Source of the DNA: Bacteroidales bacterium
GTDB taxonomy: Bacteria; Bacteroidota; Bacteroidia; Bacteroidales; UBA932
DNA: 64,000 nt
NCBI GenBank assembly: GCA_017509685.1
Contig: JAFWPA010000036.1
Location: 1 to 64,000 of the forward strand
Direction of reading: 5' to 3'
The position numbers were made by a program, and so were the translations under genes. The notes under the pieces were generated by a model, which saw only the letters and a program-made list of their open reading frames with translations, did no database searches and was not told where the DNA came from. This document shows positions 1-64,000 of the stretch, piece after piece. Within the stretch, counting starts at the first letter, position 1. The number at the start of each line of letters is the position of its first letter.

Positions 1-1808
1 CCGTTGCTGTCCGTGAGCCGGCCCTCGTCCATCACCTGCAGGAGCAGGTTGAAGATGTCGGGATGGGCCTTCTCGATTTCGTCCAGCAGCACCACGCAGT
101 AGGGCTTGCGGCGCACGCGCTCGGAGAGCTGGCCGCCTTCCTCGTAGCCCACATAGCCCGGAGGCGCACCAATCAGACGCGAAACGCTGAACTTCTCCAT
201 ATATTCGCTCATGTCGATACGCACCAGGTTCTCCTCGCTGTCAAAGAGATATTCTGCCAGGGAACGCGCCAGCTGCGTCTTTCCCACACCGGTGGGTCCG
301 AAGAACAGGAACGTACCGATGGGCCGGTTGGGGTCCTTGAGTCCCGCCCGGTTACGCTGGATGGCCCGAACCACGGTATCGATGGCCTGGTCCTGGCCGA
401 TAATCCTCCCCTGCAGGCGCTTGCGCATGTTCACGATGCGGTTTCCTTCACTTTCGGCCACCTTGTTCACGGGAATGCCCGTCATCTTGGATACCACCGA
501 AGCGATATCTTCGGCGTCCACCACGTGAGCAGCACCCTTCTTTTTGGCCAGCGCCAGGCGTACCATGGAACCGGCTTCGTCCAGGGCGTCAATAGCCTTG
601 TCCGGCAGGGACTTGTCTGTGATATAACGGTCTGTCAGGCGCACGGCGGCCTCCACGGCTTCGGGGGTGTAGGTGATGCCGTGAAATTCCTCGTACTTGG
701 GCTGCAGGTGCTTCAGGATTTCGATGGATTCGGCCACGCCGGTAGCTTCCACCACAATCTTCTGGAAGCGGCGGTCCAGCGCGCCGTCCTTTTCCACAAT
801 CTTGGTAAATTCGTCCAGCGTGGTTGCGCCGATGCACTGGAATTCCCCGCGCGCCAGCGCAGGCTTGAGCATATTGGCCGCGTCCAGGCTGCCGGAAGCG
901 CCGCCCGCCCCCACGATGGTATGGAACTCGTCGATGAACAGGATGAGGTCCGGATTCTCCGACGCTTCCTTGATAATGGCCTTGAGGCGCTTCTCGAAGT
1001 CTCCGCGGTATTTGGTACCCGCCACCACGGATGCGATGTCCAGCGACAGGATGCGTTTCTTGGCCAGAGCGGCCGATATGTCACCGGAAGCGATACGCTG
1101 GGCGATGCCCTCCACGATGGCCGATTTCCCCACGCCGGGCTCGCCGATGAGCATGGGGTTGTTCTTCTTGCGCCGGCCCAGGATCTCGATGACGCGGGAA
1201 ATCTCCGTTTCGCGGCCCACCACCGGATCCAGCTTCCCTTCGCGGGCCGCCTTGGTGAGGTCGTAGGCAAACTCCTCGATGTCCAGCTTCTTCTCTGCGC
1301 CCTCCTCTTCCTCGGGAGCCTGCGTGGGCTGTTCCTCCTTGGGGGCCGACGGACGCGGCGGCGGGGCCAGCAATCCCTCGTCCTCCATATAGGCCAGCAG
1401 CCGCCCGTAGTCAATCCCGTGGCTGCGCAGGTACACCTGCCCATAACTCTCGGTGGTACGGCACAGCGCCAGCAGCAGATGCTCCGGCCGCGCCGTGGGG
1501 CTCTTCAGGCGGGACGCCTCCATCACCGTGATGCTGAGCACGTTCTGCGCCTGGCGGGAGAAACTGATATGGTCTATCTGCTCGTACGGGATGGTCTCGT
1601 TGGTAAAGATGCGCTGGTCGATGAAGGCTTTGAGGTCGGCCGGTTCCACACCCAGCCGCTGCAGGGTGGTAAACGCCGCATTTTCCTCGTGACGGATGAT
1701 GCCCAGGAACAGGTGGTCCGGCCCGATGCCGTAACTGCCCGTGCGCATAGCCTCTTCCCGTGCGTAGGAAATGATCTTGTTCAGATCCTCGGATACCTGT
1801 AACTGCAT
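1..1808 (-). CDS. Clp-family AAA+ ATPase (ClpA/ClpC type), C-terminus beyond window
   Basis: ATP-dependent unfoldase that would feed substrates to ClpP. It reads from ATG at 1808 to the left edge, about 602 codons, and its C-terminal end lies outside the window. A Clp N-domain (residues ~1-140) is followed by a charged linker, a first AAA+ module with Walker A GEPGVGKS and Walker B LFIDEF, and a second module with GPTGVGKT and [11 protein letters not shown]. The stretch between the two modules is short, so the coiled-coil M-domain typical of ClpB and ClpC seems to be missing, which resembles ClpA. It starts 1 bp after the LolA-like gene's stop, so the two are probably cotranscribed. The lost C-terminus would show whether an IGF-type ClpP-binding loop is present. 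Confidence 0.93.
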
Positions 1809-1809
1809 A

Positions 1810-2322
1810 TTACTTTACCAGATATTCGGTAGAGATTCCGCCGGCTTCCTCCAGCACCATGCGGGTGATACGGCCCTTGGCGTTATAATCCAGTTCCATT
1901 CCCGTATATCCCTTGAGAGCCGGTTTGCGCACTTTGATTACCACGTGCTTGCCGCCCTTCACATTGGAGACATTACAGTCTGCGTCCATCTCCTTGGCAA
2001 TGTCCTCGTACTTGCCCTGGATGCCGTACAGGATGGCATTGCGCTGGATACGGACCGTCTTGTTGGTACTGGTATCCACATCCAAGGAAATACCCCGCAG
2101 GTCAAAGCGCAGATAAGGGCCGTCTACAATGAAGTAGTCCCCGTCCGGCTTGGTGTAAAGCATTGCCAAATTGTCAGGCTCGGTATAGGAAATGGTCCCC
2201 TCGCTGACAATCTTCTTGCCTGTCATCTTCAGGGTTTTCGTCTGTACAAATGTACTCTCAAAGCTCTGTGCGCCCGCATTCAGGCCCACGAGAAGAAGGG
2301 TTAAAACCAATATTTTTTTCAT
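1810..2322 (-). CDS. LolA-like outer-membrane lipoprotein carrier
   Basis: 170 residues with a clear Sec signal peptide (KK then [15 protein letters not shown]), so the mature protein is periplasmic. The rest has the LolA pattern: a strand alternating Met/Lys, then '[20 protein letters not shown]', and regularly spaced beta strands ending at 'GISTEYLV'. LolA-type proteins ferry lipoproteins from the inner to the outer membrane. Bacteroidota carry several paralogues, and some act with other export pathways, so the cargo is not certain. It lies between the Lrp-type regulator (36 bp upstream) and the Clp gene (1 bp downstream). Confidence 0.75.
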
Positions 2323-2358
2323 AACAGCTAAATGATTTACAAATATAATACCTGCACG

Positions 2359-2826
2359 TCAAAGATACAAGCCGTGCGTGTTCTTGATTTCCGCCATCAC
2401 GAACGACGACAAAATGGAACCGATGGAATCGATGGTTCCCAGCACGTTGATGATGAACTCGTTGTAATACTTCATATCCGGCGCCTGTATCTTGAGCAGG
2501 TAGTCGTACTCCCCGGACACATTGTAACACTCCGCCACCTGCGGAATGTCCTTAATCACGGAAATGAAGTCCCTTGCCACCGTCCGGTTCATCTGCTTCA
2601 GCTTCACGGAACAGAACACCGTAAATCCACGGCCCAGCTTCTCGGCATCCAGCACCGCCACGTACTTGCAGATAAAGCCGCTCTTCTCCAGCCGCTTCAA
2701 CCGCTCGAACACCGGTGTGGTGGACAGGTTCACCTTCGCCGCCAATTCCTTGGTGGTAAGCCTGGCATTCTCCTGCAAAGCCCGCAGGATTTGCAGATCC
2801 ACATTGTCCAGCACGATTTCCGTCAT
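2359..2826 (-). CDS. Lrp/AsnC-family transcriptional regulator
   Basis: 155 residues. An N-terminal AsnC-type helix-turn-helix (residues ~5-60, 'LRALQENARLTTKELAAKVNLSTTPVFERLKRLEKSGFI' in pattern) is followed by a RAM ligand-binding domain (residues ~70-150, with 'VSGEYDYLLKI' and 'GTIDSIGS'). Such proteins form octamers and respond to amino acids. It is divergent from the methionine operon across a 280-bp gap, so it may control that operon, itself, or both; this is inference. Its own 66-nt leader contains a 45-bp inverted repeat that could be an autoregulatory site. Confidence 0.92.
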   Translation of the reverse strand: MTEIVLDNVDLQILRALQENARLTTKELAAKVNLSTTPVFERLKRLEKSGFICKYVAVLDAEKLGRGFTVFCSVKLKQMNRTVARDFISVIKDIPQVAECYNVSGEYDYLLKIQAPDMKYYNEFIINVLGTIDSIGSILSSFVMAEIKNTHGLYL

Positions 2827-2827
2827 A

Positions 2828-2872
2828 AGAATAATATTCTGTTCCGGGCCCGTTTTGCCCGAAGATTATTCT
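2828..2872 (-). promoter_or_regulatory. Inverted repeat in the Lrp-gene leader
   Basis: AGAATAAT at 2828-2835 is mirrored by ATTATTCT at 2865-2872, with a GC-rich inner palindrome (CCGGGC...GCCCG) between. It starts 2 bp before the start codon of the Lrp-family gene and lies downstream of its -7 box. It could be an operator or an RNA hairpin acting on translation. No protein binding is shown by the sequence. Confidence 0.45.
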
Positions 2873-2892
2873 ACTTTTTCTAATAATTTCCA

Positions 2893-2900
2893 CAAATATA
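2893..2900 (-). promoter_or_regulatory. -7 element of the Lrp-family gene
   Basis: On the minus strand this reads TATATTTG, an exact match to the Bacteroidota -7 consensus TAnnTTTG, 66 nt before the start codon at 2826. Confidence 0.6.
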
Positions 2901-2927
2901 GAAACTTTTTCCAAATTTTCATAAACT

Positions 2928-2959
2928 CTTGTATGATTTTTCTACTGATAGTAACTTTG
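2928..2959 (+). promoter_or_regulatory. Promoter of the methionine operon
   Basis: TAACTTTG at 2952-2959 matches the -7 consensus, and CTTG at 2928-2931 fits the -33 element at 20 bp spacing. Transcription would begin near 2965, exactly where the long hairpin begins. Confidence 0.65.
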
Positions 2960-2965
2960 CTTCAG

Positions 2966-3080
2966 GGTTGGACACTCATGCCAGAATCTCTGGCCACCCT
3001 CGGCCGGATAAGAGGGAGGGGCCCACGAAGTGGGAGGGGCCGGAGCGAAGCGGAGGCGATTCGGGCATGAGTGTTCAACC
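2966..3080 (+). ncRNA. Long structured leader upstream of metY (candidate cis-regulatory RNA)
   Basis: The 17-nt arm at 2966-2982 pairs with 3064-3080 with one G-U pair and no gap. After one mismatch, GAATC (2984-2988) pairs with GATTC (3058-3062). The ~69-nt loop is purine-rich and holds two small hairpins, CCCAC-GAAG-TGGG and a GCGAAGC turn. The structure fills nearly all of the 5' UTR between the predicted start of transcription and the metY start. The conserved SAM-I core is not present. It could be a new riboswitch or attenuator, or a small mobile palindrome that landed in the leader. Confidence 0.5.
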
Positions 3081-3106
3081 GGAAGACAGAATAATACATT
3101 ATTATT

Positions 3107-4381
3107 ATGGCAAAAATTGATACCCGTTGCGTACATGCAGGTTACAACCCCGGAAAGGGCGAACCTCGGCAGTTACCCATTATTCAAAGTACTACCTTTA
3201 AATATGAGACGTCGGACCAGATGGGCCGGTTGTTCGACCTGGAGGATAGCGGCTATTTCTATACGCGGTTGCAGAACCCTACGGTAGATGCCGTGGCGGC
3301 GCAGATCAACGACCTGGAGGGCGGCGTAGGGGCCATCCTTACATCGTCGGGGCAGGCGGCCAACCTCTTCGCGGTGCTTAATATCGCCGGGGCTGGAGAC
3401 CACGTGGTGGCGGCCAACAACATCTACGGCGGCACCTTCAACCTGCTGGGCGTGAGCCTTCCCAAGCTAGGAATCGGCATCACCTTCATCAAGGCCGATT
3501 CCACCGACGAGGAAATCCAGGCGGCCATCCAGCCCAACACCAAGCTCGTCTTCGGCGAAACCATCTCCAACCCCGGCGTAGAGGTCTTCGACATCGAGCG
3601 CTGGGCCAAGGTGGCGCACAAGAACGGGCTGCCGCTGGTGGTGGACAACACCTTCGCCACCCCCGTGCTGTGCCGTCCTTTTGAATGGGGGGCCGATATC
3701 GTCACCAATTCCACCACCAAGTACATCGACGGGCATGGCGTTTCCGTGGGCGGGGCTCTGATAGACAGCGGCAACTTCCCCTGGGACAAATACCCCGACA
3801 GATTCCCCGGTCTCACCACCCCCGACGCATCCTACCACGGACTCACGTATACCAAGAAATTCGGCAAGGCAGCGTTCATCGTGAAGGCCACCACGCACCT
3901 GATGCGGGACCTGGGCAGCACGCAGAGCCCCCAGAACGCCTTCTACCTGCACCTGGGCCTGCAGACCCTGCACCTGCGTATCCGCCGGCACAGCGAAAGC
4001 GCGCTCAAGGTGGCCCAGTGGCTGCAGAGCCGCCCGGAAGTGGCCTGGATCCACTACCCCGGCCTGGAGAGTGACGCTCATCACAACCTGGCGGTGAAAT
4101 ACTGCCCCGACGGCTGCAGCGGCGTAATGGCTTTCGGCCTCAAGGGCGGTCGCGCGTTTGACAACCGCTTCCTGGACGGCCTCAAACTCACCACTATCGA
4201 AACCCACGTGGCCGACTGCCACACCTGCGTCCTGCACCCCGCTTCCCACACTCATCGGCAGCTCTCCGACGAACAGTTGCGGGAAGCCGGCATCGCTCCG
4301 GACCTTATCCGGCTCTCCATCGGCCTGGAGGATCCCGAAGACATTATCAACGACCTGAAACAGGCCCTGGAAAATGCTTAG
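3107..4381 (+). CDS. metY: O-acetylhomoserine aminocarboxypropyltransferase / cysteine synthase
   Basis: 424 residues of the Cys/Met metabolism PLP-enzyme family; cytosolic. It converts O-acetylhomoserine and sulfide to homocysteine, the direct-sulfhydrylation route to methionine. The PLP lysine lies in NSTTKYIDGHG (residues ~202-212), with the family motifs YTRLQNPT near residue 50, SSGQAA near 85 and VVDNTFATP near 180. Length and the 'KYIDGH' signature favour MetY over MetB or MetC. It is the first gene of a three-gene operon, and its 3' end overlaps metX by 8 bp, which implies translational coupling. Confidence 0.95.
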   Translation: MAKIDTRCVHAGYNPGKGEPRQLPIIQSTTFKYETSDQMGRLFDLEDSGYFYTRLQNPTVDAVAAQINDLEGGVGAILTSSGQAANLFAVLNIAGAGDHVVAANNIYGGTFNLLGVSLPKLGIGITFIKADSTDEEIQAAIQPNTKLVFGETISNPGVEVFDIERWAKVAHKNGLPLVVDNTFATPVLCRPFEWGADIVTNSTTKYIDGHGVSVGGALIDSGNFPWDKYPDRFPGLTTPDASYHGLTYTKKFGKAAFIVKATTHLMRDLGSTQSPQNAFYLHLGLQTLHLRIRRHSESALKVAQWLQSRPEVAWIHYPGLESDAHHNLAVKYCPDGCSGVMAFGLKGGRAFDNRFLDGLKLTTIETHVADCHTCVLHPASHTHRQLSDEQLREAGIAPDLIRLSIGLEDPEDIINDLKQALENA

Positions 4382-5369
4382 ACAGGAGATTATCACAGAC
4401 CTTCCGCTGGAAGCCGGCGGTGTGCTCAAGGGAGCGCACCTGGTCTTCCATACCTCGGAGCAGCGGCACGGACGGGTTATCTGGATCTGTCATGCCCTTA
4501 CCGCCAACTCCAACCCCGAAGACTGGTGGCCGGAGATGGTGGGAGCGGGCCGTACCATCGACCCCGATAAGGACTTCGTGGTGTGCGTGAACATGCTGGG
4601 AAGCGCTTACGGGTCCGAGAGTCCTGCGCGCATCAACCCGGCTACCGGGAAGCCCTGGATGCTGGATTTCCCCCACATCACCGTCCGGGACAGCGTGAGC
4701 GCTTTCATCGCCGTGCGCAAGCATCTGGGGATAGAGAAGATAGACCTGCTCATCGGCGCCTCCAACGGCGGTTTCAACGCCATCGAGTGGGCGGTGACAG
4801 AGCCAGAGCGCATTGTACGGGCCCTGTTCCTGTGCACCGCGCCGCGCATCTCCCCCTTCCTGGGCGCCACCGTGGAAGCTCAGCGGATGGCCCTGGAAGC
4901 CGACCCTACTTTCCGGGAAGCCAAAGACCTGCAGGGCGGCACCGCCGGCCTCAAGTGCGCCCGGGCCCAGGCCCTCATCAGCTACCGCAGTTTCAAGGGG
5001 TACGGCCGCACCCAGGCCGAGGAAGACCCCGACACCCTCTTCGCCGGCCGCGTGGCCTCCTACGAGCGTTACCAGGGCGAAAAGCTGGTGCGCCGCGGCT
5101 TCGACGCCTACTGCTATTACACCCAGTGCAACGCCCTGGACAGCCACAACGTGGGCCGGGGCCGGGGCGGCGTGCAAAAGGCCCTGGGTACCATCAAGGC
5201 CGCCTGCACCATTGTAGCGGTGGACACCGACCAGATTTTCCCGCCTGCAGAAAGCAGGGAATGGAGCGCCTGGATTCCCGGCGCCGAATATTTAGAAATC
5301 AGTTCAGACTTCGGCCATGACGGTTTCCTCCTGGAGATTGCGAAATTATCGGCCATTATCATGAGATAG
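4374..5369 (+). CDS. metX: Homoserine O-acetyltransferase
   Basis: 331 residues with an alpha/beta-hydrolase fold. It makes the O-acetylhomoserine that MetY consumes. The nucleophile elbow is GASNGGF (Ser near residue 128; GGSMGG is more usual), the acid lies in AVDTDQIFPP and the catalytic His in FGHDGFLLE near the C-terminus. The oxyanion-region motif CHALTANSN and the NMLGSAYGSESP segment are typical MetX. It overlaps metY and ends 3 bp before the aspartokinase gene. MetX and the true succinyl-transferring enzymes cannot be separated with certainty by eye, though pairing with MetY supports acetyl. Confidence 0.93.
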   Translation: MLRQEIITDLPLEAGGVLKGAHLVFHTSEQRHGRVIWICHALTANSNPEDWWPEMVGAGRTIDPDKDFVVCVNMLGSAYGSESPARINPATGKPWMLDFPHITVRDSVSAFIAVRKHLGIEKIDLLIGASNGGFNAIEWAVTEPERIVRALFLCTAPRISPFLGATVEAQRMALEADPTFREAKDLQGGTAGLKCARAQALISYRSFKGYGRTQAEEDPDTLFAGRVASYERYQGEKLVRRGFDAYCYYTQCNALDSHNVGRGRGGVQKALGTIKAACTIVAVDTDQIFPPAESREWSAWIPGAEYLEISSDFGHDGFLLEIAKLSAIIMR

Positions 5370-5372
5370 CCC

Positions 5373-7733
5373 ATGCAAGTATTGAAGTTCGGCGGCACCT
5401 CCGTCGCCAGCGCTGAAGCCATGCTTCAGACCATCGATGTCATCAAGAAGGCCCTGGAAGAGGACCGCACCCTGGTGGTGAGTTCGGCCATCAGCGGCTG
5501 TACCGACCAGCTCATCCATATTGGCCGTCTGGCCGCCGCGCGCGATAAAAGTTGCCGGGAAAAGCTGCAGGCCCTGCAGGAGCGGCATCACCAGATCATT
5601 GATACGCTGCTGCCGGAAGGGTACCGCGGCAAGACCGCCCAGGCGGTGGACGCCCTCTTCGGGGAGCTGGAAAGCATCGTACAGGGCGTGTACCTGGTGG
5701 GCGAGCTCTCCCCTACCAGCCTGAGCGCAGTGGAAAGCTTCGGCGAGCTCCTCTCCACACGCATCCTCACAGACCAGTTCCTGTCGCAGGGAATTGCCTG
5801 CCGATGGCTGGACGCCCGCGAGCTGGTGCTCCTGCGGGACGGCGTGGTGGACACCGCCGAGACCTACCGGCGCATCCAGGAGGCCGTGCAGCGGCACCCG
5901 CACGCAGACCTTTTCCTGGCGCCCGGCTTCATCGCCCGGGACGCCGAAGGACGCCCCGCCACCCTGGGACGCGGCGGTTCCGACTATTCCGCTTCCCTGT
6001 TCGCCGTGGGCCTGCACGCCCGCAAGCTGGAAATCTGGACCGACGTTCCCGGCATCATGACGGCGCATCCGCAGGTGGTACCATCGGCCCGCCCCATCCC
6101 CTTCATCTCCTACCGCGCCGCGCAGGAGCTGTCCCATTTCGGCGCTAAGGTGATTTATCCGCCCACCATCCAACCCGTTGTGGCAGAGGGAATTCCCATC
6201 TGGGTGAAGGACACCTTCCACCCGCTGGAACCCGGCACGCTGGTAGAGAAGAACCCGCCCCGCACGCACGGCGGCGTAGTGGGCATCGCGCATTCACAGG
6301 GCATTGCCCTCATCTCCCTGGAAGGCAGCGGAATGGTGGGGGTCCCGGGCTTCAGTTCCCGCCTCTTCGACGCCCTCTCCCGCCAGGGCATCAACATCAT
6401 CCTCATCACCCAGGCTTCCTCCGTGCACTCGATGTGCATCGCCGTATCGGCCGATGACGCCCTGCGCGCCCGGAAAGCCGCCGACGACTGTTTCGCGTAC
6501 GAAATTTCCCTTGGCAAACTGAACCCGCTGAAGGTGGAGACAGGCTTTTCCATCGTATGCGTGATTGGCGACGATATGCTGGGTCACAGCGGCGCCACCG
6601 GCCAGATGCTGGCCGCCCTGGGCCGTCACAGCATCCCGGTGCGGGCCACGGCGCAGGGCTCCTCGGAACGCAATATCTCCGTAATCGTGCCCTCCGACCG
6701 GGCCGACGAAGCCATCCGCGCCATCCACCACGAATTCTTCGACCGCTTTGACACCCAGGTGATTCCGCTGTTCATCGCCGGTTACGGCCGCGTGGGCAAA
6801 GCGCTGGTGGACATGCTGCGGGACAATGCAGCGGCCATCGCCAAACGTTCCGGCAAGGAACTGCGCGTGTGCGGCCTGGCCCGGAGCAAGAAGTTCATCA
6901 TCAATACGGAAGGCATTGACCTGACCCACGCCGGAGAATTGCTGGAAGAAGGTTCCGCCGGCTCCTATATCGACGCTCTCTGCAGCCTTTCCCTGGAGAA
7001 TCCCATCTTCATTGACTGCACGGCCAACGAAGAAATCGGATTCCGCTATCCGGACCTGTTCCAGTGCGGCTACAGCGTGGTGGCCTGCAACAAGATTCCT
7101 TTCTCCGGCACCTATGCCCAGTTCCGAAACCTGCAGCTGGACGCCCACAAGGCGGGTGTCGCCCTGCGCTATGAAACCACGGCCGGCGCCGCCTTGCCGG
7201 TGCTGGTCACACTGGACCGCGTGGTCCAGAGCGGTGACCGCCTGGTGCGTATGGACGCCGTGCTCTCCGGCACGCTGAACTACCTGCTGGACAATTACCG
7301 TGGCAGTGGCTGGGAAGACCTGGTGGAAGAAGCCCGCGTGAAAGGCTACACGGAACCGGACCCGTCCATTGACCTAAGCGGCAAGGATGTACTGCGTAAG
7401 ATTCTGATTCTGAGCCGCCAGGCCGGCCTTCCGCTGGAAGAGAGCCAGGTGACTTTGGAGCCCATTCCCGCTAATATTGCCGAGCGTTATGCCGCCTCTG
7501 CCGCCGCCGGCCGCAAGCTGCGCTATGTGGCATCGGTAGATGCCGAAGGCCACGCCACCGTGGGCCTGCAGGAAGTGGGGCCCGAGAGCCCGCTGTACGG
7601 CCTTCGCGGCACCGACAACGCCATTATGATCACCACCGGCGACTACCCCTCGCCCATGCTCATCCAGGGCGCAGGCGCCGGCACCCGCCAGACTGCCGGC
7701 GGATTGCTGAACGACATTATGCTGGCGCTGTAA
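5373..7733 (+). CDS. thrA: Bifunctional aspartokinase / homoserine dehydrogenase
   Basis: 786 residues. It catalyses the first and third steps from aspartate to homoserine. The aspartokinase domain (residues ~1-290) opens with KFGGTSVAS and has GRGGSDYSA. Two ACT-type regulatory modules follow (~300-455, with LEGSGMVGVPGFSSRLF). The homoserine dehydrogenase domain (~460-786) has the NAD(P)-binding FIAGYGRVGKALV, CNKIPFSG, and VLSGTLNYLLDN followed by EPDPSIDLSGKDVLRK. Sitting after metY and metX, it supplies homoserine for methionine, so it is functionally like MetL here. Feedback control by amino acids through the ACT modules is known for the family. Confidence 0.95.
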   Translation: MQVLKFGGTSVASAEAMLQTIDVIKKALEEDRTLVVSSAISGCTDQLIHIGRLAAARDKSCREKLQALQERHHQIIDTLLPEGYRGKTAQAVDALFGELESIVQGVYLVGELSPTSLSAVESFGELLSTRILTDQFLSQGIACRWLDARELVLLRDGVVDTAETYRRIQEAVQRHPHADLFLAPGFIARDAEGRPATLGRGGSDYSASLFAVGLHARKLEIWTDVPGIMTAHPQVVPSARPIPFISYRAAQELSHFGAKVIYPPTIQPVVAEGIPIWVKDTFHPLEPGTLVEKNPPRTHGGVVGIAHSQGIALISLEGSGMVGVPGFSSRLFDALSRQGINIILITQASSVHSMCIAVSADDALRARKAADDCFAYEISLGKLNPLKVETGFSIVCVIGDDMLGHSGATGQMLAALGRHSIPVRATAQGSSERNISVIVPSDRADEAIRAIHHEFFDRFDTQVIPLFIAGYGRVGKALVDMLRDNAAAIAKRSGKELRVCGLARSKKFIINTEGIDLTHAGELLEEGSAGSYIDALCSLSLENPIFIDCTANEEIGFRYPDLFQCGYSVVACNKIPFSGTYAQFRNLQLDAHKAGVALRYETTAGAALPVLVTLDRVVQSGDRLVRMDAVLSGTLNYLLDNYRGSGWEDLVEEARVKGYTEPDPSIDLSGKDVLRKILILSRQAGLPLEESQVTLEPIPANIAERYAASAAAGRKLRYVASVDAEGHATVGLQEVGPESPLYGLRGTDNAIMITTGDYPSPMLIQGAGAGTRQTAGGLLNDIMLAL

Positions 7734-7741
7734 ATTCGCGT

Positions 7742-7853
7742 GGCGTTTTTCATAAGTCGCTGATTTATAGTGCTTTATATGATTTGCGCCCGGTCTTTTT
7801 GCCGGGAGCAATTCTTGTAAAATATTGATTATTAATGACTTGTAGAAAACGCC
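7742..7853. repeat. Intergenic palindrome, copy 1
   Basis: Imperfect 112-bp palindrome between the convergent thrA and S46 peptidase genes. Its ends are GGCGTTTT and AAAACGCC. The arms carry the family motif (AAGTCnnTnATnATCAA), and the centre is a strong hairpin with stem GCCCGG/CCGGGAGC. It begins 8 bp after the thrA stop and ends 2 bp before the peptidase stop, so it may terminate transcription both ways. Confidence 0.75.
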
Positions 7854-7855
7854 TT

Positions 7856-9826
7856 CTAGTCCGCAAACTCCATTTCGTCGAAGAGGTAGCCGGCATGGCC
7901 TACCTCTTTTATTATAAAGAGGAGGTAGCGCACATCCAGGGAGATGTTGCGGCAGATTTCGGGGTCAAAGACAAGGTCGCTCATGGTACCTTCCCATACG
8001 CGGTCGAAGTTGATGCCGATGAGGTTGCCGTCGGCGTTGAGGACCGGGCTGCCGGAGTTGCCGCCGGTGGTGTGGTTGGTGGCCAGGAAGCACACGGGCT
8101 GGCTCTCAAAGCCGCCCCGGGCGTAGATGTCCCGCAGCACCTGGGGGATGTTGTAGTCAAAAATGTCCGGGTTGTCCTTGTCAATGATACCCTTGAGTGT
8201 GGAGACGGGCCGATAGTAAATGGCGTCGGCGGGGCTGTAGCCTTCCACATGGCCGTAGGCGACGCGAAGGGTGAGGTTGGCGTCAGGATAGAAAGCCTTC
8301 CCCGGCTCAAACTCCATCTGTCCCTGCATATAATCCCTGTACCGCAGCGTGATGGCCTGGCTGAGCTCTTTCACTTTGGGGACAATTTCCTGGGCGTAAT
8401 GCTTGTCCAGGGCAACGGCCAGGGCCTTGGCTTCGTCGTCATTGGCAAATACGGCATTCTTCCAAGCCACCATGTCGCCATTGTATTCCTCTCGCTTCTC
8501 CAGGAAATAAGCAGGCTTGTACTGGTCGTCCAGGGCCTTGTCAAAGGCCTCCATCATGGCCACGAAGATTTCCTCGTCAATGGGCTGGTAGTAGTCCTTG
8601 GGGTTCACATAGCGCCCCATGCCCTTCTGGATCTTCTCCACAGCCCGCACGGTTTCGTTGTAGTATTCGTAGGCACGGTAAATGGGATTGCGCTGGGCAT
8701 ACAGGTTGGAAAGCATCTCGGTGAGCCAGGCGTATCGGGTTCCCCGCGCCCACTCCTCGAAGCGGGCTTCATAGTCCTGTTTTACCGGGACCACCCTGTT
8801 CTTGCGCAGGCCCTTTTCCTCTCCCTGCCACTTCTTCCAGGCATTGGCCACAGAGGCGTATTTGGAGGAGTACTGGATGCGCACGGCCTGGCTCTGGTCC
8901 ATGTACTTTTTCATAATGCCCAGACGGGTGGTGCGGAGAGCAATCTTTTCGGGGTCAGAGACATCCTGGATATACCTTACAGCCTCCGAATGCACATATT
9001 CCTGCGTGCTTCCGGGACAGCCGTAGACAAAGGTGAAATCGCCTTCCTTTACGCCTGCGGTAGAGATTTTCATAAAGCGTTTAGGCTGGTATGGCACATT
9101 GTCCGCGCTGTAATCGGCCGGCAGGTTGTCGGGGCCGGCGTAGATGCGGAAGATGGAGAAGTCGCCGGTGTGGCGGGGCCACATCCAGTTGTCCGTTTCA
9201 CCGCCAAACTTGCCGATGGAAGACGGCGGAGCGCCCACCAGGCGCACGTCCCGGTACTCGCGGAACACAAAGAGGAAGTACTGGTTGCCGTAGTAGAGGG
9301 CTTCCACGCTGGCCTTGATGCCGTTGCCTTCCTTTTCTACCTGGGCCTTGAGCTTGTCGGCGTTCTTCTTCACCAGCGCCTGCCGCTGATCCTCCGTCAT
9401 CTTGCTCTTGTAACCCTTGAGAATAATGGCCGTCACATCCTCCATGCGCTCCAGGAAGCGTACGGTGAGGCCGGGGTTGGGCAGTTCATCGGCCTGCGAA
9501 AGCGCCCAGAAGCCGTCCTTAAGGTAGTCGTGCTCCACGGAGGAATGCTTCTGGATATAGCTGTAACCGCAGTGGTGGTTGGTGAACAGGAGGCCCTGGT
9601 CACTCACCAACTCTCCGGTGCAGCCGCTGCCGAAGAGCACCACGGCATCCTTCAGGCTAGCCTGGTTTACGCTGTAGATGTCTTCGGCCGAAAGCTTGAA
9701 GCCTTTGGCCTGCATGTCTTCTATTCGCTGGGAGATGAGGGCCGGGAGCCACATGCCTTCGTCGGCCTTGAGGAGGGGGGCGGTCATGCACAGCAGCAGT
9801 GCGGCCGCAACAAGTCTTCTTTTCAT
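7856..9826 (-). CDS. S46-family dipeptidyl-peptidase, DPP11-like (Asp/Glu specific)
   Basis: 656 residues with a signal peptide (KRRLVAAALLLCMTAPLLKA); periplasmic. S46 peptidases release dipeptides from the N-terminus of peptides and feed amino-acid fermentation. The catalytic His is in TNHHCGY (about residue 85) and the Ser in GGNSGSPV (about 591). Eighteen residues after the Ser, the S1-pocket position is Arg in NFDRVWEG; in the Porphyromonas enzymes Arg at this place marks DPP11 (acidic P1) and Gly marks DPP7. The frame is open far upstream, but the ATG at 9826 is chosen because the signal peptide starts there. It is divergent from the uridine phosphorylase gene. Confidence 0.92.
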   Translation of the reverse strand: MKRRLVAAALLLCMTAPLLKADEGMWLPALISQRIEDMQAKGFKLSAEDIYSVNQASLKDAVVLFGSGCTGELVSDQGLLFTNHHCGYSYIQKHSSVEHDYLKDGFWALSQADELPNPGLTVRFLERMEDVTAIILKGYKSKMTEDQRQALVKKNADKLKAQVEKEGNGIKASVEALYYGNQYFLFVFREYRDVRLVGAPPSSIGKFGGETDNWMWPRHTGDFSIFRIYAGPDNLPADYSADNVPYQPKRFMKISTAGVKEGDFTFVYGCPGSTQEYVHSEAVRYIQDVSDPEKIALRTTRLGIMKKYMDQSQAVRIQYSSKYASVANAWKKWQGEEKGLRKNRVVPVKQDYEARFEEWARGTRYAWLTEMLSNLYAQRNPIYRAYEYYNETVRAVEKIQKGMGRYVNPKDYYQPIDEEIFVAMMEAFDKALDDQYKPAYFLEKREEYNGDMVAWKNAVFANDDEAKALAVALDKHYAQEIVPKVKELSQAITLRYRDYMQGQMEFEPGKAFYPDANLTLRVAYGHVEGYSPADAIYYRPVSTLKGIIDKDNPDIFDYNIPQVLRDIYARGGFESQPVCFLATNHTTGGNSGSPVLNADGNLIGINFDRVWEGTMSDLVFDPEICRNISLDVRYLLFIIKEVGHAGYLFDEMEFAD

Positions 9827-9837
9827 TTGTAACGTGT

Positions 9838-9872
9838 TTTGCACAAAAATAGCAAAATTATTCTTATATTTG
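9838..9872 (+). promoter_or_regulatory. Promoter of the uridine phosphorylase gene
   Basis: TATATTTG at 9865-9872 matches TAnnTTTG, with TTTG at 9838-9841 upstream, slightly wider spaced than usual. This places the start at the ATG of 9896 and excludes the in-frame ATG at 9839, which would lie inside the promoter. Confidence 0.6.
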
Positions 9873-9895
9873 TGCTTACTAGAACACAAAGCCTT

Positions 9896-10780
9896 ATGAG
9901 AATTCCTGAATCCGAACTCATCATTAACGGCGACGGCTCCGTATTCCACATTCATGTAAAACCCGAGGAGCTGGCCGACAATGTCATCATGGTAGGAGAT
10001 CCGTCCCGCGTGGACATGATCGGTGAATACCTTACAGACATCGAATTCCGCCACGAATCCCGCGAATTCGTTTCCCTCACCGGTAAGCGCAACGGAAAGC
10101 GCATCACCGCCATCTCTCACGGTATCGGCCCGGACAACATTGACATTGTGATGACGGAGCTGGACGCTCTGGCTAATGTGGATTTCAAAACCCGTGAGGT
10201 AAAGCCCGTGCACCGTTCCCTGAACATCCTGCGCATTGGTACCTCCGGCGCCCTTCACGCCGACATTCCGCTGGGAAGCTATGTGCTGGCACACATCAGC
10301 GTGGGCTTCGACGGCGTCATGAACTGGTATGCCAACCGTGACAAGGTGACCATTCCCGCCGTGGAAGAGGCTTTTAAGAAGCACATGAACTGGAACCCGT
10401 ACCTGCCCTCCCCGTACTTTGTGAAGGCTTCGCCCAAGATCATCAACCTGCTCAAGGACGTTACCGTGAAGGGTGTCACCATTTCCGCTCCCGGTTTCTA
10501 CGGTCCCCAGGGCCGCGTGGTCCGCGTTCCCCTGGCCATGCCCAACATGCTGGAAGACATTGAAAGCTTCCGTTTCTCCGAAGGCGGTGAGGATTACAAG
10601 ATTACCAACTTTGAGATGGAGAGCTCCCCGCTGGCCGGCCTGGCCGCCCACCTGGGCCACAACGCCTCCACCGTGTGCTGCATCATCGCCAACCGCTATC
10701 TCCAGAGTTCCAATCCGGACTACAAACCGGCTATCCGCAAACTGGTAGAACTGGCGGTGGACCGCATGAGCACGCTGTAA
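9896..10780 (+). CDS. Uridine phosphorylase-type nucleoside phosphorylase
   Basis: 294 residues of the PNP/UDP family; cytosolic. It cleaves a nucleoside with phosphate to a base and ribose-1-phosphate. Visible motifs are the phosphate-binding MVGDPSRVDM (residues ~31-40), SHGIGPDNIDIVMTEL near 80, the ribose-contacting RIGTSGAL near 118, and FEMESSPLAGLAAHLG near 240, where the Glu-Met-Glu triad binds ribose. A uracil phosphoribosyltransferase gene elsewhere in the window (63287) could take the uracil product into UMP. Uridine is the likely substrate, but purine nucleosides cannot be ruled out by eye. Confidence 0.88.
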   Translation: MRIPESELIINGDGSVFHIHVKPEELADNVIMVGDPSRVDMIGEYLTDIEFRHESREFVSLTGKRNGKRITAISHGIGPDNIDIVMTELDALANVDFKTREVKPVHRSLNILRIGTSGALHADIPLGSYVLAHISVGFDGVMNWYANRDKVTIPAVEEAFKKHMNWNPYLPSPYFVKASPKIINLLKDVTVKGVTISAPGFYGPQGRVVRVPLAMPNMLEDIESFRFSEGGEDYKITNFEMESSPLAGLAAHLGHNASTVCCIIANRYLQSSNPDYKPAIRKLVELAVDRMSTL

Positions 10781-10785
10781 AGCGC

Positions 10786-10899
10786 GCCCGTTTTCATTAA
10801 ATCACTAATATTCAACTACTTATAAGATTTGCTCCCGGCCCAATGACCAGGAGCAAATTCGTTAAAATGATAATAATCAATCGATTGTGAAAAACGGCT
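10786..10899. repeat. Intergenic palindrome, copy 2
   Basis: About 114 bp between the convergent uridine phosphorylase and pncB genes. It has ends CCCGTTTT/AAAACGG and a central hairpin GATTTGCTCC/GGAGCAAATTC; the arms contain TAATAATCAATCGATTGTGAAAAAC and its degenerate mirror. It begins 5 bp after one stop codon and reaches the other. Confidence 0.75.
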
Positions 10900-12403
10900 A
10901 AATCTCAAACTCCTCGATTTCCTTCACCAGTTTCCCTATAATGGACATCTTCGTATCGTACAAAGCGTCGGAGATGTCCACTTTGTAATAGTGGGGGTTG
11001 ATGAGACGGCGTTCGGCCGGGGAGAAGTGATGCAGGTTGTCCTGGTAGAACTGCTTCTTCTGGGCCAGGGTATGCTGCGGGCACACGCGGACGCCTTTGG
11101 CCATGGCCTGGTGCTGCAGCGGACGGGCCTCGTAGGTACCCTGTTCGAAAGTCTTGGACTTATAAGAGTCGAACTCGTCCCGCACGGTCACCGTTTCGCC
11201 GTGCTGGAGGGCCAGGTCCATGGCGTCCCCGCGCAGGCAGGTAACGTCTACCTTATGGGCATAGCCGTCCAGTTTGTGGCCCTTCACGCTGTCCTGGGCC
11301 GATATGCGCCAGGTAATCTGGAAGCCGGGGTTGATGAGTTTAATCTTGTCTTCCGAGCGTTTGATCACGGGTTCGTCGTCTACCTGCACCAGCTTGTAAA
11401 CGTTGCCGAAGCAGGGAGCCGCCTTGGAGGTGGCGATGGCGTCACCTACACCGTAGCTGTCGATGCAGGCGCCCTGGCGCTCCAGATCCGTAATCAGATA
11501 CTCGTCCAGACCGTTAGTGGCGAAAATCTTGCATCCCTTGAGGCCATGCTCGTCCAGGATGCGGCGTACTTCCTGGGACAGGTAGGCCAGGTCACCGCTG
11601 TCCAGACGTACCCCGTAACCGAAGGGATAGTCGTCGCCGATGCCGTTCTCCTTGAAGGAACGGATAGCGTTCTTAACGCCGCAACGCAGCGTATCGTAGG
11701 TGTCGATGAGCAGGATCAGGTTCTCTCCCTTGTGCGTTTTGATATAGTCGCAGAAGGCCTTGTGCTCCCCTTCCACGGTGGAACCGTAGGAAGTGATGAA
11801 GCTGTGGGCCATGGTGCCGGTGGAAGGAACGTCGTTGAACGCGCCGGTGAGGATGTTGGACGATGACGCGCAGCCGGCAATCTGGGCCGCCTTGCCACCA
11901 TAGACCGCCGCCCAGGGGCCATGCGCCCGGCGGGAGCCGAATTCCGAAACGGGATGGTTGGTGGCGCGGCACACGCGGGAGGCCTTGGTGGCCACCGCCA
12001 TCTGGTGGTTCAGGATGCAAAGCATGGGCGTCTCCAGCACCTGGGCCTGGATCATGGGAGCCACCACCGTCACGATGGGCTGGTTGGGGAAGGCAATCTC
12101 TCCCTCCCGCATGCAGTACAGGTCTCCGGTGAACTTCATGGTGCTCAGGTAGTGGCGGAACTCCTTGTAGGCGTCTCCGGGCAGGAACTTCTCATAGAAT
12201 TCCTCCGGCTCTGTCCCCAGCGCCTGCACCATCTGAATGACTTCTTCCGTGCCGCTCACCACGGCCCAGTTGTTATTCTCCGGCGCCTTGCGGTAAAAAA
12301 GGTTGAACACGGCCATCTGGTCCTGCTTTCCGCACTCCAGATAAGACTTTCCCATGGTGTACTGGTACTTGTCCGATACGTACGCGTTGTTGATGAAATC
12401 CAT
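10898..12403 (-). CDS. pncB: Nicotinate phosphoribosyltransferase
   Basis: 501 residues. It converts nicotinate and PRPP to nicotinate mononucleotide in the Preiss-Handler NAD salvage route. Motifs include DKYQYTMG at the N-terminus, FGSRRAHGP near residue 155 and VPSTGTMAHSF near 195, LLIDTYDT near 225 and VRLDSGDL near 268. It is longer than the ~400-residue E. coli enzyme and belongs to the long form. It is divergent from prfB; beyond prfB lies a nicotinamidase that would make its nicotinate substrate. Confidence 0.93.
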   Translation of the reverse strand: MDFINNAYVSDKYQYTMGKSYLECGKQDQMAVFNLFYRKAPENNNWAVVSGTEEVIQMVQALGTEPEEFYEKFLPGDAYKEFRHYLSTMKFTGDLYCMREGEIAFPNQPIVTVVAPMIQAQVLETPMLCILNHQMAVATKASRVCRATNHPVSEFGSRRAHGPWAAVYGGKAAQIAGCASSSNILTGAFNDVPSTGTMAHSFITSYGSTVEGEHKAFCDYIKTHKGENLILLIDTYDTLRCGVKNAIRSFKENGIGDDYPFGYGVRLDSGDLAYLSQEVRRILDEHGLKGCKIFATNGLDEYLITDLERQGACIDSYGVGDAIATSKAAPCFGNVYKLVQVDDEPVIKRSEDKIKLINPGFQITWRISAQDSVKGHKLDGYAHKVDVTCLRGDAMDLALQHGETVTVRDEFDSYKSKTFEQGTYEARPLQHQAMAKGVRVCPQHTLAQKKQFYQDNLHHFSPAERRLINPHYYKVDISDALYDTKMSIIGKLVKEIEEFEI

Positions 12404-12423
12404 CTTTGTCTGTTTTTATTATA

Positions 12424-12431
12424 CAAAGATA
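12424..12431 (-). promoter_or_regulatory. -7 element of pncB
   Basis: Minus-strand TATCTTTG, 20 nt before the pncB start codon. It shares the 93-bp divergent spacer with the prfB promoter. Confidence 0.6.
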
Positions 12432-12482
12432 ACCTTTTTTTTCGTCTTCAACGCGGCGGGCGCGTTTTAACGGAAAAATCCG

Positions 12483-12490
12483 TATCTTTG
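12483..12490 (+). promoter_or_regulatory. -7 element of prfB (leaderless)
   Basis: TATCTTTG ends 6 nt before the ATG at 12497, so transcription should start at or next to the start codon. It also decides the start, since the frame stays open far upstream. Confidence 0.6.
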
Positions 12491-12496
12491 CATTCT

Positions 12497-13639
12497 ATGA
12501 CAACGCAGGAACAGATCAAGGACTTACAGGAGAGGGTGGCTGCCCTGGACAGCTGCCTGGATATTGCCGGAAAACGGAAAGAAGTAGCCGCCAAGACGGA
12601 AGAGACGCTGGCGCCGGACTTTTGGGGAGACCCCAAGGCCGCGGAGGCGTTCCTCAAGAAACTCTCCGGCATCAAGTCCTGGGTGACGGACTTCGACAAG
12701 GCCCGCAGCCAGGCCGATGACCTGGACGTCCTCTACGAATTCGCCAAGGACAGTCTGTCCGGGGCCGATGACGAAGCCATCGAGACCGCCGAAACCAAGG
12801 AACTGGACGCCGCCTACGCCCAGGCGGTAGAGGCCGTGGAAGCCCTGGAACTGCGCAATATGCTGGGGAACGAAGGCGACAACCTGGGCGCCGTCCTCAC
12901 CATCAATTCCGGCGCCGGCGGCACGGAAGCCAACGACTGGAGCGCCATGCTCATGCGCATGTACACCCGCTGGTGCGAGCGAAACGGCTATAAGTATACG
13001 GTAACCTCCCTCCTGGAAGGCGAAGAAGCAGGTATCAAGAGCACCACCATTGAAGTGGAAGGAGACTACGCCTACGGCTATCTCAAGGCCGAAAACGGTG
13101 TGCACCGCCTGGTGCGCATCTCTCCCTTCAACGCCCAGGGCAAGCGCCAGACCACTTTCTCCAGCGTGTTCGTGTATCCGCTGGTAGACGACAGCATCAA
13201 CATTGAAATCAATCCCGGAGACCTGGAGTGGGACACCTTCCGCAGCGGCGGCCACGGCGGCCAAAACGTGAACAAGGTGGAAACCGGCGTGCGTGTGCGC
13301 CACATTCCCTCCGGCATCATGGTGGAGAATACGGAAACCCGCAGTCAGCAGGACAACCGCCAGCGCGCGCTGCTCATCCTCAAGTCCCGCCTCTACGACA
13401 TCGAACTCAAGAAGCGCCAGGAAAAACAGGCCGAACTGGAGGGCCAGAAAAAGCGCATCGAGTGGGGCTCCCAGATCCGCAACTACGTCCTGCACCCGTA
13501 CAAGCTGGTGAAGGACCTGCGCACAGGTTACAATACCGCCGACACCCAAGGGGTGCTGGACGGCGACCTCAATGAGTTTATGAAGACGTATCTGATGGGC
13601 AAGGGCGCCGCGGTCACCGACGCCGATGATTTAGAGTAA
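12497..13639 (+). CDS. prfB: Peptide chain release factor 2
   Basis: 380 residues. It recognises UGA and UAA stops and triggers hydrolysis of peptidyl-tRNA. The RF2 tripeptide anticodon SPF is in LVRISPFNAQG, and the catalytic GGQ is in SGGHGGQNVNK. The N-terminal coiled-coil domain (residues ~1-110) is complete. Many bacteria autoregulate prfB with a programmed +1 frameshift at an early UGA; here the equivalent place reads TGC CTG GAT in one uninterrupted frame, so that control is absent. The last 9 bp overlap the convergent nicotinamidase gene. Confidence 0.96.
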   Translation: MTTQEQIKDLQERVAALDSCLDIAGKRKEVAAKTEETLAPDFWGDPKAAEAFLKKLSGIKSWVTDFDKARSQADDLDVLYEFAKDSLSGADDEAIETAETKELDAAYAQAVEAVEALELRNMLGNEGDNLGAVLTINSGAGGTEANDWSAMLMRMYTRWCERNGYKYTVTSLLEGEEAGIKSTTIEVEGDYAYGYLKAENGVHRLVRISPFNAQGKRQTTFSSVFVYPLVDDSINIEINPGDLEWDTFRSGGHGGQNVNKVETGVRVRHIPSGIMVENTETRSQQDNRQRALLILKSRLYDIELKKRQEKQAELEGQKKRIEWGSQIRNYVLHPYKLVKDLRTGYNTADTQGVLDGDLNEFMKTYLMGKGAAVTDADDLE

Positions 13640-14182
13640 CCGGATGCCCTCGGAAGCCATTTCCTCGAGGGCTTTTTTGTGCCCTTCGGCCTCCACGTAG
13701 GCGATGCAATCCTTTAAGACACTCACTTTGAAGCCCGCCTTGAGCAGGTCTTCCGCCGTGCTCCGCACGCAGAATTCAGTGGCAATACCGCACACAATCA
13801 CTTTCTCTATTTCCATAAGCAGCAGCACCTCCTGCAGGCTCTGGCCGGCAGGATTGATGCCCTCGAACCCGCTGTACTGTTCCTTTGCGGGATCTTCACC
13901 CTTGAAAAAGCTTAGGTCGTCATCGGCATAGGGAGCCAGGTCCACGTGGATATCGGCCCCGTGGGTACCCTGCACGCAATGCGGCGGCCAGGGACCTCCC
14001 TGGGCGGCGAAGGAGCAGTGGTTTGCGGGATGATGGTCGCGGATGAAGAGGATGGGAGAAGGGGTCTCCTTTTTGATATAGGCGAGGGTGTTGGCGACGG
14101 CTTTGTCGGCCTCCAGGCAGGCCATGGAACCGTCGATGAAGTCGTAGAGCATGTCTACTACAATGAGTGCGGTGTCTTTCAT
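13631..14182 (-). CDS. pncA: Nicotinamidase / isochorismatase-family hydrolase
   Basis: 183 residues of the cysteine-hydrolase superfamily; cytosolic. It likely deamidates nicotinamide to nicotinate, the substrate of the PncB encoded 1.2 kb away. The catalytic Asp lies in LIVVDMLYDF (about residue 9), Lys in LSFFKGEDP (about 94), and Cys in GIATEFCVRST (about 139). Metal-binding residues fit IRDHHPANHCSF. The symbol rests on this context; other isochorismatase-like amidases share the fold. Its -7 box ends 5 nt before the ATG. Confidence 0.85.
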   Translation of the reverse strand: MKDTALIVVDMLYDFIDGSMACLEADKAVANTLAYIKKETPSPILFIRDHHPANHCSFAAQGGPWPPHCVQGTHGADIHVDLAPYADDDLSFFKGEDPAKEQYSGFEGINPAGQSLQEVLLLMEIEKVIVCGIATEFCVRSTAEDLLKAGFKVSVLKDCIAYVEAEGHKKALEEMASEGIRLL

Positions 14183-14187
14183 GGTGA

Positions 14188-14195
14188 CAAAGATA
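14188..14195 (-). promoter_or_regulatory. -7 element of the nicotinamidase gene (leaderless)
   Basis: Minus-strand TATCTTTG with a 5-nt spacer to the ATG at 14182. Confidence 0.55.
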
Positions 14196-14207
14196 CGGAT
14201 TTTTCCG

Positions 14208-14238
14208 AAAAAACGCCCGGGTTGAAGCCCGGGCGCAA
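14208..14238 (-). terminator. Rho-independent terminator after the Ser/Arg-rich gene
   Basis: On the minus strand a CGCCCGGG / CCCGGGCG stem (14214-14221 with 14228-14235) is followed by six T residues. It lies about 20 bp beyond the stop at 14256. Confidence 0.75.
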
Positions 14239-14255
14239 ATAATTGTTCAGAAGAC

Positions 14256-15596
14256 TTAGCGATAGATGTTGTACTGGCTGTAGAGGGAACCGTACATCTG
14301 ACCCAGGACCTCCAGGTAAGGCTGGCCTTCGAAGAGGGTGGTGCGGTATACTGTGTTGTCCACCATATAGTACTCGATGCCGTTCATCACAATCACCTCA
14401 TAGTCGTCGGGCAGGGAGGTTACCAGGGCACCTGCAGGAGGTACGATGGTGGTGTAGTTACCGGATGCCGATATGGTGTAGAACACGCCGTCCATATAAT
14501 AGTAGTCGGAGTAAGCGTAGGCGTAGCTCTGTACCAGGCCCAGTTTTTCGGCTAACTCGTAAGCGGTGAGCGCCCGGTTGGAGTTAAGGGCATAGGCAGC
14601 GTTCTGCTGCGCAATGCGGGCGTTCTGCTGGGCGATGATCAGGTTCTGCCGGGCAATGACGTTGTAGTAGTCGAAGGTACGGCTGAAGGTGCGGTAGGTA
14701 TCCACGTAGTAAGCAAAGCGGATGGTACGCAGGATGGCCCTGTCAATGGCGTGCTCCAGCGGAGTGCCGAAAGGAGGACGGCAAACGACGTAGGTGCCAC
14801 CCCAGCTTCTGTAGTAGATGCCGTTATAGTAGTAATAGTCAACGCCCCAGTGGCTGATACGGCGCCAGGAAGAAGGCAGGCTGTGCACGCGATAGCCATA
14901 GTAGTGAGGTGCGTCGCTCCAGAAGTTACCGGGTTTGTCCCAGCCCATCATGTCGCGGTTGCGGGGTGCCACGCGGGTGAGGTTGTGGTCGTTGTCCACG
15001 CGCATGTCGTCGTTGTAGCGGTAGTTGCCGCCCTGGTCCTTGAAGGTCTCCTTGGAAGAGGAGGAACTGCTGCTGCCGCTGGCCGACAATCCGTCACGGC
15101 TCACGTTGGAAGAACGGGCGCTGCTTCCGGAAGAACTGGAAGAGGAACGCACGGCCGAACTGCTGGTGGCGCTGCTGCGGGAGGAGCTGCTACTGCTGGC
15201 AGAAGAGCGACTGCTGCTGGAAGAAGAGCGACTGCTGCTGGAAGAAGAGCTGCGCACGGAACTCCCGGAGCTGTTAGAGGAGCGGCTCTGCTGCTGGACA
15301 GCGGAAGAAGAACCGCTGGAGCGGGAGCTGCTACTGCTGGAAGAAGAGCGGACGGAGCTGCCGGAAGACCGGCTGCTCTGGGTGCTCTGGGTGCGGGAAG
15401 AGCCGGAACCGGTGGACCGGCTGCTGGAAGAGGAACTGGAAGACCTGCTGCTCTGCTGGCTGGAGCTGCTGCGAGAACTGCTGCTGGAGCTGCTGCGAGA
15501 GCTGTTGGAGGAGCGGGTCTGGGCCACCATGTTCTCCGAAGCCAGCAGGGATACTGCCAGGAGGAGGGAGGTGACAATGTAAACTAACCTTTTCAT
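14256..15596 (-). CDS. Secreted Ser/Arg-rich low-complexity protein with Tyr-rich C-terminal domain
   Basis: 446 residues, function unknown. A signal peptide (KRLVYIVTSLLLAVSLLAS) precedes about 165 residues made almost wholly of Ser and Arg with a few Gly, Gln, Thr and Ala (residues ~27-190), resembling RS domains. Then comes a folded region rich in Tyr and Trp, with VDYYYYNGIYYRSWGGTYVV near residue 255, a repetitive AQQNARIAQQNAAYAL helix near 325, and a C-terminal part with VNGIEYYMV-like strands. The C-terminal part resembles DUF6515-type proteins from memory, but this is weak. Export makes an RNA-related role for the RS tract unlikely; a cell-wall or matrix linker is more plausible. Confidence 0.85.
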   Translation of the reverse strand: MKRLVYIVTSLLLAVSLLASENMVAQTRSSNSSRSSSSSSSRSSSSQQSSRSSSSSSSSRSTGSGSSRTQSTQSSRSSGSSVRSSSSSSSSRSSGSSSAVQQQSRSSNSSGSSVRSSSSSSSRSSSSSSRSSASSSSSSRSSATSSSAVRSSSSSSGSSARSSNVSRDGLSASGSSSSSSSKETFKDQGGNYRYNDDMRVDNDHNLTRVAPRNRDMMGWDKPGNFWSDAPHYYGYRVHSLPSSWRRISHWGVDYYYYNGIYYRSWGGTYVVCRPPFGTPLEHAIDRAILRTIRFAYYVDTYRTFSRTFDYYNVIARQNLIIAQQNARIAQQNAAYALNSNRALTAYELAEKLGLVQSYAYAYSDYYYMDGVFYTISASGNYTTIVPPAGALVTSLPDDYEVIVMNGIEYYMVDNTVYRTTLFEGQPYLEVLGQMYGSLYSQYNIYR

Positions 15597-15615
15597 AGCA
15601 TCTCAGTTTTAACGG

Positions 15616-16851
15616 TTAACGGTATAAGTAATATAGTTTGGAAACCGAGCGGAAGTGGGCCGTATCCTTATTCCAAAAACCAACGATATCCGCCACTTTC
15701 ATTCGCTTCCCGAATTGTATTCTCACATAATCCGTGCCAGAGACGATATCCAGCATCCGCGTGCTGGCCAGCGGATAGGGGTTATGGTCCGGATAAAGTT
15801 CGTTAACGGCCTGCATCACATAGAATTGTACCAGGGACACGGGGGCGGCTTCCCAATCGGTGAAAAAGAGCTGCACACCGTGGAGCAGGATGCCTTTCTT
15901 GCTGCCGGCAATGGGTTTGTAATGGATGGTGCGGAAAGCGGTGCCGGGGATGTGATAGCTGTCCAGCCGGGCCTTGAGGGCATCGGCGTCCACCCATTCG
16001 GCGGCAAAGGTTTCGAAGGGGATGGTATAGCCCACGCCGGTATTCAAGTGGCCGAATTCCCCGCATATCCCGGAGGCAGGATAGCACAGGGCCGACCGTA
16101 GCGACGGAATGTTGGGAGAAGGAAGGATCCACGGCAGGCCCGTATCCTCGAACAGCATCCAGCGCTGCCAGCCGCGCATGGGCACCACGTTCAGGCGGCA
16201 GTGCAGCGGCTCCAGGTCCCCGGTCTGGCCGCGGTTCAGGCCTTCCTCGTTGATGAGGCTGGCCAGTTCACCCACGGTGAGGCCGTAGACAAAGGGGATG
16301 CGGAATTCACTCACAAAGGAGTAGAAACCATCCTGCACGTAGTTGCCTTCCACCTTGTTACCGCCCAACGGATTGGGCCGGTCCAGCACCAGGACTTCAA
16401 CATCGGCCTTGGCACAGGCGCGCATCACCAGACCCAGAGTGGAGATGAAGGTATAGCAGCGCGTACCCACGTCCTGGATATCGTAGACCATCACATCCAC
16501 CCCCTGCAGCATTTCCTGCGTGGGCTCCCGGGTAGGTCCGTAGAGGGAATACACGGGCAGGCCGGTCTTGGGGTCGATACTGTTGGCCACATGGTCTCCG
16601 GCGTATACGTCTCCGCGCACACCATGCTCAGGGCCGTAAAGCGCCACCAAATTCACCTCCGGCGCATCAAAGAAGATGTCAATGGTGGAACGGAGGTTCC
16701 TGTCCACGCCACTGGGGTTGGTCACCAGCCCCACGCGCTTGCCCCGCAGCTGCCGGAAACCCTCTTCCTGCAGCACGTCGATACCGGTAAGCACCTGCGC
16801 CCGGACCTGTAGCGCCAGGGCCAGCGCGCAGAGCGTGAAAAGGTAGCGCAT
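15616..16851 (-). CDS. namZ: NamZ-like exo-beta-N-acetylmuramidase (DUF1343)
   Basis: 411 residues from the chosen ATG at 16851 (an in-frame ATG at 16869 would add six residues before the signal peptide RYLFTLCALALALQVRAQ). DUF1343 proteins include NamZ, which removes terminal MurNAc from peptidoglycan fragments. Visible family features are GKRVGLVTNPSGVD near residue 40, LYGPEHGVRG near 75, VYDIQDVGTRCYTF near 130, LDRPNPLGG near 160 and SPNIPSL near 245. It lies directly downstream of murI in the same direction, suggesting a cell-wall recycling theme. A family member with another glycan substrate is possible. Confidence 0.85.
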   Translation of the reverse strand: MRYLFTLCALALALQVRAQVLTGIDVLQEEGFRQLRGKRVGLVTNPSGVDRNLRSTIDIFFDAPEVNLVALYGPEHGVRGDVYAGDHVANSIDPKTGLPVYSLYGPTREPTQEMLQGVDVMVYDIQDVGTRCYTFISTLGLVMRACAKADVEVLVLDRPNPLGGNKVEGNYVQDGFYSFVSEFRIPFVYGLTVGELASLINEEGLNRGQTGDLEPLHCRLNVVPMRGWQRWMLFEDTGLPWILPSPNIPSLRSALCYPASGICGEFGHLNTGVGYTIPFETFAAEWVDADALKARLDSYHIPGTAFRTIHYKPIAGSKKGILLHGVQLFFTDWEAAPVSLVQFYVMQAVNELYPDHNPYPLASTRMLDIVSGTDYVRIQFGKRMKVADIVGFWNKDTAHFRSVSKLYYLYR

Positions 16852-16863
16852 ATTATGTATATG

Positions 16864-16944
16864 TCTCATTATCAGTCACTTTATAAATTTTCTTTAGCCC
16901 CGCGAGCCTAAAGAAAATTACATAGAATGTTGATTATTAGCCAT
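16864..16944. repeat. Intergenic palindrome, copy 3
   Basis: Central hairpin TTTTCTTTAG / CTAAAGAAAA around a CCCCGCGAGC loop, with arms carrying ATTATCAGTCACTTTATAA and the mirrored TTGATTATTAGCC. It fills the gap between murI (its right arm runs into the murI stop) and namZ, both on minus. Confidence 0.75.
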
Positions 16945-17695
16945 TTGAGCATAGGGCAAAAATGCGGGACAGGGCGGTGGGATCGCCGGAGGAGTGGAGT
17001 TCTACGGAGAAGGGGCCGATGCCCAGGGGCGCGCCGCTTTCCCGGAGCAGGCGCTGGGTCTGGCGGGCGACGGCGGGGGCGGGGTCGATGACCTGTACCC
17101 CGGGGCCGGCGATGCGCTCGATGACCGGACGGAGGAAGGGATAGTGGGTGCAGCCCAGCACCACCACATCGGCGCCTTCGTCCAGCAGGGGCTGCAGGGA
17201 GGCGCGTACGGTAGATTCGGCCTGGGGGCCGTCCAGGATGCCTGCCTCGACCAGCTCCACGAAGCCCTGTCCCACGTGTTCCACCACGCGCACGTCGTCG
17301 GCGTACATCCCGCGGGTGTTCAGGTACTTGGACCCCTTGAGCGTGCCGGCGGTAGCCAGTACGCCGATGACCCCGGAACGGGTGCCCAGGGCGGCGGGCT
17401 TCACGGCCGGCTCCATCCCCACGAAGGGGACGTTGGGATACTCGGCGCGAAGGGTGGCGATGGCCGCGGCGGTGGCGGTGTTGCAGGCGACCACGATGAT
17501 ATCGGCCCCCTTGTCCAGAAGGAACTCCGTAATGAAACGGGCCCGGCGCTGGATATACAGGGCCGTCTTTTCCCCGTACGGGCAGTGCGCGTTGTCTGAA
17601 TAATACACAAAACGCTCCTGCGGAAGGAGTTTCACCAGCTCCCTGTACACGGAAAGACCGCCGCTGCCGGAATCGAATATGCCGATGGTTGCCAT
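16937..17695 (-). CDS. murI: Glutamate racemase
   Basis: 252 residues. It makes D-glutamate for peptidoglycan; cytosolic. The N-terminus has IGIFDSGSGGLSV, and the two catalytic cysteines lie in VVACNTATAAA (about residue 72) and LGCTHYPFL (about 181). Length is typical. In many Bacteroidota murI closes the bamA-ompH cluster, but here it is about 23 kb from that cluster. It is divergent from the DUF4922 gene across 53 bp, and its -7 box is 7 nt before the ATG. Confidence 0.95.
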   Translation of the reverse strand: MATIGIFDSGSGGLSVYRELVKLLPQERFVYYSDNAHCPYGEKTALYIQRRARFITEFLLDKGADIIVVACNTATAAAIATLRAEYPNVPFVGMEPAVKPAALGTRSGVIGVLATAGTLKGSKYLNTRGMYADDVRVVEHVGQGFVELVEAGILDGPQAESTVRASLQPLLDEGADVVVLGCTHYPFLRPVIERIAGPGVQVIDPAPAVARQTQRLLRESGAPLGIGPFSVELHSSGDPTALSRIFALCSNG

Positions 17696-17702
17696 ATCTT
17701 TA

Positions 17703-17710
17703 CAAAGTTA
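17703..17710 (-). promoter_or_regulatory. -7 element of murI (near-leaderless)
   Basis: Minus-strand TAACTTTG with 7 nt to the murI ATG. Confidence 0.55.
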
Positions 17711-17733
17711 ATCAAATTATGCAAAATAATGCG

Positions 17734-17741
17734 TATATTTA
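17734..17741 (+). promoter_or_regulatory. -7 element of the DUF4922 gene
   Basis: TATATTTA, one base off TAnnTTTG, with 7 nt to the ATG at 17749. Confidence 0.45.
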
Positions 17742-17748
17742 CGCTGTA

Positions 17749-19299
17749 ATGGCAACAGACATCGACAAATTCGTTCATGACCAGCTGTCCGTGTGGCCAG
17801 AGGTTGCGGCCAAATACCGCGCCCTCAAGAGTGCCCGCACCCGTACGCTGCCTTTCGGCGGAATGCTGGTAACCCTGCAGTCCAATCCGGGGCGCATGCC
17901 CATCTTCGACCACGGTTGCCCGCTGTGCGAGGAAAACTATATGGAACACCAGCACACCCTGCCCTTCGAAGGACGCAAGGGACGCAAGTACAACATCCTG
18001 GTGAACCGGGCTCCCATCTTCCCCAACCACCTGGTCATTACGCGGGACACCCACGTGCCCCAGACCATCTGGCACCGCTTCCCGGACATGCTGGACCTGG
18101 CCGCCAGCCTGGAGCATTACATTGTCTTTTACAACAGCCCCAACAGCGGCACCACTGTACCCGGACACGCCCATTTCCAGGCCTGCCCCATGGGTTATAT
18201 GCCGCTGGAGCGCGCCGCCGACAGAATCCTGCGGGAAATCGCCGCTGGGCGGGAGCCGGAGGAGGTGGAGTTCATCGGCCAAACCCGCGACGCCCAACTG
18301 TACCATTACAAGCGTTTCAACCGCGGCATCTTCTTCCTGCGGGCGCAGACGTCCAAGTCCATGGCCAAGCAGTTCTACCGCCTGCTGGACTGCCTGAATC
18401 TGGTGGCCGAAGAAACCGAGCCCCGTTTCAACGCCTTCGCCTATTGCAGCGAGGGTGAATACCGCGCCGTGGTCACGCTGCGCAGCGCCAGCCGTCCTTC
18501 CTGCTACTTCGAGAGCGGGGACAAACACTTTTCCATCAGCCCCGGTGCGGCCGATATGGCCGGTTTCGTGGTAGTGCCCGAGGTAGAGGACTTCCCCCGC
18601 CTGGACGCCGACGTCCTGCGGCAGATTTACGAGGACGTCACCTTGAGCGAAGCCCAGGAAAAGCACCTTCTGTGGCGCCTGGTGCGCACGCAGCCCCGTA
18701 TCGAGGTAGGCGTGAGCGCCGCCGCGCAGATTCGCTTCGAAATCATCTCCGACGGCGCCGGTCCCCAGACCGTGAGCTACCGGGAGGGCAAGATAGACTA
18801 CAATGGCGTCCTGTACGACGAACTCATCTTCGAGGCCGCCACCATCTCTACCCTTTTCGCCGAGCCTTCCTTTATCTTATATGCCGATTACGGCCCGCGC
18901 CGCTACGCCGGCACCCTAAAATTCATCGCGGAAGGCAATCAGGTGCGCGCCGTGAACCTGCTGGGGGCCGAGGACTACCTCCTGAGCGTGGTTTCCCTGT
19001 ATCCGGAAAGCGAGCAGAAAGAGCAGGCCATCCGGCTGCGCCGCTGGGTCACGGACCAGATGGCCCGCCGGCAGATAGGCAGCCGCCCCGTACTGGGTCC
19101 GGAACTGTGCAGTACGCCCGGTGTGGTCACCTGGGTGGAACATCGGCCCGTGCAGGAGAAATCCCCGGAAGAGCTGCCCGCCCACAGCCACTACGATGTG
19201 TGCGCCGATGAGCACTGCCAGTTGTACATCGGCCTTACGGAAAAAGCCGATGCCGCCGCACGCGCGGCCATTGACGAAACGTGGGGACAGTTAGAGTAG
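17749..19299 (+). CDS. DUF4922 (HIT/GalT-like) protein fused to a truncated SpoIID/LytB-like domain
   Basis: 516 residues, no signal peptide. The N-terminal ~300 residues look like DUF4922: a CPLCEENY zinc-type pair near residue 64, an NRAPIFPNHLVI strand near 90, and the histidine-triad-like GHAHFQACPMG near 139, as in nucleotidyl transferases of the HIT/GalT fold. From about residue 320 the pattern changes to a SpoIID/LytB-like region, with EDYLLSVVSLYPES near 406 and YDVCADEHCQLYIGL near 482. It stops soon after, where SpoIID domains normally continue. The 3' end overlaps the convergent Nudix gene by 9 bp. The reaction is unknown. Confidence 0.8.
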   Translation: MATDIDKFVHDQLSVWPEVAAKYRALKSARTRTLPFGGMLVTLQSNPGRMPIFDHGCPLCEENYMEHQHTLPFEGRKGRKYNILVNRAPIFPNHLVITRDTHVPQTIWHRFPDMLDLAASLEHYIVFYNSPNSGTTVPGHAHFQACPMGYMPLERAADRILREIAAGREPEEVEFIGQTRDAQLYHYKRFNRGIFFLRAQTSKSMAKQFYRLLDCLNLVAEETEPRFNAFAYCSEGEYRAVVTLRSASRPSCYFESGDKHFSISPGAADMAGFVVVPEVEDFPRLDADVLRQIYEDVTLSEAQEKHLLWRLVRTQPRIEVGVSAAAQIRFEIISDGAGPQTVSYREGKIDYNGVLYDELIFEAATISTLFAEPSFILYADYGPRRYAGTLKFIAEGNQVRAVNLLGAEDYLLSVVSLYPESEQKEQAIRLRRWVTDQMARRQIGSRPVLGPELCSTPGVVTWVEHRPVQEKSPEELPAHSHYDVCADEHCQLYIGLTEKADAAARAAIDETWGQLE

Positions 19300-19887
19300 T
19301 GCTTTCAGCTGCTCCCGGATGCGGATGTAGTCGGCCCGGAAAGTGGGCGTGATCCAGCCGGCCAGCAGGGCCTCGTCGATTTCCTCGTAGGTAAACCATT
19401 TGCCCTCGGTGACCTCTGCGTTGTCAGGAGCCAGCGTGGGATGTCCCACGGCGGCATACATGAACACGAATTCCCGGTCCCGCGGGCTTTCATAGATGTG
19501 CGTTCCCAGCAAGATGGGATTGAATCCGTACAGACCCAGTTCTTCGGCGGCCTCGCGGTACAGGGCTTCCTCGGCCTGTTCGCCATAGTTCACGTGACCG
19601 CCCACACCGCTGTCCCACAAGCCGGGAAAACGGTTCTTGGCCATGGAGCGTTTCTGGAGGTATACCCTGCCCTCACGGTCAATCAGATGCAGATGGACTA
19701 CGGGATGCAGGGCCTTGGAGCCGCCTCCCCCGTGGCACCAGCTGCGGGCTGCCTGTCCGTAAACCAGGCCGCTGGGCTCTATCAGAGGCAGGATTTCCCC
19801 CTGGGGCCGGGGCTGCTTGCCGGGCCTGTCCACGCTGGGGCGCGGATACAGCGGAGCGGGTTCAGACGGGTAAACGAGGTCGAACAT
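19291..19887 (-). CDS. Nudix hydrolase
   Basis: 198 residues. The Nudix box spans residues ~96-120, with GHVNYGEQAEEALYREAAEE in the expected GX5EX7REUXEEXGU spacing. It is preceded by HPVVHLHLIDREG and QKRSMAKNRFPGLWD, as in isopentenyl-diphosphate-isomerase-like Nudix proteins. The substrate is not predictable. About 25 Pro-rich residues precede the usual start of the family ('PLIEPSGLVYGQA'). It is 2 bp downstream of the AspT-type transporter and ends inside the 3' end of the DUF4922 gene. Confidence 0.88.
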   Translation of the reverse strand: MFDLVYPSEPAPLYPRPSVDRPGKQPRPQGEILPLIEPSGLVYGQAARSWCHGGGGSKALHPVVHLHLIDREGRVYLQKRSMAKNRFPGLWDSGVGGHVNYGEQAEEALYREAAEELGLYGFNPILLGTHIYESPRDREFVFMYAAVGHPTLAPDNAEVTEGKWFTYEEIDEALLAGWITPTFRADYIRIREQLKALL

Positions 19888-19889
19888 CG

Positions 19890-21572
19890 CTAAGACATGG
19901 CAATTAAGATGAGTAACTGGGCTACCAGCACGCGCAGGAACATGGACAGCGGATACACCGTGGCGTAGTTCACGGAAGTGTGGTCACTGCCATACAGGCC
20001 CTGGGCGAAGGCCAGCACGGGCGGATTGGTGCAGGAGCCGCTGATAAGGCCGCAGATCTGGTAGAAGTTCAGCTTGCACAGGCGGGCCACCACAAAGGTG
20101 ATGCACAGCGGGATCAGGGTGATACCGGCGCCATAAAGGATCCACCAGTAACCACCGCCCACGATGGAGCTCCAGAACTCTTCGCCGGCGCCGATACCCA
20201 CAGCCGCCAGGAACAGCGAAATGCCGATTTCCCGAATCATCAGGTTGGCGCTGGCCGTAGTGTAGGTGGTTATCTTGTGCTTGGGACCCCAGTGTCCCAG
20301 CAGGATGGCAATGATGAGCGGACCGCCGGCCAGGCCCAGTTTGATGGCCTGCGGGATGCCGGGGAAATGAATGGGGATGGAACCGAAGATGACGCCCACC
20401 ACAATACCCATAAAGATGGGAACCAGGTTGGGTTTATTGAGGTCTTCGGCGGAATTGCCCACAATCTTGGCCACATGGTCGATATTCTGTTCCGTGCCCA
20501 CGCACACCAGGGCGTCGCCCATCTGGATGTACAGGTCCTTGTTGGCCACCAGTTCCACGCCGGCGCGAACCACGCGGGTGACGCTTACGCCATAAGCGCT
20601 GCGGAACAGCAGTTCCTTCAGTTTCTTACCGGTAAGGCTGGGCTTGGTCACCACAATGCGGCGGGTGACCATACTGTGATCCTTCTTCACCCAGTCTTCC
20701 ACGTGCATATCCACTTCCCGGCCGAAGAGGATGCGAATCTTGTCCACTTCGCCCTGGGAGGTTACGATGAGGAGCTTGTCCCCTTCTTCCAGGACCACAT
20801 CGGCCGACGGGAAGAGAATCTCCTCCCCCTTCATCACGCGGGACACCACGAACTCTCCGCCGAAGGAATGCAGGACATCCGTGAGATTCTTGCCGAAGAT
20901 GGCGGGATTCTCCACCGCCACGTGCATACGGCGGGCTTTGTCCATGGCATCGGCCTCGGATTCAAGTTCGGCCAGTTCCTTCTTATGGTCAATCTTGAAA
21001 ATGGCCTTGAAGAGGATAATCACGAAAATGACGCCGATAACGCCCATCGGATAGGCCACGGCATAGGCCGATGCCAGCTTCTCCGATGCGGCGCTGGCCG
21101 CCGCAGCACTGCTGCCGCCGGACACCGACACGTCGATAAAAGACTGCTGGGCGGCACCCAGGCCGGGAGTGTTGGTAACGGCGCCGGACATCACGCCCAC
21201 CATCGTCTTGAGGTCCTCGCCGGAAATGGCGGAGATGGCGTAGGTGACCAGCGCAGCCAGCAGGATGTTCATCACGGCCAGCAGGTTCATCTTCACGCCG
21301 CCCTGCTTGAAGGACTGGAAGAAACCGGGACCCACCTGCAGGCCGATGGAGAACACGAAGAGGATGAGGCCGAACTCCTTGACGAAGTGCAGCACATCCA
21401 CGTCTACCCGAAAGCCCAGATGGCCCATCAGGATGCCCATGAACAGAATCCAGGTGGAACCCAGGGAAATACCCTTTATCTTGAACCGGCCCACATATAA
21501 GCCCGTGCCGATGACGAACGCCAGCAGCATGATGGAATGGGCGATGCCCAGGCCGAAGAATAAGTCGTGCAT
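19890..21572 (-). CDS. AspT/YidE-type transporter with two RCK_C (TrkA_C) domains
   Basis: 560 residues; inner membrane. Five or so N-terminal membrane segments (residues ~5-195), two cytosolic RCK_C domains (~210-385, with VVLEEGDKLLIVTSQGEVDK and QMGDALVCVGTEQ), then a second membrane half (~390-560) match the aspartate:alanine exchanger family. Both halves have conserved GxxxGVMSGAVTNTPGLGAA- and GLISGSCTNPPVLAFA-type motifs. The substrate is unknown; AspT exchanges aspartate and alanine, but most YidE relatives are uncharacterised. It starts 2 bp after the thioesterase stop. The frame is open upstream, but the ATG at 21572 fits the membrane topology and spacing. Confidence 0.88.
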   Translation of the reverse strand: MHDLFFGLGIAHSIMLLAFVIGTGLYVGRFKIKGISLGSTWILFMGILMGHLGFRVDVDVLHFVKEFGLILFVFSIGLQVGPGFFQSFKQGGVKMNLLAVMNILLAALVTYAISAISGEDLKTMVGVMSGAVTNTPGLGAAQQSFIDVSVSGGSSAAAASAASEKLASAYAVAYPMGVIGVIFVIILFKAIFKIDHKKELAELESEADAMDKARRMHVAVENPAIFGKNLTDVLHSFGGEFVVSRVMKGEEILFPSADVVLEEGDKLLIVTSQGEVDKIRILFGREVDMHVEDWVKKDHSMVTRRIVVTKPSLTGKKLKELLFRSAYGVSVTRVVRAGVELVANKDLYIQMGDALVCVGTEQNIDHVAKIVGNSAEDLNKPNLVPIFMGIVVGVIFGSIPIHFPGIPQAIKLGLAGGPLIIAILLGHWGPKHKITTYTTASANLMIREIGISLFLAAVGIGAGEEFWSSIVGGGYWWILYGAGITLIPLCITFVVARLCKLNFYQICGLISGSCTNPPVLAFAQGLYGSDHTSVNYATVYPLSMFLRVLVAQLLILIAMS

Positions 21573-21574
21573 AG

Positions 21575-22321
21575 TTAAAACTCCATTTTCACCACAAAGC
21601 AGGATTTGCCGTCCACGCGGCCTTCCACGTACCACGCATCGCCATCCTGCAACCGGAACAGCCGGACCGTTTCCCCAGCCGTGGTTTCCCGGTTGAAATT
21701 GATATATAAGTCTTTCATCGGCTGCAATGCCACCTCCTGTGGCAGGCAGTCCATCGCCCACACCACATAACGCACGTTATTGGTATGGCCGATAATGTCA
21801 ATGTCTGAATACGCCACCGTATGCTCCCCCACTTCCGTCTCTGTCACGCCTTTCGGGAACAACACCTTCGGGGCTTCCTGTTCAATGGCGTGGTCCACGG
21901 GATAGTCCAGCACCAAGGAAGGCGGAAGTTCGTCCGGTCGCACGAAGTGACGGGTGCGCTCGTCAATGACCACCCAGGAACTGGTGGCCCGCACGGCGGT
22001 GGTTCCGTCGGGGCCTTTCAGGTCGAAGTCACGCAGATAGAACAGGCCGTTAGCGCCCTTGTGCCAGGTATAGAGGCTGGCCGTCTGGTGCCAGCGAAGC
22101 ATCTCTTCAAAACGGACGTGCATACGGGTAAGCACCCAGGCGGTATGGTGCACGTGCAGATTCTCATAGCCGAATCCCAGCGCCTGCGCCGCCCAGTATG
22201 CGATTTCCTGGGCCAAATCCATGAATGCAGCCGGCCGCAGTACGGCGTTGCAATTGGTCTGATAGCAGGGAATGCAAACGTCCTGACGAAACTTATACCC
22301 TTCCTGGATCACCGGTTCCAT
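21575..22321 (-). CDS. Acyl-ACP thioesterase
   Basis: 248 residues, two tandem hotdog folds as in the FatA/FatB-like bacterial family. It would release fatty acids from acyl-ACP. The first hotdog has CNAVLRPAAFMDLAQEIAYW and WVLTRMHVRFEEM, and the second begins at about residue 150 with EHTVAYSDIDIIGHTNNVRY, where Asn-His-Asn/Thr-type residues form the active site. ATG at 22321 is chosen because the similarity starts there, 7 bp after the HU-CCDC81 stop. It is part of a tight run (HU-CCDC81, thioesterase, transporter, Nudix). Confidence 0.9.
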   Translation of the reverse strand: MEPVIQEGYKFRQDVCIPCYQTNCNAVLRPAAFMDLAQEIAYWAAQALGFGYENLHVHHTAWVLTRMHVRFEEMLRWHQTASLYTWHKGANGLFYLRDFDLKGPDGTTAVRATSSWVVIDERTRHFVRPDELPPSLVLDYPVDHAIEQEAPKVLFPKGVTETEVGEHTVAYSDIDIIGHTNNVRYVVWAMDCLPQEVALQPMKDLYINFNRETTAGETVRLFRLQDGDAWYVEGRVDGKSCFVVKMEF

Positions 22322-22328
22322 ACCCTGT

Positions 22329-23183
22329 CTATTGATGCAAGATTTCCAGCTCTTCGGCAGAATACAGGAAGCTGTCCAGCCACTCCGGTGCCACACGGCC
22401 CACCACTGCCAGCGCCACGGCTGCCAGCACCACCAAAGCCACCAGAATCAGCAATATCCAGCCCAGCACCTTCCAGAAAGACTTTTTCTTGGGCGCGGCG
22501 ACAGGTTCCAGTTCGGGTTCAACAGCAGGTTCGGGCTCGGGTTCCACAACAGGTTCCGGCTCAGGCTCAACGACAGGCTCGGGTTCGGGTTCCACGACAG
22601 GTTCGGGCTCGGGTTCAACAATCGGTTCCGGCTCGGGCTCTGCAACAGGTTCGGGCTCCGGCTCGACAATCGGCTCGGGTTTCGGCTCAACCACAGGTTC
22701 GGGTTCAGGCTCTACGATCGGTTCCGGTTCTACCACCACGGGCGTAGGTTCCGGAGTTTCCTCATGGGTTTTGAGGGAGATAGGCTGCAGGCCGTAGCCG
22801 TTGGGATAGATGTCCAGGTTTTCATCGGCCACAAAGAAGAAGTGATTCTCGCGGGTGGCCCTGAGGCGGCCCAGGCCGGTGAGGACTAAGGTCTTGCGCA
22901 CCTTGAGGACCTCTTTCATCTCGGCCACGAAGTCGGCCAGGATGCGGCTGGCATCGGCCAGCGAGACGTCGTTGGACTTGGCGTACAGTTCTGCCAGCAG
23001 ATGGTCATCCCCCTGCTTGGGCGAGAAGTACAGCCTGCGGTAAGGCGGCAGGATGGTGTATCCGCGGTCTGCAAAAGCGGCCGGAACCAGTTCTGCCACA
23101 AAGCTGCCCATACCGGGCAGGGTAACGGAATCGTGGTCCATCACCACTTCTTTCACCATTTTTGCCAGGAGGTCAATATCCAT
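22329..23183 (-). CDS. HU-CCDC81-domain protein with Pro-Glu repeat linker and C-terminal membrane segment
   Basis: 284 residues. Two bacterial CCDC81-type HU domains (residues ~1-60 and ~62-130) are followed by about 85 residues of V-V-E-P-E-P-E-P-like octads, a KKK stop and one strong transmembrane helix (~240-265, [20 protein letters not shown]), then a short tail. In Bacteroidota this architecture usually continues into a periplasmic SPOR domain that binds denuded peptidoglycan; here only ~20 residues follow the helix, so the SPOR domain is absent. The charged linker would hold the HU domains away from the membrane on the cytosolic side. Function is unknown; a link between chromosome or cell-division machinery and the envelope is only inference. 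Confidence 0.85.
22497..22755 (-). repeat. Tandem ~24-bp coding repeat (Pro-Glu octads)
   Basis: About ten tandem units of roughly 24 bp encode variants of V-V-E-P-E-P-E-P inside the HU-CCDC81 gene. Units differ at wobble bases, which argues for an old array, though copy number could still vary between strains. Confidence 0.8.
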
Positions 23184-23238
23184 TTTGTCTGCTGCTCAAT
23201 TCAATTTACAAAGATAGTAAAAAATTTTGCAGAAAAAC

Positions 23239-23269
23239 TTTGGAGAATCCAAAAAAGATTGTACCTTTG
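23239..23269 (+). promoter_or_regulatory. Promoter of tRNA-Asn
   Basis: TTTG at 23239-23242 and TACCTTTG at 23262-23269, separated by 19 bp, match the Bacteroidota -33/-7 consensus; the tRNA begins 30 bp downstream. Confidence 0.7.
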
Positions 23270-23298
23270 CAATCCCGTTCAACAAGAGCGGCAAATAT

Positions 23299-23372
23299 TC
23301 CTCCTTAGCTCAGTTGGTTAGAGCATCTGACTGTTAATCAGAGGGTCGTTGGTTCAAGTCCAACAGGGGGAG
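23299..23372 (+). tRNA. tRNA-Asn (GTT)
   Basis: Full cloverleaf: acceptor TCCTCCT/AGGGGGA, anticodon stem CTGAC.. with loop centred on GTT, and T-arm GTTCAAGTC. The CCA end is not fully encoded. Confidence 0.96.
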
Positions 23373-23377
23373 CAAAA

Positions 23378-23409
23378 GAGCGCCAGCAGCAATGCCGGCG
23401 CTCTTTTTT
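23378..23409 (+). terminator. Terminator after tRNA-Asn, also serving the convergent antiporter gene
   Basis: GAGCGCC (23378-23384) pairs with GGCGCTC (23397-23403), followed by TTTTTT. On the minus strand the stem is followed by TTTT, 3 bp past the antiporter stop. Confidence 0.75.
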
Positions 23410-23411
23410 GC

Positions 23412-24896
23412 TTAATCATCGGATTCGCCGATGATGATGACCAGGTGGTCGCCTTCAAACAGTTGCATGCTGCCGTGGGGGACCAGGAAGCGGCCGTCGC
23501 GGCGGACCATCATCACGCGGACGCCGTGGGGCAGGTGCAGGTCTCGCAGGGTGGAGCCGTTGGCCAGTTCGTCGGGGCCAACGATGTGGTCACGCATGAA
23601 GCCCATCTCTTCCGGGATTTCCATGCCGAAGGTTTCGGCCTGGGGCGTTTCCTCATACGTGAGGCGGAGCCAGCGGGCTACTGTACCCAGGGAGGTACCC
23701 TGCAGAACCAGGGAGAAGAGGGTGATGATGAAGACGATGTTGAACATCTCAGAAGAACGTTCCAAACCGGCCACTACGGGACACAGGGCGAAGAGGATGG
23801 GACCGGCGCCCTTGAGACCCACCCAGGATACGAAGAGCTTGGCCCGGTTGGTGAGTCCCTTGAAGGGAAGCAGGCTCAGGAAAACACTGGCGGGACGGGC
23901 CACGAGCAACATGAACGAGCCGATGGCCAGCGCCGGCAGCAGCACCGACAGCATCTGGGACGGACGGGCCAGGAGACCCAGAACCAGGAACATGAGCAGC
24001 TGCATCAGCCAGGTGATTCCGTCGAAGAAATTGGTGATTTCCTTCCGCTGTTTCAGTTTTACCTTATTACCAATGATGATGGCGGTAATATAAATAGAAA
24101 GCAGGCCGTTGCCGTGCAGGAGGGATGCCAGGCCGTTGGTGAGGAATCCCATGCTTAAGATCAGGATGGACGTGAGGGCGAATCCGTTGAAGGAGACCTT
24201 TTCCAGCAGCCATTTGCCTGCATAGCCCACAGCGAAGCCTACCGCCACGCCCACGACAATCTGGATGATGAGAACCAGGAACAGGGTGAAGAAGACCGTC
24301 CAGCCCCCCTGCGTCATCAGACCGTCCGTGGTAAGGAATTTCACCAGGATGATGGTGAGCATATAGGCCATGGGGTCGTTACTACCGGATTCCAGCTCCA
24401 GCATAGGCGCCAGGTTCTCCCGCAGGTTCAACTTCTTTTCCCGGAGGATGGAGAACACGGAAGCCGAGTCCGTAGAGCCCATGACGGCCGCCAGCATGAT
24501 GCAGGCCATCAGGTGGAGTTCTCCGGTGCGGCCGTTCAGCAGCCAGATGAACACGCCGGTGAGCGCTACCGTGAGGAATACGCCCAGTGTAGACAGGGTA
24601 ATGCCCATCTTGAACATGGGCCGGGTTTCTTCCATCGAGGTTTCCAGACCGGCCGTGAACAGGATGATGGTCATGGCGAAATGGCCGATGGATTCCGCAG
24701 AATGGTAGTCGTCGAAGCGAAAGCCCAGGCCATCGGCCCCCACTGCCATACCCAGGAGCAGGAACAGGAGCAGGGAAGGCGCTCCCAGTTTACTGCCCAC
24801 CTTGGTGACCAGGATGGCCACAAAAACCAGCAGAGAGGCCAGCAACAGCAAGTTCTCGGAAAGGAAATGACCGGAAACGGCAATAAGTTGATGCAT
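23412..24896 (-). CDS. Potassium/proton antiporter (CPA1 / NhaP2-CvrA type)
   Basis: 494 residues; inner membrane. About twelve membrane segments form a Na+/H+ exchanger domain (residues ~10-395) with the transport motif VMGSTDSASVFS near 140 and ESGSNDPMAYML near 168, where the Asn-Asp pair carries the ion. A C-terminal RCK_C domain (~410-494, LPHGVRVMMVRRDGRFLVPH) suggests nucleotide or ion regulation. The domain order fits K+/H+ antiporters of the CvrA group; Na+ as the ion cannot be excluded. A minus-strand TAACTTTG at 24929-24936 is a suitable promoter. Confidence 0.9.
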   Translation of the reverse strand: MHQLIAVSGHFLSENLLLLASLLVFVAILVTKVGSKLGAPSLLLFLLLGMAVGADGLGFRFDDYHSAESIGHFAMTIILFTAGLETSMEETRPMFKMGITLSTLGVFLTVALTGVFIWLLNGRTGELHLMACIMLAAVMGSTDSASVFSILREKKLNLRENLAPMLELESGSNDPMAYMLTIILVKFLTTDGLMTQGGWTVFFTLFLVLIIQIVVGVAVGFAVGYAGKWLLEKVSFNGFALTSILILSMGFLTNGLASLLHGNGLLSIYITAIIIGNKVKLKQRKEITNFFDGITWLMQLLMFLVLGLLARPSQMLSVLLPALAIGSFMLLVARPASVFLSLLPFKGLTNRAKLFVSWVGLKGAGPILFALCPVVAGLERSSEMFNIVFIITLFSLVLQGTSLGTVARWLRLTYEETPQAETFGMEIPEEMGFMRDHIVGPDELANGSTLRDLHLPHGVRVMMVRRDGRFLVPHGSMQLFEGDHLVIIIGESDD

Positions 24897-24928
24897 AACG
24901 GACAGGCTTAAGCGTAGTTATCAGCAGA

Positions 24929-24936
24929 CAAAGTTA
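24929..24936 (-). promoter_or_regulatory. -7 element of the K+/H+ antiporter gene
   Basis: Minus-strand TAACTTTG, 32 nt before the ATG at 24896. Confidence 0.55.
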
Positions 24937-24948
24937 TGGATTTCGGAC

Positions 24949-24981
24949 GAAAAAGCAAAGAGCCAGGCAATCTGCCTGGCT
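24949..24981 (-). terminator. Terminator after tRNA-Pro
   Basis: AGCCAGGCA/TGCCTGGCT stem (24961-24969 with 24973-24981) followed on the minus strand by CTTTGCTTTTT. Confidence 0.75.
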
Positions 24982-24987
24982 CCTTGG

Positions 24988-25063
24988 TGGTCGGGATGAC
25001 TCGACTCGAACGAGCGACCCCTACGTCCCGAACGTAGTGCGCTACCAACTGCGCTACATCCCG
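24988..25063 (-). tRNA. tRNA-Pro (CGG)
   Basis: Minus-strand cloverleaf with acceptor CGGGATG/CATCCCG, anticodon arm CTACG-TTCGGGA-CGTAG (anticodon CGG) and T-loop TTCGAGT; the 3' CCA is encoded. Confidence 0.96.
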
Positions 25064-25084
25064 CTCTTGATAAAAAACAAGCTC

Positions 25085-25339
25085 TTAAGCGAGCTTGTTA
25101 ATGTAAACTTGGAGGCCGCTCTTAAGGTTGGCCGCTTTGTTCTTGTGAATGACGCCGATCTTGGCGAGTTTGTCAATCATTGCATAGACCTTGGGAGCGC
25201 TTTCCTGAGCTGCTGCCTTGTCTGTTGTGTTACGCAGGTCGCGGATGGCGTTCCTGGTAGTCTTTGCATAATACTTGTTATGCAGGCGGTGACGCTCGCT
25301 CTGTCGGGCGGCACGCGCGGCGGATTTAGTGTTTGCCAT
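25085..25339 (-). CDS. rpsT: 30S ribosomal protein S20
   Basis: 84 residues, highly basic and helical, beginning [18 protein letters not shown], the S20 hallmark, and ending [10 protein letters not shown]. It binds 16S rRNA early in 30S assembly. It lies between tRNA-Glu (upstream) and tRNA-Pro (downstream) on the same strand, so all three may share a transcript. Confidence 0.96.
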
Positions 25340-25358
25340 TATTTTACTTTTTTATATC

Positions 25359-25433
25359 TGGTAGTGGGTAGGAGAATCGAACTCCTATTGCGGGAATGAA
25401 AATCCCGAGTACTAACCGTTATACGAACCCACC
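25359..25433 (-). tRNA. tRNA-Glu (TTC)
   Basis: Minus-strand cloverleaf: acceptor GGTGGGT/ACCCACT, anticodon arm CGGGA-TTTTCAT-TCCCG (anticodon TTC), T-arm AGGAG-TTCGATT-CTCCT, encoded CCA. Confidence 0.96.
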
Positions 25434-25478
25434 AAACTTGGGACTGCAAAGGTAGCAAATATTTTTTACCCTGCAAAA

Positions 25479-26474
25479 TTATTTTTCATCTTTTTTCCAC
25501 TCGAAAGAATAGAGCAAAGACTCTACCTGGCGGAGGTACTGACGTTTGTCATAACGGGGGGCAAAAACAAAGGCTTCCAGCACGATGATGTCCTTTCCGT
25601 CGGGGCTGTAGAAGGAGTGGCTCACGAAGGGACCGCCCATAAAATCGCCTTCCACTTCCCAGAAACCGCGGGTTTCCATAAAGTCACGGCCGTGATAGCG
25701 GAGACTGCGGGTGACGGGCTCCTCCGCCTCGCTGGTGGTCATATAGGATCCCTCTACGGGGCCGGGTACATTGGCCTTCATAATGGCGTTGCGGGCCGCG
25801 ATGATCTTCTCCAGGGTGAATACATCGGGGCCGTCCACGGGATACTTGTAAACCAGGACGGTCTGGTTGGTGTACTGTTTTTCATCGGCAATCCATACGA
25901 AATCGTCGGTGTACTTGCGGCAGCGGTAGCCGGAAGGGAAATGCAGGATGCCGCCCGTCACCTTCTCCACAGGGGCCTGCAGGGCACGCTCCTCGTAAAG
26001 TTTGGCGTTGGCAATGATGCGGTCTCGCTCGTTCTGCTCAAAGTATTCGGCAATGACGGGAGAAGCCTCGCGGAACAGGGCCAGGGCCTGGGCGCCGTCC
26101 ACGGCGTTCACCTGGACCACGGCCTGGGGCTGTGCCCATACGTTGTTCTTGTACACCACGCCACTACTCACGTTCTGCGGGTTAACATTGATGAGCAGCA
26201 GGTTGCGGTGCATCTTGAACATGTTGCTGAAATTGCCGGGCGTCACGTTGGACAGGGAGAACAGGGGCTCCCGCTGAGCCAGGTAGGGAGTGTCGGAGGC
26301 CAGGGCCTCGCGGATGGATACGCCTAAATCGGCCTCCCAGTCGGGGCGCTCGATTACCACAAGCACTTCCCCGGCCTTGCCGCTCACGTTGGGGAGCAGG
26401 GGGCGCTTGGTCTTTGTCTTGCAGCCGGTGAAAACCAGCAGGCAGGCCATCAGGGCCCAAAGAACACGTTTCAT
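25479..26474 (-). CDS. DUF4837-family lipoprotein
   Basis: 331 residues. A lipoprotein signal peptide ends at the lipobox LLVFTGC (Cys about residue 17). The mature part has the DUF4837 layout: a first domain beginning GKAGEVLVVIERPDWEADLG with FSNMFKMHRNLLLINV, and a second with GYRCRKYTDDFVWI and a C-terminal LYSFEW. The family is restricted to Bacteroidota and its role is unknown. It is 4 bp downstream of rseP on the same strand, so an envelope role is reasonable inference. Confidence 0.85.
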   Translation of the reverse strand: MKRVLWALMACLLVFTGCKTKTKRPLLPNVSGKAGEVLVVIERPDWEADLGVSIREALASDTPYLAQREPLFSLSNVTPGNFSNMFKMHRNLLLINVNPQNVSSGVVYKNNVWAQPQAVVQVNAVDGAQALALFREASPVIAEYFEQNERDRIIANAKLYEERALQAPVEKVTGGILHFPSGYRCRKYTDDFVWIADEKQYTNQTVLVYKYPVDGPDVFTLEKIIAARNAIMKANVPGPVEGSYMTTSEAEEPVTRSLRYHGRDFMETRGFWEVEGDFMGGPFVSHSFYSPDGKDIIVLEAFVFAPRYDKRQYLRQVESLLYSFEWKKDEK

Positions 26475-26478
26475 ACGC

Positions 26479-27777
26479 TTAATGAATTAGTCTTGCAATG
26501 TCGTTCCCGAAAGCCAGGAACATAAGGCCGATGAGCAGGATCATTCCTATCATCTGAGCCACCATCAGGAACCGGTCCGACGGCTTGCGGCCGGTAATCA
26601 TTTCGTACAGACAGAAGACAATGTGTCCGCCGTCCAGGGCAGGTATCGGAAGCAGGTTCATCACGCCCAGCATAATGGACAGCAGTGCCAGAATGTAGAG
26701 GAACTGCTGCCAGTTCCAGGTGGCGGGAAAAACCTGGCCGATGGCCACGAAACTGCCCACCGACTTGTAGGCCCCGGTGGAAGGCGTGGCCACCAGACGC
26801 AAATCCCGCAAATATCCTGCCACACTTTCCCAAGCCCAGCTGCAACCGGCCGGAATGGCTTCCAAAACCGTATAATCCCGATGTTTGAGAGACGGATTCA
26901 AGAAAAAGACGCCCAGCCGGCCCAGGGAATCCACCTGAAGCGGGAAGGTAAGGGTATCGGCCCTACGCAGCACCTCCACGGGAATCTCCTCCCCGGGATG
27001 TTGCCGCAGGATCTTCTGCGCGTCCTGCAGGTAGGGGGTGCTCTCCCCTGTCACGCCCACGATGCGGTCCCCTTTCCGGAGCTCCGATGCGGCGTTGGGC
27101 CCGCCTGCCATCACGCTGTCCACCACGAAGGGAAGGGCGATGTCAAACATGTCGGGGCTGTTGAGCACCTGACCCATGAGGGACTGGTCCACGTAGATTT
27201 CCAGGGTGTCGGTTCCGCGGAGAACCGTTGCCTTGCGCACCTGACGACGGGCTAAATCGGCCTGCAGGTCCATGAAATCCGTGGGGGCGTAGTCGTCGTA
27301 GAATAGGATGCGGTCGCCGGTACGGAAGCCCAGTTCCTCGCCCAGCTCGTTCACGTAAACGGGGCATTCGTTGGGCATATAGTTGCGACCCCAACCGGCC
27401 AGGAGAGCGACGAACAGTATCAGGGCCAGGAGGAAGTTGTTAATGACGCCGCCGGCCATCACCAGCAGGCGCTGCCAGGCGGGTTTGGACCGGAACTCCC
27501 AGGGCTGGGGGTCCTGCTTGAGCTGCTCCGTGTCCAGGGATTCGTCCACCATACCGGCAATCTTGCAGTAGCCGCCCAGGGGCAGCCAGCCAATGCCGTA
27601 TTCGGTATCCCCTATCTTCTTGGAGAACAGCTTCACGCCGCCCACGTCAAAGAAGAGGAAAAACTTGTCTACCCTTATCTTGAAGACACGGGCCCAGAAA
27701 AAATGTCCGGCCTCATGGACGAGGATAAGCACGGACAGCGCCAGGATAACCTGTAAAACTTTGAACAGTACGATCAT
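26479..27777 (-). CDS. rseP: Site-2 intramembrane metalloprotease RseP
   Basis: 432 residues; inner membrane. The zinc motif HEAGHFFWAR (about residues 22-31) is in the first membrane segment, and the third ligand is in LPIPALDGGHIVF (about 375). Two PDZ-like regions lie between (~110-290, with SELRKGDRIVGVTGE). RseP releases membrane-bound regulators such as anti-sigma factors; the target here is unknown. Its 3' end is 4 bp from the DUF4837 gene, and its start overlaps the dxr stop by 4 bp. The dxr-rseP pair is common in bacteria. Confidence 0.94.
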   Translation of the reverse strand: MIVLFKVLQVILALSVLILVHEAGHFFWARVFKIRVDKFFLFFDVGGVKLFSKKIGDTEYGIGWLPLGGYCKIAGMVDESLDTEQLKQDPQPWEFRSKPAWQRLLVMAGGVINNFLLALILFVALLAGWGRNYMPNECPVYVNELGEELGFRTGDRILFYDDYAPTDFMDLQADLARRQVRKATVLRGTDTLEIYVDQSLMGQVLNSPDMFDIALPFVVDSVMAGGPNAASELRKGDRIVGVTGESTPYLQDAQKILRQHPGEEIPVEVLRRADTLTFPLQVDSLGRLGVFFLNPSLKHRDYTVLEAIPAGCSWAWESVAGYLRDLRLVATPSTGAYKSVGSFVAIGQVFPATWNWQQFLYILALLSIMLGVMNLLPIPALDGGHIVFCLYEMITGRKPSDRFLMVAQMIGMILLIGLMFLAFGNDIARLIH

Positions 27778-28922
27778 AGGGCAAAGAAAGATTCGGCCAG
27801 GCGGTAGGCTTCCTCGTGGGTGGCGAAGATATCATCCAGCGAAGGATTCTCCACGTAGCCGATGCTGTCCATCACGCGGGAAATGCTGCGGGCGATGTCG
27901 TAGAAGCCGATGCGGTCCTTGAGGTAGGCCGCCACGGCAGCCTCATTGGCCGCATTCATGGCGCAGGGAATGTTGCCGCTCCGCCCGATGGCGTCGAAGG
28001 CCAGCTGCAGGCAGGGGAACTTCTCCCTGTCCGGCTCGAAGAAAGTAAGACCCTTTAACGCGCTGAAATCCAGTCGCTTGCCGTCCAGCTCCAGACGCTC
28101 CGGATAGGCCAGGGCCAGGGCGATGGGCAGACGCATATCCGGGCAGCCCAACTGCGCGATTACGGCACCGTCCCGGAATTCCACCATGGAGTGGATGACG
28201 CTCTCCGGATGCACCACCACGTGAATCTGCCCGGCGGGAACGCCGAAAAGCCATTTGGCCTCAATCACCTCGAAGCCCTTGTTCATCATGGTGGCGGAAT
28301 CGATGGTGATCTTGGCGCCCATATCCCAGTTGGGATGCTTGAGGGCCTGCTCTTTTCGGGCTTTCACAATCTCTTCCCGCGGCCAGGTGCGGAAAGGACC
28401 GCCCGAAGCTGTGAGGTGCAGCAGATGCACGGGATTGCCTTTAGCAGCCTCCAGGCATTGGAAAATGGCCGAATGCTCCGAGTCCACGGGATAGATGGGG
28501 GCGTTGCAGCGAGCTGCTTCCTCCATCACCAGGGAACCGGCCGCCACCAGCGTCTCCTTGTTGGCCAGGGCGATGGTTTTACCGGCGCGGATGGCCGACA
28601 AAGTGGGCCGAAGCCCGCTGAATCCCACCATAGCCGCCACAACTACGTCCACCTCCGGAGCCTGCACCAGGTCACAGGCGGCCTGGATGCCCAGGTGCAC
28701 CTGGATGGTTGACGGGAGGGCGTCCCGTACTTCCTGGAACTTGGCCGGATTGCAGATGACCACGTGCGGCACCTGAAAAGCCAGCGCCTGCTGGATGAGC
28801 AGCTGCGCGCTGGAGTTGGCGCTGATCATGAACACAGAGAAGCGCTGCGGATGCTGACGTACCACGTCCAGCGTCTGCGTGCCGATAGAGCCCGTGGATC
28901 CCAGTATAGCGATGGTTTTCAT
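27774..28922 (-). CDS. dxr: 1-deoxy-D-xylulose 5-phosphate reductoisomerase
   Basis: 382 residues. It catalyses the first committed step of the MEP isoprenoid pathway with NADPH and a divalent metal. The NADPH-binding GSTGSIGTQTLDV is at residues ~8-20, ALANKETLV at ~120, the metal and substrate loop PVDSEHSA at ~145, and the flexible LTASGGPFR near 180. ATG start overlaps the preceding M23 gene's stop by one base. UppS in the same window uses the pathway's products for cell-wall lipid carrier. Confidence 0.95.
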   Translation of the reverse strand: MKTIAILGSTGSIGTQTLDVVRQHPQRFSVFMISANSSAQLLIQQALAFQVPHVVICNPAKFQEVRDALPSTIQVHLGIQAACDLVQAPEVDVVVAAMVGFSGLRPTLSAIRAGKTIALANKETLVAAGSLVMEEAARCNAPIYPVDSEHSAIFQCLEAAKGNPVHLLHLTASGGPFRTWPREEIVKARKEQALKHPNWDMGAKITIDSATMMNKGFEVIEAKWLFGVPAGQIHVVVHPESVIHSMVEFRDGAVIAQLGCPDMRLPIALALAYPERLELDGKRLDFSALKGLTFFEPDREKFPCLQLAFDAIGRSGNIPCAMNAANEAAVAAYLKDRIGFYDIARSISRVMDSIGYVENPSLDDIFATHEEAYRLAESFFAL

Positions 28923-29776
28923 TAGAACTTGATATATTGCACAGGGTCCACGGCCGCGCCCTCGTACCAGAGTTCGAAGTGCAGGTGGTCACCCTTGGTG
29001 AGGGAGGAGGACGCCGCCAGCACACCCACGGGCGTACCGGCCTTGATGGCTTCTCCGGCCTTGTGCAGGAGTTTTTCGTTGTGCTTGTAGATGGAGAGGA
29101 TGTCTCCGCTGTGCTGGATGGCCAGGATGTAGCCGTCTTCCTCTTCCCAACCGGTGTATACCACCGTGCCGTCCAGCACGCTCATCACCATGGAGCCGGC
29201 CGGGGCCGTGACGTCTATCCAGGGATGAAGCGCGCGGTCGAAGCTGGCCGATACCACCCCCTTCACGGGCGTGAAGAAGGACAGGGCCTCGATGGGAAGG
29301 TTCTTCCGGAGGGACGAGGCGGTGATGCCGAACTGCTCCTCCTGCTCTACATCGGCCCGGAGGAGGGAATCGCGTAGCGCGAGGTAGCGGGCGTCCACTT
29401 CTTCCCGCGTGGAAGTGCGGCTGTTCAGGATGAGGCTGTCCATACGGATGGGCTCTGCACCGGAAACTACGCGGCGAAGGTTCTCGGCGTACAGTTCCCA
29501 CTGCATGATGCGGGTTTCCAGCGAATCGATGCGCAAGGCGTTCTGCACGGCCTGACGGCGGGAGATGGCGCCCGGATAACCGGGAATGAACGAGCGCACC
29601 GGGGTGAAGGCCACCAGGGAGAAAACGCCTACCACGATGAGCAGCACCGCGGAGATGATGGCGATTATCATAGCCGTGCGGGTATAGCGGAAACTCCAGA
29701 TACGCTCGTGCGAGATGGCATCTACCAGGGCCAGGCGGAACGCTCTGCTCTTTTTCCTCTTGTCGGGTTTATCCAT
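28922..29776 (-). CDS. Membrane-anchored M23 (LytM) peptidase
   Basis: 284 residues. A basic N-terminus and one membrane helix (about residues 32-55, TAMIIAIISAVLLIVVGVFS) anchor the protein with its C-terminus in the periplasm. A coiled-coil-like region follows (~65-160). The LytM domain (~175-284) keeps zinc ligands in LHPWIDV and HLHFELWYEG, so it could be an active peptidoglycan endopeptidase. Placed between dxr and the divergent ruvX. Confidence 0.9.
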   Translation of the reverse strand: MDKPDKRKKSRAFRLALVDAISHERIWSFRYTRTAMIIAIISAVLLIVVGVFSLVAFTPVRSFIPGYPGAISRRQAVQNALRIDSLETRIMQWELYAENLRRVVSGAEPIRMDSLILNSRTSTREEVDARYLALRDSLLRADVEQEEQFGITASSLRKNLPIEALSFFTPVKGVVSASFDRALHPWIDVTAPAGSMVMSVLDGTVVYTGWEEEDGYILAIQHSGDILSIYKHNEKLLHKAGEAIKAGTPVGVLAASSSLTKGDHLHFELWYEGAAVDPVQYIKF

Positions 29777-29786
29777 AATTTATTCG

Positions 29787-29794
29787 TATATTTG
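29787..29794 (+). promoter_or_regulatory. -7 element of ruvX
   Basis: TATATTTG with 8 nt to the ATG at 29803. Confidence 0.55.
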
Positions 29795-29802
29795 CAGACT
29801 GT

Positions 29803-30234
29803 ATGGACAGAATCATCGGCATAGACTATGGAAGACGGCGCACCGGCCTCGCTGCCAGTGACCCCTTGGGGATCTTTGCCTCTGCGCTGGATACAGTCGA
29901 TTCTACAAAGATAATAGAATATCTCAAAAATTACACCGAAAAAGAGAGAATCATTCACTTTGTAGTAGGTTATCCGGTGAACATGGACGGGAAGCCCTCC
30001 GAGGCCCAGGCCGATGTGGATGTTTTCCTGAAGCAACTGGCCAAAGCCTTCCCCGGCATCCCCGTCACCAAGGAAGACGAACGCTTCACTTCCGTACTGG
30101 CCCACCGCGCCATGATAGACGGCGGTATGAAATACAAGGACCGCCGCAACAAGGCCTCGGTGGACAAGATTGCAGCCGCCATTATCCTCCAGGGATACCT
30201 GGACCGTCAAAACAGAAACAACACCAACGTATGA
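29803..30234 (+). CDS. ruvX: Putative pre-16S rRNA nuclease / Holliday junction resolvase-like (YqgF/RuvX)
   Basis: 143 residues with an RNase H-like fold. The acidic catalytic residues fit IGIDYGRRRTG (Asp about residue 7), VTKEDERFTS (Glu about 93) and KASVDKIAAAIILQGYL (Asp about 124). The family trims the 5' end of 16S rRNA in E. coli. It overlaps def by 4 bp. Confidence 0.92.
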   Translation: MDRIIGIDYGRRRTGLAASDPLGIFASALDTVDSTKIIEYLKNYTEKERIIHFVVGYPVNMDGKPSEAQADVDVFLKQLAKAFPGIPVTKEDERFTSVLAHRAMIDGGMKYKDRRNKASVDKIAAAIILQGYLDRQNRNNTNV

Positions 30235-30785
30235 TACGTCCCATTTACCTTTATGGCGCAGAAGTATTGCGCAAAAAGGCCGTTCCGGCCGATCTGAAAG
30301 ACAAGGCAGGCATCGCCGCCCTGGTACAGGACCTCAAGGACACCCTGGTCACGGCCGACGGCTGCGGCCTGGCCGCTCCCCAGATTGGCGTTAGCCAGCG
30401 CGTGGTCATCGTGGACGGAGACGTGGTGTCGGACACCTACGACTATCTCAAGGGCTTCCGCCGCACCCTCATCAACCCGGAGATCCTGGAAGAGAGCCAG
30501 GAGCAGGTTACCTATTCCGAAGGCTGCCTGTCCATCCCCGGCATCTACTGCGACGTAGTGCGTGCCAAAACCATCACCGTCCGCTATTACGACGAAAACC
30601 TGGAACAGCAGACGGAAACCTTCGACAACTTTGCCGCCCGCATGATCCAGCACGAACTGTCCCACCTGGACGGAGACCTGTTCACGGACCACGCCGCCCC
30701 CATCAGAAAAAAGATGCTCTCCAGCAAGCTGCAGAACATCTCCAAGGGAAAAGTGCATCCGCACTATAATAGCAAACTCCGCTAG
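30231..30785 (+). CDS. def: Peptide deformylase
   Basis: 184 residues; cytosolic metalloenzyme that removes the formyl group from nascent proteins. All three motifs are present: GCGLAAPQIG (~44-53), EGCLSIPG (~98-105, Cys metal ligand) and the HELSHLDG zinc motif (~142-149). It is the second gene of a two-gene run with ruvX and ends 4 bp inside the convergent M23/LysM gene. Confidence 0.95.
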   Translation: MIRPIYLYGAEVLRKKAVPADLKDKAGIAALVQDLKDTLVTADGCGLAAPQIGVSQRVVIVDGDVVSDTYDYLKGFRRTLINPEILEESQEQVTYSEGCLSIPGIYCDVVRAKTITVRYYDENLEQQTETFDNFAARMIQHELSHLDGDLFTDHAAPIRKKMLSSKLQNISKGKVHPHYNSKLR

Positions 30786-31822
30786 CGGACTCTTAGGCGT
30801 TTGCCTACGCGGAGGACGGTGGTTTCTTTGATATTGTTCAGGCGGCAGAGTTCCTTCACGGAAGTGTGATACTTGCGGGCAATGCTGGAGAGAGTGTCGC
30901 CGGAGCGCACGGTGTGGTACCGCATGGCGGCTGCTTCGGCGGCGGCGCGGGCGGCTGCTTCCTTCTTGGCCTGTTCTTCGGCCAGGAGGCGGTCTTCTTC
31001 GTCGGTGCGGAAGATTTCGTCTTCGTCGTCTACGCTCTGCACGTAGCGCTGATTGGGATTGAAGTACCAGGAACGGATGCGGAACAGGCGGTGCCGCAGG
31101 GTGCCCGTCTCAAAGTCGATGAGCCAGGCGGGGTCGAAGGCCGCACCCTTGTAGCGGGTTTCAAAGTGAAGATGCGGGCCGGTGGAGCGGCCGGTACTGC
31201 CACCCAGGCCGATGATATCCCCTGAACTGACCCAGTCTCCGGCTTCCACGTTGCGCTTGGACAGATGGCCGTAGAAGGTCTCCAGCCCGTTGGCGTGGCG
31301 AATCACCACCAGGTTGCCGTAACCGCCCACATAGTCCGAGATGCGCACCTTCCCGTCGAAGGCGGCCGGTACCGGCGTGCCCGTGGGATACGGAAGGTCA
31401 ATTCCCTGATGCCGGCGTCCGTGCCGGTAGCCGAACAGGGAACGGGGCTGCACCACATAGGGGCAGGTATAGGAATCCAGGGTGTCCACCACCCACAGGG
31501 AGAAACGGTCCGGAATGGGATCCGGATCTTCCCGGTAGGGATTCACGGTGCGGGTGTCCCAGCATTCGGTGAACACGCTGTCGGCGGCCACCAGGGCGGG
31601 GTCTTTCACATAACGGTAGGTACCGTTGTTATACAGGACAACCTTGACACCGGGGTTGCCGGTATCAAGGGTGTCTGCATAGGGGGTACTGCGGTGTGCC
31701 AGGTTCTGCACCTGCTGACGTCCGTAGACGTAACGCAGGGAATCGGCCTCACGGCCCGGGTCCTGCGCCTGCAGGGAAAGGCCTGCACAGGCAGCGAGAA
31801 GGCTCAGGAGAAATCTCTTCAT
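30782..31822 (-). CDS. Secreted M23 (LytM) peptidase with C-terminal LysM domain
   Basis: 346 residues with a signal peptide (KRFLLSLLAACAGLSLQAQ). The LytM domain (~140-240) has HGRRHQGIDLPYPTG, giving the HxxxD zinc ligands, TFYGHLS, and GPHLHFETRY. A charged, Ala-rich helix leads to a single LysM repeat (~300-346, YHTVRSGDTLSSIARKYHTS). The order is M23 then LysM. It likely cuts peptide cross-links in peptidoglycan while held by LysM to the glycan. Confidence 0.92.
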   Translation of the reverse strand: MKRFLLSLLAACAGLSLQAQDPGREADSLRYVYGRQQVQNLAHRSTPYADTLDTGNPGVKVVLYNNGTYRYVKDPALVAADSVFTECWDTRTVNPYREDPDPIPDRFSLWVVDTLDSYTCPYVVQPRSLFGYRHGRRHQGIDLPYPTGTPVPAAFDGKVRISDYVGGYGNLVVIRHANGLETFYGHLSKRNVEAGDWVSSGDIIGLGGSTGRSTGPHLHFETRYKGAAFDPAWLIDFETGTLRHRLFRIRSWYFNPNQRYVQSVDDEDEIFRTDEEDRLLAEEQAKKEAAARAAAEAAAMRYHTVRSGDTLSSIARKYHTSVKELCRLNNIKETTVLRVGKRLRVR

Positions 31823-31825
31823 TCG

Positions 31826-33193
31826 TTAACGTTTACCGCCAAACTGGTCCACGATAATCTTGTCGGCCAGGGCAATCTTTTCTTTCAGCACTTCCTTGGA
31901 AGTGGCTTCGCAGATGAAACGGAGGTAGGGCTCCGTGTTGGAAGGACGGATGTTGAACCACCAGCCGGGGAATTCCAGACGGTAGCCGTCGAAGTCCATC
32001 ACCTTGGTGGGCTTTTCCTGGCTCTCGAAGAAAGCCTTCACGGCATCCATGGCGCCCTTCTTGTCCTCTACCTTGTAATTGATTTCGCCGGAATTCTCAT
32101 AGCCGGTAAGACGGTCCATTTCGTCGGAGAGCTTGATGCCCTTCTTCTTGAGGGCGCTCACGATGCGCAGCACGATGATGCTGGAGAGCATGCCGCTGTC
32201 GCTGTAGAAGAAGTCCTTGAAATAGTAGTGACCGGCCAGTTCACCGCCCCACAGACCGTCGATTTCGCGGAGCTTGGGGGCTGCAAAAGCGCGGCCCACG
32301 CGCCAGGTGTGCACCTCGGCGCCGTAGTTCTTGTTGAGTTCCTCGGCTACGGCCAGGCTGGAGCGGATTTCCTGCAGCACGCGGGGGTTCTTTTCGCCGC
32401 GCTCGTCGCAGAAGTAGCGGGCCATCAGGGCCACCACCAGGTCCGGTGCCACGAAGCGGGCTTTGTCGTCCACGAACATCACGCGGTCGGCGTCTCCGTC
32501 GTAGATGACGCCGATATCGGCCTTGATCTCCGAGACCAGCTTCTTGAGGGGCTCTACGTTCTTGGCCACCAGCGGGTTGGGCTCGTGGTTGGGGAAGCGG
32601 CCGTCCATATCGTCGAAGAGGAACGTGGCGTTTTCTCCTTTGTACACCTCTTTGGCAAAGAGGGTGGCCATGCCGTTGGACAGGTCGAAGGCAATCTTGA
32701 GGTTGGAGTAGTCGCCTTTGTACTTCATGAGGAACTTGAGGTAGTCGGGCTTGATGTCAATCTCCGTTACCTTGCCGGGCTTGGCGGCCTTGGGGGTGGG
32801 ACGGCCTTCGTCGATCCACTGCTTGATCTGGCCCAAACCGGTGTCCAGGCCCACGGGGAGAGCGTTCTCGCGGCTCACCTTCATGCCGTTGTACTCCGGC
32901 GGGTTGTGGGAAGCGGTAATCTGCACGGAAGCTTTGTAGCCATAATTGGCGGTGCCGAAATACACCAGCGGAGTGCTGCTGTAGCCAATGTCGTCTACAT
33001 CGGCGCCGGCATCGGTGATACCTTTAATGAGATAGTCGTGAATCTCCTGACCGGAGACGCGGCAGTCGCGGCCCACCAGTACCTTGTCGGCTTTGAGGAG
33101 TTCAGGAAGGAAATAACCCACCTTGTAGGCAATGTCTTTGTCGAAGTCTACGTTGTAGATGCCTCGGATGTCATATGCATGAAATGCTCCCAT
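31826..33193 (-). CDS. manB: Phosphomannomutase / phosphoglucomutase
   Basis: 455 residues of the alpha-D-phosphohexomutase family. The phosphoserine loop is TASHNPPEYNG (~98-108), the Mg2+ loop DGDADRVMF (~238-246), the sugar loop GGELAGHYYF (~320), and the phosphate-binding RPSNTEPYLR (~420). It interconverts hexose 6- and 1-phosphates for polysaccharide and nucleotide-sugar synthesis. It lies 3 bp upstream of the M23/LysM gene. Mannose versus glucose preference cannot be decided by eye. Confidence 0.92.
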   Translation of the reverse strand: MGAFHAYDIRGIYNVDFDKDIAYKVGYFLPELLKADKVLVGRDCRVSGQEIHDYLIKGITDAGADVDDIGYSSTPLVYFGTANYGYKASVQITASHNPPEYNGMKVSRENALPVGLDTGLGQIKQWIDEGRPTPKAAKPGKVTEIDIKPDYLKFLMKYKGDYSNLKIAFDLSNGMATLFAKEVYKGENATFLFDDMDGRFPNHEPNPLVAKNVEPLKKLVSEIKADIGVIYDGDADRVMFVDDKARFVAPDLVVALMARYFCDERGEKNPRVLQEIRSSLAVAEELNKNYGAEVHTWRVGRAFAAPKLREIDGLWGGELAGHYYFKDFFYSDSGMLSSIIVLRIVSALKKKGIKLSDEMDRLTGYENSGEINYKVEDKKGAMDAVKAFFESQEKPTKVMDFDGYRLEFPGWWFNIRPSNTEPYLRFICEATSKEVLKEKIALADKIIVDQFGGKR

Positions 33194-33235
33194 AATGATA
33201 TGTGATTAGTTTTTAGAATTCGATATCGTACAAAT

Positions 33236-33988
33236 TTACAAAAAATTCTCTGTTTTCACTATATCCTGCAGCACCAGTGCGGCCAGGGTGTGGCCGAAAA
33301 TAGCGGTAACGGGAGCCATGGTGCCGTTCACGCAGGCCTTTTTGATGATTTCGTCATCGGCGGGCTGCTGAGCCTCTCCCCTGTTCTCCAGCAGTTCGTC
33401 GGAAAACACGCAGAGGAAGGGTTTTCCGGTCTCCCGGCCCCCCTTGCGAATCTTTTTGCGGATAGCCCGGGCCAGCGGATCCCCGTGCACGTCCCAGAAT
33501 TCGGCCACGCGGATGCGGGTGGGGTCCAGCTTGAGGGCCGCTCCCATGGAGGAGAAAAAAGTGGCTTGCGTATGGGTGGCCAACTCTATGAGCGCCGTCT
33601 TGTCCTTGAGGGAATCGATGCAGTCTATGATATAGTCATAGGTGTCCAGCTGGAATTCACCAGCCGTTTCTTCGCTGAATAGGCCCTGTACGGGCGTAAT
33701 ATCGGCCTCCGGGTTGATTTCCCGCAGACGTTCGGCCATCACTTCCACCTTGGGCCGACCCAACGTTTGGGTTGTAGCCATGAGCTGCCGGTTGATGTTG
33801 GTGGGGTTCACGGTATCGGCATCCACCATGGTAAGATGGATGATGCCCGAACGGACCAGGCTCTCGGCGCACCATGAACCCACGCCGCCCACTCCCAGCA
33901 GCAAGACGCGTTTGGAAGCGATGCTATTGAAAGCGTCTGCGCCCACCAGAAGGCGGGCGCGGGCGAAAATATCTTGCTCTGGTTGCAC
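33236..33988 (-). CDS. tcdA: tRNA threonylcarbamoyladenosine dehydratase (ThiF/E1-like)
   Basis: 250 residues from a GTG start at 33988. E1-like ATP-dependent enzyme that cyclises t6A37 in tRNA. The nucleotide loop is LLLGVGGVGSWCAESL, followed by VDADTVNPTNINRQL and DCIDSLKDK, all typical of TcdA. The GTG overlaps the TAG stop of the upstream outer-membrane protein gene by one base (CTAGTG), which suggests coupled translation; a longer ATG start at 34036 would extend into that gene and adds residues unlike the family. Confidence 0.9.
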   Translation of the reverse strand: MQPEQDIFARARLLVGADAFNSIASKRVLLLGVGGVGSWCAESLVRSGIIHLTMVDADTVNPTNINRQLMATTQTLGRPKVEVMAERLREINPEADITPVQGLFSEETAGEFQLDTYDYIIDCIDSLKDKTALIELATHTQATFFSSMGAALKLDPTRIRVAEFWDVHGDPLARAIRKKIRKGGRETGKPFLCVFSDELLENRGEAQQPADDEIIKKACVNGTMAPVTAIFGHTLAALVLQDIVKTENFL

Positions 33989-35271
33989 TAGAACGTGAAC
34001 TTGGTCATGCAGATGAAGCGGTGGTTCAGGATCCACTCCGGCGTGCCGTCGTACATACCGCGGATGTTGCGGGCGCCGCGGCCGAACTGGGCGGCGGTGA
34101 GGTCATACTCCAGGGATACGGTGAACTTGCCGATGTTCCAGGCCACGGTGGGCGTGGCGCGGAAGGCCTGCTGAATCTTGGTGTCGGCGGCCGTGTTCAT
34201 CCACAGGGCATATTCCATGGCACCGGTAGTGGCATTGGTGGTGAGCATGATGTCCTTGGTGGTACCCAGCTGCTTGAAGTAGCCGAAGGTGCACATCAGC
34301 TGCGTCTTCTTGCCGTACTGGAAGCTGATGAAGGAAGCCCAGTCCTGCATGGGAGCGTAGGTGTAGGTATGGGTGGCGGGGTCATAGCTGGCCACGCCGT
34401 AACCGGACAGCAGGTTCATGTGTTCACCGGCCTGTGCCAGGATGGTCTTGGCGCGCAACTGGAACTTGCCGCTGGTGAACTGCAGGAAGAGGAACGGTGA
34501 GAAGGTGCTCAGGAGGCCGTTGGCCTTCACGGTTTCGCCGCCGTCGACCACCGTGCGGTAGGGTTTCATATTCACCATATCCAAGCCCAGTTTGGCCAGG
34601 AAACCGTCGGTCTTGAAGGCTGCGCCCACATAGAACTCCGGCAGACCGTACTTGTAATACTCTGCGCTCTTGCCGTTGGGGCCGGTGGGCAGGAAGTGGT
34701 TCAGATACAGCACACTGGCGGTAAAGGTGAATTTACCCGCGGTAACGTCCAGGGTGACCTGGGGGCTGCGGTTGAAGGGATTGAACGGAGCGCCGGATTC
34801 CAGGTTGGTGATGTGCGGCAGATCTACGCCCATCGGGTGCCAGGCCTGGCCCAGGGTAAGGGCCAGCGGGTTGTCGTCCCAGGTGAGTTTCACGAACGCC
34901 TGACGCAGACGCAGCTGCGGGATGATGGCGGCCGATGTGGTGCCACTGAGGCTGTAGAAGTCGGCCTCCACCTTACCGGACAGGTTCATGGTGCCGAACT
35001 TGTAACCGCTCACATCCAGGCCCAGACGGGTGGTGAGGGACAGGTAACGCCAGTTGAAACCGGCATTGAGGTCCACGTCACCCTGCATATTCTTGTCCTT
35101 GGGCATATACAGGAACAAGTCGTTGGTACCGGCGTTCACCTCACGGGTGTCCGTGATGACGTAGTTGCGGATAAAGCCGTAAAGCTTGAAGTGGGCAGGC
35201 TTCTCTTCCTGCGCAAAGGCGGCACTGCCGGTGAGCAGCGCTGCCAAAACAATAATGATACCTTTTTTCAT
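33988..35271 (-). CDS. Outer-membrane beta-barrel protein (porin-like)
   Basis: 427 residues with a signal peptide (KKGIIIVLAALLTGSAAFAQ). The mature protein is a chain of alternating amphipathic strands with aromatic girdles and ends in a terminal Phe (MTKFTF), the usual barrel insertion signal. A conserved LTLGQAWHPMGVDLPHIT segment occurs near residue 140. No substrate can be named. It is 1 bp downstream of a DASS-type transporter, which suggests an outer/inner membrane pair for the same organic acid; this is inference from position. Confidence 0.82.
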   Translation of the reverse strand: MKKGIIIVLAALLTGSAAFAQEEKPAHFKLYGFIRNYVITDTREVNAGTNDLFLYMPKDKNMQGDVDLNAGFNWRYLSLTTRLGLDVSGYKFGTMNLSGKVEADFYSLSGTTSAAIIPQLRLRQAFVKLTWDDNPLALTLGQAWHPMGVDLPHITNLESGAPFNPFNRSPQVTLDVTAGKFTFTASVLYLNHFLPTGPNGKSAEYYKYGLPEFYVGAAFKTDGFLAKLGLDMVNMKPYRTVVDGGETVKANGLLSTFSPFLFLQFTSGKFQLRAKTILAQAGEHMNLLSGYGVASYDPATHTYTYAPMQDWASFISFQYGKKTQLMCTFGYFKQLGTTKDIMLTTNATTGAMEYALWMNTAADTKIQQAFRATPTVAWNIGKFTVSLEYDLTAAQFGRGARNIRGMYDGTPEWILNHRFICMTKFTF

Positions 35272-35272
35272 A

Positions 35273-36718
35273 CTAAGCAAACGGGAAGAGTTTGGTGAGC
35301 CAGAAATAACCCAGCACAAAGCCGATGATACCCATCACCAGACCCACCTTGGTCATATCCTTGGTCTCTACCATACCGGTAGAGGAAGCGATGGCGTTCG
35401 GGGGCGTGGAAATAGGGAACAGCATGGCGATGGAGGCGCACACGGCGATGAAGATAATCATGGCGCTGGTGCCGCCCATGGCCAGGAACTGCGCGTTGTT
35501 GGCGGCGGCGGGATCGGCCATACCGTTGGCAACCACAATCAGAATAGGAATCAGCAGGGCTGCAGTGGCAGAGTTGCTGATGAAGTTGGACAGGAAGTAG
35601 CACACCAGACCGGCGATAATCAGCACAACCACAACGCTCATGCTGCCGAACGGGATGGCCTGGATGAGCACCTTGGCAAGGCCGGTGTCCTGCAGGCAGT
35701 AACCCAGGCAGAAGCCGCCGGCTACCAGCCACAGCACTGTCCAGTTGATTTCCTTGATTTCCTCTTTACCGAAGAGGCCCGTAGCAGTGAATACGCCCAG
35801 CGGAATCAGAGCCACGATGTTGGAGTTGATATGCGTGAGCTGCTCGGTGGCCCACAGGAGGATGGTACCGATGAAGGTAATCCACACCAGGGTGAGTTTC
35901 CAGTCTTTCTGGACCTTGTTCTCGGGGATTTCCAGGACCAGTTTCTTGGTCTTGAAGGGGAACATGAAGCGCAGTACGATCCAGGCGATCACAATCATGA
36001 TGATCACGTAGGGAATCATGTGCACGCACCATTCGCCGAAACTCACGTCGATACCAGCTTGCTCCAGGGCGCCCTTTGCAGTGGCGTTAGGCGGCGTGCC
36101 GATAGGCGTGCCGATACCGCCGAGGTTCGCGGCCACCGGGATGGACAGCGCCAGGCCTATCTTGCCCTTGTCATCGGCCGGAAGCTTGGAGAGCACAGGG
36201 GTGAGGAGGGCCAGCATCATGGCGGCCGTGGCGGTGTTGGACATGAACATGGAGAAGACGGAAATCATGATGAGGAAGCCCAGGAGCACAATCTCCGGCT
36301 TGGAGCCGAAGAGTTTCAGCAGGGCACGGGCCATGGTAACGTCCAGACCGTATTTCTCGGCCATGATAGCCAGCACGAAACCGCCCAGGAAGAGCATCAC
36401 CACGGGGTCGGCCATGGAACTCATGATGCGGCCGTAGGGCACCAGGGTGCCATACTGGGGATCGCAGAAGATGCCGATACCCTTGTTGGAAACGGTGAGC
36501 AGGGCCACCACAATCACCACCAGCGAAGTGCTCCAGTTGGGGATGATTTCGAAAATCCACATGAGGGCGGCAAAGACAAACAGGGCAATCACGCGCTGCT
36601 GGACCACGGTGAGAGCGTCAATGCCGAAGAAACTTACCGGCACGGCCCACAGGAAGATGGTGATGGCCAGTACCAGCGGCAGGAATACCCAATACTTAAG
36701 GTTAAATTTTTGAGCCAT
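35273..36718 (-). CDS. DASS/SLC13-family anion symporter
   Basis: 481 residues; inner membrane with about 11-12 segments. The two SNT signatures are MSNTATAAMM (near residue 160) and ISNSATAALL (near 390), each followed later by a TP-containing loop (GIGTPIGTPPNATA and FPISTPPNAIA), as in Na+-coupled dicarboxylate and sulfate carriers of the VcINDY type. Dicarboxylate, citrate or sulfate are possible. It lies between the M49-like lipoprotein gene and the porin-like gene in a tight minus-strand run. Confidence 0.9.
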   Translation of the reverse strand: MAQKFNLKYWVFLPLVLAITIFLWAVPVSFFGIDALTVVQQRVIALFVFAALMWIFEIIPNWSTSLVVIVVALLTVSNKGIGIFCDPQYGTLVPYGRIMSSMADPVVMLFLGGFVLAIMAEKYGLDVTMARALLKLFGSKPEIVLLGFLIMISVFSMFMSNTATAAMMLALLTPVLSKLPADDKGKIGLALSIPVAANLGGIGTPIGTPPNATAKGALEQAGIDVSFGEWCVHMIPYVIIMIVIAWIVLRFMFPFKTKKLVLEIPENKVQKDWKLTLVWITFIGTILLWATEQLTHINSNIVALIPLGVFTATGLFGKEEIKEINWTVLWLVAGGFCLGYCLQDTGLAKVLIQAIPFGSMSVVVVLIIAGLVCYFLSNFISNSATAALLIPILIVVANGMADPAAANNAQFLAMGGTSAMIIFIAVCASIAMLFPISTPPNAIASSTGMVETKDMTKVGLVMGIIGFVLGYFWLTKLFPFA

Positions 36719-36731
36719 TATCGTTTAGTTT

Positions 36732-38336
36732 TTAGTATTCATAGGATATACGGATGTCCACGGGAATCTTTTCCAGTTCCAGCTTCACAATGTCGGCCTT
36801 GATGGTGGACGGAACCACGGCATACTTGCTCACGAATTCGTCGGCGGCTTCCCGGTCGCCGGTAGCCTGCATATAGAGAAGCAGTTCTCCCAGCGAGGAG
36901 AGGACGCTTTCGGCCTTGGAATAGTCGATGCTGTAGTGGCCGGTAGACTTACGCTCCAGAATGCCCTGTTCTGCCAGGAAATTGTAGATGATGAGGTTGG
37001 CACGGCCGGTGGCGTCGGCATTGCCGAAGCGGCAGGCGCGGATGATGTTCACCAGATAGGTGGTTATCACGTCCTTGGTGTCAATGAGGGCATCGATGCG
37101 GTGGGCCGATACTTCCCGCGCACACAGGTAGGCGCCCAGCACGTTGGACTTGACCTTCTCGATGGTGAGGGCCTCATTGCCCAGGGCTTCGACCACGCTC
37201 CCCTTCCCGTTCACGGTTTCCTTCACGCCCAGGGACTGGGCAATCTCGCGGAAGACGACGCCCCAGTAGAAGGCGGAAGCGTCCAGGTGGGCGCATTCAT
37301 CGGCCTCCAGCAGGAGCATGCCGGCCGGGAAAACGGTGCGGTTGAACTTCTCGCGGATGATGTTGTCGAACAGGATGGTGCGGGAACCGAAATCTTCCTG
37401 CACACGGACGTCATAGGGCAGGTTCACGGCGATGTTCTTGTAGCCGGCGTTGGGATAGCCGCCATAATAGATAACGTCGCAGGAGTGAATGTTGGATTTA
37501 GCTCCGGGAACGAAGTGGTGATAGGCAGGGTCTCCGGGCAGGGAGGCCTGGAGTTCCGGCAGACGGTCGCACAGATCCTGCAGGGAGCGGGTGCGGTCCT
37601 CGTTCTTCAAGAGGACATATGCGCCGTAGGAAGCCTTGATGCCGTAACGGTCGTCGTCAATGGTTTCGGTGGGGCCTATTACAATGTCCATCTTGCTGTC
37701 GGTCATTTCCAGCCAGGCACGCTGGGCACTGTAGTAGCGGTCTGTCCTGACGGCATGGGCCATCTGCAGCAGGTACTCGCGGACGCTGGCCTTGATGGTG
37801 ATATCGGCCGCAGCAGTGAGGAGATTGGCAATCTTCTGCACGTGTTCGGAATAGGCCTCGTGATACCACACAGCCTCAAGGGAACCGTCGGCCTTGCGAC
37901 GGATAATCGTATAGGGGCTGTTCTTGGCGGGATTCTTGAAAGCTTCGAACTCTTCGTCGGTCATATCGTCCGGATAGAAACGCGCGCCGGCGGGTTTGGG
38001 GCCGAAGCCCTCGATGAAGGGCTGATTGTCAATCCGGTTCCAGGGACCGTAGTTAACCTCGGCGAAGGTGCGCTCGGCGGGATCGGGCAGAGCGCTGAAG
38101 AATTCCTTGGGGCCGAAGTTCTGTTCCCAGTAAATGGCGTCGGCTTCGTCGGCCGCGAAACGGTACAGATTCAGAACCTCCTTTCCGTTATCGGTGATTC
38201 CCGAAAGGTCCGGAGCGGGAATCACTACCTCGGCATAGTTCTCCAGCAGGCGCTCGGCCTTGCTGCGGCCTTTACCGCAAGAGGCGATAACCAGCGCAAC
38301 CACCACCAGAGACAGTGCAATCGTCAGTTTTTTCAT
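36732..38336 (-). CDS. M49 (dipeptidyl-peptidase III)-like lipoprotein, zinc site lost
   Basis: 534 residues. The lipoprotein signal ends at VIASCGKG (Cys about residue 20). The body resembles the Bacteroidota DPP III-like M49 family, including VNGKGSVVEALGNE and SNVLGAYL. In that family the first zinc motif is like FHEVAHGLG; here the same place is FREIAQSLG (residues ~362-370), so both zinc His are replaced (Arg363, Gln367) while the Glu is kept. The second motif, usually EEAKAD, is IEKVKSN (~392-398), keeping one Glu and losing the Asp. A catalytic zinc is therefore unlikely. It probably acts as a binding protein or an inactive paralogue. It is 13 bp upstream of the DASS gene. Confidence 0.75.
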   Translation of the reverse strand: MKKLTIALSLVVVALVIASCGKGRSKAERLLENYAEVVIPAPDLSGITDNGKEVLNLYRFAADEADAIYWEQNFGPKEFFSALPDPAERTFAEVNYGPWNRIDNQPFIEGFGPKPAGARFYPDDMTDEEFEAFKNPAKNSPYTIIRRKADGSLEAVWYHEAYSEHVQKIANLLTAAADITIKASVREYLLQMAHAVRTDRYYSAQRAWLEMTDSKMDIVIGPTETIDDDRYGIKASYGAYVLLKNEDRTRSLQDLCDRLPELQASLPGDPAYHHFVPGAKSNIHSCDVIYYGGYPNAGYKNIAVNLPYDVRVQEDFGSRTILFDNIIREKFNRTVFPAGMLLLEADECAHLDASAFYWGVVFREIAQSLGVKETVNGKGSVVEALGNEALTIEKVKSNVLGAYLCAREVSAHRIDALIDTKDVITTYLVNIIRACRFGNADATGRANLIIYNFLAEQGILERKSTGHYSIDYSKAESVLSSLGELLLYMQATGDREAADEFVSKYAVVPSTIKADIVKLELEKIPVDIRISYEY

Positions 38337-38366
38337 TGTAGGTTGGTTTGTTTCACAATTAGTCTA

Positions 38367-38374
38367 CAAAGTTA
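38367..38374 (-). promoter_or_regulatory. -7 element of the M49-like gene
   Basis: Minus-strand TAACTTTG, 30 nt before the ATG at 38336; it would drive the M49-like, DASS and porin-like genes. Confidence 0.55.
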
Positions 38375-38392
38375 GCAATTTATTCAAAGAAT

Positions 38393-38425
38393 AAAAAAAA
38401 GGTTTCGCAGTGGGCGAAACCTTTT
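38393..38425 (-). terminator. Terminator after gdhA
   Basis: On minus, a 10-bp AAGGTTTCGC/GCGAAACCTT stem (38399-38408 with 38414-38423) is followed by a run of eight T. Confidence 0.85.
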
Positions 38426-38446
38426 CAAAACGCAAATAACGGAGAA

Positions 38447-39790
38447 CTAAATGGTTCCCTGCTCCAGCATGGCGGTGGCAACCTTCATGAAGCCGGCGAT
38501 GTTGGCGCCCTTCACGTAGTCCACGCTGCCGTCGGGCTGGGTGCCGTACTTCACGCACTGCTCGTGGATGGACTTCATGATGAAGTGGAGTTTGTCGTCC
38601 ACTTCCTGGCCGCTCCAGGAGATGTGTTCGGCGTTCTGGGTCATTTCCAGGCCGGAAGTGGCCACACCGCCTGCGTTCACGGCCTTGCCGGGGGCAAAGA
38701 GGATGCCGTTGTGCTGGAAGAAATGGATGGCGCCGGGCTGGCAGCCCATGTTGGAAACCTCGCAGCAGCAGATGCAGCCGTTGGCCTTCAGTTCCTTGGC
38801 GTCGTCCTCGGAGAGTTCGTTCTGGAAGGCGCAAGGGAGGGCGATGTCCACGGGAATGCTCCAGCTCTTCTTGCCGGGCGTGAACACGGCCTTGCCGGGG
38901 AACTTGGTGGCCATGTCTTCCACCTTGTCACGGTTGGAAGCACGCATCACCAGCATATAGTCAATCATTTCCTTGGTAATGCCGTCGGGAATGTGGCATA
39001 CGCCGTCGGGGCCGGAGATGGCCACTACCTTGGCGCCCAGTTCGGTAGCCTTGATGCAGGCACCCCAGGCCACGTTACCGAAACCGGAAACGGCAATCTT
39101 CTTACCCTTGATGTCAATGCCGGCTTTCTCCAGCAGATGATGGGTGAAATAGAGGGCGCCGAAGCCGGTGGCCTCGGGACGGAGGATGGAACCGCCCCAG
39201 GTGCCGCCCTTGCCGGTGAGAACACCGGTGTTGTACTGGCGGGCCAGTTTCTTGTACATACCGTAGAGGTAACCGATTTCACGGCCGCCTACGCCCACGT
39301 CGCCGGCAGGAATATCCTGGTCCGGGCCGATGCAGTTCCACAGCTCCAGCATGAAAGCCTGGCAGAAACGCATGATTTCGTCGTTGGACTTGCCCTTGGG
39401 GTCAAAGTCGCTGCCGCCCTTGGCACCGCCCATCGGGAGGGTGGTGAGGGCGTTCTTGAAGGTCTGTTCAAAGCCCAGGAACTTGAGCATGGAAGGGGTG
39501 ACGGCGCGATGGAAGCGCAGGCCGCCCTTATAGGGACCGATGGCACTGTTGAACTGGATACGGTAGCCGGTGTTGGTCTGGACCTCTCCGTTGTCGTCGA
39601 TCCAGGTTACACGGAAGGTGAAGATGCGGTCGGGCTCCACGATGCGCTCCACAATCTTGGCCTTCTCAAACTCGGGATGCTGGTTGTAAACATCCTCGAT
39701 GGATTCCAGAACCTCCTGAACGGCCTGCAGGTATTCTTTCTCAAGCGGGTACTTGGCCTGCAGACGTGCCATGATGTCGGTTGTTTTCAT
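38447..39790 (-). CDS. gdhA: Glutamate dehydrogenase (NADP-type)
   Basis: 447 residues; cytosolic hexameric enzyme that aminates 2-oxoglutarate. Substrate-binding and catalytic motifs are GPYKGGLRFH (~85-94), LPMGGAKGGSDFDPKGKS (~118-135) and PAGDVGVGGREIGY (~165). The dinucleotide fold begins IAVSGFGNVAWG (~235), and EVSNMGC with LFAPGKAVNAGGVATSG is the form seen in Bacteroides-type enzymes. It is monocistronic, with its own promoter and terminator. Confidence 0.95.
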   Translation of the reverse strand: MKTTDIMARLQAKYPLEKEYLQAVQEVLESIEDVYNQHPEFEKAKIVERIVEPDRIFTFRVTWIDDNGEVQTNTGYRIQFNSAIGPYKGGLRFHRAVTPSMLKFLGFEQTFKNALTTLPMGGAKGGSDFDPKGKSNDEIMRFCQAFMLELWNCIGPDQDIPAGDVGVGGREIGYLYGMYKKLARQYNTGVLTGKGGTWGGSILRPEATGFGALYFTHHLLEKAGIDIKGKKIAVSGFGNVAWGACIKATELGAKVVAISGPDGVCHIPDGITKEMIDYMLVMRASNRDKVEDMATKFPGKAVFTPGKKSWSIPVDIALPCAFQNELSEDDAKELKANGCICCCEVSNMGCQPGAIHFFQHNGILFAPGKAVNAGGVATSGLEMTQNAEHISWSGQEVDDKLHFIMKSIHEQCVKYGTQPDGSVDYVKGANIAGFMKVATAMLEQGTI

Positions 39791-39853
39791 GATAAAAATG
39801 AAATTTTAGTGTTGTTGGTTATAATGTTAAAGAATAAATCCGTATTAATCGTA

Positions 39854-39861
39854 CAAATTTA
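39854..39861 (-). promoter_or_regulatory. -7 element of gdhA
   Basis: Minus-strand TAAATTTG, 63 nt before the start codon, giving an AT-rich leader. Confidence 0.5.
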
Positions 39862-39881
39862 AAGAATAAAAAGGGAAATCA

Positions 39882-39914
39882 CAAAAAAATCCGGCCCTCT
39901 TTTGAGTACCGGAT
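39882..39914 (-). terminator. Terminator after ompH
   Basis: On minus ATCCGG..CTC / GAG..CCGGAT forms a stem around AAAA, followed by TTTTTTT, 27 bp past the ompH stop. Confidence 0.75.
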
Positions 39915-39940
39915 TAAAGATTTGTAAATGTCCTTGTATA

Positions 39941-40504
39941 CTACTGTGCGGCAGTGGCCTGAGCCTGGGCCTGCAGTTCGGCCTGGAGGGATTCCAGCGT
40001 GCGGCCTTCGGGGATGTTCAGGGCTTTACGGGCCTCGGCGGTGAGGTCAACCACCTTGGACTCGTCGAAGTAGATGGCCTGGGAAACGTCGAACAGGACG
40101 GTGACACCCTTAGCCTTGGCCAGGTCTGTCACGGCCTTGTTGGCTTTCTCCTGGATGGGAGCGGTGAGCTGGTTCTGCTGCTGCTGGAGTTCCTGGGAGA
40201 TGGACTGCTGGAATTCCTGGATACGGTTCTGGATTTCCATGAGTTCGCGCTCCTTGGATTCGCGGATGGCGGCGGTCCAGGAAGCCTGCTTCTGCTGATA
40301 CTGGCTCAGTTTACCCTGGTATTCTTCCACCATGGCAGAGTAAGTTTCTTCGGCCTCTTTCTGGGAAGCGGCGATGGTTTCGCGGGCAGCGTCCATCTCC
40401 GGCATCAGCATCACGAGTTCCTGGAAATTGACTTTAGCCAGCTGCTGGGCAGAGGCGGTAAGGGTAGCAAGTGCCGCAAGGGCGATAACAAATAGTTTTT
40501 TCAT
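39941..40504 (-). CDS. ompH: OmpH/Skp-family periplasmic chaperone
   Basis: 187 residues. Signal peptide (KKLFVIALAALATLTASAQ), then a short strand (LAKVNFQELVMLMPEMDAA) and a long Gln/Glu-rich coiled coil (~45-125), returning to VTVLFDVSQAIYFDESKVVDLT. This is the Skp jellyfish fold: a trimer with helical tentacles that holds unfolded outer-membrane proteins. It lies 60 bp downstream of bamA on the same strand, the usual Bacteroidota order. Confidence 0.92.
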   Translation of the reverse strand: MKKLFVIALAALATLTASAQQLAKVNFQELVMLMPEMDAARETIAASQKEAEETYSAMVEEYQGKLSQYQQKQASWTAAIRESKERELMEIQNRIQEFQQSISQELQQQQNQLTAPIQEKANKAVTDLAKAKGVTVLFDVSQAIYFDESKVVDLTAEARKALNIPEGRTLESLQAELQAQAQATAAQ

Positions 40505-40564
40505 ATTCTTTTATTGTTTGTTTTCTGAATAAATCCCCATGTTCTCCACAAGTTTCATACCATA

Positions 40565-43150
40565 CTAGAACTGCTGGCCCAGGACGAAGTGGAAATGGCT
40601 TCCACCGTTGGTGGTGTCGTCGAAGCCGTAGCCCCAGTCGACGCCCAGCAGGCCGATCATGGGCAGGAATACACGCACGCCCACACCCGCGCTTCGCTTG
40701 ATCTGGAACGGATTGAACTCCCGGATGTCGCTCCAGCAGTTACCGCCTTCCAGGAAGGCCAGGGCATAGATGGTGGACTGAGGCTGCAGGATAACGGGAT
40801 AGCGGAGTTCCACGGTGAACTTGTCGTACACGTTACCCGCGTAGCTGATACCGTTCTGGCTGTACGGGGTGACCTTGCGAGGCGTGAGGGAATAGTCCTC
40901 GTAACCGCGCAGGGACACGATTTCGGCGCCGTAGGTCATATAGCCCGACATACCGTCGCCGCCCACCTGGAAGTTCTCGAACGGAGAATAACCCCAGTTG
41001 CGGTTGTAGTAACCCAGATAGCCGAACTGCGCGCGTGTCATCAGCACCAGGTCTCCCACCAGCTTGGTGTACACCGTGCCGTTGAATTTCCACTTGTGGT
41101 ACTCGATCCACTTGTAGCGCTGGGCCGACGTCCAGTCGTCGTAGTTCACATCCTTCCAGCTGTTCACGGGCACGCGCTCGCCCAGTTCGTCGTAGGTATA
41201 CTTCCGGAACAGGGAGTACGGCGGCGTAAACTGCAGGGAGAAGGAGAATTCGGAACCCGTACGGGGATAAATCTGCTGGTCCGATGAGTTACGCGTGAGG
41301 GAGATGGTATAGCTGAGGTTGTGGGAAATACCGTCGTTGAACGCGAAGTAACTGTTGGTCCAGTTGGTGAGCTTGTAAGTTTGCCAGCTGAGGTTGTTGT
41401 ACAGCACGAAGTAGCTGTCGGGCCACTTGAGGCGCGTACCCAGACCGGCGTTGAAGCCGAACACCTCGAACATCTTGTCCGTGGAGAGGATGCCGATGGC
41501 AAGATAGGAGTCCGTCATCCTGGAATAGTAACCGGAGATACTGAGGGACGTGGGTTTCTTGCCGAAGAGCCAGGGCTCCATAAAGCTGGCGCTGAGGGAA
41601 GTGTAGTACTTTCCGTTGGTCTGGAAACGGAAGGAAAGAGTCTGGGCGTCTCCCAGCGGAACGGGCCGCCAGGCGCCTTTCTCGAAGAACCGGCGGGTAG
41701 AGAAGTTGTTGAAACTTACGCCGGCCGTGAGCACGAAGGTGTTACCGCCCCAACCGCCGGAGAGTTCCAGCTGGGAAGACGGCTTCTCCGTCACGTGGTA
41801 CATGATGTCCACGGTATTGTTGAGCTGGTTGGGCAGGATGCTCCAGCCGCGGTTGGGATCCATGGCAGCCTCGGGGTCGAACTGGCCCATGGAGGAAATC
41901 TCACGGATGGAACGCTCGAAGTCCGTCTGGCTGAAGAGATAGCCGGGACGGGTGGTGAGCTGGCGGCGTACCACTTTCTCGTTGGTGAGGTCGTTGCCGT
42001 CGATGATAATCTCGTTGAGTACGGCGGGCTTGCCTTCGGAGATGCGCATCTCCACGTCCACGGAGTCGTTCTGGATGTTCACCTCCACGGGCGTCACGTT
42101 GAAGAAGAGGTAACCGTTGTCACGGTACAGCTTGGAGACGTCGTATTCGTTCTCCTTGCCGCCGCCGTGCAGGCGCTTCTCCATGGTAACAAGGTCGTAC
42201 ACGTCTCCGCTCTTGATCTGGAGGATTTCGTTGAGTACATCGGAGGAATACACCGAGTTACCCGTCCAGGTGATGTTGCGGAAATAGTACTTGCGGCCCT
42301 GGTCGAAGACCATGTCGATGTTCAGGTGCTTGCCGTCTTCCAGGAAGTACACCGAGTCGCGCACCAGGCGGGCGTCGCGGTAACCGGCCTCGTTGAAGGC
42401 GTCCAGGACGGTCTTGCGGTCCTTTTCGTATTCCTTCTCCTTGAACTTCTTGGACTTGAAGAAGTTGTACCACGTTGCGGCGTGGGTCTCCTTCATGTTC
42501 TTGGCCAGCTTCATGGGCTTAACGTCCGTGTTACCGGTGTAGTTGATGTCCTTGATGCGGATTTTCTTGCCGCGGTCCACGTTGAAGGTGACGCGGATGG
42601 CGCTCTTGATCATGGTATCCCGCTGGACATCCACGTCCACGTTCACTTTCAGGAAACCCTTTTCCTTATAGTAACGCTTGATGATGTCCACGGAAGTATT
42701 CTTCACATATTCGGAGTATTCGCGGCCGGGACGCAGGTTCAGGCGCTCCTGCAGGTCCTTCTTCTCTCCGCTTTTCACGCCGGTGTAGTTCCAGCGGGAC
42801 ACGCGGGGACGTTCCCGTACGCTGATGACAAACCAGGCGGTGTCGGCCTGGGCGCTCAGAGAGTCCACCATCACGGCCACGTCCTCGAAGTAGCGCTGGG
42901 CCACCAGGCGCTTCACGATGCCCGTGACCTCTTCACCGGGGACGGTGATTTCCTGACCGGCCTGCAAACCTGTGAGCTGCAGGATCTGGTGCTGGTTGAA
43001 ATACTGGTTCCCTTCTACACTCACACCACCCACGACGTAGGTCCTGGGACGGTTGTAATCGACCTCGATGCTGCTGCGGGACGTCTGCGCCTGCAGGGAC
43101 ATTCCCGTCAGGAGCAGCACGGCAGCGCATAGTATCTTGATTCCTCTCAT
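40565..43150 (-). CDS. bamA: Outer-membrane protein assembly factor BamA
   Basis: 861 residues with a signal peptide (GIKILCAAVLLLTGMSLQAQ). Five POTRA repeats (~35-440) are recognisable from repeated VxxVxVEGN and Y.xxGY motifs (GVSVEGNQYF, YKEKGFLKVNVD, NEAGYRDARLV, YRDNGYLFFNV). The C-terminal barrel ends in Phe (GSHFHFVLGQQF) with the Bam barrel DWGYGFD-type motif. BamA inserts outer-membrane proteins. A bamD gene occurs at 51666, and OmpH chaperones at 39941 and 47321 would deliver clients. Confidence 0.96.
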   Translation of the reverse strand: MRGIKILCAAVLLLTGMSLQAQTSRSSIEVDYNRPRTYVVGGVSVEGNQYFNQHQILQLTGLQAGQEITVPGEEVTGIVKRLVAQRYFEDVAVMVDSLSAQADTAWFVISVRERPRVSRWNYTGVKSGEKKDLQERLNLRPGREYSEYVKNTSVDIIKRYYKEKGFLKVNVDVDVQRDTMIKSAIRVTFNVDRGKKIRIKDINYTGNTDVKPMKLAKNMKETHAATWYNFFKSKKFKEKEYEKDRKTVLDAFNEAGYRDARLVRDSVYFLEDGKHLNIDMVFDQGRKYYFRNITWTGNSVYSSDVLNEILQIKSGDVYDLVTMEKRLHGGGKENEYDVSKLYRDNGYLFFNVTPVEVNIQNDSVDVEMRISEGKPAVLNEIIIDGNDLTNEKVVRRQLTTRPGYLFSQTDFERSIREISSMGQFDPEAAMDPNRGWSILPNQLNNTVDIMYHVTEKPSSQLELSGGWGGNTFVLTAGVSFNNFSTRRFFEKGAWRPVPLGDAQTLSFRFQTNGKYYTSLSASFMEPWLFGKKPTSLSISGYYSRMTDSYLAIGILSTDKMFEVFGFNAGLGTRLKWPDSYFVLYNNLSWQTYKLTNWTNSYFAFNDGISHNLSYTISLTRNSSDQQIYPRTGSEFSFSLQFTPPYSLFRKYTYDELGERVPVNSWKDVNYDDWTSAQRYKWIEYHKWKFNGTVYTKLVGDLVLMTRAQFGYLGYYNRNWGYSPFENFQVGGDGMSGYMTYGAEIVSLRGYEDYSLTPRKVTPYSQNGISYAGNVYDKFTVELRYPVILQPQSTIYALAFLEGGNCWSDIREFNPFQIKRSAGVGVRVFLPMIGLLGVDWGYGFDDTTNGGSHFHFVLGQQF

Positions 43151-43183
43151 TCGCGGTTCAGTTATCTTGCAAAGATAAGCATT

Positions 43184-43885
43184 TTATTTCACTTTACCAT
43201 AACGGCGGTCCCTGCGGGCGTATTCCGCCAGGGCTTCCCGGAACTGCGGCTTGCGGAAGTCCGGCCACAGCGTATCGGTAAAATAGAATTCCGTATAGGC
43301 GCTCTGCCACAGCAGGTAATTGGAGATGCGCAGTTCGCCGGAGGTGCGGATGAGCAGGTCCGGGTCCGGGATGCCGGCGGTGACCAGATACCGGTCGAAG
43401 TCCGGCAGTTCCATAGCCTGGAGCTGCTCGGGAGACAATTGTGCCGCAGCCTTTTTCACAGCCTGCAGGATGTCCCACTTGCCGCTGTAGCTCAGGAAGA
43501 GGATCAGGGTGCAACGGACATCGGCCACGTTGGTACGCTCCATCATTTCGTCGATGGTCCGGTTGAGTCCGTCGCTCAGGCGGGCGCGGTTGCCCAGCAC
43601 CATAAAGCGGATCTTGTTGTCCAGGAACGTCTTGAGCTCGTTCTTCATGGCCCGCATCATCAGTTCCATCAGGGCGATGACTTCGTCCTGCGGCCTATTC
43701 CAGTTTTCCTCCGAGAAGGCATAGACCGAAAGGTACTTCACGCCGTCTTCGGCGGCGGCTTCCAGGCAGGCACGGACGCTCTCCACGCCTTCGATGTGCC
43801 CTTTCACGCGGTCCAGACCGCGGGCCTTCGCCCATCGGCCGTTACCGTCCATAATAATGGAAACGTGCTGCGGTATTTTCTCCAT
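43184..43885 (-). CDS. uppS: Undecaprenyl-diphosphate synthase (cis-prenyltransferase)
   Basis: 233 residues; cytosolic face. It makes the C55 lipid carrier for peptidoglycan and O-antigen. The catalytic Asp is in IIMDGNGRWAKARG (~10-23), and family motifs LSVYAFSEENWNRP (~67) and DLLIRTSGELRISNYLLWQ (~185-203) are intact. It sits between nadK and bamA. Confidence 0.95.
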   Translation of the reverse strand: MEKIPQHVSIIMDGNGRWAKARGLDRVKGHIEGVESVRACLEAAAEDGVKYLSVYAFSEENWNRPQDEVIALMELMMRAMKNELKTFLDNKIRFMVLGNRARLSDGLNRTIDEMMERTNVADVRCTLILFLSYSGKWDILQAVKKAAAQLSPEQLQAMELPDFDRYLVTAGIPDPDLLIRTSGELRISNYLLWQSAYTEFYFTDTLWPDFRKPQFREALAEYARRDRRYGKVK

Positions 43886-43889
43886 AGAA

Positions 43890-44714
43890 TTACTCGTTGT
43901 TGCGCATGTCTTCTCCCCAGAAAAGGCGTGAGGTAAGGGCCTTCACGAAACCCGATTCCGGGAGCCGGACACGTTTAAGCGAAAACTGTGCCATCTCCAC
44001 GTGGATGGTCCATTCCGGATGAATTTCTTCCACGCGGTTGTCCATGGACATGGTAGCCTTGCCGTCCCGGGACTCGAAGGAGATGTCTATCTTGGCGGTC
44101 TCGGGGATCACGATGGGGCGCACGTTCAGGTTGTGCGGGGAAATAGGGGCCATCACCAGCACCTTGGTCTCCGGCATACAGATGGGACCGCCCACGCTCA
44201 GGGAATAGGCCGTGGAGCCGGAAGGGGTGGCCACCAGGAGACCGTCGGCCCAATAGGTGGGCAGGGGTTCCCCGTTGATGCTCACGTGGATGCCCAGCAC
44301 GGAAGAGCCACTGCGGTGCAGGGCCACCTCGTTCACGCTGTAGGGCAGCATGCCGATGGAACGGCGCGCCTCGGGACCCTTGAGCGTAGCGTTGAGCACG
44401 GTACGGTACTCGATGCTGAATTCTCCCTCCAGGAGGGCTTTCCGCACAGCCTCCGGCTGGTTCTCGCAGAGGAAGCCGATGCGGCCGAAGTTCACGCCCA
44501 GGATGGGCAGGCCGATATCGGCCACAACGTGCGCGGCGCTCAGGAAAGTGCCGTCGCCGCCCATCGAAAGGACCAGGTCAGTGTCCGGGCGGACATCGGC
44601 CTTGGTGCGAATCTCGTATACCTCGAAGGTGGCCGATTCCAGGTCCTTCAGCAGCGTAGCCATCCGCTCGTCGCTCCGGAGCTCCTCCTTGAGAATGAAA
44701 TATCCTATTTTCAT
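43890..44714 (-). CDS. nadK: NAD kinase
   Basis: 274 residues. It phosphorylates NAD to NADP. The GGDGTFLSAA motif (~51-60) and the downstream LGVNFGRIGFL and ATPSGSTAYSLSVGGPI motifs are typical. It is the first gene of the nadK-uppS-bamA-ompH run, 4 bp before uppS. The classical neighbour pdxJ is present but reversed 1.8 kb away, separated by a GH31 gene. Confidence 0.95.
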   Translation of the reverse strand: MKIGYFILKEELRSDERMATLLKDLESATFEVYEIRTKADVRPDTDLVLSMGGDGTFLSAAHVVADIGLPILGVNFGRIGFLCENQPEAVRKALLEGEFSIEYRTVLNATLKGPEARRSIGMLPYSVNEVALHRSGSSVLGIHVSINGEPLPTYWADGLLVATPSGSTAYSLSVGGPICMPETKVLVMAPISPHNLNVRPIVIPETAKIDISFESRDGKATMSMDNRVEEIHPEWTIHVEMAQFSLKRVRLPESGFVKALTSRLFWGEDMRNNE

Positions 44715-44800
44715 AGCATCCGATTAAATCAACCGACAAAATTAACACATTTCCGTGATTTTTCTTAATATATGGTAGGTATTTGTGGGGAAAATTTCGT

Positions 44801-44808
44801 TATCTTTG
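44801..44808 (+). promoter_or_regulatory. -7 element of the GH31 gene
   Basis: TATCTTTG; 8 nt to an ATG at 44817 and 23 nt to the preferred ATG at 44832. Confidence 0.55.
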
Positions 44809-44831
44809 TGATAATCATGAATAATCACACT

Positions 44832-46391
44832 ATGAAGTCTCTGTTGAAAGCCCTGCTGCCCTTGATGCTGGTTTCCTGCACCGGCGGCACCGCCATTCCT
44901 GTCGGAACGGATGTTCGTTACTGGGGAGGTCATATCAAGGACGGCTCCCGGATGCCGTTCGAGCCCGGATTCCGGACCGCCCTGAATGATAATCTGTCCA
45001 ACCAGACCGCTCCCCTGCTGCTGGGCTCCGACGGCACGTACGTCTGGAGCGACGCCCCCTTTGCCTTCGAGGTCACCGGAAAAAGCATCGAAGTGGACCG
45101 GAAGGTAGAGGTAGTGAAAGCCGGCGAGACGCTGGCCGATGCCTACCGCGCAGCGGCCAGGGCACATTTCCCGGCCGATGGCCAGCTGCCCCCGGCGGAA
45201 TTCTACCGGGCGCCGCAATACAACACCTGGATCGAGCTGATGTACGACCAGAACCAGGAGGGTGTGCTGGCGTATGCCCGCGGCATCCTGGAGAACGGGC
45301 TTCCCGCAGGCATCATCATGATTGATGACACCTGGCAGGAAGACTACGGCAAGTGGGAGTTCCACCCCGGGCGCTTCCCGGACCCCAAAGCCATGTGCGA
45401 CGAGCTGCACCGGATGGGCTTCAAACTGATGCTGTGGATCTGTCCCTTCGTGAGCATGGACCAGTACTTGATTTGCCGGGAGATTAACAGCTTCCAGGGT
45501 TTCCTGCACACGGCCGACGGTCAGCCTTACCCCGTACGCTGGTGGAACGGGACATCGGCCGTCCTGGACTTCTCCAATCCGCAATCGGCTCAATGGTTCG
45601 ACGGCCGGCTCCGGCACCTGATGGACAGTTACGGCGTAGACGGTTTCAAGTTCGACGCCGGCGATTTCGATTTTTATCCGGCCGATGCCCTGGCCGCGGG
45701 CGGCGACGTTCCCGGCTGGGAGCAGTGTTCGCTCTTTGTCCAACTGGCCCGCAAATACCCCTACAACGAGCTCCGGGCCGGGTGGCGGAATGCCGGGCAG
45801 CCCATCGTCCAGCGCCTGCACGACAAAGCGCACTCCTGGGAAGACCTCGCCAAACTCATCCCGGAAATGATGGCCGAAAGCCTGATGGGATACAGCTTCT
45901 GCTGTCCCGATATGGTGGGCGGCGGCAGCTTTGAAACATTTTTAAGCGGCCAGACGGACCAGGACCTGATTGTCCGTTCGGCCCAGGTCCATGCCCTGAT
46001 GCCCATGATGCAGTTCTCCCTGGCCCCCTGGCGGGTCCTGTCCCCCGAACGGTACGCCGCCGTGCTGAAAGCGGTTAAAACCCGGGAGAGCCTGCTACCC
46101 TATATCGAATCTCTCTACGCCAAGGCCGCGGCCGAAGGGGAACCCATCGTGGCGCCGCTGGAGTTTTACTTCCCGCACCAGGGTTTTGCCTCCGTCAAAG
46201 ACGAATTCATGCTGGGCGACCGCATCCTGGTAGCCCCCGTCCTGGAGCCCGGCACTTCGCGCACGGTTGTCCTGCCCCAGGGCCGCTGGAAGGCCGATGA
46301 CGGCACCGAATACGCCGGCGGAACCCACCGCATCGACGCTCCCCTGGACCGTCTCCCCTATTTCGAGCTGGTGAGCCCCGTCCAGGACTAG
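44832..46391 (+). CDS. GH31-family glycoside hydrolase lipoprotein
   Basis: 519 residues from ATG 44832, where a lipoprotein signal begins (KSLLKALLPLMLVSC); ATG 44817 would add five residues. The TIM barrel (~115-400) has GIIMIDDTWQEDYGKWEFHP, LMLWICPFVS and the nucleophile motif DGFKFDAGD (about residue 276), then RAGWRNAGQPIV and a C-terminal beta-sandwich with MLGDRILVAPVLEPGT. The FKFDAGD form resembles MYORG-like GH31 members acting on alpha-galactosides or alpha-glucosides, so linkage is open. Codons and GC match the surroundings. It stands alone between nadK and pdxJ with no susCD genes nearby. Confidence 0.88.
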   Translation: MKSLLKALLPLMLVSCTGGTAIPVGTDVRYWGGHIKDGSRMPFEPGFRTALNDNLSNQTAPLLLGSDGTYVWSDAPFAFEVTGKSIEVDRKVEVVKAGETLADAYRAAARAHFPADGQLPPAEFYRAPQYNTWIELMYDQNQEGVLAYARGILENGLPAGIIMIDDTWQEDYGKWEFHPGRFPDPKAMCDELHRMGFKLMLWICPFVSMDQYLICREINSFQGFLHTADGQPYPVRWWNGTSAVLDFSNPQSAQWFDGRLRHLMDSYGVDGFKFDAGDFDFYPADALAAGGDVPGWEQCSLFVQLARKYPYNELRAGWRNAGQPIVQRLHDKAHSWEDLAKLIPEMMAESLMGYSFCCPDMVGGGSFETFLSGQTDQDLIVRSAQVHALMPMMQFSLAPWRVLSPERYAAVLKAVKTRESLLPYIESLYAKAAAEGEPIVAPLEFYFPHQGFASVKDEFMLGDRILVAPVLEPGTSRTVVLPQGRWKADDGTEYAGGTHRIDAPLDRLPYFELVSPVQD

Positions 46392-46490
46392 GCGTAACTG
46401 CTTGAGCATCAAATGTTTTTTGATTTTTCTTTAGGCTCCCGGGGCTAAAGAAAAACGGAAAGAGTGCTGATAGTCAACGACTTAGGGCGC
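46392..46490. repeat. Intergenic palindrome, copy 4
   Basis: Central TTTTTCTTTAG / CTAAAGAAAAA hairpin around GCTCCCGGGG. The right arm reads GTGCTGATAGTCAACGACTTAG and the left is its degenerate mirror; outer ends are GGCGTAA and TTAGGGCGC. It begins directly after the GH31 stop codon. Confidence 0.75.
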
Positions 46491-46524
46491 GGGCGAAAAT
46501 ATTGGGCAATTGGGGAAAAATGCG

Positions 46525-46532
46525 TACTTTTG
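46525..46532 (+). promoter_or_regulatory. -7 element of pdxJ
   Basis: TACTTTTG with 9 nt to the ATG at 46542. Confidence 0.5.
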
Positions 46533-46541
46533 TAGGTTTAA

Positions 46542-47276
46542 ATGAAAGCAGAAATGACCCGACTGAGTGTAAACATCAATAAGATTGCCACCATCCGCAA
46601 CGCGCGGGGCGGGAATATACCGGACGTGGCGCTGGCCGCCCGCAGGTGCGAGGAATTTGGCGCCGAGGGCATCACGGTGCATCCCAGGCCGGACGAACGG
46701 CATATCCGCTATGCCGACGTAAGGGAAATCCGGCCCATGATAACTACGGAATTCAATATCGAGGGCAACCCTACCGTCCAGAGCTTCGTGGACCTGGTGC
46801 TGGAAGTGGTGCCGGACCAGGTGACGCTGGTGCCCGACGGCCATAACGCCATTACCTCCAACGCCGGGTGGGACACCCTGGCCAACAAGGGCCTGCTCAC
46901 GGACCTGTGCCGGATTTTCCACAGCAAGGGCATCCGTACGTCCATCTTCATCGACCCGGATCCCAGGATGGCTTACGGCGCCGCCGCCTGTGGGGCCGAC
47001 CGCGTGGAACTGTATACGGCCGACTACGCCCTGCTGTACCCCCAGGGACGGGAAGCGGCCATCGCCCCCTATCTGGAGGCGGCCAAGGCGGCCCGCGACG
47101 CCGGCCTGGGCCTGAACGCCGGGCACGACCTCTCCCTGGAAAACCTGGCATACTTCATTGAGACCATCCCCTGGACCGATGAGGTTTCCATCGGCCACGC
47201 CCTCATCTCCGACGCCCTGTATATGGGCCTGGAGAAAACTATTGAGGCATACCTTTCGCAAATCCGCAAAAAATAG
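46542..47276 (+). CDS. pdxJ: Pyridoxine 5'-phosphate synthase
   Basis: 244 residues. It condenses 1-deoxy-D-xylulose 5-phosphate with 3-amino-2-oxopropyl phosphate in vitamin B6 synthesis. Starts LSVNINKIATIRNARGG, then GITVHPRPDERHI (~43), the catalytic Glu in TEFNIEGNP (~70), VTLVPDG (~92) and GLNAGHDLS (~190). An in-frame ATG at 46554 is an alternative start. Confidence 0.95.
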   Translation: MKAEMTRLSVNINKIATIRNARGGNIPDVALAARRCEEFGAEGITVHPRPDERHIRYADVREIRPMITTEFNIEGNPTVQSFVDLVLEVVPDQVTLVPDGHNAITSNAGWDTLANKGLLTDLCRIFHSKGIRTSIFIDPDPRMAYGAAACGADRVELYTADYALLYPQGREAAIAPYLEAAKAARDAGLGLNAGHDLSLENLAYFIETIPWTDEVSIGHALISDALYMGLEKTIEAYLSQIRKK

Positions 47277-47277
47277 T

Positions 47278-47285
47278 TAACTTTG
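47278..47285 (+). promoter_or_regulatory. -7 element of the second OmpH gene
   Basis: TAACTTTG spanning the pdxJ stop region, 35 nt before the ATG at 47321. Confidence 0.5.
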
Positions 47286-47320
47286 CGATTCCTTACGATT
47301 TAATTATAATAAACGCAATA

Positions 47321-47929
47321 ATGAAAAAGAATCTTATCCTCTTCGGCGCCGCCGCCCTGCTGGCCATCGCCGTTTCCTGCAACCAGAATCAGGCAGCAGC
47401 TCCCGCAGGCACCGCCGCCAAAGACAGCCTGGCCGTAGCCGGCAGCATCGTCTATTTCAATATGGACAAGGTGATGGAAGGCTACGACATGGCCAACGAC
47501 CTCAACTCTGTCTTCGAGACCAAGACCTCCGGCATCCAGGCCGAGATCGACCGTCGCGGCAAGAAACTGGAGAAGGACGCCGCCGATTTCCAGAACAAGG
47601 TGGACAAAGGCCTCCTCACCCAGTCCGTGGCCCAGGCCCAGTACCAGAAACTGCAGGAACAGCAGCAGAGCTACCAGCAGTATGTGGTGACCAAGCAGCA
47701 GGAAATGGCCGAAGAGCAGCAGGTGATGATGAACCAGATTGCCAACGCCATCTCCGAATACGTGGCCGAGTTCAACCTGGAGCACAACTACGCCATGATC
47801 CTGACCACAGCCGGCAGCATCCTGTCCACCCCCGTGGTCACCGCCGATCCCAAGCTTGACATCACCGACGAACTCCTGGCCGGCCTGAACGCCGCTTACA
47901 TCAAAACGAAGGAATCCTCCAAGAAATAA
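47321..47929 (+). CDS. OmpH/Skp-like lipoprotein
   Basis: 202 residues. A lipobox (LLAIAVSC, Cys about 20) makes this a lipoprotein, unlike the soluble OmpH at 39941. An Ala-rich linker leads to IVYFNMDKVMEGYDMANDL, a long Gln-rich coiled coil (~70-150) and a closing strand NYAMILTTAGSILST, the Skp pattern. It may be a membrane-tethered chaperone. A glycosyltransferase gene starts 3 bp after its stop. Confidence 0.88.
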   Translation: MKKNLILFGAAALLAIAVSCNQNQAAAPAGTAAKDSLAVAGSIVYFNMDKVMEGYDMANDLNSVFETKTSGIQAEIDRRGKKLEKDAADFQNKVDKGLLTQSVAQAQYQKLQEQQQSYQQYVVTKQQEMAEEQQVMMNQIANAISEYVAEFNLEHNYAMILTTAGSILSTPVVTADPKLDITDELLAGLNAAYIKTKESSKK

Positions 47930-47932
47930 GTT

Positions 47933-49048
47933 TTGAGGATCGCGCTATTATCCAGCTTCTACCCCTTGCGGGGTGGCATTTCCCAGTTCAACGCTTCAAT
48001 GCTGATTGGACTGGGAAAATGCAATGATGTAAAGGCCTTTTCCTTCTCCCGGCAGTATCCCGACTTCCTGTTCCCCGGCAAAACGCAGTACGTGACGCCG
48101 GAGGACGAAGCCACTCCGGTAGAAGCCGAAGCCCTGCTGGATACGATCAATCCCCTTACCTGGATCAAGACCGCCCGCGCCATCCGCGCCTGGAAACCGG
48201 ACCTTCTGGTGATGAAGTACTGGATGAGCTGGTTCGCCCCTTCGCTGGGCTATGTGGCCCGGCACTGCGGCTGCAAGAGCGTGGTGGTGCTGGATAACGT
48301 GATCCCCCATGAGGCCCATTGGTTTGACAAGCCCCTCACCCGGTATTTCCTGAAGGGCTGCACCGGCTTCGTTTCCATGTCGGAGAGTGTGGAGAAGGAC
48401 CTCCTTTCCCTGCGTCCCGACGCCCCGCACATCCTGCTCCCTCACCCGCTGTACGCCCATTTCGGCCCCAAACTGCCCCGCGGGGAAGCGGCCGCCACCC
48501 TGGGCGTGGATCCTGGCAAAAAGACCCTCCTGTTCTTCGGCCTTATCCGGGAATACAAAGGGCTGGACATCCTGCTGGAGGCCTTCCGGGACCTTCCCGA
48601 AGACTATCAGCTGGTGGTGGCGGGAGAACCTTACGGTTCCTTCGACAAGTATCAGACAATCATCGACAGCCTTCCCGGCAAAGACCGCGTATACGTGTTC
48701 CCGGACTATATCCGGGACTCGCAGGTGAAACAGTTTTTCAGCGTGGCCGATGTGGCCGTCATTCCCTACCGGAGCGCCACCCAGAGCGGCATCAGCTCCA
48801 TCGCCTACCACTTCGACGTACCCATGGTGGTCACCGATGTGGGCGGGCTGAAGGGAACCATCGGCGCGCGTGGCACGGGAATTGTCGCACCCGAACCCAG
48901 CCCGGAAGCCATCCGCACGGAGGTTCTCCGCTTCTTCCGGGATCCGGCCGTCAGGCAGGGCTGCCTGGAGGCCATCGGCAAAGAGAAAGAGCGTCTGGGA
49001 TGGGACGTATTTTGCCAAAACCTGACGGCCTTTGCCGCCACCTTATAA
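47933..49048 (+). CDS. GT4-family glycosyltransferase
   Basis: 371 residues from a TTG start, 3 bp after the OmpH-like stop; no nearer ATG keeps the N-terminal strand RIALLSSFYPLRGGISQFN that opens the GT-B fold. The C-terminal half has LLFFGLIREYKGLDILLEAF (~200) and the nucleotide-sugar region VIPYRSATQSGISSIAYHFDVPMVVTDVGG (~285, in pattern). Retaining GT-B transferase, substrate unknown; the lone position argues for a conserved role rather than a capsule locus. Confidence 0.9.
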   Translation: MRIALLSSFYPLRGGISQFNASMLIGLGKCNDVKAFSFSRQYPDFLFPGKTQYVTPEDEATPVEAEALLDTINPLTWIKTARAIRAWKPDLLVMKYWMSWFAPSLGYVARHCGCKSVVVLDNVIPHEAHWFDKPLTRYFLKGCTGFVSMSESVEKDLLSLRPDAPHILLPHPLYAHFGPKLPRGEAAATLGVDPGKKTLLFFGLIREYKGLDILLEAFRDLPEDYQLVVAGEPYGSFDKYQTIIDSLPGKDRVYVFPDYIRDSQVKQFFSVADVAVIPYRSATQSGISSIAYHFDVPMVVTDVGGLKGTIGARGTGIVAPEPSPEAIRTEVLRFFRDPAVRQGCLEAIGKEKERLGWDVFCQNLTAFAATL

Positions 49049-49063
49049 TATATGTGTAACGCC

Positions 49064-50743
49064 ATGAAACGACTTCTTACATTCATCGCCGCCCTCGCAG
49101 TCCTTGGCTGCGCCCAGGCCATCGCCCAGGAATACGTGCCCGCGCCGGTCACCGTCTCTCAGGAGAAAGTGAAACTGAACGGCAAGGTTTACCTGTCGCA
49201 CGTGGTACTGGAAAAGCAGACGCTCTACGGTATCGCCCGTGCCTACGGGGTGAGCGAGGAAGAACTGTACGAAGCCAATCCTTCCCTGCGGGAGACCGGC
49301 CTGCAGAAAAACGCCATCCTGCTCATTCCCTACAAGGAGCAGACGCCCGGTGTGGCCAATCCGGCCGATACCCCCGCCTCGGCGCCCCAGGGCTATGTGG
49401 AGCACGTGGTCCGCTGGTATGAAGACCTGGACGACATTGCCCGCCGATACGGTGTAAGCGCGCAGGAAATCATGGATTACAACGGTCTCAAGACCCGGAA
49501 ACTGAGCACCCGTCAAGTGCTGAAGATTCCCTCGAAGCAGGAAGAGGCTCCCGCACCGACCGACCTGCTGCAGGAAGTGGCGGAAGAGGAAAACGCCGTG
49601 GAGGTGGTACCCGTGGATACCCTGGAGGTATCCCTGCCCGTGCTTCCTGACGTTGCACCGGTGGTGCCCGACAGCGTCCTCCTGGCCCAGCGCGTGAAGG
49701 ACAAGGCCAACTTTTCCCTCATCCTCCCCTTGCGCGCCAATGCCGGCGGCAGTGAAATCAACATGGACTTTTACTCCGGCGTCCTCATGGCCCTGCGGGA
49801 CCTGGAAGCCGAAGGCGTAAAGGCACAGGTGCACGTGTACGACCTCAATGCCGGCATTCCGCCCATCGAGGACCTGGTGCAGGACGACTTTGTGCTGGGA
49901 CCCGTGGCCTCCCGTGATATCGAGGCCATCCTCCAGCGCGTGGAAGGCCGCGTACCGGTAATCTCTCCCCTGGACCAGAAAGCCGCCGCTCTCAGCGCTT
50001 ACTACAAGAACTTCGTGCAGGCGCCGTCGGCCATCGACCATCAGTACGAAGACCTGGCCCAGTGGGTGAAGGAAGACCTGGCCCCCACAGACAAAGTGAT
50101 CCTGATTACGGAAAAAGGCGCCGACAACGTGACGGCCCCCGTTGCCATCCGCAGCGCCCTGGCCCGCCGGGAACTCCCCTATGAAATCCTGAACTACGCC
50201 ATTGCCGACGGCCGCACCATCCCCGCCACCCTGGCCGAGATGCTGGCCGGCAAGGACAGCCTGAACCGCGTGATCGTAGCCTCCGAGAACGAGGCCTTCA
50301 CCGGAGACGTGGTCCGTAACCTGGGCATCATGCAGGGCAAGGGCTACGATATCACCATGTACGCCCCGTCCAAGGTGCGCACCTTCGAGACCATCGAGGG
50401 AACCGCCTACCACGACGCCGACCTGCACATCTGCACCTCCTACCACGTGGATTATTCGGACCCGAAGGTAGACCGCTTCGTGCACGCCTACCGCGCCCTC
50501 TTCCGTACTGAACCTTCCCAATTCGCCTTCCAGGGTTACGACACCGCCCGCTTTTTCGTGGTGCGCTGCCTGCGCTACGGTGACGACTGGACCCGCTACC
50601 TGGGCATGGAGCGCAGCAGCGGCCTGCACACGGACTTCCTGTTCATCCCAGACGAAAACGGCAACAACCACAACCGGGCCGTACGCCGCATCGTTTTTGA
50701 AAAAGACTATACCACCACCCTCAACCGTTTATGGAAACAGTAA
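49064..50743 (+). CDS. LysM-domain protein with periplasmic type-1 receptor fold
   Basis: 559 residues. Signal peptide from MKRLLTFIAALAVLGC (an ATG at 49052 adds four residues). Two LysM repeats (~30-85 with QTLYGIARAYGVSEEELYEAN, and ~108-155 with DLDDIARRYGVSAQEIMDYN) precede an acidic, Pro-rich linker and a type-1 periplasmic binding domain (~205-559, FSLILPLRANAGGSEINMDF). Such proteins resemble LpoA-like activators more than transport receptors; a wall-synthesis role is inference. The 3' end overlaps trxB by 13 bp. Confidence 0.88.
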   Translation: MKRLLTFIAALAVLGCAQAIAQEYVPAPVTVSQEKVKLNGKVYLSHVVLEKQTLYGIARAYGVSEEELYEANPSLRETGLQKNAILLIPYKEQTPGVANPADTPASAPQGYVEHVVRWYEDLDDIARRYGVSAQEIMDYNGLKTRKLSTRQVLKIPSKQEEAPAPTDLLQEVAEEENAVEVVPVDTLEVSLPVLPDVAPVVPDSVLLAQRVKDKANFSLILPLRANAGGSEINMDFYSGVLMALRDLEAEGVKAQVHVYDLNAGIPPIEDLVQDDFVLGPVASRDIEAILQRVEGRVPVISPLDQKAAALSAYYKNFVQAPSAIDHQYEDLAQWVKEDLAPTDKVILITEKGADNVTAPVAIRSALARRELPYEILNYAIADGRTIPATLAEMLAGKDSLNRVIVASENEAFTGDVVRNLGIMQGKGYDITMYAPSKVRTFETIEGTAYHDADLHICTSYHVDYSDPKVDRFVHAYRALFRTEPSQFAFQGYDTARFFVVRCLRYGDDWTRYLGMERSSGLHTDFLFIPDENGNNHNRAVRRIVFEKDYTTTLNRLWKQ

Positions 50744-51660
50744 AGACACTCATTCTGGGCGGTGGCCCCGCCGGATTTACGGCCGCCATCTACGCAGCCC
50801 GCGCCAACCTCTCCCCCGTGGTGTATGAAGGCATCCAGCCCGGAGGCCAGCTTACCACCACCACCGTCGTAGAGAATTTCCCCGGTTTCCCCGGCGGAGT
50901 AGACGCCAACACCCTGATGGATTCCATGCGGGAGCAGGCCAAGAGTTTCGGGGCCGATGTGCGCCGCGGTACGGCCACGGCCGTGGATCTGAGCGCCCGT
51001 CCCTTCCGCATCACCATTGACGACGAGACGGAAATCCTGGCCCAGACCCTCATCATCGCCACCGGTGCCCAGGCCAAATACCTGGGACTGCCGTCGGAGC
51101 AGAAATATATGGGCATGGGCGTAAGCGCCTGCGCCACCTGCGACGGTTTCTTCTACCGCAAACGCACCGTGGCGGTAGTAGGCGGCGGAGACACTGCCTG
51201 CGAGGAAGCCCTGTACCTGGCCTCCCTGGCCAAGAAGGTCTATATGATTGTACGCCGGGACGTGTTCCGCGCTTCCAAGATTATGGGAGACCGCGTGCTG
51301 GCCACCCCCAACATCGAAGTCCTGTGGAACTGCAACACCCAGGAAGTCCTGGGAGACGGGATGGGCGTCACCGGTGCACGGCTGCTCCGGAAAGACGGCA
51401 CTGTATTTGATATAGAGCTGGACGGATTCTTCCTGGGAATCGGCCACGAGCCCGGCTCCAAGCTCTTCGCTCCCTGGCTGGCCCTGGACCAGAACGGCTT
51501 CATCCTCACCGAGGGGAAGAGTTCGCGCACCAGCGTACCCGGCGTCTTTGCCGCCGGAGACGTGCAGGATCCCACGTACAAACAGGCCGTAACGGCCGCC
51601 GCTTCGGGTTGTATGGCAGCCCGGGACGCAGAGAAGTTCCTTTTGGAGAATAATATATAA
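50731..51660 (+). CDS. trxB: Thioredoxin reductase
   Basis: 309 residues; cytosolic FAD enzyme using NADPH. FAD motif LILGGGPAGFTAAIYAARA (~6-24), redox-active ACATCDGFFYR (~130), NADPH motif VVGGGDTACEEAL (~148) and the C-terminal GVFAAGDVQDPTYKQAVTAA (~270). Length and motifs are typical. Confidence 0.95.
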   Translation: METVKTLILGGGPAGFTAAIYAARANLSPVVYEGIQPGGQLTTTTVVENFPGFPGGVDANTLMDSMREQAKSFGADVRRGTATAVDLSARPFRITIDDETEILAQTLIIATGAQAKYLGLPSEQKYMGMGVSACATCDGFFYRKRTVAVVGGGDTACEEALYLASLAKKVYMIVRRDVFRASKIMGDRVLATPNIEVLWNCNTQEVLGDGMGVTGARLLRKDGTVFDIELDGFFLGIGHEPGSKLFAPWLALDQNGFILTEGKSSRTSVPGVFAAGDVQDPTYKQAVTAAASGCMAARDAEKFLLENNI

Positions 51661-51665
51661 AAGGT

Positions 51666-52469
51666 ATGAAGAGATCGATAATCATTGCCGCTGCGCTGGG
51701 CTTTGCCCTGGCCGTCTTTTCCTGCGCCAGCCAGTATGAGATGCTGCTGGCCTCCAGCGATGTAGACGCCAAGTACCAGGCCGCCATGGAATACTTCCAG
51801 AACAAGAAGTACCAGAAAGCCGCGCAGCTGTTCGAATCCCTGGCCGTCCTCACCAGCGGCACCGCCCGGGACGATACCGTCCAGTATTACTGGGGCCTGT
51901 CCAACTACCGTTACAAGGACTACTATACGGCCGAATCCAACTTCGCCCGCTTTGTGGAGAACTTCCCCCGCAGTCCCTTCGCGTCGGACGCCCAGTTCTA
52001 CCGCCTGGACTGCCTGTACCGTGCCACCTATCGCTGGGAGCTGGACCAGACACCCACCAAGGCCTGTATGGTGGCCATCACCCAGTATATGCGCGAGTAC
52101 CCCGACGACCTTCCGCACATGCAGGCCTGCCAGGCCATGATGCACGACCTGCAGGACCGCCTGGACCGCAAGGATTTCGAAGCCGGCAAGCAGTACTACA
52201 CCATGGAGGACTACCCCGCCGCCCGCATCAAGCTGCGCAACGTGCTCAAGAACAACTCCGAAAACTTCTACCGGGAAGACGTCCTGTACTACACCGCCAT
52301 GTCGTCCTATCACTATGCCCGCCTCAGCGTGCCGGCAAAGATGAAGGAGCGCTATCTCACCTTCGTGGACGACTACCTCAACTTCATCGGCGAATACCCG
52401 GAATCCCACTACCGCCACGAACTGGACGGCCTTTACAGAAAAGTGCAGGACTATTTGAAAAATAATTGA
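51666..52469 (+). CDS. bamD: Outer-membrane assembly lipoprotein BamD
   Basis: 267 residues. Lipobox AVFSCASQ (Cys about 19), then five TPR-like repeats: KYQAAMEYFQNKKYQKAAQL, YYWGLSNYRYKDYYTAESNF, FPRSPFASDAQFYRLDC and QYYTMEDYPAARIKLRNVL mark successive hairpins. BamD is the essential partner of BamA, which is encoded at 40565. It is followed by rpoZ, as in other Bacteroidota. Confidence 0.93.
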   Translation: MKRSIIIAAALGFALAVFSCASQYEMLLASSDVDAKYQAAMEYFQNKKYQKAAQLFESLAVLTSGTARDDTVQYYWGLSNYRYKDYYTAESNFARFVENFPRSPFASDAQFYRLDCLYRATYRWELDQTPTKACMVAITQYMREYPDDLPHMQACQAMMHDLQDRLDRKDFEAGKQYYTMEDYPAARIKLRNVLKNNSENFYREDVLYYTAMSSYHYARLSVPAKMKERYLTFVDDYLNFIGEYPESHYRHELDGLYRKVQDYLKNN

Positions 52470-52523
52470 AACTAAGTAGAAACTCACGTTGTACATTATA
52501 TAGATAACGAATTTTGTAGAGAA

Positions 52524-52865
52524 ATGGAAAGTAAGAAAAAAGTACCCGTGAACACGGTAACGCGTGACATCAAGAATCTGGCAGCCCCCACCGGCAACAT
52601 CTATGAATCCGTAGTGATCCTGTACAAGAGGGCCAACCAGATTGCCGTGGCCGAGAAGAAAGAACTGATGAAGAAACTGGACGAGTTCCGCGGAGACCGC
52701 GACACCATGGAAGAAGTGTTCGAGAACAAGGAGCAGATCGAAATCTCCAAATACTATGAGCGCCAGCCCAAACCGGACCTGGTTGCCATTGCCGAATTCG
52801 AGGCCGGAGACCTCTTCTACCGCAAGGCTCAGAACGAAAATCCCATCGACATCAACGGAGAATAA
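52524..52865 (+). CDS. rpoZ: RNA polymerase omega subunit-like protein
   Basis: 113 residues. It has the Bacteroidota omega-like pattern: a basic start, TVTRDIKNLAAPTGNIYESV, then the RpoZ helix VVILYKRANQIAVAEKKEL and a charged C-terminal extension. Its position between bamD and recN is the usual one. In several Bacteroidota coaBC and a DUF4835 gene lie between rpoZ and recN (from memory); here recN follows after 6 bp, so those genes are elsewhere or lost. Confidence 0.82.
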   Translation: MESKKKVPVNTVTRDIKNLAAPTGNIYESVVILYKRANQIAVAEKKELMKKLDEFRGDRDTMEEVFENKEQIEISKYYERQPKPDLVAIAEFEAGDLFYRKAQNENPIDINGE

Positions 52866-52871
52866 GGCGTT

Positions 52872-54518
52872 ATGCTGTACAGCCTCTCCGTCAGCAATTA
52901 CATTTTGATTGGCTCTCTGGAAACCCGTTTTCCAGAGGGCCTCAACATTATTAGCGGAGAGACCGGCGCCGGAAAGTCCATCCTGCTGGGCGCGCTGTCC
53001 CTTGTGCTGGGCGCCAAGGCCGATGCCTCCATGGTGGGGCCGGCCGGCGAGAACTGCATCGTGGAGGCCGAGTTCGGCGTGGACGATGTGATCTGCCGCA
53101 TCCTGGCCGATGCAGACCTTCCCCTCGAAGATGACCGTCTGATCCTTCGCCGCACCGTAGCCCGCAGCGGACGCTCCCGCAGTTTCGCCAACGACGAACC
53201 CGTGAGCGTGAACGTGCTGCAGGAGTTGTCGGAGCGGCTCATCGACATTCACTCGCAGCACCAGACGCTGCGCCTGCAGGACGCCCGCTTCCGGATGGAA
53301 GCCCTGGACCTGCGCGCAGGCTGTACACAGCTGCGGCAAGACTGCGTCAGTGCGTGGAACGACCTCCTTACGCATCGGCACAACCTGCAGGAACTGGAAG
53401 AGCGCCTGGCCGCCGCCCGGGACCAGCAGGAATACAACCAGAGCCGCTGGCAGCGCCTGGAAGAGGCCAAACTCGTTCCCGGCGAACTGGAAGACCTGGA
53501 AGCCGAACAGAAGCAACTGGCTCACGCCGAGGAAATCAAGCAGATGCTCAGCGAGGCCGACGCAATCCTCTCCCCTTCCGAAGACGACCAGGCGTCCCCC
53601 GCCCGGGCACTGCGCGAATGCGCCCGCATCCTGGAAAAGGCCGGCCGGTTTATCCCTTCGATGCTGCCCCTCTCGGAGAGGTTGGCATCGGCCAGGCTGG
53701 AAGTGGAGGACATTGCGCAGGAAGTGGCCGATGCCGCCGCCCGCACCGACGTCTCCCCGGAGCGCCTACAGCAGGTGGAAGACCGCCTGTCGCTGCTGTA
53801 CGGCCTGTTCCAAAAGTACGGCGCCACCTCCGTGGAGGAACTCATCGGCGAACGGGACCGCCTGGCTTCCCTGGTAATGGACGCCACGGGCCTGCAGGCC
53901 GATGTAGACGCAGCCCGCAAAGCGCTGGATGCCGCTCAAGAGACGCACACCGCCCTTTGTGACCAGCTGCACGCCAAGCGTCTGGCCGGTTCCGGGCCCT
54001 TTGCCGCCGCCATCGAAGAGCTGCTGCACGGCCTGGATTTGGAAAAAGCTACATTCCAAGTGGTGCTGGAGGATGCCGCCCCCGGTGCAAACGGACGGGA
54101 CAGCGTCCAGTTCCGCTTCTCCTCTACCGGCCGCCTCAGCGCCGACGTAGCCAAAGCCGCTTCCGGCGGCGAACTGTCCCGTATCATGCTGGCCATCAAG
54201 GCCGAAATGGCCCGGTATCGGCATATGCCCACGCTGGTCTTCGACGAGATTGACTCCGGCGTGTCCGGCGGTACCGCCGACAAGATGGGCCGCCTGGTAT
54301 GCGCCATGGGACAGGATATGCAGGTTTTCGCCATCACCCATCTGCCGCAGGTGGCCGCCAAGGGCCACGCCCACTTCCTGGTTTCCAAGGCCGGGGGCAG
54401 CACCACCATGCACCAGCTGGACGCCGATGGCCGCGTACAGGAACTGGCCCGGATGCTATCCGGCGCCACCATCACCCCGGAGGCCGTGGCCAACGCCAAG
54501 GCCCTGCTAAACGCATAG
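52872..54518 (+). CDS. recN: DNA repair protein RecN
   Basis: 548 residues, SMC-like ATPase in double-strand break repair. Walker A is ISGETGAGKSILLGAL (~28-43), followed by long coiled-coil arms (~150-350) and a C-terminal half with the ABC signature KAASGGELSRIMLAIK and Walker B TLVFDEIDSGVSGG (~455). Complete. The gene is unusually rich in the GGCCGAT/ATCGGCC motif (several copies). Confidence 0.95.
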   Translation: MLYSLSVSNYILIGSLETRFPEGLNIISGETGAGKSILLGALSLVLGAKADASMVGPAGENCIVEAEFGVDDVICRILADADLPLEDDRLILRRTVARSGRSRSFANDEPVSVNVLQELSERLIDIHSQHQTLRLQDARFRMEALDLRAGCTQLRQDCVSAWNDLLTHRHNLQELEERLAAARDQQEYNQSRWQRLEEAKLVPGELEDLEAEQKQLAHAEEIKQMLSEADAILSPSEDDQASPARALRECARILEKAGRFIPSMLPLSERLASARLEVEDIAQEVADAAARTDVSPERLQQVEDRLSLLYGLFQKYGATSVEELIGERDRLASLVMDATGLQADVDAARKALDAAQETHTALCDQLHAKRLAGSGPFAAAIEELLHGLDLEKATFQVVLEDAAPGANGRDSVQFRFSSTGRLSADVAKAASGGELSRIMLAIKAEMARYRHMPTLVFDEIDSGVSGGTADKMGRLVCAMGQDMQVFAITHLPQVAAKGHAHFLVSKAGGSTTMHQLDADGRVQELARMLSGATITPEAVANAKALLNA

Positions 54519-54522
54519 CACC

Positions 54523-54975
54523 ATGGTACGCGCCCAACATCCCATCTCCACCCTGGAGGACTTCTGCACCCAGCTGCGCCGGCACGGCCTTAAAGCCACC
54601 AAGCAGCGCCTGGCGGTGCACGGCGCCATGATGGAGCTGGAGCATGCATCGGCCGACATGGTCCGGGAGAAGCTGGCCCTCGAGGGCAGCAAAGTGACAT
54701 CGGCCTCAGTGTACAACATCCTGTCCCAGCTGGCGGACTACCACATCTACAACCGCAGGCTCTCGGCCACCAACAAGATGTTCTTCGACGTGGACGGTTC
54801 CAAACACATCCACCTGTACGACCGCGAGAACCACTGCTACCGCAACCTGATAGACGAAGAGCTCTCTACTCTGGTGGCGTCCCATCTCAAACGCCGCCGC
54901 TTCAAGGGATTCACCGTGGAAGACATTGACATACAAATCATAGCAAAACCCACCCGTAAAAAGAAAAAGATATGA
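54523..54975 (+). CDS. Fur-family transcriptional regulator lacking the CxxC zinc site
   Basis: 150 residues. The winged helix (~10-85) has LRRHGLKATKQRLAVHGAM and VTSASVYNILSQLADY, as in Fur and PerR. The dimerisation domain keeps HIHLYDRENH but has no CxxC pair; only two Cys are present in the protein, and the tail is strongly basic (PTRKKKKI). The structural zinc site of typical Fur/PerR is therefore absent. The last 4 bp overlap the next lipoprotein gene. Confidence 0.88.
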   Translation: MVRAQHPISTLEDFCTQLRRHGLKATKQRLAVHGAMMELEHASADMVREKLALEGSKVTSASVYNILSQLADYHIYNRRLSATNKMFFDVDGSKHIHLYDRENHCYRNLIDEELSTLVASHLKRRRFKGFTVEDIDIQIIAKPTRKKKKI

Positions 54976-55613
54976 AAAAACTGCTGATTCCCCTTTTCTT
55001 CAGCCTCATAGCCGCCTGGTCCTGCGATGTGGGCACCACTTACAGCGCCACCAACGTGCAGGACATCGTTACCATCATCGAGCACCAGCTGGTGAACGAC
55101 AGCGGGGTGCTGTACACTGTCACCTCCGCCCCCAAGGATATGCCCGAACTGCAGGAAGGTCATCGCTACTACCTGTTCTTCGACATCCTGAACCAGAATT
55201 TCGAGATTGACATCAAGTCGGTGAGTCCCATCGACATCATCATCCCGCAGGAAGACACCGGCGAAATTGTCGAAGCCCATGACCCTGTGACCATCCAGTT
55301 CAATTACATCGGCCCCAAATACATTGACCTGGCGTTCAACTACTACTATGACCCCACCAGCAACTGCGCGCACGACGTATTCGTCCGCTCCGAGTATGAG
55401 AACAGGATGCTCAAGCTTACCCTGTATCACGACGGTAACGACGAGAACCCCACCACCATGTCTGAGGACCTCCTCAAACAGAAAACGCGCATCATCAGCA
55501 TTTCCCTGGGAGAGAAGGAAGTCACTTCCGTAAGCCTCACCCTGAACCTCCTGGGAACAGACGAAAAAGGCAACCCCGCCATCATCACCAAAACCTACAC
55601 TACTGCTAATTAA
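54972..55613 (+). CDS. NigD-like putative lipoprotein
   Basis: 213 residues. Lipobox IAAWSC (Cys about 18). An N-terminal OB-like strand set (YTVTSAPKDMPELQEGHRYY) and a C-terminal beta-sandwich rich in hydrophobic strands (IISISLGEKEVTSVSLTLNLL) give the general NigD-like layout of Bacteroidales. Function unknown. It ends the long plus-strand run, directly before the left inverted repeat. Confidence 0.72.
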   Translation: MKKLLIPLFFSLIAAWSCDVGTTYSATNVQDIVTIIEHQLVNDSGVLYTVTSAPKDMPELQEGHRYYLFFDILNQNFEIDIKSVSPIDIIIPQEDTGEIVEAHDPVTIQFNYIGPKYIDLAFNYYYDPTSNCAHDVFVRSEYENRMLKLTLYHDGNDENPTTMSEDLLKQKTRIISISLGEKEVTSVSLTLNLLGTDEKGNPAIITKTYTTAN

Positions 55614-55620
55614 TACAGAG

Positions 55621-55763
55621 GGCGCTGCCCTGCCGGGCGCTCGGTGTTTAAAGTATTGATTACCAAGTATATAAGATTTTTTACATGTCTGATAATCAGC
55701 GATTTACGCCATGAGCATGTCTGCAAAAAAAAACGGCCTGCAATCCTGCAAGCCGTTTTTTTG
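55621..55763 (-). repeat. Left arm of a ~3-kb inverted-repeat pair
   Basis: Read on the minus strand, this ~143 bp matches 58478-58652 read on plus: a shared terminator (ACGGCTTGC...GCAGGCCGTTTTTTTT), GCAGACAT.CTCATGGCGTAAATC, ATCTTATATACTTGGTAATCA and CGAGCGCCCGGCAGGGC. It lacks the ~32-bp central hairpin found in the right arm. Confidence 0.85.
55641..55715 (-). repeat. Intergenic palindrome, copy 5 (central hairpin missing)
   Basis: Arms GCGTAAATCGCTGATTATCA and the mirrored TTGGTAATCAATACTTTAAA match the family, but the TTTCTTTAG/CTAAAGAAA stem is deleted, leaving TAAAAAATCTTATA. It lies inside the left inverted-repeat arm. Confidence 0.65.
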
Positions 55764-55764
55764 T
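55722..55764 (-). terminator. Terminator after the oxaloacetate-decarboxylase-like gene
   Basis: On minus AACGGCTTGCAG/..TGCAGGCCGTT forms a stem followed by a run of T. Confidence 0.8.
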
Positions 55765-55766
55765 TG

Positions 55767-55790
55767 GGGTGGATGATGGGGCTCGAACCC
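55767..55790 (-). other. 24-bp copy of the tRNA-His 3' end
   Basis: On minus this 24 bp is identical to 57714-57737: the T-loop, T-stem and 3' acceptor strand of tRNA-His. The match begins next to the stop codon of the gene at 55791 and ends one C past the discriminator base. The flanks then diverge on both sides. Such 3'-end fragments are the usual trace of site-specific integration at a tRNA. Confidence 0.8.
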
Positions 55791-57575
55791 TTATTGCACA
55801 AAGGCAACAATTTCGCCCTTTTCCACTTTTTCGCCCTGTTTTCCCAGAACGGCAACCAGGAGGCCGTCAACTGCAGCCACAACGTCTTCCAGACCATAGT
55901 AGGTCTGAACGTGGCCGATGACTTCGCCTGCCTTGACCTTCTTGCCCACTACAGGAGCCTTGGAGGCATCGTCCACATCCACTTCCCACAGCAGCTGGCC
56001 CTTGACGGGGCACTGTACGGGCGTGGCTTTGGGATACTTGGCCACATACTCTTCCACGCTGAACTTGGGCATTTCCACCACGGGACGCTCTATCACGATG
56101 GGGGCGCCGGCCTTGGCTTTCATCTCTTCCAGGTCCTTGTTGAAACGTTCCTTGGCGATGCCGCTGCGGAAGTCACGGTACTGACGCTCGAACATGGCCA
56201 TGTTCAGGAGTTCTTCGTCGTCCTCGCCGTAGTCCCAGCCTTCCTCGTCCATCATCTTGCGGAACTTGGGAAGTTCGTCGGGATACATATCCTTCGGGTT
56301 GCCGGTGTAGAACTCCATCCCTTTTTCCTTGGCCAGGGCCACGATTTCGGGGGCCAGTTCTCCGGGCAGCTTGCCCATATTGCCCAGGATCATACCCCAG
56401 GTATCCTTGTCGATGGTGGTCCAACGGGGCTTGTCCTGCAGCATATTGAATACGTTCATCAGAGCCGTATTCTTCACGTACTGGCTGAACGGGGTTACAA
56501 GCGGCGGGTAGCCCAGGCGGGGCCATACGTACTCCACTTCGTCAAAGAGCTTCACCATCAAAGTATCCAGGCTCATTTCCGGACGGCCGTGGGCGCGCTG
56601 GGCGGCGTTGATGGCGCCCTGGAAGCCCTTCAGATCGGCCATCATGGAGCCCATCATACCGCCGGGCAGGCCGCAGCCCACCAGCAGGGAGGTCATCTGG
56701 GAGTTGGTAGGGTTGATCCAGTAGCCCAGGAAGTCGTCGATGAATTCCTGCGTGAGGCGGCGCACTTCCATATAGGCATCCATATTGATGTCCTTTACCT
56801 GAAAGCCGTCGGCTTTCATCATCTGCTGAACGGTAATGACGTCCGGATGCACCTTGCCCCAGGAGAGAGGCTCTACGGCAACGTCCAGATAATCCGCTCC
56901 GGCGCGAGCTACTTCCAGCATGGATGCCGGGGAGAAACCGGGGCCGGTGTGACCATGGTACTGTACCTTGATTTCCGGGTGTGCTTTCTTGATGCCGGCC
57001 ACAATCTGTCCCAGTTCCGTGGGACGGCCGATACCCGCCATATCCTTGAGGCAGATTTCATCGGTGCCGTATTCCACCAGCTGGTCCACCAGCTTGAGGT
57101 AATAATCTACCGTATGAACGGGAGAATGCGTGATGGACAGGGCTGCCTGTGAAATCATTCCGCCCTTCTTGGCAAGTTCAATAGACGTCTTGAGGTTGCG
57201 GTGGTCGTTGAGGCCGCAGAAGGAACGGGCGATGTCCGTCCCCTGTTTCTTCTTCACCTTGAACATCAGTTCACGGACGTCTTCCGGAACGGGATACATA
57301 CGGATGGCATTGAGGCCGCGCTCCAGCATATGGGTCTGGATGCCCGCCTTATGGAAGGGGGCCGTCCACTTGCGCACAGAGATGTTAGGGTTCTCACCGT
57401 ACAGCAGATTCACCTGCTCGAAGGCACCGCCATTGGTTTCCACACGGTCGAAGCAGCCCATATCCACAATAGCGGGGGCTACCCGTACCAACTGGTCCAC
57501 GCGCGGCTGATATCGGCCGGAGCTCTGCCACATATCCCTGTAAACAAGGGAGAATTTGATTTCACGTTTTGCCAT
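55791..57575 (-). CDS. Oxaloacetate decarboxylase alpha / pyruvate carboxylase B-like protein
   Basis: 594 residues from the ATG at 57575. The carboxyltransferase TIM barrel (~1-310) has KFSLVYRDMWQSSG, DRVETNGGAFE, ICLKDMAGIGRP and YHGHTGPGFS with metal-binding His, then the PYC_OADA helical region (~310-470). The C-terminal biotinyl-type domain (~520-594) folds as expected (PVVGKKVKAGEVIGHV..DGLLVAVLGKQGEKVEKGE), but the hairpin that should hold EAMKM reads YYGLEDV, so no biotin lysine is visible there. No decarboxylase beta/gamma or biotin-carrier gene is nearby. ATG 57605 would add ten unlikely residues. Confidence 0.88.
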   Translation of the reverse strand: MAKREIKFSLVYRDMWQSSGRYQPRVDQLVRVAPAIVDMGCFDRVETNGGAFEQVNLLYGENPNISVRKWTAPFHKAGIQTHMLERGLNAIRMYPVPEDVRELMFKVKKKQGTDIARSFCGLNDHRNLKTSIELAKKGGMISQAALSITHSPVHTVDYYLKLVDQLVEYGTDEICLKDMAGIGRPTELGQIVAGIKKAHPEIKVQYHGHTGPGFSPASMLEVARAGADYLDVAVEPLSWGKVHPDVITVQQMMKADGFQVKDINMDAYMEVRRLTQEFIDDFLGYWINPTNSQMTSLLVGCGLPGGMMGSMMADLKGFQGAINAAQRAHGRPEMSLDTLMVKLFDEVEYVWPRLGYPPLVTPFSQYVKNTALMNVFNMLQDKPRWTTIDKDTWGMILGNMGKLPGELAPEIVALAKEKGMEFYTGNPKDMYPDELPKFRKMMDEEGWDYGEDDEELLNMAMFERQYRDFRSGIAKERFNKDLEEMKAKAGAPIVIERPVVEMPKFSVEEYVAKYPKATPVQCPVKGQLLWEVDVDDASKAPVVGKKVKAGEVIGHVQTYYGLEDVVAAVDGLLVAVLGKQGEKVEKGEIVAFVQ

Positions 57576-57602
57576 ATAGCGAATACTGATTTGACGTATT
57601 GA

Positions 57603-57610
57603 CAAAGATA
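57603..57610 (-). promoter_or_regulatory. -7 element of the oxaloacetate-decarboxylase-like gene
   Basis: Minus-strand TATCTTTG, 27 nt before the ATG at 57575, divergent from the tRNA-His promoter. Confidence 0.55.
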
Positions 57611-57620
57611 CAAAAATTAT

Positions 57621-57651
57621 TTTGCAAAATCGGAATAAATCCGTACATTTG
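57621..57651 (+). promoter_or_regulatory. Promoter of tRNA-His
   Basis: TTTG at 57621-57624 and TACATTTG at 57644-57651, spaced by 19 bp: a near-perfect -33/-7 pair, 11 nt before the tRNA. Confidence 0.75.
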
Positions 57652-57662
57652 CAGTCCCAAAT

Positions 57663-57736
57663 GGTGGATGTAGTTCAGCTGGTAGAGCATCGGATTGTGG
57701 TTCCGAGTGTCGTGGGTTCGAGCCCCATCATCCACC
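57663..57736 (+). tRNA. tRNA-His (GTG)
   Basis: Cloverleaf with the extra G-1 paired to C73, acceptor GTGGATG/CATCCAC, anticodon arm TCGGA-TTGTGGT-TCCGA (anticodon GTG) and T-arm with GGTTCGAGC. CCA is not fully encoded. Its last 23 bases are duplicated at 55767-55790. Confidence 0.96.
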
Positions 57737-57742
57737 CAGATG

Positions 57743-57775
57743 CAACCTTCAGATTTTTCTGAGGGTTGTTTTTAT
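57743..57775 (+). terminator. Terminator after tRNA-His
   Basis: CAACCTTCAG/CTGAGGGTTG stem with an ATTTTT loop, followed by TTTTTATTTTT. Confidence 0.75.
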
Positions 57776-57784
57776 TTTTATTCG

Positions 57785-57792
57785 TATATTTG
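57785..57792 (+). promoter_or_regulatory. -7 element of the AT-rich gene
   Basis: TATATTTG, 24 nt before the ATG at 57817. Confidence 0.55.
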
Positions 57793-57816
57793 CATGTATC
57801 TAATAATGTGAGCCAT

Positions 57817-58461
57817 ATGAAAAAATTATTCATTCTCGTAGTATGCATGATGTTCGCACATGCCCTGTTCGCACAAGACATCATTACAAAAGCAGATGGA
57901 ACCGATATTCAGGCGAAAGTGACGGAAGTGAGTCAGAACCAGATTTCGTTTAAGAAGTTTTCTAATCTTGACGGCCCCACATACACTATTAACGCATCGG
58001 ATGTATTGATGATTACCTATGAGAATGGAGAGCGTGAAATGTTTAACGTCAAGAATGAGTCATCGATACCGCAAGGCGTGATGACATATAATCCGTGGAG
58101 CGGGAAGATTTCCGTCGGTGGAGTTACAATAGAGGATGGAATGCTGAACAGATATATTTCCCAAGAGGATATTAAGTCCTATAAGGGTAGTAAAACGTGT
58201 ATGTTAGTCGGTGGTATTGTTGGTATTGTTGGAGCGGTTCCCTTCGGATGGAGTATCGGTACTGCCATTGCAGGAGCTAAACCGAATTTAGGTATGCTGA
58301 TCGGAGGTGGCGTTGCTTTCGTTGGAGGTATTGTTGTTTCCTTAGTCGGTGAAGGTAAAGTGAAATCCATTGTAAATAATTACAACTCGAAACTAGCTTT
58401 TCAGCCACAGTTCCAATTTGGCGCTACAGATAATGGAGTTGGTTTAGCATTAGTGTTTTAA
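57817..58461 (+). CDS. AT-rich gene for a small exported, membrane-associated protein
   Basis: 214 residues, function unknown. Signal peptide KKLFILVVCMMFAHALFAQ, then DIITKADGTDIQAKVTEVSQNQISFKKF with a typical DxIxxxDGxxIxAKVxEV motif seen in many Bacteroidales envelope proteins, and two Gly-rich hydrophobic segments (MLVGGIVGIVGAVPFGW and LIGGGVAFVGGIVVSLVG, ~145-190) that may form a membrane hairpin. Base and codon use (AT-rich wobble positions) differ sharply from all neighbours, and none of the window's frequent GGCCGAT motifs fall in it, so it is probably a recent arrival. It lies between tRNA-His and the right inverted-repeat arm. Confidence 0.8.
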   Translation: MKKLFILVVCMMFAHALFAQDIITKADGTDIQAKVTEVSQNQISFKKFSNLDGPTYTINASDVLMITYENGEREMFNVKNESSIPQGVMTYNPWSGKISVGGVTIEDGMLNRYISQEDIKSYKGSKTCMLVGGIVGIVGAVPFGWSIGTAIAGAKPNLGMLIGGGVAFVGGIVVSLVGEGKVKSIVNNYNSKLAFQPQFQFGATDNGVGLALVF

Positions 58462-58480
58462 CCCCTCCCTAAAACAAACA

Positions 58481-58512
58481 AACGGCTTGCAAGACTGCAG
58501 GCCGTTTTTTTT
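58481..58512 (+). terminator. Terminator after the AT-rich gene
   Basis: AACGGCTTGCAAGACTGCAGGCCGTT folds into a stem followed by a run of T; it is the near-identical partner of the terminator at 55722-55764. Confidence 0.8.
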
Positions 58513-58527
58513 GCCGCAGACATACTC

Positions 58528-58631
58528 ATGGCGTAAATCACTGACTATCAGGCACATAAAAAATTTTCTTGACTCCCGCGGGAACAAAGAAAAAATCTTA
58601 TATACTTGGTAATCAGCGCTTTATATAACGA
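58528..58631 (+). repeat. Intergenic palindrome, copy 6
   Basis: Arms GGCGTAAATCACTGACTATCAG and the mirrored GGTAATCAGCGCTTTATATAACG with central TTTTCTTGACTCCCGCGGGAAC..AAAGAAAA. Lies between the convergent AT-rich gene and rpoN. Confidence 0.75.
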
Positions 58632-58657
58632 GCGCCCGGCAGGGCGCCGGCAGAGGG

Positions 58658-60112
58658 CTACAATTCCCTACGGAGCCGGGCTTTGGGGATGTCAAGTTGG
58701 GCGCGGTATTTGGCGATGGTGCGGCGGGCGACTTTGTAGCCGCGGGCGGCCAGGCCGTCTACCAGTTCGTCGTCGGTGAGGGGGTTGTGCTTGTCTTCGC
58801 CGTCTACCATTTCCCGGAGGGCTTTTTTGATTTCGCGGGTAGAAACTTCTTCGCCTTCGGTGTTTTCCAGTCCTTCGGAGAAGAAATACTTGAGGGGGAA
58901 GATGCCGAAGTGGGTTTCGATCCACTTGCTGTTGACCACACGGGAGATGGTGGAGATGTCAAAGCCGGTCATTTCGGCAATGTCCTTGAGCACCATGGGG
59001 CGCAGGTTGCTTTCGTCGCCGTCCACGAAGTAGTCGTGCTGGTAGTCGATGATGGCCTGCATGGTGCTTTGCAGGGTGTTCTGCCGCTGACGCAGGGCTT
59101 CGATGAACCATTTGGCCGAATCAATCTTCTGCTTCACGAACGTGGCGGCTTCCTTGTCGGCCTTGGAGGAAGACAGGCGGCCGGTTTCCATAATCTCGGA
59201 GTACCGGCGGTTGATGCGCAGTTCCGGGATGGAGAAACGCGGCATGGTGAGGATGAGCTGGCCGTTTTCGTAGTCCAGGTGGAAGTCCGGGACCACCTGC
59301 TGGGCCTGGTCGTTGTAGGAGTCGTCCACCTGTCCGCCCGGGGAAGGGTTCAGGCGACGGATCTCGTCCAGGACGCCCTTCATCTCATCCTCGCCCAGGT
59401 GCAGGCGGGCCATAATCTTCTGGAAATGACGGTTCTTGAAAGCCTCGAACTGGGTTTCCAGCACTTTGATAGCGTTCTCTACGGAGGGGGTGCGTTTCTT
59501 GTCTTCCAGCTGGATGAGCAGGCATTCCCGCAGGTCCCGTGCGCCCACGCCGGAGGGCTCGAACTCCTGGATGACCTTGAGCAGTTTCTCCACCTCTTCG
59601 GCCGATGATTCCACGCCGGCGCGGAAGGCGAGGTCGTCCACCAGGGATTCGATGTCCCTGCGCAGATAACCGTCTTCGTCCAGCGAGCCGATGATGAAGG
59701 ACGCCACCGTGCGCTGATGATCCGTGAGATTGCGGTACCCAAGCTGCTCCTGCAGGCTTTGGGTAAAACTCTGTTTGACGGAGAAGGTATTGTATTCCGG
59801 ACGCTCGTCCTTGCCCCAGTTGTTCACGTGGAGGTTGTAGGAAGGGATGTCGTCGTCCTGGGGGCCGTAGTTTTCTTCCAGGGAGCCGCCGCTCTGCTCC
59901 TTCTCCTCCACTTCGGAGATGGAGACGTCACGGGGCTGGTCGTCGTCCCGCTTGGGAGAATCGTCGTCGATGACGGGGTTGTCGTTCAGGACCTCGCGCA
60001 CATACTGCTCCAGGGCCTGCACCGGCATCTCGATGACCTTGATGGTCTGGATCTGGAGCGGTGACAGCCTCTGCTGCTGTTTCTGTTCAAGTCCCTGTTT
60101 GATGGAAGCCAT
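58658..60112 (-). CDS. rpoN: RNA polymerase sigma-54 factor
   Basis: 484 residues. The Gln-rich activator-interacting region I (QKQQQRLSPLQIQTIKVIEMP) is followed by an acidic linker, the core-binding domain (~110-250, PSGVGARDLRECLLIQL), the DNA-binding HTH (MTGFDISTISRVVNSKWIETHFGIFPLKYFFS in pattern) and the RpoN box VARRTIAKYRAQLDIP near the C-terminus. No enhancer-binding protein is encoded in this window, and no obvious -24/-12 promoter was seen. Its ATG shares a base with the stop of the SPOR gene upstream. Confidence 0.95.
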   Translation of the reverse strand: MASIKQGLEQKQQQRLSPLQIQTIKVIEMPVQALEQYVREVLNDNPVIDDDSPKRDDDQPRDVSISEVEEKEQSGGSLEENYGPQDDDIPSYNLHVNNWGKDERPEYNTFSVKQSFTQSLQEQLGYRNLTDHQRTVASFIIGSLDEDGYLRRDIESLVDDLAFRAGVESSAEEVEKLLKVIQEFEPSGVGARDLRECLLIQLEDKKRTPSVENAIKVLETQFEAFKNRHFQKIMARLHLGEDEMKGVLDEIRRLNPSPGGQVDDSYNDQAQQVVPDFHLDYENGQLILTMPRFSIPELRINRRYSEIMETGRLSSSKADKEAATFVKQKIDSAKWFIEALRQRQNTLQSTMQAIIDYQHDYFVDGDESNLRPMVLKDIAEMTGFDISTISRVVNSKWIETHFGIFPLKYFFSEGLENTEGEEVSTREIKKALREMVDGEDKHNPLTDDELVDGLAARGYKVARRTIAKYRAQLDIPKARLRREL

Positions 60113-60564
60113 TAGCGGGGATAATTGATGGTCTCCTTAATGATATACGCGGTGGGATAGGTCCACTTGAGGGCGTTGTAGATGCGCAGGGCCTCATCCT
60201 TGGTGCGGAAGTCTCCCACGGTCACCTTGTAATTGGGGCTCTCGAAGGAGCGGTACACCGCCGCGCGGAACTGCTGCTGCAGCGTTTTCTCGATGGCTTC
60301 GGACTTGGCGCGGGCCTGGGGCCCGTTGTCATAATAGACGCGGATGCGGTAGCCGGTGATGGGCTTGTTGGCATTTTCGCGGACATAGGTGTCCATGGCC
60401 TGCTGCACGGCGACACTCTGGGTAATCTTTACACCGGAACCGATGACAGACAGGATGCTTTTTCCCAGCAGGGTGGAGTCTACGGGAGCGGTTTCGACCT
60501 CCTGGGCCTGCAGCGCAGCAGCGCTCAGGACCAGCAGGGAGAGTATGACGAAGATACGTTTCAT
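60112..60564 (-). CDS. Small secreted SPOR-domain protein
   Basis: 150 residues with a signal peptide (KRIFVILSLLVLSAAALQAQ). The C-terminal SPOR domain (~75-150) has GYRIRVYYDNGPQARAKSEA and YKVTVGDFRTKDEALRIYNAL. SPOR binds glycan strands without stem peptides, usually at division sites. It overlaps the lipoprotein gene by 4 bp and rpoN by 1 bp; the three form one operon. Confidence 0.9.
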   Translation of the reverse strand: MKRIFVILSLLVLSAAALQAQEVETAPVDSTLLGKSILSVIGSGVKITQSVAVQQAMDTYVRENANKPITGYRIRVYYDNGPQARAKSEAIEKTLQQQFRAAVYRSFESPNYKVTVGDFRTKDEALRIYNALKWTYPTAYIIKETINYPR

Positions 60565-61034
60565 TTTCTGGTAAATTGGGAAAGGTCCAGGTCCCGGAAC
60601 TTGAGCGGAGCCCGGAGAACACCGTTTTTCTTGAGGGCGCCCTGTACGTCGATATCGGCCTTGAGGCCGCTCAGGGACTGTTTGGAAGCAATGACCAGCA
60701 CATCCAGCAGCGAGGCGCCATCGGCCAGGGTGACCGTGCAGGGCAGCTCATACACCTGTTCGCACCGGGGGGCCAGTTCTATGCTGCCCGTGACAAAGTG
60801 GGCGATGGGCTTGTCTTCATAGCGGATGGTTCCGGTGATTTCCTGCACGGCGAGCCCCATGGCGGGGTTGTTGATGCCCAGCAGCAACTTCCCGTCCATA
60901 GACCGCAGGGAGGTGGGCACAATGTAGGCCACGCCGGCGGAAGTGAGGGAAATCTCCTTGACTTTGGACACGCCGCAGGAGCAGGCCAGCAGGGCCGCTA
61001 CAAGAAAGATGCCGATATGCTTAAAAGCTTTCAC
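60561..61034 (-). CDS. LEA2/WHy-like lipoprotein
   Basis: 157 residues from a GTG start at 61034 (minus-strand -7 box TACCTTTG 5 nt before it). Lipobox LLACSCGVS (Cys about 18-20). The rest is a beta-sandwich with LLLGINNPAMGLAVQEITGTIRYEDKPIAH in pattern, resembling the LEA14/WHy fold of other bacterial lipoproteins. Function unknown. Confidence 0.75.
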   Translation of the reverse strand: MKAFKHIGIFLVAALLACSCGVSKVKEISLTSAGVAYIVPTSLRSMDGKLLLGINNPAMGLAVQEITGTIRYEDKPIAHFVTGSIELAPRCEQVYELPCTVTLADGASLLDVLVIASKQSLSGLKADIDVQGALKKNGVLRAPLKFRDLDLSQFTRK

Positions 61035-61039
61035 TAACG

Positions 61040-61047
61040 CAAAGGTA
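61040..61047 (-). promoter_or_regulatory. -7 element of the LEA2-like/SPOR/rpoN operon (leaderless)
   Basis: Minus-strand TACCTTTG with 5 nt to the GTG at 61034, back to back with the miaB promoter. Confidence 0.5.
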
Positions 61048-61060
61048 GTGATTTTTTTCG

Positions 61061-61068
61061 TAACTTTG
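61061..61068 (+). promoter_or_regulatory. -7 element of miaB (leaderless)
   Basis: TAACTTTG with 6 nt to the ATG at 61075. Confidence 0.6.
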
Positions 61069-61074
61069 CACCCT

Positions 61075-62388
61075 ATGAAAAAAAGAGCGTATATCGAGAC
61101 TTACGGGTGTCAGATGAACGTGAACGACACCGAGGTGATTTTCTCCATTTTGGCCGATGCCGGCTACGAAAGGACGGAGCAGATGGAAGAGGCAGACCTG
61201 GTGATGGCCAACACCTGCAGCATCCGGGACAACGCGGAGCAGCGCATCTGGGGCCGCATCGAGGTCTTCAACCGGCTGCGCGTGAACCGGCCCGGCCTGG
61301 TGGTAGGCATCGTGGGCTGTATGGCGGAACGCCTGAAGGACAAGCTCCTGGACACGCACAAGGTGGACCTGGTGGTGGGCCCCGACGCTTACCGTTCGCT
61401 GCCCCGCCTGCTGGAGGCCATCGGCCCCGACAGTCCCCAGATCGACGTACTGCTCTCCCGCGAAGAGACCTACGCCGACATCACTCCCGTGCGCACGGAC
61501 AAGAACGGGATATCGGCTTTCATCTCCATCATGCGCGGCTGCAACAACGTATGCTCTTACTGCGTGGTGCCCTATACCCGCGGCGCAGAACGCTCCCGCG
61601 ACGCCCACTCCATCGTGCGCGAGGCGTGCGACGTATACGCACGCGGATATAAAGAGGTAACCCTGCTGGGACAGAACGTGGACAGCTATCTGTGGAAATC
61701 GGCCACGGAAACCGTGAACTTCGCGCGTCTGCTGGAGATGGTGGCCGCCATCGCACCGGACCTGCGCGTGCGCTTCGCCACCTCCCATCCCAAGGATATT
61801 AGCGACCAGGTCATCTACACCATGGCCGCCCATCCCAATATTTGCAAACATATCCACCTGCCGGTCCAGAGTGGCAGCACCCGGATGCTGGAACTGATGC
61901 GGCGCAAGTACAGCCGCGAATGGTACCTGGAGCGCGTAGCCAAGATTCGGGAAGTGATGCCGGACTGCGGTCTCACCACGGACGTCATTGCCGGATTCTG
62001 CACGGAAACTCCTGAGGATCACGCCGATACGCTAAGCCTGATGGAGGAGGTGGGCTTTGACTGGGCCTTTATGTTCGCCTATTCGGACCGCCCCGGCACC
62101 CTGGCCAACCGTACCATGAAAGACGACGTTCCGGCCGATGAAAAGAACCGTCGGCTGAATCAGATCATAGAACTGCAGAACCGCAAGTCCCTGGAACGTT
62201 ACCGCGCCCAGATTGGCCGGAAACTGGAGGTGCTGGTAGAAGGCCCTTCCAAGCGGGACCCCGCCATGCTCTGCGGGCGCGCCTCCAACAACATGATGTG
62301 CGTCTTCCCCGCCGAAGGCCGTGCCGCCGGCACCTATACGCAGGTGCGCGTGGTGGACTGCACATCGGCCACCCTCATTTGCGAATAG
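61075..62388 (+). CDS. miaB: tRNA-2-methylthio-N6-dimethylallyladenosine synthase
   Basis: 437 residues, radical-SAM methylthiotransferase acting on A37 of tRNAs. The N-terminal cluster Cys are in YGCQMN, NTCSIRDNAE and VGCMAE; the radical-SAM cluster is RGCNNVCSYCVVPYTRG (~155); a C-terminal TRAM domain (~375-437) follows. ATG 61075 is chosen because family similarity (KRAYIETYGCQMN) starts there; the frame stays open upstream to 60943 across the promoter. Confidence 0.95.
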   Translation: MKKRAYIETYGCQMNVNDTEVIFSILADAGYERTEQMEEADLVMANTCSIRDNAEQRIWGRIEVFNRLRVNRPGLVVGIVGCMAERLKDKLLDTHKVDLVVGPDAYRSLPRLLEAIGPDSPQIDVLLSREETYADITPVRTDKNGISAFISIMRGCNNVCSYCVVPYTRGAERSRDAHSIVREACDVYARGYKEVTLLGQNVDSYLWKSATETVNFARLLEMVAAIAPDLRVRFATSHPKDISDQVIYTMAAHPNICKHIHLPVQSGSTRMLELMRRKYSREWYLERVAKIREVMPDCGLTTDVIAGFCTETPEDHADTLSLMEEVGFDWAFMFAYSDRPGTLANRTMKDDVPADEKNRRLNQIIELQNRKSLERYRAQIGRKLEVLVEGPSKRDPAMLCGRASNNMMCVFPAEGRAAGTYTQVRVVDCTSATLICE

Positions 62389-62495
62389 CGCTCTTACCAT
62401 AAATCGCTGTTTATCAACGTATTGCATATTTTTCTTTAGCCCGCCCGGCGTAAAGAAAATTCTCAAAGTATCTGTGTATCAACGAGTTAAGCCGC
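62389..62495. repeat. Intergenic palindrome, copy 7
   Basis: Central TTTTTCTTTAG/..TAAAGAAAA hairpin around CCCGCCCGGCG, with arms CATAAATCGCTGTTTATCAACG and the mirrored GTGTATCAACGAGTTAAGC. Directly follows the miaB stop and precedes the radC promoter. Confidence 0.75.
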
Positions 62496-62526
62496 AACCT
62501 TCGAAAAGGTAGTGGCGGGGATGTAT

Positions 62527-62534
62527 TATCTTTG
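62527..62534 (+). promoter_or_regulatory. -7 element of radC (leaderless)
   Basis: TATCTTTG with 6 nt to the ATG at 62541. An in-frame TTG at 62532 lies inside the box and is not a start. Confidence 0.6.
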
Positions 62535-62540
62535 CCCCGT

Positions 62541-63227
62541 ATGAGAATAAAGGATTTGTGCCCGGACGAGAGGCCCCGGGAAAAACTGCGCCTGCGGGGC
62601 GCGAAGGCCTTGTCCAACGCCGAACTGCTGGCCATCCTGCTGGGCAGCGGCACCGGCGGAAAAAGCGTACTGGAGGTGGCGCAGGAGCTGATGAAGACGG
62701 CCGGCGGGCGGCTGAACCTGCTGGGCGCCATGCCCCTGGAGCGGCTTATCACGCAGAAGGGGGTGGGTGAAGTGCGGGCCATTACCCTGGCGGCGGCGCT
62801 GGAACTGGGACGCCGCACGTTCGAGGAGAGCGCCATTGCCGATAAGCGCTCGCTCACCTCGCCGGAAATGGTGTTCCAGCTGATGCTCCCCACCCTCAAG
62901 AACCTGGACCACGAGGAATGCTGGGCCCTGTTCTTGAACAAGGCCAACTTCCTCATCAGCAAGGAAATGATTACTTCCGGCAGCCTGGAGAGCACGCTGG
63001 TGGACACCGCACGCATCCTGAAGCGCGCCATTGAAAAGCAGAGCAGCTACGTGATCCTGGTCCACAACCACCCTTCCGGTTCCCCGCTGCCCGGGCCGGC
63101 CGATATCCACCAGACAGCGTGCGTGAAGAAGGCGCTCTCCAGCGTGGGAATCTCCCTGATGGACCACGTGGTGGTAGCCGAGGACAGTTTTTTCTCCTTC
63201 TCCGAAGAGCGCACGGGGCATCTGTGA
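62541..63227 (+). CDS. radC: RadC-family JAB/MPN-domain protein
   Basis: 228 residues. A helix-hairpin-helix region (~25-85, SNAELLAILLGSGTGGKSVLEVA) is followed by an MPN+/JAB metalloprotease-type domain with VHNHPSGSPLPGPADIHQT (~178), a complete HxH...D zinc motif. Despite the name, a repair role is not established; a JAMM-type or nuclease activity is open. Confidence 0.93.
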   Translation: MRIKDLCPDERPREKLRLRGAKALSNAELLAILLGSGTGGKSVLEVAQELMKTAGGRLNLLGAMPLERLITQKGVGEVRAITLAAALELGRRTFEESAIADKRSLTSPEMVFQLMLPTLKNLDHEECWALFLNKANFLISKEMITSGSLESTLVDTARILKRAIEKQSSYVILVHNHPSGSPLPGPADIHQTACVKKALSSVGISLMDHVVVAEDSFFSFSEERTGHL

Positions 63228-63253
63228 TTATTTGCTCTTTAACGGGAAAATAC

Positions 63254-63261
63254 TATATTTG
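63254..63261 (+). promoter_or_regulatory. -7 element of upp
   Basis: TATATTTG, 25 nt before the ATG at 63287, so the start is 63287 and not an upstream in-frame codon. Confidence 0.6.
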
Positions 63262-63286
63262 TATTTCGAAGCAAATCCCTAAGGCC

Positions 63287-63940
63287 ATGAAACTAGTGAA
63301 TATCGGGGAGAACAATTCCGTTCTCAACAGCTACATTGCAGAAATCCGCGACGTCCGTATCCAGAAAGACAGCCTGCGCTTCCGCACCAACCTGGAAAGG
63401 GTGGGTGCCGTCTTTGCCTACGAAATCTCCAAGACACTGGAGTACTCGGAAAAGGAAGTTACCACTCCCCTGGGCGTGGCCAATGTGCAAACATTTGACA
63501 CGCAGCTGGTTATCGCAGCCATCCTGCGGGCCGGCCTCCCTATGCAGAACGGCCTGCTGGGCTTCTTTGACCACGCCGAAAGCGCCTTCCTTTCCACCTT
63601 CCGCAAGTTTGGCAAGGGAGACTACTTCAAGGTGCACGCCGACTACTGCACCTGCCCGTCCCTGGAAGGTAAGGTGCTCATTGTGGCCGATCCTATGTTA
63701 GCCACCGGTTCCTCCATGGAAAGCGCCCTGCGCAAACTGGAGGAAGAGGGCGGTCAGGCCCAGCACATCCACATGGTGTGCCCCGTAGCCAGCCGTTATG
63801 CCGTGGACCAACTGCTGCAGCGCCTGGACAGCCACTACACCCTGTGGGTGGCCGCCATCGACGAAGAACTCACCAGCCACAATTACATCATCCCCGGGTT
63901 GGGAGACGCCGGAGACCTGGCCTACGGCGAAAAAGTGTAA
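63287..63940 (+). CDS. upp: Uracil phosphoribosyltransferase
   Basis: 217 residues; converts uracil and PRPP to UMP. The PRPP loop is LIVADPMLATGSSMESAL (~130-147), and the N-terminal LRAGLPMQNGLL and C-terminal IPGLGDAGDLAYG uracil-binding segments fit. Together with the uridine phosphorylase at 9896 it completes uridine-to-UMP salvage. Has its own terminator. Confidence 0.94.
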   Translation: MKLVNIGENNSVLNSYIAEIRDVRIQKDSLRFRTNLERVGAVFAYEISKTLEYSEKEVTTPLGVANVQTFDTQLVIAAILRAGLPMQNGLLGFFDHAESAFLSTFRKFGKGDYFKVHADYCTCPSLEGKVLIVADPMLATGSSMESALRKLEEEGGQAQHIHMVCPVASRYAVDQLLQRLDSHYTLWVAAIDEELTSHNYIIPGLGDAGDLAYGEKV

Positions 63941-63962
63941 AGCCCTGTTCCATAGACCCTTC

Positions 63963-63990
63963 AAGACTGCCCGCAAGGCAGTCTTTTTTT
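63963..63990 (+). terminator. Terminator after upp
   Basis: AAGACTGCC/GGCAGTCTT stem (63963-63971 with 63977-63985) followed by TTTTT. Nothing else is seen between upp and the window end. Confidence 0.85.
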
Positions 63991-64000
63991 GTGTTGAAAA

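Follow-up and report, generated by a model that had tools for sequence, protein, structure and literature searches.

The GGCCGAT word in the window

The window, i.e., the whole 64-kb stretch of DNA analysed, carried 93 copies of the 7-mer GGCCGAT when both strands were counted, 46 as GGCCGAT and 47 as ATCGGCC (Table 1). The initial annotation had counted about 90 by hand, close to the exact figure. Most of its 23 example positions were at most two bases off, but 45128, 45661, 53000, 53070, and 53700 missed the nearest copy by 6 to 35 bases. Its site at 6449-6456 is a pair of overlapping copies with an actual span of 6446-6455. The pair forms the palindrome ATCGGCCGAT, which occurred four times in the genes examined of this genome (G000, 79% complete). 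The protein of the recN-like gene was used to build the tree of the relatives. A viral-contig scan with the window's glutamate dehydrogenase gave three distant loci.

Table 1. Copies of GGCCGAT and related features of the window
Feature	Position	Strand	Remarks
GGCCGAT starts	395, 1071, 1119, 3493, 3691, 6449, 8208, 11297, 12712, 12763, 17014, 18549, 21066, 21341, 21787, 24683, 26526, 26736, 29246, 30009, 30287, 31207, 34930, 37104, 39325, 40651, 44510, 44631, 45134, 45173, 45680, 46292, 48745, 49363, 50952, 53018, 53105, 53726, 53897, 55913, 57026, 59600, 61152, 62133, 63098, 63685	+	
ATCGGCC starts	4319, 5348, 6083, 6446, 9113, 9488, 10124, 13952, 16402, 17501, 18274, 19142, 19228, 20799, 20949, 22824, 22953, 24732, 26328, 26956, 27256, 29351, 31742, 32516, 33701, 35513, 36173, 37299, 37803, 43520, 43834, 44517, 44595, 45554, 47190, 51439, 53687, 54648, 54699, 55308, 56634, 57512, 60654, 60720, 61420, 61698, 62364	-	
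Palindrome ATCGGCCGAT, two overlapping copies	6446..6455		inside aspartate kinase/homoserine dehydrogenase gene
Four-copy local cluster	44510..44637		44510+, 44517-, 44595-, 44631+
recN-like gene, five copies	52872..54515	+	53018+, 53105+, 53687-, 53726+, 53897+
Longest copy-free stretch of the window	40652..43519		2869 bases start to start; spans most of BamA-like gene 40565-43150

The over-representation is real and was confirmed against several null models. Dinucleotide-preserving shuffles of the window (n = 100) gave a mean of 14.8 copies (sd 3.3, max 23). An order-3 Markov model expected 24.6, and GGCCGAT was the top 7-mer by that score. An order-5 model of the window did not rank it among the 12 best-scoring words, since the excess is already contained in the 6-mers that make it up. 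The near-control GGCCGAC/GTCGGCC was found 31 times, one third of the GGCCGAT count, as the initial annotation had estimated. In the 51 gene calls of the window, which are mechanical and missed the release factor 2 gene, 89 copies were found vs 20.2 ± 3.9 in 500 synonymous-codon shuffles (max 34), and the GGCCGAC control showed 31 vs 27.8. The 16 genes with family-match support held 44 copies vs 9.7 ± 2.5 (1000 shuffles, max 18).

Excess of the word across the genome

The rest of the genome was enriched as well. The whole assembly (2.31 Mb) held 1407 + 1440 = 2847 copies, and the reversed-word control 301. Within its genes the word was 4.3 times over-represented against the codon null, i.e., not under-represented as tested for a restriction site. 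Orientation in genes was equal (187 forward, 183 reverse), and the copies by codon frame were 168 v 32 in F2, 91 v 4.3 in R2, 16 v 1.4 in F0, and 87 v 44 in R0. The same word was the top one in two relatives, G019 (148 v 22) and G028 (104 v 28). These frame and orientation counts and this top-word run took 5,485 N bases (contigs L088 and L095) as sequence; later counts are without them. Intergenic DNA, approximately 29.5 kb without N, had 31 copies vs 2 of the control.

Codon-pair or translational bias could be considered as the source of the word, since most copies are genic and G-GCC-GAT is the commonest context. However, the equal orientation, the several frames, and the intergenic copies speak against it. 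So does the excess over codon and codon-pair nulls. Against the codon-pair null, 370 copies were observed vs 203.6 expected in 218 gene calls of this genome, although this null already holds most of each copy; four sparse relatives showed 49 vs 43.1. This explanation is hardly credible. The excess belongs to the DNA word, not to codon usage, and the earlier suggestion that the 7-mer itself is kept, in both orientations and different codon contexts, is borne out by the frame counts and codon nulls.

The flanks of the word were nearly flat against a phase-matched null, and a repeat family or mobile element was rejected on this ground. Only the base directly after the word departed from flatness (G 1.37, C 0.44, T 0.64), and its C deficit fits a general avoidance of GATC (500 v 1206 in this genome). 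Nine word-free stretches with at least five copies expected were found, and the proteins from four of them were scanned with Pfam. SusC/SusD loci were found in L085 and L101, and an endonuclease/exonuclease/phosphatase family gene in L114; L105 had low GC and one scanned gene at its edge. These stretches gave no clear test of mobile DNA, and that reading was set aside because most of the longest word-free genes have a codon-null expectation near zero.

The spacing of copies was random and Poisson-like. Orientation in the window (46:47) lacked the strong polarity tested for a KOPS-type motif, and 14 stretches of the genome were homogeneous (chi-square p 0.97), as was G019 (p 0.96); G028 (p 0.08) and G076 (p 0.06) were borderline. 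No clear strand polarity along contigs was thus seen in these four genomes. The independence from replication strand that is looked for in an uptake sequence was found as judged within contigs, ori and ter not being located. The segregation or polar recombination motif proposed in the initial annotation is disfavoured because of this equal orientation within contigs.

One-mismatch words were not over-represented in dense genomes (2079 v 1925, ratio 1.08), unlike what is looked for in an uptake sequence. Outside the word, many dense genomes had a deficit of the trinucleotide CGA/TCG (0.50 in G019, 0.67 in G000; sparse sets 0.90 to 1.00), and among the 64 NNCGAN contexts only GCCGAT was clearly enriched (2.19). 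Both observations would suit a context-dependent mutation or repair bias that generates or protects GGCCGAT, the word itself having no role in recognition. However, the replacement is not a transition. At the third position of NCN codons before A, G fell from 24.5% to 4.1% and C rose from 58.6% to 82.3%, without a rise of A, so deamination is not supported as the cause of CGA avoidance. Moreover, avoidance and word density separate: L016 (0.84) and G076 (0.89) are dense with mild avoidance, and L042 and L044 have CGA at 0.38 in both and the word at 1.8 and 1.4. Such a bias is an improbable explanation. CGA avoidance is not an obligatory partner of the word; it is only loosely coupled to it and has no place in the recognition-word model. 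The rarity of near-misses in dense genomes, e.g., GACCGAT, was considered as a sign of conversion, but this was dropped because motif-unrelated words were rare as well, CGA being broadly avoided.

Distribution and dialects among relatives

The word is lineage-specific. Among 100 genomes of the same genus, 103 to 3333 copies per genome were found, with densities up to 1.5/kb (G019), and the densest genomes had one copy per about 0.6 to 0.8 kb. G586 (2.3 Mb) held 3643 copies. Genomes were called dense at a word/reversed-control ratio of approximately 4, a threshold fixed after the counts were known. Outside the genus this ratio is unsafe, because the reversed control includes TAG, a triplet seldom found in these genomes; a value above 4 is reached even by certain order-level genomes poor in copies, e.g., G310 with 474 copies vs 34. 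A correlation across relatives took in 59 of them, of our own choice.

Orthologous sites of dense species pairs kept the word at 1.4 to 5.3 times the frequency expected from codon retention. Each dense pair was used in both directions, and L003, L011, and L013 were left out. In dense-to-sparse pairs, no retention beyond that of codons was detected. The site pairs are not independent in either comparison. Aligned sites in L013 showed A (5) or T (11) and C at 0/16, and those in sparse relatives showed C at 11/18. One-letter variants were favoured in the coding DNA of relatives, i.e., GGCCGAA in G596 (102 v 19), TGCCGAT in G594 (125 v 27), and GCCGATG in G073 (106 v 29). Among these dialects, genome-wide confirmation was obtained for GGCCGAA in G596 (3128, control 582; GGCCGAT 1702). 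Dialects around a shared core, as looked for in uptake sequences, were therefore present.

In the sparse relatives G068, G088, G053, and G078, no word like it turned up. This bears on the possibility of a Chi-like site of AddAB or RecBCD. The word is short, non-palindromic, and enriched, and Chi sequences differ between species. However, recombination should be needed in the sparse relatives too, and the orientation is unbiased within contigs apart from the two borderline genomes. A Chi-like site is thus distinctly improbable.

Candidate readers and known recognition words

Thousands of copies, kept at the same places in relatives and changing by one letter, suggest a protein reading the word, perhaps for recognition of own-kind DNA. 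The word is probably a binding site for some protein, and we infer the putative reader from the excess, symmetry, lineage limits, orthologous retention, and dialects. Our tentative best reading, at somewhat under even confidence, is that GGCCGAT would be a word recognised by a DNA-binding machine, most probably one that serves self-preferring DNA uptake or recombination. The non-palindromic 7-mer would be held in place at the DNA level by selection or drive. Its putative reader would bind DNA sequence-specifically, with a preference that shifts from species to species, giving dialects around a CCGA core. More weakly, the reader may be part of natural transformation by a route of uptake or recombination that needs no pilus, in which own-kind DNA would be preferred and sites gaining the word would spread.

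A ComEC-family match was found in 97 of 101 genus genomes and an HhH-family match in all 101. These families were equally present in sparse and dense species, and competence genes were rejected as predictors of density. The T2SSE/pilus ATPase (PF00437), searched as the mark of a pilus-type machine, was over the cut-off in six of 101 genomes, none of them dense. DNA uptake fits best among the options of the initial annotation, by the missing polarity, site retention, and dialects, and the density was indeed like that of uptake sequences. However, with no pilus-type ATPase over the cut-off in dense genomes and no enrichment of near-misses, the word is not a standard DUS or USS.

The word may instead be the target of a DNA-modifying enzyme or of a nucleoid protein that is abundant and lineage-specific, serving chromosome structure or repair, a role put forward for cyanobacterial HIP1, without DNA transfer. 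The sharp 7-mer, flat flanks, and neutral near-misses suggest exact recognition, and CGA avoidance could reflect the cost of partial sites. In its thousands of scattered copies, its restriction to certain lineages, and the different words of its relatives, GGCCGAT is like the HIPs (PMC4390886). However, GGCCGAT is not a palindrome, and in the two methyltransferase families searched, no match to PF00145 (C5; one in 19 of 101 genomes) or PF01555 (over the cut-off in 28 of 101) was found in this 79% complete genome or the very dense G019. For that reason, the methylation site considered earlier is disfavoured for these two types. The enzyme or nucleoid-protein explanation is unlikely on the whole, but it is the weightiest alternative.

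For the preferred reading of self-preferring uptake or recombination, precedents exist in the phylum. A preference for own DNA is described in Riemerella columbina (PMC7965970), R. anatipestifer is transformed without pilus homologues (PMC8459023), and Porphyromonas gingivalis requires ComEA and ComEC (PMC11532111). It is possible, though rather doubtful, that gut Bacteroidales have self-recognition words with dialects. A pilus-independent transformation route of Bacteroidota would read a CCGA-core 7-mer, the putative receptor would drift with the genome following, and one-letter changes would become barriers to gene exchange among neighbouring gut species. We know of no earlier uptake-sequence system in Bacteroidota, and none was found in literature searches either.

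Recognition words spread over whole genomes have been described in a few groups. In gut Bacteroidales, gene exchange is mostly put down to conjugation. A word with dialects in this order would be a readable marker of the species able to exchange DNA, and the search for the uptake or binding protein could start from it. Should the word turn out to be read by something else, these uncultured bacteria would still carry a signal that is genome-wide, strong, simple, and unexplained, and loosely coupled to CGA avoidance.

Chi and KOPS are short, non-palindromic, over-represented words that are polar with replication. GGCCGAT is alike in the first three respects but shows no clear polarity within contigs. 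Riemerella columbina belongs to another class of Bacteroidota than the Bacteroidales carrying the word. Cyanobacterial HIP1 and alternative HIPs (PMC4390886) share the very frequent dispersed word, lineage-dependent presence, and alternative words in some species, but they are palindromic and tied to methyltransferases. Chi, KOPS, and HIP1 therefore fit poorly as models. The USS of Pasteurellaceae is likewise non-palindromic and dispersed, with two related versions in the family, but near-misses of uptake sequences are described as in excess (PMC1939737), unlike those of GGCCGAT. Compared with the DUS of Neisseriaceae (10 to 12 bp), GGCCGAT has 7 bp and belongs to another phylum. The two are alike in thousands of dispersed copies and in one-letter dialects around a short core (PMC3630211), with symmetric orientation here; DUS counts run from 2245 to 4549, a range that takes in the 3643 copies of G586. 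For the Riemerella columbina system, the cited part of PMC7965970 gives no uptake word, and the likeness lies in a member of Bacteroidota that has no known pilus system and prefers its own DNA.

Excess of the word within the genome

The DNA word GGCCGAT (reverse complement ATCGGCC), put at about 90 copies by hand count in the initial annotation, occurs 93 times in the window, 46 times on the plus and 47 times on the minus strand. Dinucleotide shuffles of the window gave 14.8 copies (sd 3.3, highest of 100 shuffles 23), and an order-3 Markov model predicted 24.6. Shuffling synonymous codons per gene left 20.2 +- 3.9 copies (maximum 34, n=500) in the 51 window gene calls, which contain 89; the control GGCCGAC was found 31 times against 27.8 under the same shuffle. 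In 16 family-supported window genes, 44 copies were counted against 9.7 +- 2.5. The predicted enrichment beyond the window was borne out in the whole genome (G000; 2.31 Mb, 91 contigs, 79% complete) by 1407 + 1440 copies, with 301 of the reversed-word control.

The excess is a property of the DNA word. Gene calls of G000 (218) contained 370 copies against 86.9 +- 6.6, distributed over codon frames as in the table, 187 forward and 183 reverse. It also survived a codon-pair Markov null, as anticipated, at 370 against 203.6, although this null itself already holds most of each word copy; the same null in four sparse relatives, i.e., those with a word-to-control ratio below about 4 (a threshold set after seeing the counts), gave 49 observed and 43.1 expected. 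Intergenic DNA of G000 (34,988 bases, 5,485 of them N) carried 31 word copies and 2 control copies. The flanks, pooled from G000 and the dense genomes G019 and G028, were near 1 relative to a phase-matched null, so that the unit is essentially the 7-mer alone. The exception was the next base (G 1.37, A 1.12, T 0.64, C 0.44), where the C deficit fits general GATC avoidance (500 v 1206 in G000). In the window and L081-L100 of the same genome, GATC at these counts and CTGACC/GGTCAG (53 v 229) were strongly avoided, as restriction enzyme sites would be, and so was [CG]TCGA[CG], at roughly 0.1 times the expected count when dense sets were pooled.

Observed v expected counts by codon frame and favourite words of relatives in larger samples of coding DNA
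Sample	Frame or word	Observed v expected	Other words
218 G000 gene calls	G-GCC-GAT	168 v 32.0	
218 G000 gene calls	NNA-TCG-GCC	91 v 4.3	
218 G000 gene calls	ATC-GGC-C	87 v 44.1	
218 G000 gene calls	GGC-CGA-T	16 v 1.4	
218 G000 gene calls	remaining two frames	5 v 1.8 and 3 v 3.2	
G596	GGCCGAA	102 v 19	GGCCGAT 55 v 13; GGCCGAG 4 v 18
G594	TGCCGAT	125 v 27	GGCCGAT 61 v 16; AGCCGAT 15 v 17
G597	GGCCGAT	117 v 14	
G599	GGCCGAT	83 v 14	
G606	GGCCGAT	74 v 18	
G605	GGCCGAT	75 v 19	
G073	GCCGATG	106 v 29	
G076	GGCCGAT	83 v 17	CCGATGC 70 v 17; CCGATTC 45 v 10
G603	CATCGGA/TCCGATG (top score)		CCGATGC 58 v 16; GGCCGAT 41 v 14
G063 + G074 pool		65 v 30 (weak)	

Orientation was homogeneous over 14 G000 stretches with at least 5 copies (chi-square 5.7, p 0.97) and in G019 (p 0.96); G028 (p 0.08) and G076 (p 0.06) were borderline. 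Gap lengths varied as under random placement (coefficients of variation 0.97 to 1.14). The first and last tenths of genes were slightly poorer in the word (60 and 55 of 735 copies). No quartile lacked the excess, which spanned 4.1 to 5.4 times when genes were grouped by G+C and 6.3 to 4.3 times when they were grouped by codon typicality, with the minimum in the most typical genes. Long word-free stretches coincided with SusC/SusD-type loci in two genomes (L085 280-7515; L101 2914-6700), and a further one in G019 (L105 13417-16831), of low GC (0.43 against 0.56), carries a 790-residue open frame. In the window frame 11921-13639, the release factor 2 match starts at residue 199, well inside the open frame, and the true start is therefore placed near 12515.

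Retention, dialects and distribution among relatives

Orthologs around Dxr were aligned for 13 dense genomes (586 reciprocal pairs, counted in both directions and not independent). Where amino acids were conserved, the word was retained beyond the codon-retention expectation. In the three main frames, it was kept at 116/268 (62.3 expected), 212/238 (64.1) and 50/104 (10.1) sites at 70-85% protein identity, and at 126/180 (40.4), 24/56 (14.3) and 10/26 (1.9) at 40-70%; at 85% or more, the counts were 72/158 (41.4), 50/74 (24.2) and 4/18 (2.8), with 0/1 in a fourth frame. From dense genomes to seven sparse relatives, they were 17/161 (15.0), 0/125 (23.3) and 0/53 (1.9), hence the word is not kept there.

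Favourite words differ among relatives (table). GGCCGAA occurs 3128 times in G596 (control 582) against 332 to 1609 in the other 24 genomes searched. At GGCCGAT sites of other dense species, the G596 locus L013 had a final T at 11, A at 5 and C or G at 0 distinct sites, against 11 sites ending in C, 4 in T, 2 in G and 1 in A for six sparse relatives (final C, Fisher p 1.3e-4). The first base in locus L011 was G at 6, T at 6 and A or C at 0 such sites. These substitutions, in small numbers, follow each species' favourite.

The best matches of the window's Dxr (86% identity downwards) were uncultured Bacteroidales, mostly from rumen or gut assemblies, and Candidatus Cryptobacteroides faecihippi was a relative at 62%; the genus is probably Cryptobacteroides. 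Across 100 same-genus genomes, the word count ranged from 103 (G031) to 3333 (G019), with about 60 to 390 reversed controls in most; the ratio was at least 4 in 16 of them and 3.98 in G051. Genomes of loci L001, L002, L004 to L014 and L016 held 1447 to 3643 copies each, that of L015 held 307, and three more distant genomes held 1932 (L063), 1276 (L046) and 924 (L030). G253, a same-genus member of the family sample, had 18 copies (control 14). Outside the genus, counts in the order-level sample (295 genomes) peaked at about 1370 copies for G488 (4.3 Mb) and about 1320 for G327 (4.8 Mb), i.e., under 0.4 per kb. The word is avoided in some genera; in G119 (L131-L135), GGCC is part of each of the six lowest 6-mers, which have zero copies each, so avoidance there is a GGCC matter.

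In the RecN tree of 50 genus members, G000 fell within a supported clade of ten (100/100), every member being dense. The dense label needed six changes on the whole tree, of which supported branches require three or more, against 14.5 in shuffles (0/500 as low), and RecN identity to G000 correlated with the word ratio (Spearman 0.62, 59 relatives). Word density is thus an inherited, graded trait present in more than one place. In 100 kb each of sparse G068, G088, G053 and G078, no similarly strong word was found; the best frame-averaged scores were 4.8 (7-mers) and 5.6 (6-mers) against 16.9 (G000) and 12.0 (G019) in dense genomes. G030 (L121-L125), which has no GGCCGAT excess, may be an exception among sparse members with another iterated word, ATTGCC/GGCAAT (118 v 43, enriched in five of six frames); CATTGAC/GTCAATG accompanies it.

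CGA avoidance

Outside the word, CGA/TCG was the most under-represented trinucleotide in G000 (0.67), G019 (0.50) and G028 (0.72), and also in a pool of seven dense loci (0.62); it stood at 0.90 to 1.00 in sparse sets, 0.74 in G073 and 0.89 in G076. The avoidance in dense genomes extended to every frame and to both strands, and was strongest at NCG|A junctions. Over 88 groups, CGA and word excess were correlated at Spearman -0.54 (ATC -0.61), uncorrected for relatedness. The dense L016 and G076 show little CGA avoidance, L042 and L044 avoid CGA with the word absent, and L068 has the word without the avoidance. Other CGA-avoiding lineages favour other CGA-containing words, i.e., TCAGCGA in L072 and CATCGGC or ATCGGGC in L044 and L042.

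Third-position G in NCN codons made up 4.1% before A vs 24.5% before other bases in G000, 2.9% vs 24.2% in G019, and 24.5% vs 23.6% in the sparse pool. Decay by deamination is not supported as the cause, because the gain goes to C rather than A. Since CGA is avoided, dense genomes contain few near-miss words that include CGA; conversion as a reading of this scarcity was dropped, general avoidance accounting for it.

Putative reader and known systems

GGCCGAT is a selected or driven DNA word, symmetric, dispersed, lineage-bound and dialectal, and is probably read by a protein. Our leading but tentative candidate for this reader is a component of natural transformation, acting in DNA uptake or in recombination. 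Preference for word-bearing DNA would spread the word, which would change slowly along with its receptor. Against uptake count the near-miss words, which show no excess (ratio 1.08), and the CGA avoidance, which uptake does not account for.

Among 101 genus genomes, ComEC-family matches were found in 97 and HhH-family matches in all 101; the strong HhH matches of G000 lie in one 313-residue frame and otherwise in frames some 700 residues long. The ATPase family of pili and type II secretion, PF00437, passed the cut-off in six, none dense, and most others, including G000, had only a weak partial match below it. PF00145 (C5 methyltransferases) was found in 19, including dense G003, G037, G073 and G076, and PF01555 passed the cut-off in 28, including G005, G028, G038, G073 and G076; neither was found in G000 (79% complete) or G019. 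None of these families tracks word density in the 101 genomes.

The literature searched, mostly open-access with few preprints, contained neither GGCCGAT/ATCGGCC as a whole word nor uptake sequences in Bacteroidota. Chi and KOPS are polar motifs, and the word shows no clear polarity of this kind within contigs. The word is not a HIP, which is a palindrome according to the consulted part of PMC4390886. In the parts consulted of further studies on Bacteroidota, Riemerella columbina shows a preference for its own DNA (PMC7965970), R. anatipestifer transformation proceeds without pilus homologues (PMC8459023), and Porphyromonas gingivalis, itself one of the Bacteroidales, depends on both ComEA and ComEC (PMC11532111). 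The word is not classed as a DUS or USS, because dense genomes showed neither a near-miss excess nor a pilus-type ATPase over the cut-off. In its dialects, it works like the DUS of Neisseriaceae, for which the consulted part of PMC3630211 describes eight variants with a common CTG core.
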